Position numbers and translations under genes: made by a program
The notes under the pieces: generated by a model
The model's input: only the letters and a program-made list of their open reading frames with translations
Databases searched by the model: none
Told to the model about the DNA's origin: nothing
NCBI GenBank assembly: GCA_009746045.1
Contig: RPFO01000027.1
Span: 2,650,733 to 2,714,732, forward strand
From: Mesostigma viride
Taxonomy: Eukaryota > Streptophyta > Mesostigmatophyceae > Mesostigmatales > Mesostigmataceae
Length of the DNA stretch: 64,000 bases
Reading direction: 5' to 3'
Shown: piece by piece, positions 1 to 64,000 of the stretch
Position numbering within the stretch: the stretch's first letter is position 1
Layout: each line of letters begins with the position of its first letter

Positions 1-966
1 CACTTTCAGTTTACTTATCAACTGATGTGAAAACGTTCATTGCTGCCGCCATATCCTTGCAAGGACGCCCTAGAGTACCCAGGGTTTTAGGAAGAGGCCG
101 GACATCACCCACACCAGATACATGGACAATGGGTGCGGGCGTGGTCTTGTCAGCCTTCCGCTTCTTCACAATTTTTGTCCACTTAATCAAACCAGCCAGC
201 GCATATTTGAACGTGTCTACATCTCCGTCAACGAGTGCAGCCAGTTCATCTCCGGCTTGAGTAACCTTTTGACGCATGGCCTGCTTAATATTCTTCAGGG
301 GAACCGCCACAGCATGATACTCCTCACTCGTAACCATCCACTTATTGTCTTCATCACCAACATCTTGCTTTCCAGCGTTGTCACGACTACCACTTCCAAC
401 ATCATCACCATGTCCCCCATTGCGTTGATCACCACCTCCATCGCCGGCACGTGGTACCACTAGGGACGGTGCCACAGACTCCTTAGCAGGCTCAATGCCC
501 ATTGTTGAAAGAGCGGTTCCATACCATGGGTGATACCGTATCAACCACCTAGGTGGCAGATCAGCGGCCTGCCGGGACTTGCCAACAAACACACACGCAA
601 CACAAATGTGCCGACATGGGATCAAAATGCTCGTGTAGTAGGGGCACGAACAAGTTGGGTGAGTCTCAGAGCCTTTGGGGACAAAGACCGCATGCGATGA
701 AGCCGGGCGGTTCGAGGGGAACACTGAAATATGCCAGCAGTTGTCGTCCTCGCTTACAATGTTGGCATGCAAGCCATCCATGAGCTGAAACTCCTCGTCC
801 CACTTCTTCTTCACAAATTGTGACCATTCCCTCTTCTCCTGTATGCAAGTCACAAGCTCGTGGCAAGCCTCCCTGCCGGCATTTTCTTGCAGCGTGAAAA
901 CAAGCTTGGTGGTATCGTAGAACGTTGCTGTGCGTAAGGTGTTGTTCCTGTCGCCTCTCTTAATTT
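1..966 (-). pseudogene. Partial copy of the MULE transposase (3' part only)
   Basis: Every line I compared matches bases 10361-11326 base for base (offset 10360). It encodes the C-terminal part of the transposase, including the SWIM zinc-binding motif (CSC then CRH), and ends at the same stop codon. The two catalytic aspartates and the catalytic glutamate are missing because the copy stops at base 966, where the sequence switches to a Penelope-like element. It may extend left beyond the window. The absence of any difference from the 10-kb copy means either a very recent duplication or an assembly duplication; the junction is discussed under findings. Confidence 0.9.
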
Positions 967-3655
967 TTGTGGATCGGGAAACGTTTTGGAAACGAATGTT
1001 ACATGCATTTCTGCCCCACGGTTTTTTGCATTGAAGGCAAGAGTTTCAAAGCTCGGGTCTCGCCGCCGCCCGCCTTCCCCTCCGTCCCCGCCCTCTTATG
1101 TTCATCCGTGCCTGGCGTCTGAAGCACAATCTCCACCCATATCGCCCCCTATCCCCCCAGCGTACCCCGGCCCCCACCTTCCACACATGTGTCCACGATC
1201 CTTCCCTTTTACTCCACCAGTCTCCGCTGCTTACGTCACATGTCTCGGCTTATGCAACGCGGCAACTTTCATGCATCCTATCTCGAAGCATGCAGCTTGA
1301 AGAAGCTTACCAGCTTACACATTGCCGTCGGGTCGTGCTCCCCAGCTGATCTGCAAGTCCCCCGCTCCCATGCCACTAGTCTGCGAGGCCTTCTCTCACG
1401 TATCATTCGGCACCGTGTCAATGGGAATGCCAGATGCACTGCGTCCGCGCCGTTTGCTGATCTCACCTTTCATTTCATGCTTGCGATGGATGAGCTGTGT
1501 TTGCCACACATTCTGCATTTGCCGCAAGTGCAGGCTGCGATGCCGCTCGTGGTGCGCAACACTTTCGGCACTCCCATTGCCGCCTGGCATACTCTCCCAC
1601 CTTGGACAAATGGTTTCAGCAACGGGAAGGTCAGCCGCGATACAACGCCCACCGAGCTGGCCACCATCTTGGCAGGGGCCCTGCCCCTGCCAACACAACG
1701 TATTTCAAGTACCTTGATCCCACCTCACAGCACGTCATGACCGCTGACCTCAGCATCCTGCCGAGCCCACACGCTTGTTAGACCTTTTTGCCAAAGGCAC
1801 CAAGTTTCGGCCGTGGGTCCAGCGCACGTGTGCCAAAGAGGTGAATGCACTGCTCTCCACATCACTGCGCAAATTCTGCAATGCCATGAGCACGGACCTA
1901 CAGCTTGCTCCCCTTGCCATGGAACCGTGGTTTCGCGCCGTCATTCACGAATGCAATGCACGTCTCAACAGGCTTGATTACCTCTCCAGCAGGTCCACCG
2001 CACCACCTGGCTCAACACCACAGATAAAGCACTTCTGGACCACTTCAAGCAGGACTTTATCATCACGTGTGTTGACAAGAGTGCCAACAACTTTGCTTTT
2101 CATATGCCAAGAAGCACTACCTTGCTACTTTGCAACACGAGGTGGCGTCCAGCCCTACCTATGTTCAGCGTGCACAGTCCACCGGCAGTATCACTGCTGT
2201 CTCATCGGCTTTTTCTGCACAGCCAAAACATTTTTGCTCGGGCATTCCTTAAGCGGCAGCGACGCGCCACCACCACTACGTTCCCATATCTGTATTCTCA
2301 CTCTTAAGCTGCCACAAAACTCCTGTTGCTTTGCGCACCATGCTGCGTCGCATTCAGCCCCACTGATGCCTCTCTCGAAACTCATCTGCCATGCTTTGAA
2401 TGCTCTTCTCCCCGAAGCCAATGCATTATGGTGGAGGTGCTGTCGAATGCCGGGTATGAATGCGCTGGTAGTTGGATCGTCATAGACTCAGGCCAAAGAC
2501 GCCTACGCCTTGCCGCCCTTAGCCGTTCTAAGACAGCAGCAGAGAAACGTTATACCTATGCCCATAGCCACCTATGATTTCACCACTCTATATACCAACT
2601 AAAAGATTTGCACGATTTGAAAGCTCGTTTTAGATAGCCTCCTTACTCGTCTGTATGCACGTAGGCCTCACGGGCGCAACCACCTGCACGTGCGTGTTTT
2701 CTCAGACCAAGCCCACGCAACGTGGCTCTCAGGGATCGCGGCAGGTGCTATCGTGTGGATGGTTATATATATTATCACGAAGGCTGACCTTGTCCCATTG
2801 GATCTCTTATCTTGTTGATACACACCTTCATCTGTTTTGCGGGCAATGTATTACCAACAAGCTATCGGCATCCCTATGGGCACTAACTGTGCCGGGCCTC
2901 CTTGCAAACCTCTATCTATACACTTATGAGCTTGCATCATGGAGAATCTCATTGCCTCAAACGATGATGTTCTCATCAGGCGTTTTATCCATACATGTCG
3001 ATACATTGATGATGTCATCGCTTTCGACAACCCTTGATTTCGCAAACCCATTTGTATATCACCGCTGGTCTGCCTGGCATCTACCCGCAAGCGTCCCTCA
3101 CATTAAAGCTCACGTCGGAGGATACTCATTGCAATTACCTCGATCTTAACATTTACCCATAACAGAAGGCTGGCGTACGGCTGTCTATGATAAGCCAAGG
3201 ATCCTAAATACCAGCAAATTCCTTTTATTCGTTACCCCGATATTCACAGTCTCCTTTCCCACACAGCAAAATATGGTTTTTCTTTCTCAGTTACATCGTT
3301 TTTCCCGTCTTTGTTCTTATCGTGTTGATTTTCATCACGACTCTTGTTGAACTCTTGCAGCGTTTACTGGTCAAAGACTATGACCGAGCCATTATGCTCC
3401 GTCAAGTCCGATGTTTTTTGCAACGTCACCACATCGTTCGGTGCTGCCCCTTGGCACAAGCTCTACAAACAGGTCGGACCGGCTGGATCGCCATAGTATC
3501 TCCGCACATCTGAACCCTGTGATGCCAGATCTCCTTTGCGGCCGTTCCGAGCTTGGCACTGGATTCGTTGGTCCACATCGTCGCGTCGCTGCCGCAACAC
3601 GATGTTTTCTGGCATCCGCGGGCTTTTGGTTCCCGCCGGCAATTTGAAGTGCGTC
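967..3655 (+). mobile_element. Penelope-like retroelement, copy 1: 5'-truncated and full of indels
   Basis: This matches bases about 6160-8838 of the second copy. It lacks the N-terminal GIY-YIG endonuclease and starts just downstream of it. The reverse transcriptase region is broken into many short frames. Nearly all differences from copy 2 are one- to few-base insertions or deletions (for example around 1030, 1065, 1433, 1480, 1675 and 2100), with very few substitutions. Natural decay usually shows many substitutions, so an uncorrected long-read patch is a serious alternative to a true pseudogene. The 3' end passes at about 3655 straight into a (GAGAGG)n coding tract. Confidence 0.85.
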
Positions 3656-5059
3656 CTGAGAGGGAGAGGAAGTGGGAAAGCGAGAGGGAGGAAAGCAAGA
3701 TGGAGAGGGAGAGGGAGAGGGAGAGGGCCGAGAGGGAGAGGGAGAGGGAGAGGGAGAGGGAGAGGGAGAGGGAGAGGGAGAGGGAGAGGGAGAGGGAGAG
3801 GGAGAGGGAGAGGGAGAGGGAGAGGGAGACGGAGAGGGAGAGGGAGAGGGAGAGGGAGAGGGAGAGGGGTAGGGAGAGGGGGAGGGAGTGGGACAACAAC
3901 AAGGAGAAGGACAAGGCGGACGCCCCCGCGAAGAAGAAGAAGGAGAAGCAGAAGGAGGAGGTACGTATGCTTGTGTCCTTGTGTATGTGTGGCACATGGC
4001 GTCGTTTGGTGTGTATAATATGGGGGGCATATGGACAGTTGTGTTTAATGCCTTGTGGCGGATGTGGACGTGGCAATGCAAGATGTTGTTAGAAAATAAA
4101 TTCTTCAAGTCAGCCTTGTGGGGGGGGTCATGTGGCCAGATTTTTAGAGAAAATATATTCTGCCCGCTGCGTGCCGTGGGGCTGTGGGGGGGCTGTGGAG
4201 GTTCATGTGGCCAGATTTTTAGAGAAGATATATTCTGCCCGCTGCGTGCCGTAGGGGGATGGGGGGTGGCATAATAACCAGACTCTCAAGAGAATAAATT
4301 GTTCAAGACAAACCCCCTTCACCTATGCACTGTTGATTCCAATCTACGCCATGATCATGCATCCATGCAGCGTGGGGACGAGGACGGTGAGGGTGCTGCC
4401 AATTACCCGGCGAGGATTCTCAAGGGATGCATCAAGTTTGGATGCAATCCTCCCACGCAGGCGTGGCACGAGAAGGGCCGGGTAAGAGTACATTTCTCTC
4501 CATGCATGTTAGGGTTGCAAGCTGATGGATGTGTCTGCTTGTCGTCATTCTACTACTTACCTAGTTAAAGAACTTGGAGAGGTTGTATCGTACCATGCCA
4601 CGTGTGGGAGAGACTGTTGAATGCATGGTTAACTAATGCGTCACAAGTACATTGTTACCCTCACCCATGCATATCATTGAAATGACATTGCAGCAAATCG
4701 TGTACCCTCATGATGACGTGAAGACGATTAGGTTGCGTCCCGTGCCCGAGTTCCATGAATTCAAAGGCAAGTGTGGCGGGAAAGGGAGCAAGGAGAAGGG
4801 TGGGCGATGTGGGCATGTTCTGATTGAACATAGCATCCACATCTCCGTTTTTCTTACTGTGCAGCCGAAGGTCCAGGCAGGCGGTCAGTGGCACGGCATG
4901 GTTTATTTCTGCCCGCACTGCTTTTTGAACCCCGATCCTAGCTTGGCGGATGCACTTGCCAAGGTCCGCAGGCCCGCAGTACTTGACTCACCGGTTGTGA
5001 TGACGAAGGCGGAGGTAGAGTACTTTAAGTCGTTAGGGTTTCCCGTAGCGGAACAGTAG
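3656..5059 (+). CDS. Unknown protein with Arg-Glu repeat, 5'-truncated, three exons
   Basis: I do not recognise this gene. Three exons join with phase 0 at each boundary: about 3656-3960 (donor GTACGT), 4371-4481 (acceptor TGCAG, donor GTAAGA) and 4694-5059 (acceptor TTGCAG, stop at 5057). Exon 1 is a long RE dipeptide tract followed by a Lys-rich segment, probably a charged single helix. The last exon has a possible four-cysteine metal site: two single cysteines about ten residues apart, then CPHC. No start codon is visible because the 5' side is replaced by Penelope-like copy 1, so the true N-terminus is lost, either by insertion or by misassembly. Codon pattern and matching phases support a real gene; the function is open. 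Confidence 0.55.
3660..3885. repeat. (GAGAGG)n hexanucleotide tract inside coding exon
   Basis: Nearly pure GAGAGG with a few variants (for example GAGACGG near 3830). In frame it encodes the Arg-Glu repeat of the truncated gene. It sits at the junction with Penelope-like copy 1. Confidence 0.95.
4126..4262. repeat. Two direct copies of a dispersed element of about 60 bp
   Basis: A segment starting CATGTGGCCAGATTTTTAGA and running through the run CTGCCCGCTGCGTGCCGT occurs at about 4128 and again at about 4205, within the first intron of the unknown gene. A third copy lies inverted at about 14305-14352, in the intron just before an exon of the RanBP2-type gene. It has no coding capacity. It could be a short non-autonomous element. 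Confidence 0.8.
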
Positions 5060-5637
5060 ATAGTGTACTGCACATGATGTGTACTAGATATCATCAACAC
5101 GTGGCAATTGCCTACGTATGAGCCTCTGTGGCCGTTGGCCTTTTTTTACCATTACAGGAGAGCAACCCGTGGGGTTGCTAGGGGTTACAAATCGCTCAAC
5201 ACGGGTTTCTTTAGTAGCGAATAAGTCATGCATTTTTAGGATAGCTTTTGCATCCAATACTCATTTTGAGGGGGTTACACGCATCCCCATGAACTGTTTA
5301 ATACATTACACGCGGACCCATTCGGGAGCCTCGGATTGATGCATTAATTAATTAATTAATTAATTAATTAATTAATTAATTAATTAATTAATTAATTAAT
5401 TAATTAATTAATTAATTAATAGACATGTGACTGCACGTCACGTGAGCATAAATAGATTCCATTCAGCAACAGATAGAGTCCATTCAGCTGTGTTGTTAGC
5501 CACATCCTGCCCCGGGGAGATGCATCATGGACCACCGCTATCGCGTAACGGGTGTTACGCAATGAATATTGACTTACCTCAATATGCTCCGCTCTGGTTC
5601 TGTTTGATGTCTTAGCTCTCAGTGCATCTGAATCATC
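5060..5637. repeat. Intergenic stretch with a (TTAA)n tract and one arm of an inverted repeat
   Basis: No gene is seen. Bases about 5339-5421 are a pure ATTA/TTAA run. Directly after it, 5408-5452 carries a motif with ACATGTGACTGCACGTCACG. This recurs inverted at about 9274-9331 on the far side of the second Penelope-like copy. Confidence 0.75.
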
Positions 5638-6483
5638 ATGAAACACCTTATGACTTTCTGGCATGCTCTTACCCTCCACAGAATACGGCAATCCAGTGGC
5701 ATTGATTACCGGAAGTACACTGCTATTTCTCGGCAGTTCCCCTATCGTATCTCCTCACAGGCATGGCGGAAGCGTTGTCGCATCAACACGCGCCATAACC
5801 ATCACTGCAAGGATGACCATACTCTACGTCGCCTCCGGCGCTTACAGCGCACGCATTTGTCGCTTACCAACTCCACTCGCCCACACCCCGTAAGCACCCA
5901 TCGCGTCATTTATGCCATTTACAACCGCAGGTACCCTCAGCGTATCTACGTTGGCCAGACGCAACGGGATGCCTGGACGCGTTTTCAGGAACATGTCCGA
6001 GCGGCACGCCGCCTTCATATTGGCCGCCCTGCCGCCAACGACGACACCCCCCTACATGGCGCCATGGCCCAATACGGGTGGTGGGATTGGCGAGTCGTCC
6101 CCTTGGAACATATCCCCGGCACCTTTACCGGCGCCGCTTTTCGCAAAGCCGCAGGGCATCGGGAAACGTTTTGGAAACGAATGTTACATGCATTTCTGCC
6201 CCACGGTTTTTGCATTGAAGGCAAGAGTTTCAAAGCTCGGTCTCGCCGCCGCCCGCCTCCCCTCCGTCCCCGCCCTCTTATGTTCATCCGTGCCTGGCGT
6301 CTGAAGCACAATCTCCACCCATATCGCCCCTATCCCCCAGCGTCACCCCGGCCCCTCCACCTTCCACACATGTGTCCACCGATCCTTCCCTTTACTCCAC
6401 CAGTCTCCGCTGCTTACGTCACATGTCTCGGCTTATGCAACGCGGCAACTTTCATGCATCCTATCTCGAAGCATGCAGCTTGA
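5638..6483 (+). CDS. GIY-YIG endonuclease domain of Penelope-like element
   Basis: The frame begins with a basic region rich in Arg and His. At about residues 90-125 it has the GIY-YIG core, here IYAIY then IYVGQT, followed by the Arg and His expected on the first helix. The catalytic Glu falls at about residue 176 (HRETFWKR). This domain nicks DNA to prime reverse transcription. In the ancestral element the frame should continue directly into the reverse transcriptase. The last ~50 residues given by this frame are probably out of frame because of an indel near 6330-6380. Confidence 0.85.
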   Translation: MKHLMTFWHALTLHRIRQSSGIDYRKYTAISRQFPYRISSQAWRKRCRINTRHNHHCKDDHTLRRLRRLQRTHLSLTNSTRPHPVSTHRVIYAIYNRRYPQRIYVGQTQRDAWTRFQEHVRAARRLHIGRPAANDDTPLHGAMAQYGWWDWRVVPLEHIPGTFTGAAFRKAAGHRETFWKRMLHAFLPHGFCIEGKSFKARSRRRPPPLRPRPLMFIRAWRLKHNLHPYRPYPPASPRPLHLPHMCPPILPFTPPVSAAYVTCLGLCNAATFMHPISKHAA

Positions 6484-8675
6484 AGAAGCTTACCAGCTTA
6501 CACATTGCCGTCGGGTCGTGCTCCCCAGCTGATCTGCAAGTCCCCCGCTCCCATGCCACTAGTCTGCGAGGCCTTCTCTCACGTATCATTCGGCACCGTG
6601 TCAATGGGAATGCAGATGCACTGCGTCCGCGCCGTTTGCTGATCTCACCTTTCATTCATGCTGCGATGGATGAGCTGTGTTTGCCACACATTCTGCATTT
6701 GCCGCAAGTGCAGGCTGCGATGCCGCTCGTGGTGCGCAACACTTTCGGCACTCCCATTGCCGCCTGGCATTACTCTCCCACCTTGGGACAAATGGTTTTC
6801 AGCAACGGGAAGGTCAGCCGCGATACAACGCCCACCGAGCTGGCCACCATCTTGGCAGGGCCCTGCCCCTGCCAACAACAACGGTATTTCAAGTACCTTG
6901 ATCCCACCTCACAGCACGTCATGACCGCTGACCTCAGCATCCTGCCGAGCCACACGCTTGTAGACCTTTTTGCCAAAGGCACCAAGTTTCGGCCGTGGGT
7001 CCAGCGCACGTGTGCCAAAGAGGTGAATGCACTGCTCTCCACATCACTGCGCAAATTCTGCAATGCCATGAGCACGGACCTACAGCTTGCTCCCCTTGCC
7101 ATGGAACCGTGGTTTCGCGCCGTCATTCACGAATGCAATGCACGTCTCACCAGGCTTGATTACCGTCTCCAGCAGGTCCACCGCACCACCTGGCTCAACA
7201 CCACAGATAAAGCACTTCTGGACCACTTCAAGCAGGACTTTATCATCACGTGTGTTGACAAGAGTGCCAACAACTTTGCTTTCATATGCAAGAAGCACTA
7301 CCTTGCTACTTTGCAACACGAGTTGGCGTCCAGCCCTACCTATGTTCAGCGTGCACAGTCCACCGCCAGTATCACTGCTGCTCATCGGGCTTTTCTGCAC
7401 AGCCAAAACATTTTTGCTCGGGCATTCCTTAAGCGGCAGCGACGCGCCACCACCACTACGTTCCCATATCTGTATCTCACTCTTAAGCTGCACAAAACTC
7501 CTGTTGCTTTGCGCACCATTGCTGCGTCGCATTCAGCCCCACTGATGCCTCTCTCGAAACTCATCTGCCATGCTTTGAATGCTCTTCTCCCCGAAGCCAA
7601 TGCATTATGGGTGGAGGTGCTGTCGAATGCCGGGTATGAATGCGCTGGTAGTTGGATCGTCATAGACTCAGCCCAAGTACGCCTACGCCTTGCCGCCCTT
7701 AGCCGTTCTAAGACAGCAGCAGAGAAACGTATACCTATGCCCATAGCCACCTATGATTTCACCACTCTATATACCACACTAGATTTGCACGATTTGAAAG
7801 CTCGTTTAGATAGCCTCCTTACTCGTCTGTATGCACGTAGGCCTCACGGGCGCAACCACCTGCACGTGCGTGTTTCTCAGACCAAGCCCACGGCAACGTG
7901 GCTCTCAGGGATCGCGGCAGGTGCTATCGTGTGGGATGGTTATAATTATATTATCACGAAGGCTGACCTTGTCCATTGGATCTCTTATCTTGTTGATAAC
8001 ACCTTCATCTGTTTTGCGGGCAATGTATACCAACAAGCTATCGGCATCCCTATGGGCACTAACTGTGCCGGGCTCCTTGCAAACCTCTATCTATACACTT
8101 ATGAGCTTGCATTCATGGAGAATCTCATTGCCTCAAACGATGATGTTCTCATCAGGCGTTTTATCCATACATGTCGATACATTGATGATGTCATCGCTTT
8201 CGACAACCCTGATTTCGCAACCCATTTGTATATCACCGCTGGTCTGCCTGGCATCTACCCGCAAGCGTCCCTCACATTAAAGCTCACGTCGGAGGATACT
8301 CATTGCAATTACCTCGATCTTAACATTACCCATAACAAGAAGGGCTGGCGTACGGCTGTCTATGATAAGCCAAGGATCCTAAATACCAGCAAATTCCTTT
8401 TATTCGTTACCCCGATATTCACAGTCTCCTTTCCCACACAGCAAAATATGGTGTTGTTCTTTCTCAGTTACATCGTTTTTCCCGTCTTTGTTCTTATCGT
8501 GTTGATTTCATCACGACTCTTGTTGAACTCTTGCAGCGTTTACTGGTCAAAGACTATGACCGAGCCATTATGCTCCGTCAAGTCCGATGTTTTTTGCAAC
8601 GTCACCCACATCTGTTCGGTGCTGCCCCTTGGCACAAGCTCTACAAACAGGTCGTGGACCGGCTGGATCGCATAG
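6372..8675 (+). pseudogene. Reverse transcriptase of Penelope-like element, frameshifted at its end
   Basis: The long frame covers the N-terminal PLE region and the reverse transcriptase. Visible motifs are YDFTTLYT (motif A), the PLE-specific AIGIPMGTNCAGLLANLYL stretch (motif B) and RYIDD (motif C with both catalytic aspartates). Near base 8400 the true thumb sequence (YPDIHSLL and onward) moves to another frame and continues to 8691, so the last ~90 residues in this frame are spurious. Because the same shift is present in copy 1, it predates the duplication or comes from the same source sequence. The enzyme would make cDNA primed from nicked chromosomal DNA. Confidence 0.88.
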
Positions 8676-8900
8676 TATCTCCGCACATCTGAACCCTGTG
8701 ATGCCAGATCTCCTTTGCGGCCGTTCCGAGCTTGGCACTGGATTCGTTGTCCACATCGTCGCGTCGCTGCCGCAACACGATGTTTTCTGGCATCCGCGGG
8801 CTTTTGGTTCCCGCCGCACATTTGAAAGTGCTGTCCTCCGGCTTTTTGCCTTTGCACCGTGTGCAGTTCTTGGACGTTTGGAATCATGGCATGGCTAACG

Positions 8901-10360
8901 TGATGACTGACTAGCTAGACCTTTTCAGTGGTTTTCCATTTGCGGGTATTTCCTCGTAAATGGTGGGAGAGCGATCGCAGCAATGGTGCTCACCACTAGA
9001 CACTCCCGGCCAGTTAGGCTAGAAACACACGCCCTGATCAAGCATGCTGTTTCCGGCCCCACCGTCTAGGTCATCTAGTCGCTCCACACGTAAGCCAGCC
9101 ATAATTTCAATGCACAAGGATACACATTTCCATCACCATTCATCTTCATCATCCTGAACGACTCGAAAACGCGGAAAAGATAACGGCAGGCTCGAGCTAC
9201 CATGGTCCGGATTCTCCCGATTTCTGGCCTGCGCTGGTTGTCTCTTTGAGATTGATGCATGAAAAGGCCTATCCATAAATCACATGTGCGTCCACGTCAC
9301 GCAGTCACGTGTCTATTAATTAATTAATGTGTGTCCATTGAGCATAGATATGCAATTAATCGTATCGGCAATTAATCGCATCGGCCTGGCCTGGGCCAGC
9401 TAGGCTCCATTCGCTCAACACCCACTGGCGCTCGAAGGGCCTGAATATGCAAATGACGTTCGATTACGCGGCTTCTCCCACCTCCACCCACCCATCAAGG
9501 AATATGTGGTACATGATCTCCCCACGGAGGCATGTTATAATTCAATTTTTTAAAAATGCAATTTATTAAGTAATCCAATTAATTAATAAAAGAAATCACG
9601 ACCTTGGATTGGGCTGAAACTTGGAGGGAGCCTTCCCCCACACTAGCCCATCATGTGGGCAAAGTGGGGGCGTGCAGGTCCATCGTTTGGGGGGTTGGCC
9701 ATGGCCAGGGGGGTGGCATGGTCCCTTGTGCGCGCTAACACGTGCCCGCCGTTATATAGCCAGGGGTGGGTCATGCTCCCAAAATATGACCTTGGATTGG
9801 GCTGAAACTTGGAGGGAGCCTTCCCCCACACTATTAATAATTAATATGTAATACGCTGAGGACTTGTCAAGGAGACAACCAGCGTAGGCATTATGCTCAC
9901 GTCGCGCACTCGCGTGTACATTAACTAATTAATTAATAGTTATCTAGTTTTCGTCGTGGGCACCAAAGCCCGAATCACTACGGAGTCATTACTTAATTAA
10001 TCGACCGGAGTCATGTTTTAATTCAATTTACTGGCAACTATCGAGCTTAATTAATCTAGCTGCGAGTACGTGCCATGGATTGAAGTCAAAATTTAATTAA
10101 TTACTAAAATTAAACTAAATGCACGTGCCACTGCATCACGCACGGGTACCTTCCTCACACACTAACGTGACTGTCAACCCTTATTTTATACACAACGAGA
10201 AGAAGGAAGGGCTCCACACAAGGACCTTACAGGAATGAGTACCACTTATTCCATGTGGATCTAATAAGTAAGCGATCAGGGACGTGACACCATTTAGTAG
10301 GTGGTTGTGTACCTCCCAAAAAGATACGATTGACATGATTCCCAAAACGTAACTTTCAAT
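8901..10360. other. AT-rich intergenic region, no gene
   Basis: No convincing coding exon. It contains many TTAATTAA runs. A 44-bp direct repeat starts GACCTTGGATTGGGCTGAAA at 9600 and 9789. One arm of the inverted repeat flanking Penelope-like copy 2 lies at 9274-9331, and a related motif at about 9890-9940. A 22-base piece at about 9227-9248 (GCCTGCGCTGG and onward) recurs at about 21849. Confidence 0.6.
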
Positions 10361-10370
10361 CACTTTCAGT

Positions 10371-13300
10371 TTACTTATCAACTGATGTGAAAACGTTCAT
10401 TGCTGCCGCCATATCCTTGCAAGGACGCCCTAGAGTACCCAGGGTTTTAGGAAGAGGCCGGACATCACCCACACCAGATACATGGACAATGGGTGCGGGC
10501 GTGGTCTTGTCAGCCTTCCGCTTCTTCACAATTTTTGTCCACTTAATCAAACCAGCCAGCGCATATTTGAACGTGTCTACATCTCCGTCAACGAGTGCAG
10601 CCAGTTCATCTCCGGCTTGAGTAACCTTTTGACGCATGGCCTGCTTAATATTCTTCAGGGGAACCGCCACAGCATGATACTCCTCACTCGTAACCATCCA
10701 CTTATTGTCTTCATCACCAACATCTTGCTTTCCAGCGTTGTCACGACTACCACTTCCAACATCATCACCATGTCCCCCATTGCGTTGATCACCACCTCCA
10801 TCGCCGGCACGTGGTACCACTAGGGACGGTGCCACAGACTCCTTAGCAGGCTCAATGCCCATTGTTGAAAGAGCGGTTCCATACCATGGGTGATACCGTA
10901 TCAACCACCTAGGTGGCAGATCAGCGGCCTGCCGGGACTTGCCAACAAACACACACGCAACACAAATGTGCCGACATGGGATCAAAATGCTCGTGTAGTA
11001 GGGGCACGAACAAGTTGGGTGAGTCTCAGAGCCTTTGGGGACAAAGACCGCATGCGATGAAGCCGGGCGGTTCGAGGGGAACACTGAAATATGCCAGCAG
11101 TTGTCGTCCTCGCTTACAATGTTGGCATGCAAGCCATCCATGAGCTGAAACTCCTCGTCCCACTTCTTCTTCACAAATTGTGACCATTCCCTCTTCTCCT
11201 GTATGCAAGTCACAAGCTCGTGGCAAGCCTCCCTGCCGGCATTTTCTTGCAGCGTGAAAACAAGCTTGGTGGTATCGTAGAACGTTGCTGTGCGTAAGGT
11301 GTTGTTCCTGTCGCCTCTCTTAATTTTTGAGTTATATCCTTCCACACGCTGAGTCGCCACATGCCCGCAAGTAAACACCTTACAAGTATGGAATCTACAA
11401 ACAGAAAGCTTGTCCGCCACCATACGTTTTACGGCATTCGTTGCAGCTGTACTAGTGCCTGCGGCAGTTAACAAGTCTTTCAGGGCAAGGTCCAACGCTC
11501 CCTCGTTTGGGTAGTCGGTGAAGAGGCACTTGCTCCAACCTTTGATGAACGCCACTTTCTCCTCCTGCGATATGAGAGACATGAGCATGAGCACCACCGA
11601 AGGTAACCACACAAGACAAACAATTTAGATATATAATCATTAAAAAAAGCTACATGCCATGGCAACAAGGTTGCAGACATGACGAGGCAGGCCATGGTCA
11701 TAAGGCCGTGATACGTGATCTATCGCAATCAAGTTTGTAAATTGCTCCCATGCATAAAGAAAGGGTTGGATGGGGCAACTTACAACAACCTTTACAAGGA
11801 TGGGCTGGGGGCTAGGTAGCTGGAGCGTACATGGGATGGGAAAGAACAACTTGCTACGGTGTGGGCCAAATGTGGGGTAGCATTGACGTGACCATAATGA
11901 CGTCGCCCTTCTAAAAAAAAATAGTTCACTAGAAATCAAGCAACATCAAAAAATTTCTAGAAACCTAGCTCTAGCTTATACAAGAATGACACAAATAACA
12001 TACCGCAGAGGGCAGGGCCGTTGAATGTCGCAGCGCAAGATCCTTGTAATGATCCACGCACAAAACGTGGTCCATGCCAAATGTGTTAGCAACAAGGGGA
12101 AAGCAGGCCCCCCCATCGGTCATGAGAGTGCTATGTGGATGCCATTTCTCCCCCAAGCTCGCCACCATGTTTCCATGCTTCCGCTTAAAACGTGGTGAGG
12201 AGCTGGGCAAGTCCGGCACCTCACACTGCGCCGCTTGTATGAAATCGCTAGTGCTAGGAGGTCTCGAGGGCACGGCATTGCTTGGCCCTGCTTCACAAGA
12301 TGTGTTGACAGTTGGCCCGTACGCTAGCCTGCGCACGCTTGTAAGATGTGGAACCGTACTACCCTCAGTTGTGCTCGTGCTGCGCACCCACCCGAAATCC
12401 TCCATGGCCTCTATTATATAATCGGACTTCTCACTTGGGTGGAACGCATGGCCTAACATGAAAGAGCGGCCAAGGCAATCTACTCCTAGCCATATCATCA
12501 ACTGCATACCAAATGCGTTGCAGTTGGCGGTCCCATCTAACTGCACAAAGTCCCCATAGATGCGAGCATATGATGACATACTCTTTCTCATGAAGTGCAT
12601 CCTTTGGATCCTGCGATTCTCATCCAACTTGAACCCAAACACCCCACCATTTGCCCTGAGGTCCATGCCAAGGTGAAAAAGCTTTTGTATCGAATCTGGG
12701 TCAATCCCAACAGTATCCCCCTTCCACTGAGTGTACAAGCGATTGAACAAGACCTCGGAACAATGCCGCCCCGGGAACATTGCCTCAAATCCATGTTTTA
12801 GCTGGCCAACATCGCTACCAAGGCACGCATGCTGCTTTATGTACTCGTGCTCTTGTGCGCTCAACTCCTTCTGCCGTGTGACAAAAACTTTGCCATCTAC
12901 TTGTACCCGTCCCCGCAGCTGGTGATTGTGATGAAGGTTGTGCTTTGTGATGCGATAGGCTTTGCAAGTCGGTGCATACGCGTAGTTGAGAATATACCCA
13001 CATGAGGAGGAGGCGTCGCCATCCTTGTCCACCTGTGACCCATGCCCACACTGCCACTTGCCCCTCTGCGGGACTTGTTTTTCCCTCCCTCCGTCTGGAC
13101 AGCCTTCATGGTCATTCAAGTGCTCAGGGACTGTACCTGGCTTAAAATTCCACGTGCGCGTACGCGAAACATGAAAATTCCACTCATGTGCATATGCTAG
13201 CACAGCTGCTTCCATGGCCGGAAAAGAGGGCCAGCTAGTGTTTACATCCAGCCCAGCATGTTCCGAACTTGCCTGGGCAGGAACGATTACCATAGCGGTG

Positions 13301-13506
13301 CAGGGGCTGTGAGGAACCGCTGATGCTTGAGGAAATGGAGGCGACGCTTGGGAGCCGGGACACAGGCCCATCGTGAGGTTGCGGGGGCTGCGCCGTGGTT
13401 GAGCATCAGGGAGTGAGCCTGCCAGCATGTGGGCGGACGCAAAGCTGGGCTGAAATGCAAAGCAATGTCCCCGAACACAGGATGTAACACCTCCATGTTG
13501 ATGCAC
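10371..13506 (-). CDS. MULE transposase with FAR1-like DNA-binding region
   Basis: Two exons join in phase 0: 13506-12004 (donor GTATGT) and 11564-10371 (acceptor ATCGCAG), giving about 898 residues. In order: a FAR1/WRKY-GCM1-type zinc-binding region with the final HHNHQL; the DDE core with the first Asp in QLDGT, the second in MTDGG followed by the MULE CxxH signature (CVDH), and the Glu in QRVEGYN; and a C-terminal SWIM motif (CSC...CRH). All three catalytic acids are present and the frame is open, so it may be active. It belongs to the Mutator-like/FAR1 group that moves DNA by cut and paste. The start at 13506 is the first Met of the open frame; an upstream exon is possible. I could not find terminal inverted repeats. 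Bases 1-966 repeat its 3' part exactly. Confidence 0.9.
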
Positions 13507-13731
13507 ACAAAGGGAGCGAGAGCATTAGCATGCCAAAATAAAACATCTCGTCTGGTATTGTATTACAATTTTACCCTCCATTCTTCACGCCGTGATTCTT
13601 GACACAGATTAGCCATGGTGCTGCATCAGACATGCGGCACGCATTGAAATATGCGGTTGCAATGCCACACTTCCACGTCACGATGTACTCAAGCAAAGAT
13701 GAAAAGCAGCATCTTTACAAGCCTAAAACAA

Positions 13732-16700
13732 TCACTGGATGAAAGCGAGAGAACTTGCCAGGGCCATATTCGGTGAGGTCGCCATGTTGGAATGCAAGTC
13801 CTCATCTCCAATTGCATAAGCCACAGATCCGGCACCTCCGCCAGCCAAAGCCGCTGCAATCACAGCCGCAACCTTAACCTGGGGGGTTTGTCATGTACAT
13901 ACAAAACGATTCCACGGGCGGAAAAGAACAAGAAAGAACATGACACTGGCGATTCTTTAGTAATAATATGATTATTATTTAAAAACAAGTTTCAACCATA
14001 CATGCCATTGGCAAGATATGTTGGTCGCAACGTGATGGGTTTCACTGATACCACACATGGATAAGCACAGTGGCATGGGCACGAGCACGGCACGTACAAG
14101 AGGTGATTTGGCAGATGATAAAGCATTTTCCTTAAAACACTCACCTTTGCCGCACTCTCCTCGTCGGAATACACCGTGGCGCGACAGATGGCATTTGCGA
14201 CCGCTGGTATTTGCTGCGTCCATGACGTGCGCAGCACCGACTCGGCCCACTTCCCACAAAGTTGCCGGACGGGCTGAAAAGGACCTGGATTCATCTGCAT
14301 TATTCTTCCACGCAGCACGCAGCGGGCAGAATATATTTTCTCTAAAAAACCTGGCCTCCACCCACGCATGCATGCATGCCAGCCCCAACCCACACCCACG
14401 CATGCATGCCAGCCCCCCACACACCCGCGCAGGCATGCATGCCAGCCCCCCCCCCCACACACGCATGCATGCCAGCTCCCCCCCACACCCACGCATGCAT
14501 GCCAGCCCCCCCCCACACCCACGCATGCATGCCAGCCCCTCCCCCCACACACGCATGCATGCCAGCCCCTCCCCCCACACACGCATGCATGCCAGCCCCC
14601 TCCCCCACCCACGCATGCATGCCAGCCCCCCCCACACCCACGCATGGCATGAATATGCCAGCCTCCCCCCACACCCACGCATGCATGCCAGCTCCCCCCA
14701 CACCCACGCATGCATGCCAGCCCCCTCCCCCACCCACGCATGCATGCCAGCCCCCCCACACCCACGCATGGCATGAATATGCCAGCCTCCCCCCACACCC
14801 ACGCATGCATGCCAGCCCCCCCCACACCCACGCATGCATGCCAGCCCCCCCCACACCCACGCATGCATGCCAGCCCCTCCCCCCACACACGCATGCATGC
14901 CAGCCCCCCTCACACCCACGCATGCATGCCTGCCCCCCCCATGCATATCCATGCATGCGGATGGGCGCCTGGCCTCGAACAAGAAGGGCAAGACCAAGGG
15001 TGTGCTGCTGCAAGTAGTGACAATGGAGCAGCGCAGGACTCAACTAGATCACATGCCAGGCCTCCAGCGCAGCCCAAGTAGGAGAGAGAGGCAGACGATA
15101 AAGCGGCAGCGGGCTGCACCAATGCTGGAGTCTTAGGCAGTGGCGTGGTGTTTTATACAATCATGGCGCTGCCCCAGCAATATGCATGCATGGATGGATG
15201 TAGTGGTGTGCTCTGACTCACTCCTTATTGCTGCCATGATTGGTTGCTCTTTGGCGCGCCTTGATGCACGGTGGTGCCTGCTCTAAGCATGTGTTTGTTT
15301 ATCATTTAATCAGCTTGTGTAATCAGTAACTCATGTGTTATGCATCGAAATGACCACTTCTACAGACATGTATAAATTAACATCATGTACAACATGTGAC
15401 CTAACTGTATTTGATAATTGGATTTGCTAATTATGCATGAAAATCGAGTGATAACGTCATATTTAATGCTTTTTTCTGTCACGAATTGAGCTTCTTACCA
15501 AGCCAACTTTTTTTTATGATCTATCATGCATATCTTAAGCGTGCTTGTAAAGTTTTTGCATGGTTTAAAATGATTAACCATTCTATACATTTAAAAATGA
15601 AATCATTCTATACATTTAAAATTGTATAATAAAGCAAAAAAATGGGATGTTTATGCTGCCAAACGTCACAAACACATCAAAAGCTCGATGCAAACTGAGT
15701 CCTGTCAATGTAAGCATGTTCATCCATCATAGTTCAGTTTATGTTCAAGTTTCCATGTCCATAGGATAGCAATTGATGTCATTTACATGCCCCTCCATAG
15801 GCCAAAATGTCAAATACCATGTACCTTATGCTGTTATACGTCACAGTTAACCTTGTCAGGGTTGTCCGGTTTAATCCAGGTAAACACTACCATATATATG
15901 TGCTCGCTTGGGCCCAAAACCTGGGTTCAACATGTTTTAGCAAGCCAGTCAAATAATTTTTTGGCCTGAAAGTGCCAAAAAAAATTGATGTGAGCCCCAC
16001 GGTGCCCACCCAAAGGCGCGTCACACCAACCATCAACTCGCGTGTCTTGCCCACAGGAAAAAGGTTATAGAAAGAAACGAGTGTGAATTAAGAAACAAAA
16101 GAATATTGATTAATGCTAACCTTCTTCAATTTTCCAAGTGGTGCAGCTAAATCCACGGAGGTTATAAAAGCATTACTATCGCGTACTAAAACTTCCCACG
16201 TACCTCCACACCGCCGATTGTGAGCAAGATCATGAGCAAGGCCCGTGATGGCAAATCGCCATCAAACGCTGTGGCTGTGGCTGTGGTGGGGGAGCTGGGA
16301 AAAACAGGTTTCCAAGGCAGACCCCCCCAACTGCCACCGCTGTCGGGGTTATCGTCGTCGCCGGGGCCCTCGTCGCGGTTGCATGAGCTGCTGTTGGATC
16401 GTCCCTCCATGTTCACACACTGCATTTTTCATGGACATCCATCATGCAACAAAATGCAAACAACGACGTTAGAGCAGAATCGTTAAATTTATTACAAAAT
16501 TGAAAACAACTAAAGACCTTCAATACAAAGAAGTTCGGCACCACCACTTCAAGATTAATTACCTCCTGCTTTTTTCGGGCAACTCTCCCCCCACGCTTTC
16601 CCTGGCCGTTCTTCTGGCCTAGGGCTCCCCGCAGCCTGCCCTTGCCCTTCCTTGCCCTGCCCTTGCGGCCCCTCCGGCCGGACTGCTTGGACTGCGAGGA

Positions 16701-17357
16701 CTGCTTGGCAACTCCTTCGCTAACTCCCTCGCTGCCTGACGCCGTGCTGGAAGATGTGCCAGCATCGGCGATCACTGTGTTACTACCTTGGCCGCATGCA
16801 TAAGACGCAGGAACACACTCCATGACATCCGCAGCCAGCGCCCCCCACATATTAGCTGTCTCCCCCACGTGCTTCACATTCTGGCAAGTACGGCTAGAAC
16901 GAGCGCCTGTGCTCGACAGCGGAATGAACTTCCACTCGACCATGCACCGAGGTTGCATGCACCCAATGCAGACGGCCTCTTGAGGGACGTTTGGTATGGC
17001 GCAATCTGCGCATTCCCACAATGCTTCTTCCACCGAGGTTGACGCAACCAAGGATGGCGCATCCGGGGAAGGCACACCCAAGGAAGGCGCACCCAAGGAA
17101 GGCGCACCCAAGCAAGGCGCACCCAAGGAAGGCGCACCCAAGCAAGGCGCACCCAAGGAAGGCGCATCCAAGGAAGGCCCATCCGAGGAAGAGCAGCCGA
17201 CTGCGGGGCAGGAGGACAGCGACAAGGAAGCAGCACCATGCTTGGTACCGGACGAGGTGCTGCGTACAATCAACGCCCATGGTATTGGCAGCCTCACTGG
17301 AACTTTTCCTAAATCCATGGCGGCGTGCACTAGGACTGACTCGGGAAGACGCTGCAC
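13732..17357 (-). CDS. RanBP2-type zinc-finger protein, four-exon model
   Basis: Exons that join in phase 0: 17357-16563, 16419-16204, 14294-14145, 13878-13732 (about 435 residues). Exon 1 has a repeat of five residues (PSLGA/PCLGA, 15-bp DNA period at about 17060-17175), then a textbook RanBP2 zinc finger, W-x-C-x2-C-x3-N-x6-C-x2-C, at about residues 120-139, and then a very basic Gly/Arg/Lys tail. Such fingers bind single-stranded RNA or ubiquitin. The third exon is plain globular sequence and the last is Ala/Gly-rich. The link from exon 2 to exon 3 crosses a 1.9-kb intron with a minisatellite and is the weakest join: an alternative is a tiny terminal exon at 16146 that stops after six residues. 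It is followed on the same strand by the MULE transposase 226 bp downstream, so a transposon-borne gene is possible. Confidence 0.55.
14365..14945. repeat. Minisatellite of about 30 bp with GCATGCATGC palindrome
   Basis: About 19 imperfect copies of a unit containing ACGCATGCATGCCAGCCCC followed by a C/A-rich tail. Two copies carry an insertion giving GGCATGAATATGCC. It lies in the long intron of the RanBP2-type gene model. Each unit has the self-complementary core GCATGCATGC. Confidence 0.92.
14946..16203. other. AT-rich non-coding stretch, intron in the gene model
   Basis: No exon that I can defend. The first 180 bases are GC-rich and have short open frames on both strands. From about 15290 to 16120 the sequence is AT-rich with no coding signal. 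Confidence 0.5.
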
Positions 17358-18266
17358 ACTGTTTCACTGCATTTTATCATGTCGCCACTAATTGCCACCT
17401 CGCCTTTTCGCCAGCGAGCCGACAGCGAGTTTTACGCGTTGGAAGCTACAGGCCCGGAGTCTGGTTTACGCAGTTTACGCAGACTCCCCGCCTGGATACG
17501 CCGCTAGGGCAGTCCACGGCCTGCTCGGAGTAGCTCGCAACCAGGTGCGGCGACGATCCCCGGTCTGATTCTGGTCCGGGGGTGAGTGTTTCACTCATGA
17601 GTGTGCGAGCCAGAACCCGCCTGGTGCCCTGGTCAAGGCGTGAAGTCGAGAGTCAAGGGCTCAAAGGTCAAAGCCTGGTCAAGACGTCAAGACTAGCTTC
17701 AAGACTCATCAAGAGAATCAGAATCATAAACCCAGATTCGCCAGACACAGCCAGGTCGATTTGATGATGATCAAAGCAATCCGTTCACGGTCGTTGTTGT
17801 TGTTGTTGCCCACGCCGCACATGGGCAGCGTAGACTTGGAAGCGGCCGAGGGCCGCCATTCTATAGTAGGTTCAGGTATATACATGTGTATTTAGTACAG
17901 GACCTATCACGTCTTCCCTTGCCTTGAGACTTCGTCATAGCGAACTGTTGGAGTTACATAGTGCGACCCCGCAGTGACAGATCAAAACGAACCCGCACTC
18001 CGCGCTTGCCGGGCGCGGGGAGAAGAGTTCCCGCTCTCCCTGATGAGCATCCTCCCAGCCTCTGCCAAAACCTTCATGACTGAGTGTCTGGCGCACTGGC
18101 GCGTGGTCGTGCCCATCGAGTGTTGCACCCGATCGCCCCGCTGGATCGGACCGAATCGACGGCTCCGATGCGCTGGGCCTTGCAAAGTCGGAGGTGGCCT
18201 AGAAGGACGTGATCAAGGCAACCATCGACGAGAAGACCACCGTCGGGGTGCCGACGAGGGGAATCC
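17358..18266. other. Intergenic region upstream of the wall-protein gene
   Basis: No gene is supported. A TATA-like TATATACATG lies at about 17876, some 390 bases before the start codon of the plus-strand wall-protein gene, so this is a candidate promoter. Bases 17580-17740 contain a run of TCAAG/GTCAAG short repeats. Confidence 0.35.
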
Positions 18267-20557
18267 ATGATGAGGTCCGCCGTGGGGACCGTTGCGCTAG
18301 TTGCGCTCGTGCTGGCGAGCGTCATTGGAAATGTTAAGGCACAATGCACCCAAACTCCGGGTGCTGGGAACATTATCGGGCCTTTTTCGGACAGCTTCGG
18401 CCTCGTCCCAACAAACGTACGTAGGAGAAGGTCATGAGAGGTGTTCGTCATGAGATCCAAGGAAGGATAAAGTTATCATAGGATTCGTTTTCTCGTTATC
18501 CAAGGTCGTTATTTCTCGCTTACGGTTTTTATGAGCCTTTTATTACTCGCCTATCTTTAACTGACCTTGCGATGTTATAATCCCTCGGTTTCTGCGCGAT
18601 TGTTTTCCCTCGCTTTCTACATGCCTTTGGGCTCGTTTTTGGACTGCAGTGGCAGCGAACTCTGGCTGTTAGCCAGTTTGATCGTGGATGCGGAACCCTG
18701 AACTCCGTCTCCATTGAATTCTTCGGTAATGTCAGTGGTGTCGCTGCTTATGAGTCACTGGAGGCCAATCCCTTCGTTATCACGCTGAACTTGGGAGCCG
18801 TTATTGAAATGAGGAGGTCTACGGCTTCTGGTGGGGCCGTCCTGTTCACCGTGAACCCAGTCCGCTCTCAGGTGTCGAATGCTGGCCCCTATGATACCGT
18901 TCTGGACTTTGGCGGCGTTTCAGGAGCAACGTTCCCTGGTCTGGCCGCGTCGAGGACGAACTCGACGACCCTGACCACCAACATTGGCGAGTTCACCTCT
19001 GCGGTTGCGGGCACTGTTGGTCAGGTCTTTTTCCCGACCACTGCCACTGCTGCCTCTCAGGCAACTGGCTCTGGCAATGTGATCCAGCAGTTCCAGACGA
19101 ACGCCAGTGCCACAGTCCTTGTCTCATACCAAATTACGCCTCCTCCTCCTCCTCCTCCCCCTCCCTCTCCTCCTCCCCCCAGCCCCCCACCCCCAAGCCC
19201 CCCACCCCCGCGCCCACCTCCCCCAAGCCCCCCACCCCCAAGCCCACCCCCACCCCCTCCCCCCAGCCCACCACCACCCAGCCCACCACCACCCGGCAAC
19301 CCTCCTCCAAGCCCACCACCACCACCTCCCCCCAGCCCACCACCACCACCACCACCCAGCCCACCACCACCCAGCCCACCACCACCCAGCCCACCACCCC
19401 CTCCCCCAAGCCCACCACCACCCAGCCCACCACCACCTAGCCCACCACCACCCAGCCCACCACCACCCAGCCCACCACCACCCAGCCCACCACCCCCTCC
19501 CCCCTGCTCCATGGTTGATTGGGATGCGGAGACCAACCCTCTGTGCTGCGAGCAGTTCCCCGAGCGCCAGTACAAGCACTGCTGCGCGCTGGTGGAGTAC
19601 TACACTCGCCAGCAGTTCTCCTACTGCTGCGAGCTGAACTGCAAGGCGCCAACAGTGGTCGCGGGCGAGTCCCCCAACACGCCGGGCCGGACCTGCTACC
19701 TGCCCATGTGCTGCAACTACCGCGATTATGCCGTCACCATGCAGGCCTGCTGTGCGGAGCTGGAGCCCGATCCCATTGGCAACCCATGGTGCCCGCCCTC
19801 GATCCGCTCCGACCCGCACTTTATCGCCGGCAACGGCCTGGCGTACGACTTCATGGGCTACCCCGGCGAGACGTACTGCATGTTCTCGGACAAGACGCTG
19901 CACATGAACATGCACATGATCGGCGTGAAGAACAACCCCACCCGCAAGTCCACCTGGATGGACGCCATCTCCATCATGTACTTCCCCTTCTACAACATCA
20001 CCATTTCCGCGCAGTCGCCCGAGGGCACTCCCTTCACTGCGGCACACGGCACAATCACCGTCAACGGCAAGGTGATGAAGTCGCAGAAGATGTCGACCAT
20101 GGTGCGCTGGCACGGGCTGACGGTGCAGCGCCGCAAGACGCGCATCTTTGTCACCATCCAGAACCTTGTCGAGCTCGAGTTCGAGGTGGTGCGTGCCGCC
20201 TTCTGGAAGGGCGCCGACGGCCCGGGCGACAACTACCTCAACTTCAAGGTGGTCTCGCTTAACGCCACCGAGAGTGTGCACGGTGTGCTGGGCCAGACCT
20301 TCCGCTCATCGTTCGACGTGACCGCGCTCCCCGAGGGCAAGCGCGCACACCACGGTGAGGGCGTCATCGAGGGCGGCGTCGCCGAGTACCGTGTGAGCAA
20401 CCTGCTGGCGGCCGACTGCCACGTGTCTCAGTTCCTGGGCAGCAAGCTGGGCTGGAGCCGTAACGCGGCCGTCGAGACGGTCTTTGCGCGCTCGTGGGTG
20501 GGCGAGGCCGGCGGCAACTCGTATGATGATGAGGATGACCTTGCGGACGACGAGTAG
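18267..20557 (+). CDS. Secreted proline-rich wall protein with Root_cap-like domain
   Basis: Two exons join in phase 0: 18267-18416 (donor GTACGT) and 18650-20557 (acceptor CTGCAG), about 685 residues. Order: signal peptide (first ~26 residues, hydrophobic VALVALVLA then KAQ); a beta-rich domain at about 50-210 that resembles the bacterial choice-of-anchor E family (FDRGCGTL near the start, a VSY strand at the end); a (S)PPPP tract at about 213-335; a Cys-rich region with repeated CC pairs at about 336-430; a Root_cap-like domain at about 434-655 (DPHF, YDFMGYPGETYC, GVLGQTFR); and an acidic tail. It should be a glycosylated cell-wall or matrix protein. The second start (18270) also fits. The Root_cap assignment is firm by pattern, the anchor-E assignment tentative. 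Confidence 0.87.
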
Positions 20558-21280
20558 AGCCAATGTTTGATGATTTTGCGTGCTCTTTGCAGTCCTCGTA
20601 GCTGTTTTCTGGTGTAGGGGCCATCAGGCGTAGCAAGGATTACTTTGAGATGGCTAGTCTCATGTAGTGCTACACCGTGTCCCTTTTTCCTTTTGTGGCT
20701 TTTTGTTCCATTGGTGGAAAATCTGGATCACAGCGCACTGAAGGACGTGTGTTGCCTGTGCCTGCTGGACCATGGCAATACCTCTGTGAATATAATATGG
20801 AATAGATGATTGCTTTTATTAGCGTTATATATTTTTGGATGTGGAGGTTTTGTGACGCAAGTGCAGCAGTATCACAAAAACACAATTAATCGGTCCTGAC
20901 TGGACAGTTGTTGTTTCCTCCTTTTTTTGGACTTCCAGACTGACTTCTTACAAACTACGTCATGCAAAGTTCTAACTTCCAAGCGTATGCACTACGGCAG
21001 AATATACGCTTGGCTGATCTCGATAGTACCGGCTACGCCCCCTTCTAATAAAGAAGGTTCCAGCCGTGTTCAGCCCGTCTCACGTTGCGAGACTGAACAA
21101 GTCTCGCGTGCAGACACGTGTGTAGTACTCCTACACACACAGATCTCGAATGATTTATCTAGTACCAAATCCGAAAGGCTTGCATCACTCCCCGGAAAGG
21201 AGAACTTTTGCGGATGACTGTAGGTGTAAGTTGGCGATGCCCTAGGATCCGGAGACGTCCGTCCTATAGTCAGCGAAAGT
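20558..21280. other. 3' flank of the wall-protein gene, no further gene
   Basis: Probably 3' UTR and spacer. It contains short inverted repeats, for example GTGTGTAGTACTCCTACACAC at about 21119-21139, and a pair AGCGTATGCACTACGGCA at about 20982 that recurs at about 21399. Confidence 0.4.
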
Positions 21281-21393
21281 TGGTGCGAGAGGTCCCCAGT
21301 TCGATTCCGGTCGAATTCATTTGCAGATGGCGTTTTCCGCGTTTTCCGCGGACCCGCACTGAACGCAAATGGTTTTCACCTTTGCGGCGTGCC
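21281..21393 (+). repeat. tRNA-like (SINE-like) repeat, copy 1
   Basis: A segment of about 113 bp beginning TTGGTGCGAGAGGTCCCCAG and containing AGTTCGATTCCGG, which resembles the T-arm and B box of a tRNA gene, followed by a tRNA-unlike tail ending near CCTTTGCGGCGTGCC. It is repeated at 21641-21754. The T stem is imperfect and no A box or acceptor stem can be paired, so it is not a functional tRNA. Confidence 0.65.
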
Positions 21394-21640
21394 AAATCAG
21401 CGTATGCACTACGGCATAAAGCCCCACTTCCAGGTGTACAATGTAAGTACCTGAAAAAGATGTTTGTTGTATTGGCTCGGGTTTTAAGTCGGAAGTCGTG
21501 GAAGTCGCGAAAAAAATTCCTTTGCAATCAAGTAAGTAAGTAAGTACTTGCGTGTCATGCGCAAAGGCATGTCACGGAGTACTATGCTAATCTCATTAGA
21601 AAAATAATTACACAAAAGTCTAAACAAATATCTTTTTCAT

Positions 21641-21754
21641 TTGGTGCGAGAGGTCCCCAGTTCGATTCCGGTCGGATTCATTTGCAGATCGCGTTTTTCC
21701 GCGTTTTCCGCGGCCCGGTACTGAACGCAAATGGTTTTCACCTTTGCGGAGTGC
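21641..21754 (+). repeat. tRNA-like (SINE-like) repeat, copy 2
   Basis: A direct copy of 21281-21393 with about 90% identity. The upstream flanks of the two copies differ, which places the 5' boundary at the TTGGTGCGAG start. Confidence 0.65.
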
Positions 21755-21794
21755 CTGATCAAATATCTTTGCAATCAGCGAGGAAATCATGTTT

Positions 21795-21918
21795 TGGGGG
21801 TGAAATCAGGCAACAAGCTCCTCCACCCAGTAGCTATGGTCGCTACTGGGCCTGCGCTGGTTGTCTCTTTGCTATCTGCTAGCAATGTGCGTACGTTGAA
21901 AGTGGTGAGGGCCAAGGA
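21795..21918 (-). mobile_element. Relic of the 5' part of the RTE-like LINE
   Basis: The sequence from GGCAACAAGCTCCTCCACCC to GTGAGGGCCAAGGATG matches about 55785-55870 of the LINE further right, with an extra insert of about 30 bases. It is unusual that a 5' piece, not the 3' end, is preserved. Confidence 0.75.
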
Positions 21919-22051
21919 TGTTAATTAATTTATTAATTGTATAATAATTCACAAATTAAAGACGCCACTGGCCCTAATAATTGTCAATTATAGACGGTGC
22001 CACAAGCGGCTGTCGGCCGTCAGAACACACTGGACTGTTGCCGACTAAATA

Positions 22052-22121
22052 AGTGTTAGAAAATATTAGAGGTACAATAAATGTCATAATAGAAAATATT
22101 AGCGGTACAATAAATGTCATA
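22052..22121. repeat. Tandem duplication, two units of about 36 bp
   Basis: AAATATTAGAGGTACAATAA and its near-copy AAATATTAGCGGTACAATAA follow each other, each ending ATGTCATA. Confidence 0.85.
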
Positions 22122-22123
22122 CG

Positions 22124-22370
22124 CGTAACACGTGGCTCTTGGGAATTCAGCAGGTGCCATTGTGCAGGACGCTCATAATTGCATCATGCCACACCTGGCT
22201 GACCTTGTTTGCTGGATGCATTATCTTGTTGACAACACATCCATTTGTATTACTGGTGACTTATATCAACAGGCTATTGGCATCCACGTGGGCTACTGTG
22301 CAGGGCTCCTGGCAAATCTGTACCTATACACTCATGAGCTTGCATCCAGTGGAGAATCTCATCACCTTGG
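22124..22370 (+). mobile_element. Penelope-like element relic (reverse transcriptase motif B region)
   Basis: The frame has QQAIGIHVGY then CAGLLANLYLYT, matching the motif-B region of the Penelope-like copies at 2.8 and 8.0 kb but with many substitutions. It covers only about 80 residues, so it is an old fragment. It lies directly downstream of the last exon of the minus-strand hydrolase gene. Confidence 0.85.
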
Positions 22371-22415
22371 CGCTCTGCGGGCCCGGCTTCGGGCAGCTTG
22401 CTGTGCTGTGAAGCC

Positions 22416-25400
22416 TTAGCGGTTGATCGCTGCCCCAGGGAACGTGCGCGGCACCCGCTCCCGCTCAATCACTTGCGCATCGAAGCCATGTGTGTACAAC
22501 TTCTCTTGTAGCGCCGTCGCACGGTCATATTCCTGCGCGCACCACATAATGACAGCCCACACACAACATGGGGCACAAAGCCCTTTTGTTAGTGGGGCAC
22601 AAAGCAACAATGCAGGCATGAACGGCAACACCCAGCTGCATGATCCTGTGCCATATCTGGCCATGGGTCGGTTGCTTTCCCTACAACCTGGACCCGAGAA
22701 CAATGCTTCCGCTGCCAATCAAGTTACTGCGTTCAGGCAGATCTGTCCCGCATGCCCCCCATGCGCTGCCAACTGGTGCCGATGAACCACTGCCCTGCAT
22801 CCCGCAAAGGCGTCCGTGTGCTGGCACAAGCTTCCACAAACAGTTTTCCCCTTGCGCTGCTGCCAAAATGCTTCCATGCCCGCGTGCCCCCATGAGTCCA
22901 AAAGGCTTCCGTTTGGCGTCAGTTAGCTTCTTGTACATGGCGTGCAAGCCATGCTTATGCCACCCCCAAGGTGGAAACAGAATCCTGTTCAGCCACCTAG
23001 GGAGGATGGGGCCATCTGCTCAATGGCTGGGTCGCACCACTCCCCCCGCAGGTCAGGCCACGGCAGTGCACTCACTAGGCTCTACCCCCTACGCAGGCCT
23101 CACGAGCACTCCTCTGTGCTGGCTGGGTGGCTACGTGAAAACCCACGACAGGCAGGAAGATAGTTGGCTTTTGCATGAGGGCAGTTTCCAGCGCACCAAC
23201 TGCGCTGGTTATTGTGGCCGGATGCACAAGGCAGGGAGGGGATGCACCCAGGGATGCACAGCTTGCCCATAGCCTGGTCTAATACCTTGGGGGGGTGGGG
23301 TATGCTGCTGTCATCGCAACCGTGTGGCAAGCAGAAACAAAAGGGCGTTGGCAGCACATGCCAGCAGGGTAGACCGTGCGCGTTGCGGTCATTTCGTGCT
23401 CTGCCATGACTTGGCCGGGCAGGTGGTGCCAGCACAGCTCACGGCTGAAGTAAAAAAAAAGTTTGCAGGGGAAGGTACACATGGCCACAACAAGGGCTGC
23501 GCGGGCACAGGACTAGCCCACCACCACCCGTACATCTCCTTGCTCCTTGCGGATGCGCTACCAGCAATAATGGTAATGGTAGTGTTCATACAAACGCAAC
23601 GCAGCGGTGGTACCTGACCTATGCGGGTAACGGACCTAGCTAGAAGACCTGCTCAGGAAACGACAGCAAGGTATAATGAAGCCACGTGCAGATGTTAAGT
23701 GCTCCATGTCGAAACAGTCGAAGTGCTCTGTGTCTCCCCGACGGGGTCACGCACCATAATCAGGATCACGTACCTTTATTGGGTTACATCAATCAATGTA
23801 GCCACGTAGCCTTATCCAAGCTTCCATTGATGATCCCCTATTTCACATGATACTAGAGCTACATAGAACTAGTATATAAACAGTGGTGGAGACACCAGCA
23901 TTATGCATCCCCCCCACACGCCCGGCGTCACTCACCCGGAACGACGCCACCTGGACCTCGGAGCAACCCGCGCCCTCCTCCCCTTTGTGGGGCACACACC
24001 TGGGGGGTTTGGCAACATTGGGATGGATGGGGACCACAGGGCAGGAGCAACAGGGGTGGGGGTGGTAGGGGTGGGGACAATCAGGCCAAGGGTCGTTGGC
24101 GATTGCCATAAACTTGAAACGGTTGTCTTGCGAAGCGGCGGTGCCAGCAGCCAGCATGCCAAAGGTGTGAGCGGGTGGCATGTGCAATGGCTTGTGTGTG
24201 CACAGACGTGAGGGAACCATGTGCCACCCCCCCACGTACACGAGCAAATACTCATGATCCGGTACGCACGCAAGTACTCATGACCCGGTACGCACGCAAG
24301 TACTCATGACCCGGTACGCACGCAAGCACTCATGATGCAGTACTCCTGTGGTGGGCAGTTTTGCCTTGCCAAGTGGTAGCACGCTTGTAGGGAAGCCAGA
24401 CTGCCTGTGGTGGCAATACACCCCTCTCACTAGCCTGACAAGTGGCCTCCCCCCCCCTCCCATTACGGTGGACAAGCAGCTTTCCAGCCACGATGGAGGA
24501 GCGCCGCTTTCCGTGCCATGACGGAGGCAAGCTGAACTAAAGCAACGACAGAATGCCTGAGAAAAGCAGATTGGGGTGGGGTACCTTGACAATGGAATAC
24601 TGTTGGCGGGTGACAACCCTCTGGATGCCGGCCACCTAAAAATAGCATGACCAGGCTGTATCCCTGCCACAAACCCATTCGGCCATACGCGGCCTCGTGG
24701 GTGTGTGGTCACGCGTGCCTCGACTTCATCCGCCTGGCCCCTTTGGCTACAAATGGTCACCATCGTGGCTGCCATGGTTTGGTTGTGAGGGCCGGTCGGA
24801 ACCCCTTGGCTCTCACAACATCATCCCTTGGAGTGTCTGAATCCTTCTTCGGTTCTGTTTCTTCGGTCCAGTCTGGCCATGCGCGCCGTCGAGTCATTTT
24901 TGCTTTTTTCGCCCCCCAACATATCATAGTGACACCCAGCAACCTGCGCTGCAAGCATGGCCACTAGTTGTTGCCCCACCACCATCATCACTGCCCAAAC
25001 ACCATCAACCAGCTTTGCAGGCGTGACCACTTGTTGTCCTGTGACCACCATCGCCGCACCGCCACCGTCACCCCCACAGCGACGCACAACAAAACACCAT
25101 CAAACCAGCGCTGCCTGCGTGACCACCGCCCCCGCGCTGATCCCCCAGCTGATACCCCGCGCTGATACCCCGCCAGCGCTGCCAAGAAGAGCCGCAAGCA
25201 CCTACCAAGCGCCCGGCGCGATGTCCTGCAGATCCTTGAAATCCTCCTCGCCCGAATACGGCACCTGTCATGTTTGTTGCCGCACAAGGTGCCACCAATG
25301 TGGGCCATGGGGGTGGTGGTTCGGGCATCGAAGGCACCACGGTAAGTACAAACATACAGAACTCAGCCGCAAGGGAAGGAGAGACACTACTCGACGGCAA

Positions 25401-25840
25401 GTTTGGGACTGGACCCCATGAAGCGTCAAATTCACATCGCCAGAAGCTCCTATCATGTGCTCCCATCATAATAGCGCGCATCACGAGCGCTTATGGCACT
25501 GGCATGCATTGATCTCTGCCTGCCGCGGCTGCAGGCGTCACCCCGTGAGCCACACACACAGCACAGCACACAACCACAAAAAGCTCATCAGACGGCAAGA
25601 TGGCTCGCCCCCCTTCCCCCCCCGCCGCCCTCCCCTAGGAACCATAAACTTGGCTCGTTGCCTGCTAACCGCCGAATCACCCACTCACCTATTTGTGGTT
25701 GGTCACCACCAGTCACCACCCACCTGCACTACAAACTTGGCTAGTTGTGCCCTCCCCCACCCCACCCACCCACCTGCACCACAAACTTGGCCTGGTTTCG
25801 CTCCGTCCAGTATTTGCGGATGCCATCCGCGATGCCCTGG

Positions 25841-25905
<65 letters not shown>

Positions 25906-28900
25906 AGGTAGGGGGGGGGGGGAGGAGACTGAGAATGGGGCCGTGGTGAAGCCGAGCCCACACAGGAGCATAGCCACGAGCATACAGACAACATAGGAGC
26001 ATAGGCAGGATGAGAGAGAGGGGCGAGAGGGAAACAGTGGCTCGAAGGACTTGGGCACGGAACAAGCGGTCGCACGTCCTCAACGAGGAGCGTCACAATC
26101 CAAGCCCAGATGAACACCCAAGCCCAGACGAACACCATTCACCAGCCAAACCCACCTGCATTACCCATCAGTACGCCCCCCCCCCCAACCAACATTCTAG
26201 GAATTCCTTTAGCACGTAACAAGTGATACTACGGCAAGTATCATAAAAAAACAGCATCATCCGATGAAGCATGCAGGCAGATGGCAGGTCCTCGCTCCGG
26301 CCCAAGACAAAGCATCCCATGGCGTGCCCCACCGGGGGAGGAATACAGACCCAGGCGTGCCCTACAAGCACACAGCACGACCAAGCACACGGCGCACGAG
26401 CAAGCACGCAAGTCACAAGCAACCACATGGCGTACCACCGCTGCCTTGCGTGACAGGTCAGGGCCCAGCTTTGCGCTGTCCTTGCGCCGGCCCTTGCTTC
26501 GCTCGTCCAGAAAGTAAGGCTCCACCAGGCACGCGGCTTCCACGTCGCGAGTCACGCCGCCCAGTACCCCTGGGTGGGGTGGGGGCGCATGCCATGGAGT
26601 TGAGACGCAATCATTAAATCAATAGCCGTGAAGGGATCCGTGATATTGCTTGCAGGCTTCCTTAAATTCAAGAAAAATCATGTATATTCCCAAAGCAAAT
26701 GCTGCGTTTCCTCCATGGTCACTATCCCGCGGGGCACTGTATCATTCCCCACCCTCCCCTCACCAAGGTTCTTCCACTTGACGCCGCGGTCGGCAAACCC
26801 CACGCGCTGCACCAGCTCCGCCTGAATGAGGTGCGCCAGGTCCTGGTCCTGTGGATAATTTCATAGCGTGTAGTGTGTAGTGTGTAGTGTGTGGTGTGTA
26901 GTGTGTAGTGTGTAGTGTGTAGTGTGTAGTGTGTAGTGTGTAGTGTGTAGTGTGTAGTGTGTAGTGTGTAGTGTGTAGTGTATAGTGTGTAGTGTGTAGT
27001 GTGTAGTGTGTAGTGTGTAGTGTGTAGTGTGTAGTGTGTAGTGTGTAGTGTGTAGTGTGTGGTGTGTAGTGTGTAGTGTGTAGTGTGTAGTGTGTAGTGT
27101 GTAGTGTGTAGTGTGTAGTGTGTAGTGTGTAGTGTGTAGTGTGTAGTGTGTAGTGTGTAGTGTGTAGTGTGTAGTGTGTAGTGTGAAGTGTGAAGTGTGT
27201 GTAGTGTGTTGTGTGTTGTGTGAAGTGTGTGTAGTGTGTAGTGTGTAGTGTGTAGTGTGTAGTGTGTAGTGTGTAGTGTGTAGTGTGTAGTGTGTAGTGT
27301 GTAGTGTGTAGTGTGTAGTGTGTAGTGTGTAGTGTGTAGTGTGTAGTGTGTAGTGTGTAGTGTGTAGTGTGTAGTGTGTAGTGTGTAGTGTGTAGTGTGT
27401 AGTGTGTAGTGTGAAGTGTGAAGTGTGTAGTGTGTAGTGTGTAGTGTGAAGTGTGAAGTGTGTGTAGTGAGTAGTGTGAGTGTGTAGTGTGTGTGGTGGT
27501 GGCGGCGGTGGTGGTGAGAGGAGGCGGAGGCAACCGCTTGGATGAGGTGCGTCAGGTCCTGGTCCTGGGGCGTGGTGAGATGGGGATGTGAGAGGATTGG
27601 TATGGATGTGCCAGCTGCCAGCATACAGGCAGGCAGTAAGCAGGGGAACGGGTGCCACTGGTCTCGTTGGGTGGGTGGGTGGGTGGGTAGGGGGGGGGGG
27701 GCGCGAAGGGGGATCCGTGCCATGCCCCCAGAGACCATGACACGCGGCCATGTGCGAGTTCACTGGCTCCGAACGAGCAGAGGGGCAGCCACTGGCACGT
27801 TTGGGATGCTGGCCCACTAATGTGCATTGCAGGTAGTGAGCGCACACGTGTAATGGACATTTTGGATGAGGGGGGATGGTTCCGCGCCACGCGGCTGATC
27901 CATGCTTAGTTGGTTACCCCTGCTGCATGGAATTGATGATGGTTGAACCATGTTGTCCTTTGCTGCAGTGGCCTCGCACCGCAACCCCTTCTCCTGTTGT
28001 GCATCACAAAGTCCCCCTTACCATCGTATGATGACTATTAAGCTCGGGTGTGTAACACCGTCTGAGAAAGAATGATTAAGTACCCCTATTTCTCCCCCCC
28101 TTCCTGATCGCCCCCTGACCCACCTCCCTTGCCACGTCCACACCAACCAGCGTCTTGCTTTGTCTCACCTAGACTTAGCCCAGAGTCAGCCCACCGCCAG
28201 CCCACTCTATATAAGAAGGTATGCAAGAGTTGTTCCTGTCCCTACTTGCAAGAGTTGCTCCTGTCCCTACTTGCAAGAGTTGCTCCTGTCCCTACTTGCA
28301 AGAGTTGTTCCTGTCCCTACTTGCAAGAGTTGCTCCTGTCCCTACTTGCAAGAGTTGCTCCTGTTCCTACTTGCAAGAGTTGTTCCTGTCCCTACTTGCA
28401 AGAGTTGTCCCTGTCCCTACTTGCAAGAGTTGTTCCTGTTCCCACTTGCAAGAGTCGTTCCTGTTGCTACTTGCAAGAGTTGTTCCTGTTGCGCGGTCCA
28501 ATTGTATAGCTGCTCTCACTTTCGCACTGTATCATCCTCACTTCATCGATCTATACCCTCATCCCACCTCTCTCGTCGCATTCACTACCCCCACCTCTCT
28601 CGACGCATTCCCCTCACCTCACCTCTCTCCTCTTATTCCCCTCACCCCACCTCTCTCGTCGCATTCACGTCCACAAGCGTCTCGCTGCCCTGCGCCTCCC
28701 CGTCGTGTCCGTTGTGGTGGATGGACACAAACAGGTTGTGTCCCTGGGCGCGCCGACCGCGCTCCGGAAGCCATAGGGGGGGGTCGTGCTCGCCATACCT
28801 GGCAGCAGGGGGTGGTGGCAACAGGTGGCGGGTGGTGGTTGGTGGTTGGTTGGTGGCAGGTGGCGGGTGGCGAATGGAGGGTGGCGGGTGTCAGGTGACA

Positions 28901-31900
28901 GGTAGCAGGCTCAGGTGTCAGGGGCACTAGCGAGAAGTGGGAGCTGACAGGTGGCATGTATGCTGGCCACCTGTGGAGCAACTTTGGCTCAAACCTGCAA
29001 CCGTAGACATTGACGCGCTCGTGTCCACCTGGTAAAATGCGTAGAATCCCATCTGGAAAACACACGATGGTGAGACCTGCTCCCATTGCAAGCACCTCTC
29101 ACCTGCGCACGCTGGTGGTGACCCGTCGGCTTGGAAAGGGCCGGCCAGGGCAACACGGGAGCGCGGCCCCTCAAGAAACAAGGAGAAAAAGCAACGGCAA
29201 CAAATGACAGCCACGTGTATGCGCCACCCACTTGAACACGCTATTGCCCTAGCTCAAGCACAAGGTCATGCCCAGCTACGATCATATATTGCCCTATCTT
29301 AAGTTGGACCACGCGCAACCCATTCGAGCATGTTAATAACATGTCTCCATGACAACCACATAAGAAGCCACCCACTTGAACACGCATTCGCTCTGTTCAT
29401 CATATTCTAGTAGCAAGCGCCACCCCTTGGACACGCTGACGTGTTATCTAAAACATGAGCGGTAGCAACCGCCACCCACTTGAACACGCTGACGTCGGCG
29501 CCGTCCTTCTTGAGGTCGTGCGCCAGCGCCTCGGATAACACGCAGTTGAGGTCGTACTCGTTCAGGCCGTTGCCCTCGCTGCCGCGCTGCCACGTCAGCG
29601 CACGCGCATGCCAAGACATTGCATGTGGCTTATTGTAAGTGCGCACATTACATGCGGGTTGTTGTAAGTGCGGGCCTTCCACGTGGGTTATTGTAAGTGC
29701 TCGGCATACGGTGGTGATGAGGGCCCGTGCCATGCTTCGTGCGGGGTGGGGGCCCATGCCAAGGAGTGACGACAGCAACATTAGCCGCAAGGGGCACACG
29801 CGTGGGTGGGGTGCGTCTGCGAGTTTCTCCCCTTTTAAAAACATGCGACCACGCATCCCTGACTCGCTTGCCATCCCACATTATGCATGGAACCGCCATA
29901 GCCCCAGTGCAAACAGGTATATAACAGGTATTTATGTATGTATATATCCACCACCACCGCCAGCAGCAAGCCGGTCATCCGTGTTACCGTCACCCCCTCC
30001 AGGTTGAGCACCGCACCACCCCCAGCGAGCACTTGACCACCTACCCCCAACAGCGACCATCAGGCCACGAGGCATCAGGCCACGTGTACGCAACGCCGGG
30101 AGACAACAGCATGACGATGATGCAGCACCCGCCCCCTTATATCATTATTGTTTATAAGTTATTTTTAATGAGCGTACCCACATGCCCCCTTGTGAGAACA
30201 CACAAGCCCACGTGGGACGACACCACGGCACAGGCACGCGCCTGGAACCCGAGCAAGCGCGCACGCTCTCTTGCTTGTGCACTACCACACGAATGTACTA
30301 TCGCTCTCTTGCTTGTGCACTACGCATGTGCTATCCAGCAACTGCATTCTCTGGCACCTTCTGCAGGTCATTTGCGCGGCACAAGTGGCGCCACCCACCT
30401 CAAACCCGAGCGGGTGCGCGCCGTGGCCCACGTCGATGGCCACCCTGAGACCTGCCAGGGGCTTCCTGGGGGGCGGGGGCTGTCGCTCAGCCGCCACCGA
30501 GGTCATCGTGGGCAGCGAAACCTCACGTGTGCTCACGAACAACAAGGGCAGCCGGTCGGCCGCCGAAGACGAGCCGCCACTGCCCCCGCTGGAGCTCATG
30601 CCATCGCTGCTGATGGCGTGCGCGGTGGCGGCAGGGGGGCGTGAGAAGTGGGCGGGGCCACCCACGCTCTCCCCCGATGCGACGATTTCCTGCGGGGGTG
30701 GTGGGGTCAGGGGTGGAGGTCCACCGTCAGGAGGTGGAGGTCAAAGGTCAGGTGTCGGCATCAGGCCTCCGATGTCAGGAATGTGGAAACCATAACAACT
30801 ATAAAAACTTCACCTGCCGAATGTAACATAACATATTCTGGCTATCAGCACGGACCAGCCGAATGTAACTCCATGAATAGAATGACAAAAAAATGGCAGC
30901 ACAATTTATATTACAATAATTCCAATAAATTTCGAGACTAGGACGGCATCCTAAGGTCAAGCGCCAGGTTCCAGGTTGCAGGTGCCAGGTGCCAGGTGGG
31001 AGAGAGGACGTCAACATGCGTGTGGCCATCATTATAAGCGTGGTTATTGTGATGGAACTCCAGCATGTGGCCACTATGCCAAGATAGTATTGCATGGCTA
31101 GTCACGTTGCGATCGTGGTCGATGGAATGGGAGCTCGTTACCATGGAAAGTTAGAACGTTGGAGCGTTGCCATGGAATGTAGAATGTTAGAGTGTTGCCA
31201 TGGAATGTTAGAATGTTAGAGCGTTACCATGGAAAGTTAGAACGTTGGAGCGTTGCCATGGAATGTTAGAATGTTAGAGCGTTGCCATGGAATGTTAGAA
31301 TGTTAGAGCGTTGCCATGGAATGTTAGAATGCTAGAGTGTTGCCATGGAATGTTAGAATGTTAGAGCGTTGCCATGGAATGTTAGAATGCTAGAGTGTTT
31401 CCAAGGAATCGAATCTCGCTTCCCTTCCCCTGGTGCGACGCCGTGGCTAGCAGGGGAAGGGAAGCAGTGGGAGGCAGGGCGTGCGAAGCGGGGCGGGAGA
31501 TGGCGGGAAAAATGCACGGGTGCAAGGGCGGTCATAGCAGTACATGTGTAGCCGCCAAGGGAAGAGAATGGCCCACACCACCAGGGCGGTGTCAAGGGAC
31601 AGGAGCAATGTGAGCACCTGCGTGCGCCATGCATGGTCAGGCAACGGAATACCCAATGGCCAGGGCCATGGTCTTGCTGCCGATTGGGGGCAACCAAGAT
31701 GCTGGCAAGCACTTGGCCGTATCAGCGAGGTCATCGCTGACATCATGGGACACGCGCGCAACGCGGCTCCAGATGCATCTACAGCTTCGCAAGGCAATGT
31801 CCTTGTTGGATTGTGAAAATGTTGCATCCCTCCTCCCTCACATGCCTCATCCCTTACCCCTCACACCTCCTCATACTCCCAGGCTAGCTGATGGCCACCA

Positions 31901-32539
31901 GGCGGCGCATGCCATGATGACACAATGCCATTGTTACAGAATGCAACTCCGATGCATATCATATCAGAAAAGTAACAGCCAATATTTCTAACCGTGTGAG
32001 CCCCACGCCGAACGAAACATAGCTCGCTCGCTTGTACAAAATACCCAGAATCATCTACACTGCTATCAGATCGCGCCAGCAGCCTTCACGATTTTTCACA
32101 CGAGCACATTGCTAAAGGTGCATTTGTAGACAGCCCCATGCAAAGTCCACAATGACCAGCTGCAATTCTGATGAAAATCTCTGATGGAGCACCACTGATG
32201 GAAAGCACCGGATCCACTGCGATGGCGAACCTACCTCATACTTCTGCCGGGAGAGCGCCCCAAAATAGCCCTTGGCTGGCTCGATGTCATTCTTGACCTG
32301 CCATCGGGCGATGGCTGCTTTTGTGCTGTCGCCAACGTAGCCGCTAATGAGGCCGTCGGCCAGCTCACCTTGCTTGACTAGGTACTGCTGCAGGCAGCTG
32401 ACGTCGTGGCCTTCGTCGCCAAAGTCCAGGTCTCTCGTAAAAATGCACGCCTCGCTGATATTCCCGCTATCCCAATCCACGGGGAGGCTTCCATTGCCAT
32501 CATAATCTGTCATTCTAGATTCAGGGATCCTGGTGATCA
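22416..32539 (-). CDS. Peptidoglycan hydrolase: PG-binding, Amidase_3 and SPOR domains
   Basis: Ten exons whose phases all agree: 32539-32235, 30689-30399, 29586-29480, 29052-29002 (least certain), 28798-28651, 26848-26764, 26569-26436, 25264-25206, 23999-23936, 22532-22416; about 453 residues. Exon 1 carries a peptidoglycan-binding domain (DEGHDVSCLQQYL, YVGDSTKAAIARWQ). The zinc amidase domain follows with all four hallmark residues: His in DVGHGAHP, Glu in GLNEYDLN, His in SIHHNG, Glu in LVEPYFLD, plus the RGVK motif. The last two exons form a SPOR domain (EVQVASFR, then EYDRATALQEKLYTHGFDA), which binds denuded glycan strands. The enzyme should cut the N-acetylmuramoyl-L-alanine bond. The true first exon (signal or transit peptide) lies upstream of 32540 and was not found. 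Introns are packed with minisatellites and echoes of exon edges. Confidence 0.87.
22533..23935. other. Last intron of the hydrolase gene
   Basis: Splice phases let the two SPOR exons join directly across this 1.4-kb span. A minus-strand open stretch at about 22830-22990 looks protein-like but has no defensible splice sites. Confidence 0.5.
24240..24345. repeat. Tandem repeat of about 27 bp, four copies
   Basis: Units share ACTCATGACCCGGTACGCAC. They lie in the intron between the exons at 25264-25206 and 23999-23936 of the hydrolase gene. Confidence 0.85.
25846..25902. repeat. (TG)n microsatellite
   Basis: About 28 pure TG dinucleotides in an intron of the hydrolase gene, followed by a G run at about 25911-25921. 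Confidence 0.97.
26866..27512. repeat. Heptanucleotide array (TGTAGTG)n, about 85-90 units
   Basis: Nearly pure, with a few variants: TGTGGTG, TATAGTG and TGAAGTG, the last clustered at about 27180-27230 and 27410-27475. It sits directly before the exon that starts at 26848 (minus strand). A second copy of that exon's edge lies on its far side at 27538-27576. It is not a telomere repeat. Confidence 0.97.
27538..27576 (-). repeat. Duplicate of an acceptor site and exon start of the hydrolase gene
   Basis: On the minus strand this reads CCCCAG then GACCAGGACCTGACGCACCT, matching the real acceptor and exon start at 26850-26821 except for one transition within the first 24 exon bases. The heptamer array lies between the two copies. 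Confidence 0.88.
28222..28495. repeat. 25-bp minisatellite, about 11 copies
   Basis: Units of TTGCAAGAGTTGTTCCTGTC plus CCTAC, with T/C variation at a few fixed places. Located in the hydrolase intron between the exons at 28798-28651 and 26848-26764. Confidence 0.95.
28563..28668 (-). repeat. Four echoes of an exon end and donor site
   Basis: Plus-strand starts at 28563, 28590, 28619 and 28646, spaced 27-29 bp. Each carries CCCACCTCTCTCGTCGCATT or a close variant. The rightmost copy is the real end of exon 28798-28651 with its GTGGGG donor; the other three lie inside the intron. Confidence 0.88.
29223..29496 (-). repeat. Four echoes of an exon end and donor site
   Basis: GCCACCCACTTGAACACGC occurs at 29223 and 29367, a degenerate form at 29419, and the real one at 29471. 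On the minus strand this is GCGTGTTCAA followed by the donor GTGGGTGGC of exon 29586-29480. Copies 3 and 4 share additional bases on both sides, including GTAGCAA and GCTGACGT. Confidence 0.9.
31138..31400. repeat. 29-bp minisatellite, about nine copies
   Basis: Units of CCATGGAATGTTAGAATG followed by TTAGAGCGTTG, in the first mapped intron of the hydrolase gene. Confidence 0.94.
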
Positions 32540-34200
32540 CTGCGTGGACTTACGCTGCCAGGGCAGGACCTCCATCACCAACTGGCCCCAGATCTATCAG
32601 CTAAAATAAACATCTGCGCATGCCCGTGATTACATTATTCACATTGGACTTCATGCCAACGAAGCCACTTCGTTGGCGATAATTTAAGCAGGAAAGTGTT
32701 TTGGTTAGATACGTCATTACATGTTGCAGGAAGAGGGTCCTTTCCTTAAGCAATCCAAGCCATTCTGAACGAGTAGTATTTTGTAGTGCGATTTTTAATG
32801 GAAACAGAGGGCTTTCCAGTGGATTTTGACGCCGAGCGATCAGCGTAGAGATCGAAGAAAAGCCCGAGTAATCAAGGAGCTTAGCACAGACTTGCAATTG
32901 ACTGTAAACATTTTCTCGACCGCACTCTGCCCCACAGCGCGAGTTGCTACGTATCCACGTACTCTGCCGGTTGCGCAGCTATGTGGTAGTAAAGCCGATG
33001 CATTCGATAATTTCTGGATGTAATCCGTTTATCGGGGGAGAGCCGCCTCCAGTGTCTTGTTTAACCCGAGCGAGGCGCAAAGGACGTGGAAATGGAAGTG
33101 TTTGGGTAGGACTGAAGCGCGTTCCTCTATCGGCCTCGATCGGCTCAATTTCAGGCGCCAAATTCAAGGGGATGGGCACTGAGCACTGTCCAGGTGGCCA
33201 CGTGTATCCCGCGCATCTGGCAAGGGGGATCATATCTAGTGTTCGTACTCTGTCCGTTCATACTTGTGTTCTTCACGGAGGTCCGAACTGATGTTGTCAT
33301 TGTTGGATCGACCGCACGTTCGGCAGCAGAAGAAAGTCAGTGGCATGATCGCGCTATGTTTGCAACAGGAAACAGTCGGAATGTAATTAATTAATTTTAT
33401 TTCCTGCGTGACTCTCGACTAGTTTACCGTAAACAATCGATAATTATTAATGGTAATTGCCAACTAGAAAGCGATCTATTACAACAGTGTAAGGGCAACA
33501 AATTGCCACTAATTAAGTATTTCTACTTCTACGATAAACTAGATATAAAGTGCAAGCTGCACGCGTGGAAAATGGGCGATTCCTGACATTGGATGGAGAG
33601 GTTTTAATATTGCGACAAGTAGCAAAGGGATATGATCACGTTATGGCCGGGCACCGCCATGGACGACCATGCTACCGGAAAACGACATGGTTGCATGGAA
33701 TCTTGCTCGATGAACCGCTTTAAGCAGGATATCAATCCGGAGATGGGCTAGGAAATGCTGGGCGTGGTTCGCCAGAAATGGGAAAGGTAATGGCTGGAAA
33801 CTGAGAATTCTATGCCGAGTCCTTGAAACTGCCAGAAAAGTCTTGTGTTGCTTTGACAACTTGATTGAAAGGGAGGCTGAATCAGTAGGCTGGCCCAGGT
33901 ACCCTTTCCTATCGTAAGCTCGCTATATTTACGTGGGATTACGGCAGAGAGTTTGTTAACTCTCGTAGCTTTTTCATCTCCCTCCCTCCCTTTTCGTTTT
34001 CCCTTCTTCTTTCTTTGATGGTAAGTATATAATCTTATCATTTATATATCAGGCGCCGCTCTGTAAGTCGGGAAGTGGTCATGTCGTAGCGTACCTCATC
34101 AATGTCCCGTTATTTCTGAGAAGCGGCCCCTTCGTGTTATGGCGAGCCATTAATAATTTCTCTGGCAGGTAGCACTAGTAGTGCTGATCACCTTAATTTG
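32540..34200. promoter_or_regulatory. Divergent intergenic region between the hydrolase and endonuclease V genes
   Basis: The two genes point away from each other here. The region is relatively poor in repeats and AT-rich in its middle (33385-33600). It should contain both promoters and the missing first exon of the hydrolase. I could not single out promoter elements. Confidence 0.45.
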
Positions 34201-37200
34201 ATGCCCAGATACTCCGTACGATTCCCTGCGCAGTTCCCTAGGTCTTATCCCCCCGAGTGCCTCCCATTCTTTCGTACGCCGCACCTGCTTGGTGCCCATC
34301 TGTGCATCATGCGTCATGTGGCCCACGGCTTGCTCCGCTGCGTGAGGAATGGGCTTGCTCCTGGCCGTCGGCTGAACGGTTGCAGGGAGCAGCAGCAGCT
34401 CAAGGCGCTGCTGAAGACCAGCGACGACGTGCCGTGGCTTGCGTCGCTGCATGCGGCACGTGGCAGCGCCGGTACGCATGAAGAGCGTCACACGGTAGCG
34501 CGTCATACTCTAGCGGCTACCCCCCTAGCGGCTACCCCCACCTAGACAGGCCCATAGCTTAAATAAACGGAGACGTGGAGTGGCATGGGTCCTTGACCAC
34601 GCCAAGGGTTTGGCAATCGCAGTGGGTGCTCCGCAAATATTACATCCGTTTAACCCACAATCCACAATGGACCATCGATGATGGATCACTGATTGTTGAT
34701 CATCGATGAGTGATAATTGATTATTGATCGTTGATGATTGGTCGTTGATCCGCTGGGCGCTGGTTGAGTTGTCTTCGCCAGAGCGGCGTGCCGCCATGTG
34801 TGCCCGTCCTGCCATCCCAGGTGGTCACTTTACAGGGGGTTTTCAAGGGACTGATGCCGGCACTTTGCAGGAAAAAGATGGCGGTATACTGACTGGTCCG
34901 GCGAAGGGGCTTCCACTTCACCGAGTTATTCTTCAGCGCAACACTGTTCCCTTAACACGTTGAGGACCACGGACCGAACCACTTAGAGGACCACTAAGAA
35001 CCAATAAGAGGACCGCACCGAACCACTAAGAGGACCACTAAGAACCAATAAGAGGATCACTAAAAGAACCGCTAAAAGAATCTCCATCCATTTCATCGGG
35101 CCTACTACCCTGCTGTGTGACAGGCTTGCCCCCGCGATTACCGTGGTACAGGAAAAGGCAGGGTAGGGCCTGCTGGCATGTCCCACACTTGTGCTGGCAT
35201 GTCCCACACTTGTGCTGGCATATCCCACTATTGTGCTGGCGACGGGCCAGATGCGGTGTCTCTGCTGGCAGCTGCATCCTCTGGTGTCCGCGGCGGTGAG
35301 TGGTGATCAACCTGGTCTCTGGTGCTTGGGTGCCCTGCCGTCCGCGCAATGTCCCCATCACACGCTCCTATGTGCTTGTCTATGGGTTGCCTACCTGTTT
35401 ACTGTACTGACCTTGCCGAAGGCATGCGCACCGGTGGCCTGTGTTGCTTGTACTGACCTTGCCGAAGGCATGCGCACCTGTGGCCTGTGTTGCTTGTACT
35501 GACCTTGCCGAAGGCATGCGCACCTGTGGCCTGCATGTCTCTTGCGTGCCTCGGCCATCCAGCGCGTGATGGGGAACCGGTCCCCCTAGACACTGGCCCC
35601 ACCCCGGCCGGCTCGTGCGAGCAACTTCGGCTCGTAGGGGGGCTGGACATCAGCTTCGCGGTGACCACCGATGCGCCTGCGTGGCCCGATCAGGGGGACC
35701 CAGACCAGGGGGGCAGTTGCGGTCATGCGACCAACGGAATGGTTCAGGGGGCCAGCGGTGTTGCCACACAACGCCACAACCAGGGTGCCAGCGGTGGTGA
35801 TGGTCCCAGCCATGGCTCTCACAGCAGCAGCCATGAGGGTGCCAGCCATGGGGACACGCCAGGTGGCGAGCAGGTGGCCAGCGGCGGGCACCCACCGGCC
35901 ACGGTTGCGTGTGCAGCATTAGCAGTGCTCTCGTACCCTGGTCTGCAGCTGCTGCATGTGGTCACCCGGCAGCTGCCCATCACTGTGCCCTACCTGCCAG
36001 GCTTCCTCGCGTTCCGGGAGGTGTGTGCGGTCACGACACGAGGGCCGATGGACGGGGGTTTGCTTCCGCACAGCCTTGGGGTTGGATGCCATTCGTCTTT
36101 GATGGTCGCATTCCATTTGTCTTTGATGGTGGAATTCCCTTTGTCGTAGGTATCACTCCTGGTTGGCGTGGGTGATGCGTCGGGGTTCATGGTGATGGTC
36201 GACGTGCTGGATGCTGCACCCTGGTCATGGCAGGTGATGTAATCTGTTTGAGCCCTAGTATTGGCCGCGAAATACATCAATGTCTTACTCCTACTGCTTT
36301 TATAGTGCCCAAATTCCGTATTTGCCCCCCCATTTATCCCCCTCTTGGCAGCAGATGCGTGTACTACCTGTGCTACGTGTCCTACCTGTCCCGAAACCTG
36401 GCACTGCCCTCGTTCATCACCAACCCTCGCAAGCGACATCGCCGGGTGACCAGGGAATGCGGTGGTGCCTGCTGGGGTCGCTGGCTGCTCCTTTTGCTAG
36501 GCACTTGGCAACCGCTGGCTGCTCCTATTGCTAGGCACTTGGCACCCGCTGGCTGCTCCTTTTGCTAGGCACTTGGCACCCGCTGGCTGCTCCTTTTGCT
36601 AGGCACTTGGCACCCGCTGGCTGCTCCTTTTGCTAGGCACTTGGCACCCGCTGGCTGCTCTCACAACAGTGGCCGCATCTCGCCCACGTGTCAGTGCGGC
36701 AAGTCCTGGCCGCATGCCATGTGGCTCCCAGGGAAGTAGGCCACAGTATCTGTAGCAATAGGCATGAGCTACACATGGCAATATGCAAGTTAAACAGCCG
36801 ACTAGTGATCCGATAGCAGGCGCACTAGCGGGGTCTAAGTGTATAAAGCTAGGCACCCGGCACCCTCCCATGCCGACTGGGCCACTCCATTTTCATTTTA
36901 AACGCGTTGCATGGCACCCGAAACGCCTGCTGGCTCCGTTTCCCGCCGACAAGTTATGGTCACCGCCGGCAAACATCCATCACCGTTGTCCAATCCCATG
37001 GCATCCCTCGTACTTGTCTCCCGCAGGCCCCCGCGGCGCTGGCCCTGTTGCAGCAGCTGCGGAACGATCGGCCGGACCTCTTCCCGCAGGTGGTCTTTGT
37101 CGACGGCAACGGCATGCTGCACCCGAAAGGTGGGCTATGGCATGATGCAGCCAACAGGCATGATGCGCCCGATAGATGGGCTGCTGGCAGTGATAGCCCA

Positions 37201-40200
37201 ACCAAACTATTCATACTCTCGGCATGGCACGAACTCCTCCCCTCCCCTACCCTCATTCCCACGTTTTTGGAACTATTTCCTCCATCTGTTGAAAAGCTTG
37301 CCGCGCAACCATCGTCTTGATCCCGTTTTATCCCCTTTCCCCTTGCCTCTTGGCCCGCGCTCCCTCCCCTCCCCCTCCCCCTCCCCCTCCCCCTCCCCTC
37401 CCCTCCCCTCCCTCCCCCTCCCCTCCCCTCCCCCTCCCCCTCCTCCCTCCCCCTCCCCCCCCTCCCTCCCCCCCTCCCCTCCCCCTCCCCCTCCCCTCCC
37501 CTCCCCCTCCCCCTCCCCCTCCCCTCCCCCTCCCCCCCTCCCCCTCCCCCTCCCCTCCCCTCCCCTCCCCCTCCCCCCCCTCCCCTCCCCCTCCCCCTCC
37601 CCCCCCCTCCCCCTCCCCCCCCCTCCCCTCCCCCTCCCCCTCCCCCTCCCCTCCCCCCCTCCCCCCCCCTCCCCTCCCCCTCCCCCTCCCCCTCCCCGCT
37701 AGAGAACACGCTTTGCCCTGATCCTCTGCTCGCCTGGGAGGCTCCCAGGCACCTGCGTGGACGCACGCTCTTCCCCATCACATGGCTGTCATCCCACCTC
37801 GGATGTGCCCCGTGACCCCTCACATCCCATTCCGCTTGTGGACACTCTCCATGCCCCTGGGCGGTCTTATCTCCCTAGGGTAGGGGATACCAGCCAGATC
37901 CCCCCCCAGGTCTCTCTCTTTACTTATTCAAGTGCATCACGTACTCCAAGGTGTGGGGCCAGTTGATGGTGCGCTGTGGCACCCGCATTGAGGCATGTGG
38001 CTAATTATGCATCAGTTGTAATGGACAAGCGCCTGAAGGCACCCAACAAAGCGCTGTGGCTATGCCAGGGAGGTGCGTGGCCAAGCCATTCATCAATCAT
38101 CGTGCTTCCTTCGCGTGCACATAAGCAGATTTGTGATGATGGCCGCAGGCGGCCTCATCCCAGGACTATGGTAGAGTATCTGGTGCAGGAAACCGTTGCT
38201 GCGCTTGAGATGCGTTCAGGAAGGAAATGTGCTATGCTTGTGTGAATTCAATGGTCCACACGCCGCCATTGACGTGCTCTTGCTGACCAGCTGAGAAAGC
38301 AGTTGTCAAGCCGTGGCCTCCCTTCCGTCATCGTGGCCCCATTCACCCTGGCGGCAGACTGGGCATTCTGTGGCCAGCAACAGGGGGGACCACAATCGCA
38401 CAGAAGGGGGCCTCGTTACATGGCCGCTTCCTAGGTGCTGCGGCTCCCATGTTCTCCCACCCCGTGTGCATGTTTGTGCGGCATGCTGGCATCCCCGGGG
38501 GGTCGTTGAGGCATCCACCGCATCATCACTTGGTTGGTCGCCTGGCATGTCGCAAGCTTTTCACTGGTTGTTGATTACTGGTGAAGCCACCTCACTGGTT
38601 ACTGGCGCCTGCCTCCCATGGCGCCACCCCATTCCTTGTAAACCAGCCCCTACCCCTACTGAAAGCCACCCATTTCTTGCAACCGCCGTGGGCTTGCGTG
38701 CGACCATCCTTGACGAATGACGGCCCCTGGCTTGCGTGCGGCAGGGTTCGGCTCCGCTTGCCACATCGGCGTGCTGGCAGACGTCCCCACTATTGGCATC
38801 GGGAAAAAGGTGCGTTGCTGCTGCCGCTGTGGATCCATGTGCATGATCACGGGGTGGGCACCTTGCATGATCATGGGGTGGGCACCTTGCATGATCATGG
38901 GGTGGGCACCTTGCATGATCATGGGGTGGGCACCTTGCATGATCATGGGGTGCGCACCTTGCATGATCACGGGGTGGGCACCTTGCATGATCACGGGGTG
39001 GGCACCTTGCATGATCATGGGGTGGGCACCTTGCATGATCATGGGGTGGGCACCTTGCATGATCATGGGGTGGGCACCTTGCATGATCATGGGGTGGGCA
39101 CCTTGCATGATCATGGGGTGGGCACCTTGCATGATCACGGGGTGGGCACCTTGCATGATCATGGGGTGGGCACCTTGCATGATCATGGGGTGGGCACCTT
39201 GCATGATCACGGGGTGGGCACCTTGCATGATCATGGGGTGGGCACCTTGCATGATCATGGGGTGGGCACCTCGCATGATCACGGGCACCGTGCATGATCA
39301 TGGGGTGGGCACCTTGCATGATCATGGGGTGCGCACCTTGCATGATCATGGGGTGGGCACCTTGCATGATCACGGGGTGGGCACCTTGCATGATCATGGG
39401 GTGGGCACCTTGCATGATCATGGGGTGGGCACCTTGCATGATCACGGGGTGGGCACCTTGCATGATCATGGGGTGGGCACCTTGCATGATCACGGGGTGG
39501 GCACCTTGCGTGATCATGGGGTGGGCACCTCGCATGATCACGGGGTGGGCACCTTGCATGATCACGGGGTGGGCACCGTGCATGATCATGGGGTGGGCAC
39601 CTTGCATGATCACGGGGTGGGCACCTTGCGTGATCATGGGGTGGGCACCTTGCATGATCATGGGGTGGGCACCGTGCATGATCATGGGGTGGGCACCTTG
39701 CATGATCACGGGGTGGGCACCTTGCGTGATCATGGGGTGGGCACCTTGCATGATCATGGGGTGGGCACCTTGCATGATCATGGGGTGGGCACCTTGCATG
39801 ATCATGGGGTGGGCACCTCGCATGATCACGGGGTGGGCACCTTGCATGATCATGGGGTGGGCACCTTGCATGATCACGGGGTGGGCACCGTGCATGATCA
39901 CGGGGTGGGCACCTCGCATGATCATGGGGTGGGCACCTTGCATGATCATGGGGTGGGCACCTTGCATGATCACGGGGTGGGCACCGTGCATGATCATGGG
40001 GTGGGCACCTTGCATGATCATGGGGTGGGCACCTTGCATGATCACGGGGTGGGCACCTTGCATGATCACGGGGTGGGCACCTTGCATGATCATGGGGTGG
40101 GCACCTTGCATGATCACGGGGTGGGCACCTTGCATGATCATGGGGTGGGCACCTTGCATGATCATGGGGTGGGCACCTTGCATGATCACGGGGTGGGCAC

Positions 40201-43200
40201 CTCGCATGATCATGGGGTGGGCATGATCATGGGGTGGGCATGATCATGGGGTGGGCACCTTGCATGATCACGGGGTGGGCACCTTGCATGATCATGGGGT
40301 GGGCACCTTGCATGATCACGGGGTGCGCACCTTGCATGATCATGGGGTGCGCACCTTGCATGATCACGGGGTGCGCACCTTGCATGATCACGGGGTGGGC
40401 ACCTTGCATGATCATGGGGTGCGCACCTTGCATGATCACGGGGTGCGCACCTTGCATGATCACGGGGTGGGCACCTTGCATGATCATGGGGTGCGCACCT
40501 TGCATGATCACGGGGTGGGCACCTTGCATGATCACGGGGTGGGCACCTTGCATGATCATGGGGTGGGCACCTTGCATGATCATGGGGTGGGCACCTTGCA
40601 TGATCATGGGGTGCGCACCTTGCATGATCATGGGGTGCGCACCTTGCATGATCATGGGGTGGGCACCTTGCATGATCATGGGGTGCGCACCTTGCATGAT
40701 CACGGGGTGGGCACCTTGCATGATCACGGGGTGCGCACCTTGCATGATCACGGGGTGGGCACCTTGCATGATCACGGGGTGCGCACCTTGCATGATCATG
40801 GGGTGCGCACCTTGCATGATCACGGGGTGCGCACCTTGCATGATCATGGGGTGGGCACCTTGCATGATCACGGGGTGGGCACCTTGCATGATCATGGGGT
40901 GGGCACCTTGCATGATCATGGGGTGGGCACCTTGCATGATCATGGGGTGGGCACCTTGCATGATCACGGGGTGCGCACCTTGCATGATCATGGGGTGGGC
41001 ACCTTGCATGATCATGGGGTGGGCACCTTGCATGATCATGGGGTGGGCACCTTGCATGATCATGGGGTGGGCACCTTGCATGATCACGGGGTGCGCACCT
41101 TGCATGATCACGGGGTGGGCACCTCGCATGATCATGGGGTGCGCACCTTGCATGATCATGGGGTGGGCACCTTGCATGATCATGGGGTGCGCACCTTGCA
41201 TGATCATGGGGTGGGCACCTTGCATGATCACGGGGTGCGCACCTTGCATGATCACGGGGTGGGCACCTTGCATGATCATGGGGTGGGCACCTTGCATGAT
41301 CATGGGGTGGGCACCTCGCATGATCATGGGGTGGGCACCTTGCATGATCATGGGGTGGGCACCTTGCATGATCACGGGGTGGGCACCTTGCATGATCACG
41401 GGGTGGGCACCTTGCATGATCACGGGGTGCGCACCTCGCATGATCATGGGGTGGGCACCTTGCATGATCATGGGGTGCGCACCTTGCATGATCATGGGGT
41501 GGGCACCTTGCATGATCATGGGGTGCGCACCTTGCATGATCATGGGGTGGGCACCTTGCATGATCACGGGGTGCGCACCTTGCATGATCACGGGGTGGGC
41601 ACCTTGCATGATCATGGGGTGGGCACCTTGCATGATCATGGGGTGGGCACCTTGCATGATCACGGGGTGGGCACCTCGCATGATCACGGGGTGGGCACCT
41701 TGCATGATCACGGGGTGGGCACCTTGCATGATCATGGGGTGGGCACCTTGCATGATCACGGGGTGGGCACCTTGCATGATCACGGGGTGGGCACCTTGCA
41801 TGATCATGGGGTGGGCACCTTGCATGATCACGGGGTGGGCACCTTGCATGATCACAGGGTGGGCACCTTGCATGATCATGGGGTGGGCACCTTGCATGAT
41901 CATGGGGTGGGCACCTTGCATGATCATGGGGTGGGCACCTTGCATGATCATGGGGTGGGCACCTTGCATGATCATGGGGTGGGCACCTTGCATGATCACG
42001 GGGTGGGCACCGTGCATGATCACGGGGTGGGCACCTTGCATGATCATGGGGTGGGCACCTTGCATGATCACGGGGTGGGCACCGTGCATGATCACGGGGT
42101 GGGCACCTTGCATGATCATGGGGTGCGCACCTTGCATGATCACGGGGTGGGCACCTTGCATGATCATGGGGTGGGCACCTTGCATGATCATGGGGTGGGC
42201 ACCTTGCATGATCATGGGGTGGGCACCTTGCATGATCATGGGGTGGGCACCTTGCATGATCACGGGGTGGGCACCTTGCATGATCACGGGGTGCGCACCT
42301 CGCATGATCACGGGGTGGGCACCTTGCATGATCATGGGGTGGGCACCTTGCATGATCACGGGGTGGGCACCTTGCATGATCATGGGGTGCGCACCTTGCA
42401 TGATCACGGGGTGGGCACCTTGCATGATCATGGGGTGGGCACCTTGCATGATCACGGGGTGGGCACCTTGCATGATCACGGGGTGGGCACCTTGCATGAT
42501 CATGGGGTGGGCACCTTGCATGATCATGGGGTGGGCACCTTGCATGATCATGGGGTGGGCACCTTGCATGATCATGGGGTGGGCACCTTGCATGATCACG
42601 GGGTGCGCACCTTGCATGATCACGGGGTGGGCACCTTGCATGATCATGGGGTGGGCACCTTGCATGATCATGGGGTGGGCACCTTGCATGATCATGGGGT
42701 GGGCACCTTGCATGATCACGGGGTGGGCACCTTGCATGATCATGGGGTGGGCACCTTGCATGATCACGGGGTGGGCACCTTGCATGATCACGGGGTGGGC
42801 ACCTTGCATGATCACGGGGTGGGCACCTTGCATGATCACGGGGTGGGCACCTTGCATGATCACGGGGTGGGCACCTTGCATGATCACGGGGTGGGCACCT
42901 TGCATGATCACGGGGTGGGCACCTTGCATGATCACGGGCTGGGCACCTTGCATGATCACGGGGTGCGCACCTTGCATGATCACGGGGTGGGCACCTTGCA
43001 TGATCATGGGGTGCGCACCTTGCATGATCACGGGGTGGGCACCTTGCATGATCACGGGGTGGGCACCTTGCATGATCATGGGGTGCGCACCTTGCATGAT
43101 CACGGGGTGGGCACCTTGCATGATCATGGGGTGGGCACCTTGCATGATCATGGGGTGGGCACCTTGCATGATCACGGGGTGGGCACCTTGCATGATCACG

Positions 43201-46200
43201 GGGTGGGCACCTTGCATGATCACGGGGTGGGCACCTTGCATGATCATGGGGTGGGCACCTTGCATGATCATGGGGTGGGCACCTTGCATGATCACGGGGT
43301 GGGCACCTTGCATGATCATGGGGTGGGCACCTTGGTGTGTCAAGGAGACCTTGGTGTGTGTTTCAACGCTTGTGTTGCCTGCCGGGCTGTGCTTGTTGAT
43401 GGTTGTTGATGGATGTGTGGGCATGGCTTGTCCATTTGTGTTTGTGTGCTGGCAATCCTTCTCCCTCCGACCCCCCTGCGTCCCCCCATGCCCCACGTGC
43501 TTCGGTTCTCTCCTGCCACATGTCGCTCCACGCTACCCTGTAAGTTCATGGATTGCCTTTAAGTTAACGTGCCTCCTCAGTCCTCCCACGTGCCGTCTCC
43601 ATCCAACCCCCCTCGCAGGGTTCTCCCTCGCCCTTCGTCCCCAAAGCTCTCCCTCGTCTCCTTTATTGAACACGCCTCGTGCACTGGACAAGCGTGCGGC
43701 AGCACGCGTCCATAGAACCAAAGCAACGTCAAGCCAACCACGTTTGCAGGGGGTTGCCTTGCAAGGCGGTAGAATTATTGTCCTCATGCTTTTCAAACAC
43801 GGGGGCGAACATGGCAATGATCCTCGCGTGTTTCCCCCCCAGTGCTTCCCCATTTTAAAAAATGGAATAGTGGCCCTCTGCAGTTCTTCCGCATCAATCT
43901 ATACTATATTATGCTCCTTCCCCAGTTCTCCCACGTTTACTTGAACTACTACCTTGTAATTCTAGGTTCATTCCCCGCGTCTTCCACATTAACTTATCAA
44001 CTTATGTCTATGTCCTTACAAAGTTCTTCCACAATAACCCTAAGTGTGTTGGTATGTTCTTTGTGCAGTTGTTCCATGTGGACGGCCTGACCAAGGACAT
44101 TGTGCGGTCGCGCGCCGTGGAGTCCAACCTGGCAGGGGGCGACGCGTTCCCCCTGGTGGGCGATTCAGGGGCCACCTGGGGCATGGTGTGTGTGCGGCGC
44201 TGCAGAAAAAATGGGCAGACATCACCCAGGCATGGTGTGAAGGACTTGATTTTTCTTTTAAATAAAGAGCTACAGGCGCTGTAGAAATTGAAGGGTATTA
44301 AGGGGCGCAGCTTCGGTATGAAGCTCTTTGAAAATTTTTAGAGAAAGGACAAATTACTGCTTTCCATATTGATACAAAAATATCCAGACTTGTAACTACC
44401 GGGATCGCAGTAGACAGCGAGCGGTGGAGGAATAAGAAGAAAAATAATGAATTGGGGAGTGCTAGGAATGCTGTGAATGGACGGTGGTGAGCACCATGAT
44501 GGTGCTCGACAGCAGTGCTGCCCTTCCCCTTTAAAGGGCCTACACACATCGCCCTGGCTCCTTTGTCGGCTTGTGGAGGTATCTGTGGAACGTTGCAACA
44601 AGGTTTGGGTGGGTGGCCAAACCCAAAATGTAAGCTCACCCTCATGACCCCCGCCACCCCCCTTATTGAATGCATGGGTCGGCACCCCCCTTATTGAATG
44701 CATGGGTCGGCACCCCCCTTATTGAATGCATGGGTCGGTGGGAACTGGCAAGTTGGTAGCAGGTGTCAGCATCCATAGCACCCAGAGTTTGGCATCCCTG
44801 CTTCTTTGCCGCAGTGATCATTAGTCCATGATCAGGAATTTTTTATTCTTATTAGCAGTACATGTTAATTGTTGACATTGCCACCATGGCTCTTGTGGGT
44901 GTCTTGTATTGAATTATAACATGACTCCGTGGGGACAGTGCGTGTCTCTTATTAAAGATCTATAACACCCCCGCTCTCATCCTGGAACCCTCCACCTCAC
45001 TCTATGTTCACTATGTCACTCTGTGTTCACACCATGTCAGTCTGTGTCCACTCCATATCTATGTTCACTCCATGTTCACTCTATGCCATTCTATGTTTAC
45101 TCTATGCCATTCTATGTTCACTCTATCTTTGCCATTTTATATCACTCGATGCCGTTCTATGTTCACTTTATGCTACTCTATGTTCACTTTATGCCAATCT
45201 ATGTTCACTCTATGCCGTTCTATGTTCACTTTATGCCAATCTATGTTCACTCTATGCCATTCTATGTTCGCTTTATGCGACTCTTATGTTCACTCTATGC
45301 CATTCTATGTTCACTTTGTGCCACTTTATGTTCACTCTATGCCACTCTGTGTTCACTCTGCATTCACTCGGCTCCCGCGACCCCACCAGGCGCTGCGCAG
45401 CAACGCCGCGTGTTCCCCGGCCAAGCCCCTGTTTGTGTCGGTCGGCCACCGCTTGTCCCTGGCGTCCGCGCTCGCCCTCACGCGTGCATGCTGCAGGCAC
45501 CGCGTGCCGGAGCCCATTCGGCAGGTGGGGGGTGGGCTATGCCAAGTTATGATGTGAGGGCTCGACTTAGTTCCCGAGTCGGTGCGCGGGTGGACGTGTT
45601 TTGTGGAGTTGTGCCCCCCCCCCTTAGTTTACCGGATTGAGGATTCATGCGACGGGCATTATACGTGGACTTGCTGAAGTCATGAGTACGTGCAGTGTGG
45701 GGACGTGAGGCGTGGAAACGTCCGTCCCCAAGGCCATGCGCAGCGCGCGTCGTTGTGGGGGCGTGAGGCGTTCGTTGTGCCGTCCCCAAGGCCATGCGCA
45801 GCGCGTTGTTGTGGGGGCGTGAGGCGTTAGTTGTTCCGTCCCCACCATGCGCAGCGCGCGTCGTTGTGGGGGCGTGAGGCGTTAGTTGCTCCGTCCCCAA
45901 GGCCATGCGCAGCGCGCGTCGTTGTGGGGGCGTGAGGCGTTCGTTGTGCCGTCCCCAAGGCCATGCGCAGCGCGCGTCGTTGTGGGGGCGTGAGGCGTTA
46001 GTTGTCCCCAAGGCCATGCGCAGCGCGCGTCGTTGTGGGGGCGTGAGGCGTTCGTTGTGCCGTCCCCAAGGCCATGCGCAGCGCGCGTCGTTGTGGGGGC
46101 GTGAGGCGTTAGTTGTCCCCAAGGCCATGCGCAGCGCGCGTTGTTGTGGGGGCGTGAGGCGTTCGTTGTGCCGTCCCCAAGGCCATGCGCAGCGCGCGTC

Positions 46201-47076
46201 GTTGTGGGGGCGTGAGGCGTTAGTTGTTCCGTCCCCAAGGCCATGCGCATGCAGGGAGTTTCATCCTGACAGGGAAACCCTCTGTGGTGTCTACTCACAC
46301 AAGTTCCTCGTGGCTCCCCAACATCTGGGATATCAGATTATGGGCAAGAGAATCTGTTCAGAGAAGCCATGAATGGGCAATGCTGTTGTGGACTGTGGCG
46401 ATGGGGATGAGCCAGCATAATCTCTAGCTGCGCAGTGTGACGATGGGGCATCACGGGTTGCCCTATGGCATGCATGGCACCCCCCCCTATCACCGCCCCA
46501 CAAACCATCACCCCTTAGTCCACCACCCCACAGACAGTCAAGCCACAGACCGCCACGGCGTCACCCAACAAACCACTCGTGTACAGACCATCACCCTACA
46601 GACAGTCAAGCCACAGACCGCCACGGCGTCACCCAACAAACCACTCGTGTACAGACCATCACCCTACAGACAGTCAAGCCACAGACCGCCACGGTGTCAC
46701 CCTACAAACCACTACTGTACAGACCATCACCCTACAGACAGTCAAGCCACAGACCGCCACGGTGTCACCCTACAAACCACTCGTGTACAGACCATCACCC
46801 TACAGATCCCGTTTCCCCAGCGGTCGGCTGCGTGGTGGCTGGAATGTGCTGGCTGGCACTTGCCGCTTGGACAACACATCTTGTAGCCTCAGTTTTGCCG
46901 TGGAGTAAGCCAACATGAATCCCCCTTTTCCCCCCTCACTTGGTTGCCCAGAATACCATGCTTGCTTGCCTTCACATCGCGCTCCTGGCCAGGCGGACAT
47001 TTTGTCGCGCGAGTTCATCCGCAAGCTGGGACTGCCGGGTACACATGCGCGAGAGGAAGAAGCCAGCGATGATTGA
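34201..47076 (+). CDS. Endonuclease V
   Basis: Seven exons with agreeing phases: 34201-34471, 35638-36020, 37027-37129, 38745-38809, 44069-44185, 45390-45524, 46993-47076; about 385 residues. Endonuclease V cuts one bond 3' of inosine; eukaryotic forms prefer inosine in RNA. Catalytic acids corresponding to E. coli D35, E89 and D110 are all present: D94 in GLDISF, E218 in the PYLPGFLAFRE wedge region, D244 in VDGNG. Further family blocks are GFGSACHIGVLADVPTIGIG, FHVDGL, GDSGATWG, VSVGHRLSL and RVPEPIRQADI. An Arg-rich N-terminal extension could be a targeting peptide, but an acceptor-like TTGCAG at about 34380 means exon 1 may instead start there. Residues of roughly 105-175 form a Gly/Ser/His-rich insert that reads through without stops and might be an intron. 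It is longer than plant homologues. Confidence 0.93.
35170..35242. repeat. 21-bp tandem repeat, three copies
   Basis: TGTGCTGGCATGTCCCACACT repeats in the first intron of the endonuclease V gene. Confidence 0.85.
35398..35545. repeat. Tandem repeat, three copies of about 53 bp
   Basis: Units share TACTGACCTTGCCGAAGGCA and GCGCACCTGTGGCCTG, just upstream of the second exon of endonuclease V. Confidence 0.9.
36446..36662. repeat. 34-bp minisatellite, about six copies
   Basis: Units of CTGGCTGCTCCTTTTGCTAG plus GCACTTGGCACCCG in the second intron of the endonuclease V gene. Confidence 0.93.
37360..37698. repeat. (CCCCTC)n polypyrimidine tract
   Basis: Strand-asymmetric C/T-only tract of about 340 bp in the intron after exon 37027-37129. 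Such mirror-like tracts can form triplex DNA. Confidence 0.96.
38838..43334. repeat. 24-bp minisatellite array of about 187 copies in an endonuclease V intron
   Basis: The unit is exactly eight codons long, so frames stay open for over 1000 codons on both strands (reading MIMGWAPC or LHDHGVGT); these are not genes. The unit contains CATGATCATG, a 10-bp palindrome. Copies differ at a few fixed sites: CATGG or CACGG, CCTTGC or CCTCGC or CCGTGC, GCATG or GCGTG, GTGGGC or GTGCGC. One unit at about 39290 is shortened, and a partial unit occurs twice at about 40220-40250. Confidence 0.97.
43876..44085 (+). repeat. Degenerate echoes of an acceptor site and exon start
   Basis: CTGCAGTTCTTCC at 43879, CCCAGTTCTCCCACG at 43921 and ACAAAGTTCTTCCACA at 44018 precede the real GTGCAGTTGTTCCATG of exon 44069-44185. 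The similarity is short, so this case is weaker than those in the hydrolase and CNNM genes. Confidence 0.5.
44636..44740. repeat. 28-bp tandem repeat, about three copies
   Basis: Units share TTATTGAATGCATGGGTCGG, in the intron after exon 44069-44185 of endonuclease V. Confidence 0.85.
45003..45370. repeat. Degenerate repeat of about 22 bp
   Basis: Many variants of CTATGCCATTCTATGTTCAC fill the intron up to about 20 bases before the acceptor of exon 45390-45524. Confidence 0.9.
45700..46250. repeat. Minisatellite of 52-58 bp, about nine copies
   Basis: Units share GTCCCCAAGGCCATGCGCAG and GTGGGGGCGTGAGGCGTT. Two length classes alternate in places. It lies in the last intron of endonuclease V. 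Confidence 0.93.
46531..46806. repeat. 68-bp tandem repeat, four copies
   Basis: GACAGTCAAGCCACAGACCG starts at 46533, 46601, 46669 and 46737, an exact 68-bp period, in the last intron of endonuclease V. Confidence 0.96.
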
Positions 47077-48243
47077 GAATCGTGTCTAGGCCCCAAGAAT
47101 TGGGTTGTCATGGCCCTTGGTGGTCGATGGTGGCCAGGTCCTTTCTGGTTGAGTTGTGAGCAACCGATGGTGGTCAACGGTCGCGCACGTCACGAGCCGT
47201 GGCCCTGGCAGCAAGTCTTTGTCACGCTTGGCTGGGACGTGCTTACTACTGCGTGCGTGCCTGGGCACCCTGTCGCCAAATGTGGGTGCCCATGTGCTGG
47301 GCTTGTCCCAGCCATCCGCTTGTATAGAAGAGAGAAGATGTTGCCCTCTTCCCTAGCCAGCCTACCCCTGCAGCTGTGTCTACTATTGGCCATCGAGTAA
47401 AAAGATTCGGGTATTTCGGTTCGGGATTTGATGGGGATGTGGACCAAATAACACACTATTCGGCCATTATTCGGTCTCCATTCGGTTATTATTCGGATTC
47501 GGAAGAGGCCAAAACACCACATCTTTATACTATTCGGATAATTTTCGTCAAATCTTTTTACACTGTCGGCCATGGAATTACCCCCCCCACCGAGGACTTA
47601 TGCTCACGTGACTGCGTCACGTGTACATTACTTAATTAATGCACTTGTTGTGATCCTAAGTTCAACCTTTTGAGGGTTTATGCTCTGTGACCATGTTACA
47701 TGCTTTGATTTGATCGATGATACGGCACAAGTGCAATGCAGAAAGCCAAGACATTAAATAAAATTAAATTAAATTGTAACATAACTACGTTGGGAGTGCA
47801 TGTAGCACATATCCCTGAGAAGGGGCATATGGCTTTTAATACATTCTTGGCTACTTCCTGCAGGGGTAGGTTGTAAACTACACCTGCTCTGGGTGCACAA
47901 AGTGCACCTGCAAACCACTATGTATTCCAGCACCTAGGGCGCGGACATAGGGGGGAAGATCATCATGGCTATACAAAGGCTAGGGCATGGCTTCTCAGCA
48001 CAGAGTGACTCTCTGCATAGGCAGAGCTTGGCTAAATTCTGAATACATCATCCATGGGGAGTCCCATTATAGGCAGAGCTTGGCTAAATTAAGGCATCAT
48101 CCATGGGGCCGGGGGGGCATTATGGGCGCACATGCGCTTAGGCGTGTGCCACGTGCTAGGCTAAGCCTGACTAGTCTATTATACTACTGTTATACATTCC
48201 CCAGACTGAGGTTGCTGGGGTGGAAGGGGGCGCCTGCCAGGGC
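47077..48243. other. Non-coding region downstream of endonuclease V
   Basis: No gene seen. It contains a copy of the ACGTGACTGCGTCACGTG motif next to TTAATTAA at 47602-47641, and a duplicated piece GGCAGAGCTTGGCTAAATT at about 48019 and 48073. Confidence 0.5.
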
Positions 48244-48543
48244 TCAGTTGTGGTCGACGTGGATGACCGCCCCCCTCCAGTATACCGGTTTCCCCCCTGC
48301 GCTCTGCCGGAGCTGGAGGTAGGTCGGCCATAGCTCCCGTCGCCGCTGTTGCTGTGCCAGGGTCAAGTTGTCGGCCAGCGTGTAGGAAGTCCCCGAGAGC
48401 TCACTTGCGGCATTTAAGAAAGGACAGCTTATCCGCCATGTACGGTAAGGTGAGAGGCGGGGGAGCCGGGCCAGCCTTACCCCGCGCGCGGGGAAGGCAG
48501 ACAGCCGACATCCGCAACTCACCAGTGAGTTGCATGGGGGCAA
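48244..48543 (-). pseudogene. Fragment resembling an L1-type LINE ORF1 C-terminus
   Basis: The frame carries LADNLTLAQQQRRRELWP then YLQLRQSAGGKPVYWRGA. This resembles the C-terminal end of L1-type ORF1 proteins (a 'DNLT..QR..R..LWP...LR..GKP.YWRG' pattern). No reverse transcriptase is adjacent, so it is an isolated fragment. Confidence 0.4.
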
Positions 48544-50486
48544 GAATTAACCCCTAAATGGTCTGAGATCCTGCCGATAAATCGGCTGGATCTTCACAAT
48601 TTTGCAAACCAGATGCCATCCAACCTACCCATATCCAATGGCCGTCCTTGGGGGCCAAGCATGTCCATGAGTTGCCCTTCGGGTTGGTATATCACAACCT
48701 CACATATATGCAGGGTAGGCCATGTTTAACTGCCGTCAAAGTCAGGGGGGTCAAGACGCGCGTTTTCATTTTTGGTAGAATGTGCATTTTGAATTATGTT
48801 ATAAGACCTAGGCACCTACCACTTCAGGTATGATAAACAATTAGTTGCTGAACAGTTTGAGCCATTGGGGTCATCATTTGGGTGGGTATACCAGCAGTTG
48901 CACCCAGTACAGCCCATAGGGGTACCGTTGGTAAAAAGCAACCAAGGGAGTAGGGGTGGGCATACTACCTCCTAATATGGCCACCAACCATGCCAAACAA
49001 TACATTTCCCTTCCACAATGATGGGGAAACATAACTGCATCATCACACTGCCCTTACATGGCACCTATGTGCAGGTGCCACCTTGTCCATGCACGTAGGT
49101 AACGTGGTACGGACACCCTACGCAAGGCATGCATTCTAGGAGGCAGCCACCAACAAACTAGTGGTGTTGAGCCTATTTCAGCCTGCCCTAGCAAGGATAA
49201 ACTAGGCCTAAGCTGCTATAGCTTGCCAGGTGATGGCCAGCACACCTGGTGGCACATGCTGTCAATGGGAAGCTTTTACTCACCAGTTACGTGCTTGATG
49301 ATGCCACAGAGACCAGCCAACTGCCTCACACTCATGCAATATGTGTATGGGAAATGTATAACAAACATATATGGAGGTATTCAAACCCATACAGCCTCTA
49401 AAACTTATCACCATCACCCTGTGGCAGGTCAACTGACTGAGGGAAGCATCTAAGAAGGGTGTTTTAGAAAGGGGCCAGGCCAGGGTCAAGAAAGAGCATG
49501 AATAGTGCAAAAAGAATGTGCTACACAAGCTAGAACGTATATATAAACGTCAAACATCGATAGGAAAACGATGATTAAGCTTTACCAGGCATGGATGGCG
49601 TTACCTTGGCCCAGGCGGTGGCCGCAAAATGGCGCATTTCGGCACACCAAAGTTGTGCAGCATGGTCGCTGGATTCGGCGATTTCTGGCCACCCTTGCAC
49701 GTTTACGACTACTATGTATCATAAAAAGTACAAAGAAACCGATATATCCTTTAAAATACGCCGGAAAGGTATTGCTGTCAACGTTTCTATCGTCCGGCCT
49801 GATCGCAGTTTTTTCCAGCAAGAACGCTGCCGACACCTATCAAATGGCATTCCCGCGAACCAAAAATTGGCCTGTATGATCTTTAGGACGTATAAAATCA
49901 ATACCCTAAGTTTGGCCAGAAATATCGAACGCAAACGTAAATGCCATGCGTGGGCGCAAGCCGCCATGGCCAGGTCGTCGTTTTCCGGAATGCACGTTGT
50001 ACGTGAAAAAGTACCCTGACCCCTTGTACTTTGACCGGCCAGAACACCTCTATCAAGTAACGTGCGTGTTTGCAACTTGCCCGTTGAAACTCTACGGCGG
50101 AGCCAATTTTCGGAAGAACCTCACCCTTCTGCTTGCAAATTCGGGACAAATTCGGTGGATGTATGTATGGATGTATGTATGTATGGATGGATTGACGGAT
50201 TTTCATCCCCTATTCCTATGTTTTCTCACGTGTACGGCCTTATAAGCTTCGCCAATTCTGGCGAACCTAACGGTTCTTCCGAAAATTGGCTCCGCCTGAT
50301 AACTTTGTCAAAAGTATGCAAACCCTAGTACCATGCTGTGAAGAATTTTATAAACTTTCGATCTTCTCAGCTAAACTTTTCCTAATTCTCAATAGATTTC
50401 GCGGCATCTGGTCCCCCGAGAAGGGGCCGATGCATCGGCTGGAACTCGATTTTTGGCGGAAAATCGGCAGCAAGACCATTTAGGGG
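48544..50486. other. Non-coding region without supported genes
   Basis: Short open frames on both strands have no domain signature or paired splice sites. A short (ATGT)n run is at 50158-50190. Confidence 0.4.
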
Positions 50487-50490
50487 TTAA

Positions 50491-52401
50491 GGGGACTCGG
50501 CGCGGCGAATATTTTCCGCGCCAAAAAAATTCCGCGGTACCCTCCGTACCGTGAAAAGTGGGTGCACGGTGCGCGCACCCCTTGCGGAAGTGGCCATGGC
50601 GACTGCTTTTAGACGAAACGTGACAAATCTGGCTCGCGGAAAGCAGAAAAAATGCTCGATTCTTGGAGAAAATTAGTTACTGATTCTAATTTATGGTGGG
50701 ATAGTTGCGATCTATAATGTCGCGGGCTCTTTTTCTTTACCATCGGCAGGGGGGGTCCGGCCTGAATTTCTGTCGGGATGAATAAAGTATAATGGATGCC
50801 TGCAGGTGTGATTGTCGATTGTTGCCGGTTTTGATGGTCCTAATGGAAGCTATTTTAATAATGATGTTTCTAAATCCGTAAAAAATCCCGCTGCTATCTT
50901 TACCTTTCCCGTCATTTTGCGGTAAGATAACATTAGGCCTGCGCGATGCGCGCCAGACCTCGCCATGAAAGGGTGGCCTTTCTTGTGCGCCTGGGCACGA
51001 ATAAATGCCCGTTATGGTACGTTCTTGTATTAAACGTCCTAAGATAGCGCTTTCCTGCTTTCTTAGCTCGTGGAGCGTAAGCTTTTTGCCTTCTTTCCGG
51101 CCAGATGCAGCCATGAAGTTGCGGGTCCTGGCGCTGCATCGCTGGATTCCTGGATGTTTTTTAGCAAGTTCGTCTGTGACGTGGCTGGCTTGCTGCAGCG
51201 CGTGGCCCACAACCTGTCGGGAAGGTGTAATGCTTTTATTTCCATGCTTCTCTGAAATTTCTTTTGCTTTATAGACAGTTGTGTTCGAGGATTCACGCGG
51301 TCTTCCTAAGCAGCGGCATCATTTTCCCCAGACACTGATGAGCTGGCACCTGTCTCCTAAAGAAAGTGGCTCGTGCTTGTTAGAAAGGAGGCAGTGTGCA
51401 TTTTGCGGGACACAATGCTTTGGTGGCACATGCGTCAGGTAGGTTGTTCCAATGGTCTCTTCACCTTTCCCACTGAGTAAATGATAGCCTTTGTCCTGCT
51501 AACCAGAGCAGCTAGCCACAGGTTGGCTGGATAAAAAGTCAGCTTATTTTCTCTTTATATACTGCGTGTGTGGTCCTCCACATGTCCGGCTTGTTGGGCA
51601 TTTTGGAAGAGGGTTTTTAATGTGTTGTTGGGTGGAACAACTTGGTTGCTGGCACAAAATCACACATTATTAGCCTGAGATAGGCATGACATATGCTGCT
51701 CAGGCGTGTCGTCCTACCAGCCTTGTTGTTAAGGGTAGACTCACAAGGCTGGCTGTGCCGATGGAGGGGTGGGGCGTATGACGCTCCGGACATCCTCCTC
51801 ACACTCCATGATCAAAGTGGCCGGCATGTTTTTGGGTGTCTAGGGTAGCAAAACAGATGTCATTTTGGCTCAGCACTAGCTCAATTCTCTTTTAGCGTCT
51901 ACCCAGGTGGCATCACAGGAAAATCAATAACTTGAGCTACGCTTGTCAGAATGAGCTCAAACTTTGGGGTTGTGTTTCCCCCCACTCAGTGGAATATAAA
52001 ATGTATGGATGACCCAATCTGATGTGTTAATGATTTGATTTTTTTTTTTTGGCTCAAAAAAGTACCCATTTTGCGGGAAAATTAATAACTCAAACAAATG
52101 TGACCATTTCGGCCATGTAAAAAGCCTAGCTTTTAAAAAAGTGGGGGAACTTTGCAGAAATGTATGGGCAGGTCATTTGGATAAGTGGTTTGTCTTGGGC
52201 AAAATATCTCATAAATAGCGTCTTTTTCTATTTTTAGCTCGCCACCGGTGCGTGGTTGGGGGTAGTACCCCCAACAAGTGGTGGCATGAATGTCCAAACA
52301 TCATATTTGTGGTACTCAATCATCACTAGATGGTTCCCGAGTGCATTGGAACTGATATTCATTAAAGTCAGTTTTTCAGGCTTTTGGACGTGCGAGTCCC
52401 C
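50491..52401. mobile_element. Possible TTAA-flanked DNA element of 1.9 kb
   Basis: TTAA followed by GGGGACTCG at 50487-50499 is mirrored by CGAGTCCCC followed by TTAA at 52393-52405. TTAA target duplications are typical of piggyBac-type elements. The inverted repeat is only 9 bp, so chance is possible. The inside has a minus-strand, exon-like stretch at about 51030-51218 (acceptor CGACAG, basic helical sequence) of unknown identity, and no transposase. Confidence 0.4.
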
Positions 52402-52744
52402 TTAAATTGAATTAAATTATTGCATGACTCCGTTGGGAGATCATGTGGCACATATTCCTTGCTGGATGGGTGGAGGTGGGCGAAGCCGTGTAATCGAACT
52501 AATCTAACCGTCTAAGCTCTCTAGTCTAGAAAATCCTAACTACTCCTACTACACTACTCAGCAAAACGCCCCTTCCGCTTGGGGGGTGGGGGCTTGCCCA
52601 CAGGGGCTGGCGTGTGAGCCTGGACAATCTTCTGCCACCTCTTCTTGTTCTCCATGGCAGTCCAACAAAGAAGAGAGAGGGAGTGAATGCGGTGTTCAAA
52701 CTGGGGACCCCTATAGGTCGGCCAGCAACATCTGGATGTAGTTC

Positions 52745-55700
52745 ATGGCAGTTTTACCCAGCTTTCTAGCTAGGAATGTCCTTGGGGCCAGGCCAGGTCA
52801 GGATGTGCCGCCCTGGTTGGCCAAGCCGCTGGGGGCCGGCCAGACCAAGGGCGGTATCTACCTTCGACTGGTGCGAGCAAGATGTCCTACAATTAATGCT
52901 ATCCTACGCTGCCTAATCTCGTCCGAAATGCGAGGCATATACCCTGATACAAAGTCTCTAATGACCTATGCTTGGAAAACCCTACATTCAGGACCTGTCG
53001 GAGCATCCTGTAAACCGTGCCGTCTAGCTTGGCGGCCAGTGTGTCCGTGAGTGTCCATGCCTCGGCGCCATATATAAGCACCGTGAGGATGAGGACCTTG
53101 AAGAGCATGCGCTTGCGGTGCTCGCCCAGGCCCTTGGAGCGCCAGTATGTGTTGAGCGAACGAACCCTAGCCCAGCTAGGCCAGGCCGATGCGGATGTCC
53201 ACATCGTCGGCGGTGTTGGGGAGCATGCTCCCCAGCAGTTTGAAGCGATCACCGGGAACGGGACCTCCGTCCCATCTAGCAGCCGCGGCAGCGGCGGGCG
53301 ACTGGAAGCCCCAATCACCATCGCCTCAGTTTTGACACTAATCTCCAACCCCACCGCCCTCTCCTCCAAGCCCAGACAGTCCAGCCAGGTCTGAATGTGC
53401 TCGGGGCGCGCGATGAGGGTGGTGTTATCCGCATAAATCAGGTCGGACAGGCGGTAGCCAGTGCCAGTGACCGCGGCCGTGCTCGCGCTCGTTAAGGATG
53501 TCCAAGCCGGGCTCGAACCCCTTAAGAGCAGTAAAGCGCGCACGTGCCCGGCGCATGACGTGATCCACGACAATAATGAACAGATATGGGGACAGGACAC
53601 TGTCAACCTTGCCACACCCCGTGGTGAAGGGGGAATGGTGGGGTGGTGCTTTCCGCAGTCCGCACTACTGCCTGTGAGCCCTCATGCAGTCGACGAATGG
53701 CAGCAATAAACGCTGGTGGTACCCGATCCAGAGCTAGGATGGCCCAAAGAGCCTCCCAGAGGACCGTGTCAAAGGCCTTGATGATATAGTCAACAAAAAT
53801 GAAGACCAGCGGCAAACCGTCATGCAGGGCGAATGCGACGCACCTCCTCAATCCATCAATCGGCGCGCGACAAATACAGCCATGACAGTGTTACGACCAC
53901 GACGGAAACCCATCTGAGACTCACCCAGGTGTGGGTCCAGCGCGCGGCGCGGAGCCTGTGCAGCCTCATGCGCATGAAGACCTTCAGCGCGGCGCGCTCT
54001 GGAGGCAGACACCCTGATATATAGTTACCGGGGTCAGCAGCCGAGCCCTTCTTCAATGTACAGCATGACGCCGGCGGCCGGATGGCCGTCTGCCACTCAG
54101 CAGGCGGAGGCTCATCAGAGAGCAGGACATGCACAGTTGCAGAACGCCAGCAGAAGATCCAACACCGCCGGGTGGCAGCCTGGGGTCTTCAGCAGCTCAG
54201 CACTGAAAGGTGGTCGGCACCGACCGCTGCGTCGAACCGCAGGCGAGCAAGGGCGCCGTCCAATTCCTCCAAAGTGAAGGGGTCATGGACGACGTCGTTG
54301 GTGGCAAGGCAGCCCTCCTTCAAGGCGGGGGACTTGATAGTCCGCGGCCGAGGAGGGGGGCGCAGGCGGCGGGGGGGGTCCGGCAACACCGAGACGGCCG
54401 CGGTGAACTTAGCGGCAGGCCGGGGGGGGGGCGCGAGCCCCACCTGTCAAAGAAACATAATTTGTGGGCCAACCCGGCGGTCAAGGCTGACCGGCGCCGT
54501 GCCGTCCCCTGTGTGCTCCACCGGGGTGCGCTGCCGCCGGCCGCCGAGCCGGTCGAGGTGATACCACATGTCCTTGCCCTGGTTGCGAGCTTGGCAGGCC
54601 TTGGCATCTGCGATGCACTGGGCCGCCTCTGCGTCCTGAGCATGATGTGCGTAGGCCTCCACAAGGGCGGCCTTGAGCATGCACCGGTTTCAGCAGCGGG
54701 TCCCGGTTACGCTTGAGGCAGTGCCGGGCGGCCAAGACCTTGGGGTCAGGACTGGCGGTAGAGCGGGCCGGGGCGGCGGCGGGGCATGACGGGCAGGTGC
54801 CGGGCCGCCAGCAAGTACGTACGGGGCGCGGGCCGCAAAGCCCGCAAAAATGGCGGCGTTGGGAGCACCCTGGGCCTGGCAGCGCGTCGACGTCCGCCTG
54901 GGCGTCCAGGGCCTCCAGGTACGCCCGTCGGCACCTATTCCGCTCGTGCTCGGCGTCCGTCCAGTCCTCAGGATCCCCCCGGACCGGGCGTAGAGCAGAC
55001 GAGTCAGGGCGGGCCACTGGGGCGCGGCGCTCGGGGACATGGAACCGGAGCCGGATGGTCGCGCGCACCAACCGGTGGTCAGAGCACACCGTGGGTGGGT
55101 CGAACACTCGGGTATCCAGAACGGAAGTGCACCTGGGCTGGGCACCGTACCACCACGTTACTAGTCCAGACAGGGGCTGACGGTCGTTAGGGCCCCGAAA
55201 AGTGACCAAGTCCTATGAGGGATGTTGGAAGTGGCAGTTGACAGCAACCATCCTGCTATCCCGCAAAATTAAGGCAGACAACAGGGGGGTGTTGTCGGTA
55301 GCAGCCGTGCCGGCAGGCGCAAAGCGACTGCCAGCAGTGGCCATGGGGAGCATGGCGTTGGCGTCGAGCAGCATAACCAAGAAGTGGCGGGCCGGGGTGG
55401 CCTCCTCAAGGCTATGCAAGTCCTTGAAGAACTTCTGGCGTTCCAACTGGGGTAGACCACTATGCGGTGCGTAACCCACCCGATGCAACCGTGAGGTGGT
55501 GTTTAGACCGCCCCTCAGCTGAGGTGAAATGTACGGCCACCATAAGGCGTGGGGTTAGAAACTTCAGCGTGCTGAGGCTGGCAGCTGCCAGCGGCGAACA
55601 CAAAAGGCCAACGCCACCTTGGTGTTACATCCCAGGATTTACCCTCTAACCTGGCCTGGTGTCCCACTCGGCCAGCAAAGTAAAAACGCCAACCGCCTGC

Positions 55701-55850
55701 TAGGCGATCAGTGAGCACCGTGCCAGAAGGCACCGTGCGACGATGCTCCTGCACGCCTAGAATAGACACACGATGTGAAATGCAAAAGGCAACAAGCTCC
55801 TCCACCCGGTAGCTATGGTCGCCATCTGCAAGCAAATGTGCGTACGTTGA
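52745..55850 (-). mobile_element. Decayed RTE-like non-LTR retrotransposon (LINE)
   Basis: Reading right to left on the minus strand: apurinic-type endonuclease start (EELVAFCISHRVSILGVQEHR, at about 55790), a central endonuclease piece with LLDAN at about 55360, and the terminal SDHRLVRATI at about 55080. The reverse transcriptase follows: an ELDGALARLRFDAAVGAD block at about 54260, LKKGS...NY at about 54040, FVDYIIKAFDT at about 53775, YADN at about 53430 and the C-terminal LIYGAEAWTLT at about 53060. Several frameshifts separate these blocks. The catalytic YADD has become YADN, so the copy is dead. The short SDH-containing endonuclease and the order of blocks fit the RTE clade. Confidence 0.85.
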
Positions 55851-56225
55851 AAGTTGCGAGGGCCAAGGATGCCTAGCTGCTGGCCCAACAGGGAAGAACG
55901 ACGATGGGAGATGGGGGTTGATGCAGCGGAAGATGGGGGTGGGGATGGAACGGAGGGGAGGGAGATGGATGGAATAGTGCTTTTCATGGCATGGGGCTTG
56001 TCCTGCAGGCGTAAGAAGGGAGCCTGCTGCCTGCTGCTATGGGTATTCGGGGGTGATTGCGCAACGCTGAGGTGTAGGTAATCTAGCTCACACGTTGTGT
56101 ACTGTGAATCTGACTGCTGAGATCGAGCTGTCGTTCTAGCCCGAAATACCGGCACCACCATGTCTATCACTCGACTAGGTCAAGGCATGGGGGTGAAACG
56201 GGGGCAAGAATGTCGCGCTTAAATG

Positions 56226-56389
56226 CTATGGCAAGAGCCTCCGAGTTCTCACCTGCCGGCTGGTCGAAGTGCTTGACGATGACATTGTGGCTGCGCTGGG
56301 TGAGGTCGGCCTCCTCGCGAAGGTCGAGCATTTGTTGCTTGAGCTATGCCGCGATGGTGTCCAGGCGGCGGAGGTGGTGTGGTGCTTAA
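56226..56389 (-). pseudogene. Downstream part of a gag-like or unknown coding region, split by a TTAA element
   Basis: A minus-strand stretch reads LKQQMLDLREEADLTQRS then HNVIVKHFDQPAG and is followed by a donor-like GTGAGAAC at about 56257. One in-frame stop precedes it. It lies just downstream of the 1.35-kb element inserted at TTAA; the upstream part is 57735-57969. Confidence 0.35.
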
Positions 56390-57734
56390 CCCATAGTCCG
56401 TAAACAGTATCGAATTCGATACTGTTTGGGTTCCCGCCAGAAACGGCGCCGCGCCGGTAGCGCCGCGCCACTTCTGACGGAGGACACGTGTCCGGTGGGT
56501 CCGGAGACACTTAGGGACGAAGGTGGTGCATAGGTTTGGTAGGTATATTCGCCATAGCCTGGTTATTACAACGTGAATTGAGAATGTATCACGTGACTTT
56601 GGCGGGAAATTTTCACTCGCGCGCGCGCGTATCGAGATATGGCTGCCAACGTGCCGTTATCACGGAAATTTTTGCGTCTCGCGGCCTGAGACGGTTCAGA
56701 ATGTCGCTCAGAATGACGATGCGTGTTTTTCGTAGGTCAGGCATGGCCAGATTGGTAGGACTGGGAAAATACAGGTAGGAAAATACTGCCTTCTTGGTCG
56801 TCAGTGCCATATGAGTTATAGCTTACCATATTTCGATTTTCTCTGTATGGCCGAGCAGTCTGCGCCAGCCCGAGCATCCAGGTTTGGTACGGGACATCTG
56901 CTGCAAGGTTTGCTGGGATTGCGGACGCGTTTGTAGGTCATATTTGCACGGAATATCAACGTAGTAACCATAGCGGATGCATGAATGATGCGGCTATGGC
57001 GGCCTATGCCTGTAGCGCACTAGTATGTGTGAGATCTGAGGGTGCCGGCCAGCAGAATCCGGGCGGGACGTGAATGAGCCAGGTACGGCAACGTGTTTGC
57101 ATGTTGTTTGGCGCGGAATACGCCTGCCATGCATTATAGTGGACGAGTTTATTGGTGCAGCACTTAGCAAGCTTCCATGCCTGCTGTAAAGAGTGGTATC
57201 AGCCCTGTGAGTGCTCAGTTTATGGCATTTCCTTAGAGTATACCACCCCGTTAGTTTAGGTAGGCAACCCGTTTGCATTCCAGCACTTTTGCCAGTCTTT
57301 TGTAGCTTGTTATAATGCATTGCTGTGTTGCATGTCATAGATGGCTGTCTACGCGCGCGTAACCCACACACGTATATGAGCGTGGTGCCATGTGCAAAAC
57401 TCAATTCTGAGTGGCCCCCCTGGTATGGGGATGCCTGAACTACCTAATAAAATTATCCAACCTTGACATTGGTGTTTACAACCCTCCCCTGAAAAAAAGG
57501 GGGGGGTTCCATGGTGTGATGCATGAAAATGTTCGTCTTTTGTCCAACTTTGACTGAGAATATCATGCAACCCACTTACGGGACTCAAGATATTATTGCA
57601 TATTCTGAAAGCCCTTGAAGTGTAGATATTCCTGGCATCTTGGTTGAGGGTATTTGGAGTAGCGGTCTGGGAGTTATGATTTTTTTCATTTTAGGGGGTA
57701 TGGAAGTGCCAAAAATGGCTCTACGGACTATGGG
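56390..57734. mobile_element. piggyBac-type non-autonomous element, 1345 bp
   Basis: The ends are CCCATAGTCCGTA (56390-56402) and its exact reverse complement (57722-57734), flanked on both sides by TTAA (56386-56389 and 57735-57738). TTAA plus a terminal CCC is the piggyBac signature. The flanking bases GC and GC extend the symmetry by two. A perfect 26-bp palindrome (half site AAACAGTATCG, centre AATT) follows the left inverted repeat at about 56402-56427. No transposase is encoded. It interrupts a coding-like region. Confidence 0.82.
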
Positions 57735-57969
57735 TTAAGCAGGTCCGCCCAGCCAGTCTGGGTGGAGCATCGCTGGCCGGGCCCGCAGATGCCGGCTGGG
57801 CGGCGATGTCCTTCACCGCCTGGGCGGTGAGGCCTGCGGTGTTTTGCAGGCACTCAATGGCGATGGCGTTGTCGTGGAGGCGCTGGTTGATGTCGAGGAG
57901 CTGGGCTTTGATGTTGGTGGTGGAGGTGGAGGCGAGGAGGGTGGAGATGGAGGCGGTGGTGGTGGACAT
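57735..57969 (-). pseudogene. Gag-like or unknown open frame, 5' part
   Basis: The frame begins MSTTTASISTLLAST and continues with a helical segment (INQRLHDNAIAIECLQN) of the kind found at the N-terminus of LTR-retrotransposon Gag proteins. No zinc knuckle, protease or reverse transcriptase follows, so the identity is a guess. It is cut at TTAA by the piggyBac-type element. Confidence 0.35.
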
Positions 57970-58257
57970 TGGTGATGGTGAGGGAGCTCAGTAGCTAGCG
58001 TGCTGCAGCAATGGGCAGGCCCATTGCCGCCACATCTGCAGCAAGGGGTGTCACGTGCTTCTCGAGGGCTTCCTGAAGGATGGAGCCTACTAGACATGAT
58101 ACACCTTTATTGACTCATTGCTTCACCGACTCACCGACTAGCACACTCGTCGCGTTCTAAGTTCAGAGTTCAATTCAATTCCGACTCGCATGCGATCGAC
58201 CGAAGTAAGCAACTTCTAGTCCGCATCGGTTTATCGACAAAGAATTATGTATGTCGT

Positions 58258-59190
58258 ATAATAAGGAAGGCTTATATACGTCGACTTCTCCGTCAAATCT
58301 CAGACCGGGTTTCGAAACAAACCACGAACGCCGTAGATGCAGACAGGAGGAAAAAATGGTTTCGACTAAGGACTTAGGTTTTTTGCAAAACTTAGCCCTA
58401 ACCGGGAGAAGACAAGTCTGCGGGGGCTGAGATTAAATAAGAGGTACCTTGAAATTAAATAAGAGGTGTGCCTCTATGAATATATAGTTTTGGAGGCGAG
58501 ATTCTGTTGGCGTTAAGTCGTAGTATTGTACGATTGATAAATTGGTAGTGCATTGGTGGTACTGCACGACGGTATTGGACGGAGATCCCGGAATCCCGGT
58601 CTGGCAAGAGCATCTCACGGGTATCTTACATCTCACGGGTACATCTCACGGGTACACGACGCGGCACGACGTTGTACAGCAAAATGGCTCGCAGAAAAGC
58701 TAGGAACCTAGGTGACTATTTGGCGCCGCGTCGGTCGTGACGTTGTTTACTCCGTTGGATCTGCATCTACGGCGTTCGTGGGTTGTTTCGAAACCCGGTC
58801 GATGAGATTTAACAGAGAAGTCGGGTATATAAAGGATCCTTGTTAGACAACCTTGAAAATGTACCAAATGAATTAAACGGCTTGACATGTTGCCGTCCAA
58901 TACTACAAGTTAACGCCAATCGAACCTCGCGTCCAAAAATATATCTGGATAGAGGCATGTCTCTTATTTAATTTCAAGGTACCTCTTAATTAATCTCGGG
59001 CCCCGCCTCGGGCTATAAGTTTGCAAAAAAAAAAGTCCGGGCAAAGGTGAACAGGAGGAAAAACAGATCCAACGGTGCAAACAACGGGACGACCGCAGCA
59101 GCGCTGAATTGCCTCGGTTTCTTTGTTACGAGCCATTTTACGATGCTGCGCCGCGTCGCGTACCCCAGCCCTTTTCCACCTCACAGCACG
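58258..59190. repeat. Cluster of interleaved inverted repeats
   Basis: The block at about 58258-58350 is inverted at about 58760-58850, the block at about 58430-58540 is inverted at about 58885-58992, and the block at about 58655-58760 is inverted at about 59045-59165. Shared pieces include GCATCTACGGCGTTCGTG and TTAATTTCAAGGTACCTCTT. Because the order of the first two blocks is kept while each is inverted, a single hairpin does not explain it. Identity between arms is about 75-90%. There is no convincing coding sequence. Confidence 0.75.
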
Positions 59191-61207
59191 GCACTAATGG
59201 TACTTAGTGCGATGCCAGCAGCGACACACAGCATGGATCAGTTCATCCACATGTCCCGCTAGGCACCCAAGCGACACCAAGTGTCCCAACGTTGTTATTC
59301 CTATCGCATGATTGATTTCCCGTTCGGGCGCACTAATTCCCTTAGTTGTGCCCGCTGCAAGCGAGACAAGGGATTGTTGAATCGGTCACGGCAATCGAAC
59401 ATGCTGGCGTTGGTTACGGCAGTCGCGCGTGTCCTACTTAGATTGGGTGGAAAGAGTCACCTTCGCGTCACCCTCGTGGAACGTAGATCGGATTGGCGTT
59501 CAGTAAAAATGGGCAGGCAACAGCCGGCGTAATACCAATTGCGGTCAACGGGCCGGGTCACTGAAACTTTGCAATCCTGCAACAAGCAGACGTCTTGACG
59601 TCCTGAGTATCATTCCATGTCATTCCTGTGAAGTCATTCTGCCACAGTCTCGCCCACCACCACCTTGTCCTCCGCAAAAGAATCGCATATGTGACACATC
59701 AACTATCCCGTAGACTCTTCCTGCAAAGGCCACTTCCCTCACTGCATGCCACATCAACTGTACGGCCGGCGATTCTCGCTCGTCTTATTATGTCACACCA
59801 ACCTGGAAACCTTTTCCCCTCCAAAGCCCAAGGACAGAGCCAACGACGGTGTAAATTCATTTGGCCACTCACGTGAAGGGTAACCGATTGATCGAAAGGA
59901 AATGCCTTCAGGAAAAATCTGTCACTCTGTCGACCGTGATGATTGAATAATTCGTGGGGCTGCTGCGTAAGTCTCCCACAACACAAAATCCCAACACTAT
60001 TGGCCAGATTTGAGTATAGTACCTCGGTTGCTGCCTTGGTCCATTATGCGTCATTAGCGAGGCTCTGGGGCTTTCGCTTACCAGTCACACTCCCAAGAAG
60101 GCCCGGCCTTGCCATCTTCTCCATCCTCTTTTCAAAGACCTCTCTCCGATTTCCTACCCGCCAAACGCCAAGACCAGATCACCTAAGAGAAATAAACACA
60201 GTATAGGAAAATCCCCTTTGTTCAGCCATGGTAAATCAACAATAATCATAGCTGCGTTGGCCTGGCCAACTGCCGCACCGGCTTGCGGCTTCAACGACTA
60301 AGGACGGAGCGGCTAGCCCGCCCGAGAGCTAGCCCGAACGGTTAGGGTTCTTAAGCGAGTTTATGTGGGAGCGCTCAATGTGGGGTTTCCCCCGATTGGC
60401 ACAGGGGATTTGTTTAGAATTATGGAGTTCGGGTACCTTGTGTTGCCATCAGTTTTGCCAATAATTGTTTTATTAGTGCGTCCATGGTGCGTCTTCAATC
60501 ATGTCGCCATGCGGCATGCAGTCACCTCGCCACGTCCCTGACTGCCCAGTCCACAGTACAGTGGAGCTAGCATTCTTTCTTTAAGAACAAAAAAAAAATC
60601 TTGTGTACATCATAGTATTCGAACATCTTGCTAGTTGTGACAACTTCACCAGCCACGTCAGTACACGTGGCGGGCCAAGTGCCACCCATCCACCATGACA
60701 AATGACAGTTGAAGCCAAGGCGTGAGGCACGGTTAGCGGAGGGCAGTATCCTAGGCCGTAACCTGGAAACTCGGTTTTACTGACATGGACACAAAATAAA
60801 TCCATTTGACAGACCATATTACAGGCAGACTATCTCTGCTGCCCATGTGCGGCGTGGGCAACAACAACAGGCTGACTGCTCGCAAGGGACGCAGCCTCGA
60901 GGAGCGGCCAAGTTGAAAAACAAAGGCAGGCACAGTATAGATACTGGAACCACATCACCCTAGGCATGGCGAACGGCGCGCACAGGCGGTTTGGATAGCC
61001 AAATGCTTCTGTTGTGTGGGTTGGCTTCTCATATTTGAATCCTTATGAGTTATGACCGGCTCTTACGGCGACGTCCAGCTGTCGGACCTGTATGGCGGCC
61101 GCCTTAAGAAAATCAGTGCAGGTCCGCGCCCGTAGTCACAATATACACTTGCTTGTCGTCCCAGTAATTTGTAGGTCGCAGCAACACAGAGCAGCAATCT
61201 GTTAGCC
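59191..61207. other. Non-coding region upstream of the CNNM gene
   Basis: No supported gene. The last few hundred bases should contain the CNNM promoter; I see no clear TATA box. Confidence 0.4.
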
Positions 61208-63586
61208 ATGGTGGATTTTGAAGACGCCTTCGACGCTTGGGAGAGGACACATAACAATGTTACGTGCGATGTTATATCGGCCACTCAGCTGCTTTGCATG
61301 GGCACAACGTTCGACAAAGAGCAGCGAGATGTACCGGGGACCGACCGATTTTACATCGACATTGCCGCCTGTGTATTTATGGTCTGCCTTGCCGGGATAT
61401 GTTCTGGCTTAACCCTAGGGTAAGTCACTCAAACCAAATATTTATCTTGTCCCCCCGAAACTTCTTCGAACTTGACTATGCAATCTATGTGAGCCCGTGT
61501 ATACGTCAGCGTGGAAGATATGGTGGGCCAAGGCCTCTCCGTGATTTGGGAAAAGATGCAGGCCAAGGCCAAGTGGGCCCAGGTAGTGGAAGACAATGCC
61601 CCCCCTGCTGCGGGGAAGAAATGTATTTGCTCCCGTGGGAAGCATGCCAGGCGTGACTGCTCGGGCCTGGCCCCATCTAGATAGAATCGACTGGTAGGAA
61701 TGTGCGCACCCCTCCCTCCCTCCCTCCCTCCCTCCCTCCCTCCCTCCCTCCCTCCCTCCCTCCCTCCCTCCCTCCCTCCCTCCCTCCCTCCCTCCCTCCC
61801 TCCCCTCCCTCCCTCCCTCCCTCCCTCCCTCCCTCCCTCCCTCCCTCCCTCCCTCCCTCCCTCCCTCCCTCCCTCCCTCCCTCCCTCCCTCCCTCCCTCC
61901 CTCCCTCCCTCCCTCCCTCCCTCCCTCCCTCCTCCCTCCCTCCCTCCCTCCCTCCCTCCCTCCCTCCATCCATCCATCCATCCATCCATCCATCCATCCA
62001 TCCATCCATCCATCCATCCATCCATCCATCCATCCATCCATCCATCCATCCATCCATCCATCCATCCATCCATCCATCCATCCATAGGGGTTAATACTCC
62101 GTGGACCCCCAACGGGAGCACGGATTTTATTAATTAATTCATTAATACGTAAGTGTCATTTCCTGCTATTTGTTGCCTTCGAGATTCCTGCGACAGGCGT
62201 GCGTCCTATAAGCGTGTTCTCGCTCGAACACTTTCTTTTTTCTTTCGTCCTGTGGTTACAGACTTCCGTTGAGTGTTTCATGATTGCACATTTATGCCGG
62301 TGCCGTCGTGACTGCTGTTTAGCGCAAGATTCAAGTGTGCTTGCAGTCATCCTGAAAACCAACCTGTGAAGCACCTGGTGGCCGCCTCTTCTGTGCAGTA
62401 AACATGTATGCCAACACGTTTGTTGCTTTCTGATCTGACGACAATGCATGCCAAGGGCATACACAAGGTGGCTACTTGTGCAGACACGTATTCTCACAAC
62501 CGTATACCGGTGTATTGGCCAAGGGGGACACCAGTTGGCCACAGCAAAGTGGCATCGGTCGATATTCCCGCTGGATCACCCCTTGCCGCGCCGCTCCTCA
62601 GTCTGGACCTCTTACACCTGAACACTTGCACCCAAACGCACTGCGCTCTCTTCTTCCCGCCTCATTGTCCAAACAACATAAACGCTACCCTTCCCCCCTG
62701 CCCAGGCTGCGTTCTGTCGAGCCTGTGGCCCTGAACACCCGCACAAAGCCATGCCCTCGTCTGACTCTACACTACAGAGGGGTCGCTTTTCCCAGTTCTA
62801 GCATGTTTGCCACGCATGCCCTTTTCTTTCCATGTGTCTCGTGCCCCAGGCTGCTGTCTCTCGACCACCAAGACCTGAACACCTGATTGCGCATGCAAAC
62901 ACAACACTCCCCCTTCTTCCCCCCCTATTTTTCGGAACGAGCAGTACTCCCCCTCCCCCCCTGCCCCTTGCCCCAGCCTGCTGTCTCTCGACTCCATGAA
63001 CCTGAACCTTTGCATGCAGCCACATCCTCTTCCAAGTCACAGATCTCAGTCCCCTGTCACACCCACCCCACGCCAGGCTGTAGCATCTGGACCCAAGAAC
63101 TTAAACACATGCCCACATAGTTGAAACTCAGGTGCCCTTTAGCTCACATTATGCTTGCCACGTCCCTTCTCCTCCCCCCCTGTCTCCTCCCCCCAGTCCC
63201 CCCTCTGCCTCTGGACCCCATGAACCTGAACATTTGCACACACACACACACACAGTAACTACGTCCCCTTCTCCCCCCCCCTAATGGTCAAACAATCGTT
63301 ACTCCCCTCCCCCCCCGATCATCCACCCCACAACGTCAGGCTACTGTCCCTGGACACCATGAACCTTGAGGTCATCCTCAAGAGTGGCTCGCCCTCCCAG
63401 CGGTCGCACGCGCAGCGCATCATGCCGCTGGTCCGCAACCACCACCTGCTGCTGTGCACGCTTCTGCTGGCCAACGCGGCCGCCATGGAGGCGCTGCCCA
63501 TCTTCCTGGACCGCCTGGTGGGGCCTCTGCTGGCTGTCCTGTTCTCTGTCACCGCGGTCCTCATCTTCGGGGAGGTGCTGCCGCAG
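61208..63586 (+). CDS. CNNM/DUF21-family ion transporter, 5' part (continues beyond window)
   Basis: Exon 1 (61208-61419, donor GTAAGT) and exon 2 (63340-63586, acceptor GTCAG, donor GTGGGT) join in phase 2 to give [18 protein letters not shown]. This is the start of the DUF21 (CNNM) transmembrane domain. Family blocks follow: [29 protein letters not shown] and [14 protein letters not shown]. Members move magnesium or other cations across membranes and carry cytosolic CBS domains, which must lie beyond base 64000. The first ~45 residues are a short extracellular or lumenal segment before the first membrane helix. Start chosen at the ATG preceded by GCC. The single mapped intron is 1.9 kb and full of repeats. 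Confidence 0.93.
61709..62084. repeat. (CCCT)n followed by (CATC)n tetranucleotide array
   Basis: About 65 CCCT units with two one-base slips (near 61804 and 61931), switching at about 61967 to about 29 CATC units. It lies in the first intron of the CNNM gene. The open frames it creates are not genes. Confidence 0.97.
62593..63245 (+). repeat. Six echoes of the acceptor site and start of CNNM exon 2
   Basis: Sites at about 62598, 62703, 62848, 62975, 63075 and 63197 each have a C-rich tract, CAG, then variants of GCTGCTGTCTCTCGAC and ATGAACCTGAAC. The real one is at 63337 (CAG then GCTACTGTCCCTGGACACC). Spacing is 100-145 bp. Reading frames in the echoes are mostly broken. Confidence 0.85.
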
Positions 63587-63745
63587 GTGGGTGTTTGTGC
63601 TTGCGATGGGAGCGTGTGATGGCAGGTGCTGCCGCAGGTGGGTGTTTGTGCTTGCGATGGGAGCGTGTGATGGGAGGTGCTGCCGCAGGTGGATGTTTGT
63701 GCTTGCGATGGGAGCGTGTGATGGGAGTCGCTGCCGCATGTGGTA
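63572..63745 (+). repeat. 51-bp tandem copies of the exon 2 end and donor site
   Basis: The last 15 bases of CNNM exon 2 plus its donor (GTGCTGCCGCAG then GTGGGTGTTTG) repeat at 63572, 63622, 63673 and, degenerate, 63724. The first copy is taken as the real donor because it keeps the DUF21 frame. Use of a later copy would change the protein by insertion. Confidence 0.9.
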
Positions 63746-64000
63746 GCCGGGGGTGGAGGGGCTACCGGTCTGCACGTTCGGGATGGGTGGTGTCTTCTTA
63801 TCACCTTAGCATGATGTGCTATTGTGTGACGGGAATGGGTAAGTGGAGGGGCTACCGCCTGGGCGTTGGGACTTCCGAGGACACCCTCTCTTCTTCGCAT
63901 GGTGGGGTGGCATCCGAAAGCCTCACGTTGCCATCCCTCGTGTGTCTGCGCCGTGTGATGGGGACGCGTGCGGAAGGTACCTCATTCCTGTGGCCCACCC
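63746..64000. other. Start of the next CNNM intron, no exon seen
   Basis: Contains short repeats such as GGTGGAGGGGCTACCG at 63751 and 63843. No exon of the CNNM gene is recognisable before the window ends. Confidence 0.4.

Follow-up and report, generated by a model that had tools for sequence, protein, structure and literature searches.

Why should the end of an exon, splice site included, recur inside the intron next to it? The window analysed here, a stretch of 64,000 nucleotides (C335:2650733-2714732) in a 440-Mb genome of 2,243 contigs, raises this question in three genes, and the original prediction held that ordinary minisatellites should not prefer splice junctions. Tandem duplications of the intron-exon boundary have been described in lancelets as "mirages", in the Adh3, globin, TnC and PGBD5 genes, and the excerpts of those reports describe regular splicing as undisturbed (PMC3087553, PMC3902484). 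Among the exon ends that we tested, about a fifth to a quarter are copied, splice site included, in the neighbouring intron. These are, quite probably, for the most part degenerate minisatellite-like tandem duplications whose units happen to span the exon-intron border, with relics at the edge that outlast the rest by one-sided decay.

Materials and methods

Three gene models were built from the sequence of the window, an Amidase_3 gene on the minus strand and, on the plus strand, an endonuclease V gene and exons 1 and 2 of a CNNM gene, and these yielded 35 exon edges. Together with 67 edges from kinesin genes and 13 from the CNNM gene and its paralog on contig C1668 they make up the test set of 115 edges, 80 of which come from outside the window, all within the same 440-Mb genome. 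The outside edges are based on profile matches and splice scores and come from a single gene family and a single pair of paralogs. The donor of amidase exon A8 and exon A9 are uncertain (the frame does not close) and were retained in the set, as was one donor edge of the CNNM paralog that is off by one base. A further small amidase exon, placed at 29052-28995, was rejected, as the frame closes without it.

Of the first 30 kinesin loci, 23 were inspected one by one; the longer L066 and L067 took the place of L041 and L062, and L036-L039 and L052 were left out. With eight longer loci included, the kinesin set held 54 exon matches and hence 108 ends. Of these, 67 ends, belonging to 23 loci, entered the analysis, 32 of them as pairs with a neighbour and 35 singly; the ends left out lay at profile ends or had no splice site above the cut. 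One pair was added by hand at L066, where the acceptor fell below the cut, one pair was dropped at L067, and two pairs at L070 have a poor profile fit. Thirty kinase loci were left out of the edge set. On G000:C1107, 22 kinase-domain matches lie on one strand over ~660 kb (651917-1310254), most of them with open frames of ~1,160 residues; this cluster is a local gene expansion.

An edge was called copied when an ungapped match spanned the junction with 5 bp or more to either side, lay no more than 1,500 bp away and scored at least 14 (match +1, mismatch -1); a score of 18 served as the stricter cut. For the shuffled control, flanks were shuffled with dinucleotides preserved. The main control consisted of each edge's own flanking introns, sampled at intron points.

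Results

Copied edges in the window

The eukaryotic gene at 22419-32516 (minus strand) combines Amidase_3 with PG_binding_1, and its last two exons give a SPOR match below threshold; the gene possibly encodes a plastid peptidoglycan hydrolase. The three edges for which extra copies had been claimed in this gene were all recovered. Exon A3 (29480..29586), placed by its in-frame join to its neighbours and an Amidase_3 match, has its donor edge copied into the next intron, where the stretch 29222..29479 holds three degenerate copies at about +55, +104 and +248, for the four occurrences predicted. At exon A4 (28651..28798; gene model, domain match) the fourfold donor edge corresponds to a 28-bp tandem array of 4 copies across the donor (28556..28666, Tandem Repeats Finder), with offsets of 28, 56 and 83 and a further diverged copy at 527. 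The acceptor edge of exon A5 (26764..26848; gene model, domain match) occurs twice, since 6 bp of intron and 31 bp of exon are repeated at 27534..27570, 716 bp upstream of the real acceptor, and a TAGTGTG heptamer array without assigned strand (26864..27492, Tandem Repeats Finder) separates the two. The donor at 25774 of exon A7 (25774..25836, gene model) had been overlooked; its edge is copied at +50 and +137 in the intron stretch 25617..25773, the +137 copy without a GT. All of these features are on the minus strand, apart from the heptamer array.

A second overlooked case lies on the plus strand, in the endonuclease V gene, where the donor at 37129 of exon V3 (37027..37129; gene model, domain match) has a copy of its edge at +46 (37157..37182) that has lost the GT. 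The two weaker cases proposed nearby fared less well. The edges of exon 44069-44185 are at chance level, both scoring 11, and scores of at least 12 arose in 9.9% of shuffled trials. Before 35880 the local repeat is real (scores of 15-18 at 35865-35880), but it marks no exon edge, because it lies inside the coding exon 35638-36020 of the gene model. Most of the intron after exon 38745-38809 of this gene is occupied by ~188 copies of a 24-bp unit (38840-43334, 95% matches, Tandem Repeats Finder), an array that begins 31 bp past the donor.

At exon 2 of the CNNM gene (63340..63586, plus strand; gene model, domain match) both edges are copied. Upstream of it, a degenerate array (62588..63339, plus strand) that is common to the paralog consists of six units of 100-144 bp, each with a copy of the acceptor edge that includes ~29 bp of exon. 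The predicted seven occurrences of this edge are borne out by the six units, spaced at 114, 144, 127, 100, 119 and 144 bp, with the reservation that two of the six copies are weak: four reach a score of 11 (in 100 shuffles the mean was 0.51 and the maximum 3), while the other two score 10, which alone is not above chance, and were identified through position and alignment. The donor edge was found in the predicted four occurrences, in a 51-bp array (63587..63743, plus strand, Tandem Repeats Finder) whose unit combines 17 bp of exon with 34 bp of intron and is present in two near-perfect copies and a broken one. With its near-identical units, this array in the window looks like a recent expansion. 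Within CNNM intron 1 there is also a long CCCT array (61710-62083, 98%, Tandem Repeats Finder).

The CNNM paralog on C1668 (four exon pieces with 298 codons in all; dN 0.067, dS 0.64) carries three copies of the exon 2 acceptor edge and three of the donor edge in its introns. The match between units of the two paralogs reaches past the exon-derived part, over 92 bp at 80% identity on the acceptor side (E 7e-12) and 36 bp at 92% on the donor side (E 6e-8), and the other intron parts of the compared stretches gave no match. The acceptor copies have 65-93% mutual identity. Length instability between alleles belongs to the definition of a mirage, and within the one assembly copy number differs between the two paralogs. 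From these sequence comparisons, the simplest reading would be that both edge arrays are older than the gene duplication; conversion between the paralogs is a possible alternative. A tree that placed the two real acceptor edges apart from the copies (support 0.999), and so spoke against re-seeding from the exon, was withdrawn because exon sequence past the copied part had been included. With the copied 32 bp alone the real edges do not group and the tree of edges and copies resolves nothing; copies may have been re-seeded from the exon at CNNM exon 2. The loss of this tree makes tandem duplication with one-sided decay slightly less probable and seeding from exon ends slightly more so. Tandem repeats are prone to assembly error, and the copies could for that matter be an artefact of assembly, but most of them have diverged, and such copies are present on other contigs as well (the CNNM paralog on C1668 and the kinesin genes), and we regard this explanation as extremely improbable.

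Elsewhere in the window, transposase-like reading frames at 10374-13524 have SWIM, ZSWIM RNaseH-like and MULE matches, all below curated cut-offs, and the first of these frames partly recurs at 14-1045. A long ATTA array (100%, Tandem Repeats Finder) lies at 5343-5420.

Comparison with shuffled sequence, introns and exon interiors

Run on all 115 edges, the shuffled control placed the copies above chance: 28 edges were copied at a score of at least 14, compared with 3.6% in shuffled sequence, and 21 at a score of 18, compared with 1.0%. In these 28 edges the copy contains both the exon and the intron side of the real junction, both sides being scored, and for 26 of them the best copy is on the intron side. 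In the window, 9 of 35 edges were copied at the cut of 14, against 27% of intron points (largest arrays and microsatellites excluded), 8% of points inside exons and 7% of points between genes. In the kinesin genes 16 of 67 edges were copied, and the figures for intron points and exon interior were 28-30% and 8%.

The supposed preference for junctions therefore holds over shuffled sequence and the exon interior but not over introns as a whole. From the edges' own introns, 36.7 copied edges were predicted at a score of 14, where 28 were observed, and 31.7 at a score of 18, where 21 were observed (P of so few 0.009). The excess over the exon interior, the control of the original prediction, is most simply geometry, since a duplication has to cross the edge; we dropped this control in favour of the flanking introns because exon sequence can reach an intron through local tandem duplication only by way of the edge.

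The lack of an overall excess over introns speaks against a process specific to edges that would copy exon ends into introns, for instance through insertions templated during break repair close to splice sites, or through R-loop-linked damage at donors. Such a process would agree with the finding that position -10 in the exon was copied at 22 edges and position +10 in the intron at 6 (P=0.004), but around strong donor-like sites within introns there is a comparable local increase (0.44 at the site against 0.20 ten bases in). On this and the evidence of the following sections we consider it unlikely.

Arrays, degraded copies and decay

Arrays detected with Tandem Repeats Finder cover 32% of the 37,847 intron positions. 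If such arrays were blind to gene structure they would cover edges as often as intron points; instead they cover 7 of the 115 edges, against 26.6 expected from the edges' own introns. Counted by distance, arrays cover 6 of the 115 at the edge itself, 14 at +20, 26 at +60 and 17-20 at +100 to +200. The shortage at edges is about three- to fourfold, part of which may be technical, array ends being hard to place. The scarcity of intact arrays at edges would suggest selection against fresh ones. In the three genes of the window, 41% of intron bases are in tandem arrays, compared with 5% of the remainder outside those genes.

Our first reading, that edges simply equal introns, was dropped, as it had mixed intact arrays with degraded copies. 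Outside arrays, copies were found at 22, 17, 16 and 14 of 108 edges at cuts of 14, 16, 18 and 20, with 13.7, 10.2, 8.4 and 6.3 expected (P = 0.014, 0.024, 0.008 and 0.005; ratios 1.6-2.2, and 2.3 with all introns pooled, unmatched). At the cut of 18, donors beyond the window contribute 7 of 32 against 2.6 expected (P=0.0097), an excess larger than the decay model gives and one that favours edge-specific copying. At the same cut there was no clear excess among acceptors beyond the window (5 of 43 against 3.9), among the 33 such edges of the window taken by themselves (4 against 1.8, P=0.10) or among the 30 best-called kinesin edges (4 against 2.6, P=0.26).

In simulated tandem pairs, with three indel rates and two cut-offs, the readable life of a copy was 1.61-1.71 times longer at edges. 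Constraint alone would account for a 1.6-1.7-fold difference, which counts against an edge-specific process, and the 16 copied edges against 8.4 expected are near this value; one-sided decay would be the cause of the excess outside arrays. The copies have the corresponding form. They are short and exon-heavy, with 79-90% matches over the final 15 exon bp and a return to background ~15 bp into the intron. Donor-edge copies comprise 19 bp of exon and 8 bp of intron, while copies at random points of introns reach equally far to both sides (median 38/38 bp, cap 40). Exon-heavy copies that end soon past the splice consensus could also come from edge-specific copying, but exon-heavy donor copies are what one-sided constraint predicts.

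Repetition of whole units

At 21 edges a copy lies no more than 330 bp away. One of these cases is a gapless tandem, and in 13 of the other 20 the intervening intron is also repeated (P<0.05 each; combined P 1.6e-13), so that 14 of the 21 consist of tandem minisatellite-like units, as mirages do. Repetition of the intervening intron was not significant in the remaining 7 (the A7 donor, L067, three edges at L069, L053 and the acceptor of the CNNM paralog). In drawn alignments, to which no significance is attached, the match continues through the unit for the A3 and V3 donors and loosely for the A7 donor, and fails for the kinesin locus L067, which resembles a 24-bp copy of the junction with unrelated sequence between.

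Junction-only copying as a general rule, a candidate taken from ungapped profiles, was rejected on this gapped test. With the intron between junction and copy repeated in 14 of the 21, most cases are degenerate tandem units across the border. The same count weighs against edge-specific copying, in favour of which L067 can be cited. That exon ends, chiefly donors, are true seeds, from which repair or replication would repeatedly copy the final 15-30 exon bp and the splice consensus into the intron as a main route of intron growth here, has in our estimate only a small chance of being correct. Replication slippage, one of the origins originally proposed, fits the whole-unit repetition in the 14 cases, as would unequal exchange. 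The other proposals, intron loss and gain and the repair of R-loops, are called for by no finding and contradicted by none.

Decoy splice sites

The copies were said to create decoy splice sites, and such sites are present: a GT or AG is kept in 37 of 45 detected copies (score of at least 16), and 28 of the 45 come to within 2 bits of the true site's score, with detection biased toward intact sites. Use of the CNNM donor decoy at +51 would add an in-frame stop. Copies could accordingly be retained for a function, as decoys that tune splicing or feed nonsense-mediated decay, and both CNNM paralogs do carry copies of both edges. The preserved GT and AG are, however, what a detection favouring intact sites would return, the CNNM acceptor copies have drifted apart, and lancelet mirages do not disturb splicing according to the excerpts of their reports (PMC3087553, PMC3902484). 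We judge a function of this kind to be very unlikely; the copies would be neutral and the decoys ignored in splicing.

Discussion

Our preferred reading, tandem duplication across the border followed by one-sided decay, would proceed as follows. Slippage during replication, or unequal exchange, would in all likelihood fill introns with local tandem arrays, the breakpoints falling anywhere. A unit that spans a splice junction would be tolerated, because one complete junction still works, and a duplication wholly within an exon usually would not. Selection would then freeze the used exon end and its splice site while the copies and the remaining intron drift, and a pair at an edge would therefore decay from one side only. 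Edge copies would stay recognisable ~1.6-1.7 times longer than intron-intron pairs, and the end product would be short relics at edges, of ~20 bp of exon and 7 bp of intron. Exon ends probably appear favoured because selection keeps one copy readable.

A minisatellite in a human interferon-induced transcript, from the 6-16 gene, reportedly gives multiple splice donor sites, to judge by the title of that work. The closest relatives of what we describe are the lancelet mirages, with which our cases share minisatellite-like units over a splice junction, on the donor or acceptor side, of 10-160 bp and with many copies carrying an AG or GT (PMC3087553, PMC3902484). As far as the excerpts go, mirages were reported gene by gene, whereas here 115 edges were sampled and the copies are frequent, mostly degenerate and found in both members of a paralog pair. 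Measured against those excerpts, the present case would be a further instance of what is called a mirage in lancelets, in a different eukaryote and with approximate frequencies added. Tandem repeats at exon-intron boundaries in human segmental duplications likewise have border units of ~30 bp, and splice structure is altered there; in the portion of that report consulted they are recent, variable in number and supported by transcripts, while ours are mostly diverged copies known from DNA (PMC2812944). Intron gain in a potato RdRp gene, as excerpted, shares tandem duplication as the origin of repeats that bear splice sites, but our copies sit in existing introns and show no new intron (PMC4974935). 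Among the literature matches listed, no title or opening of an abstract described the copying of exon edges in any alga or plant, and the nearest were this potato case and a tandem-repeat survey covering plants and green algae (PMC3887541).

Our results supply a null model: apparent hot spots at exon ends need to be corrected for one-sided survival, since junction copies outlive intron copies when selection freezes one partner. If about one in five exon edges carries duplicated splice sites, often equal in strength to the real one, this genome would lend itself to studying how the spliceosome chooses the right site among near-identical neighbours, and it would offer many stages of the proposed path from junction duplication to new introns.
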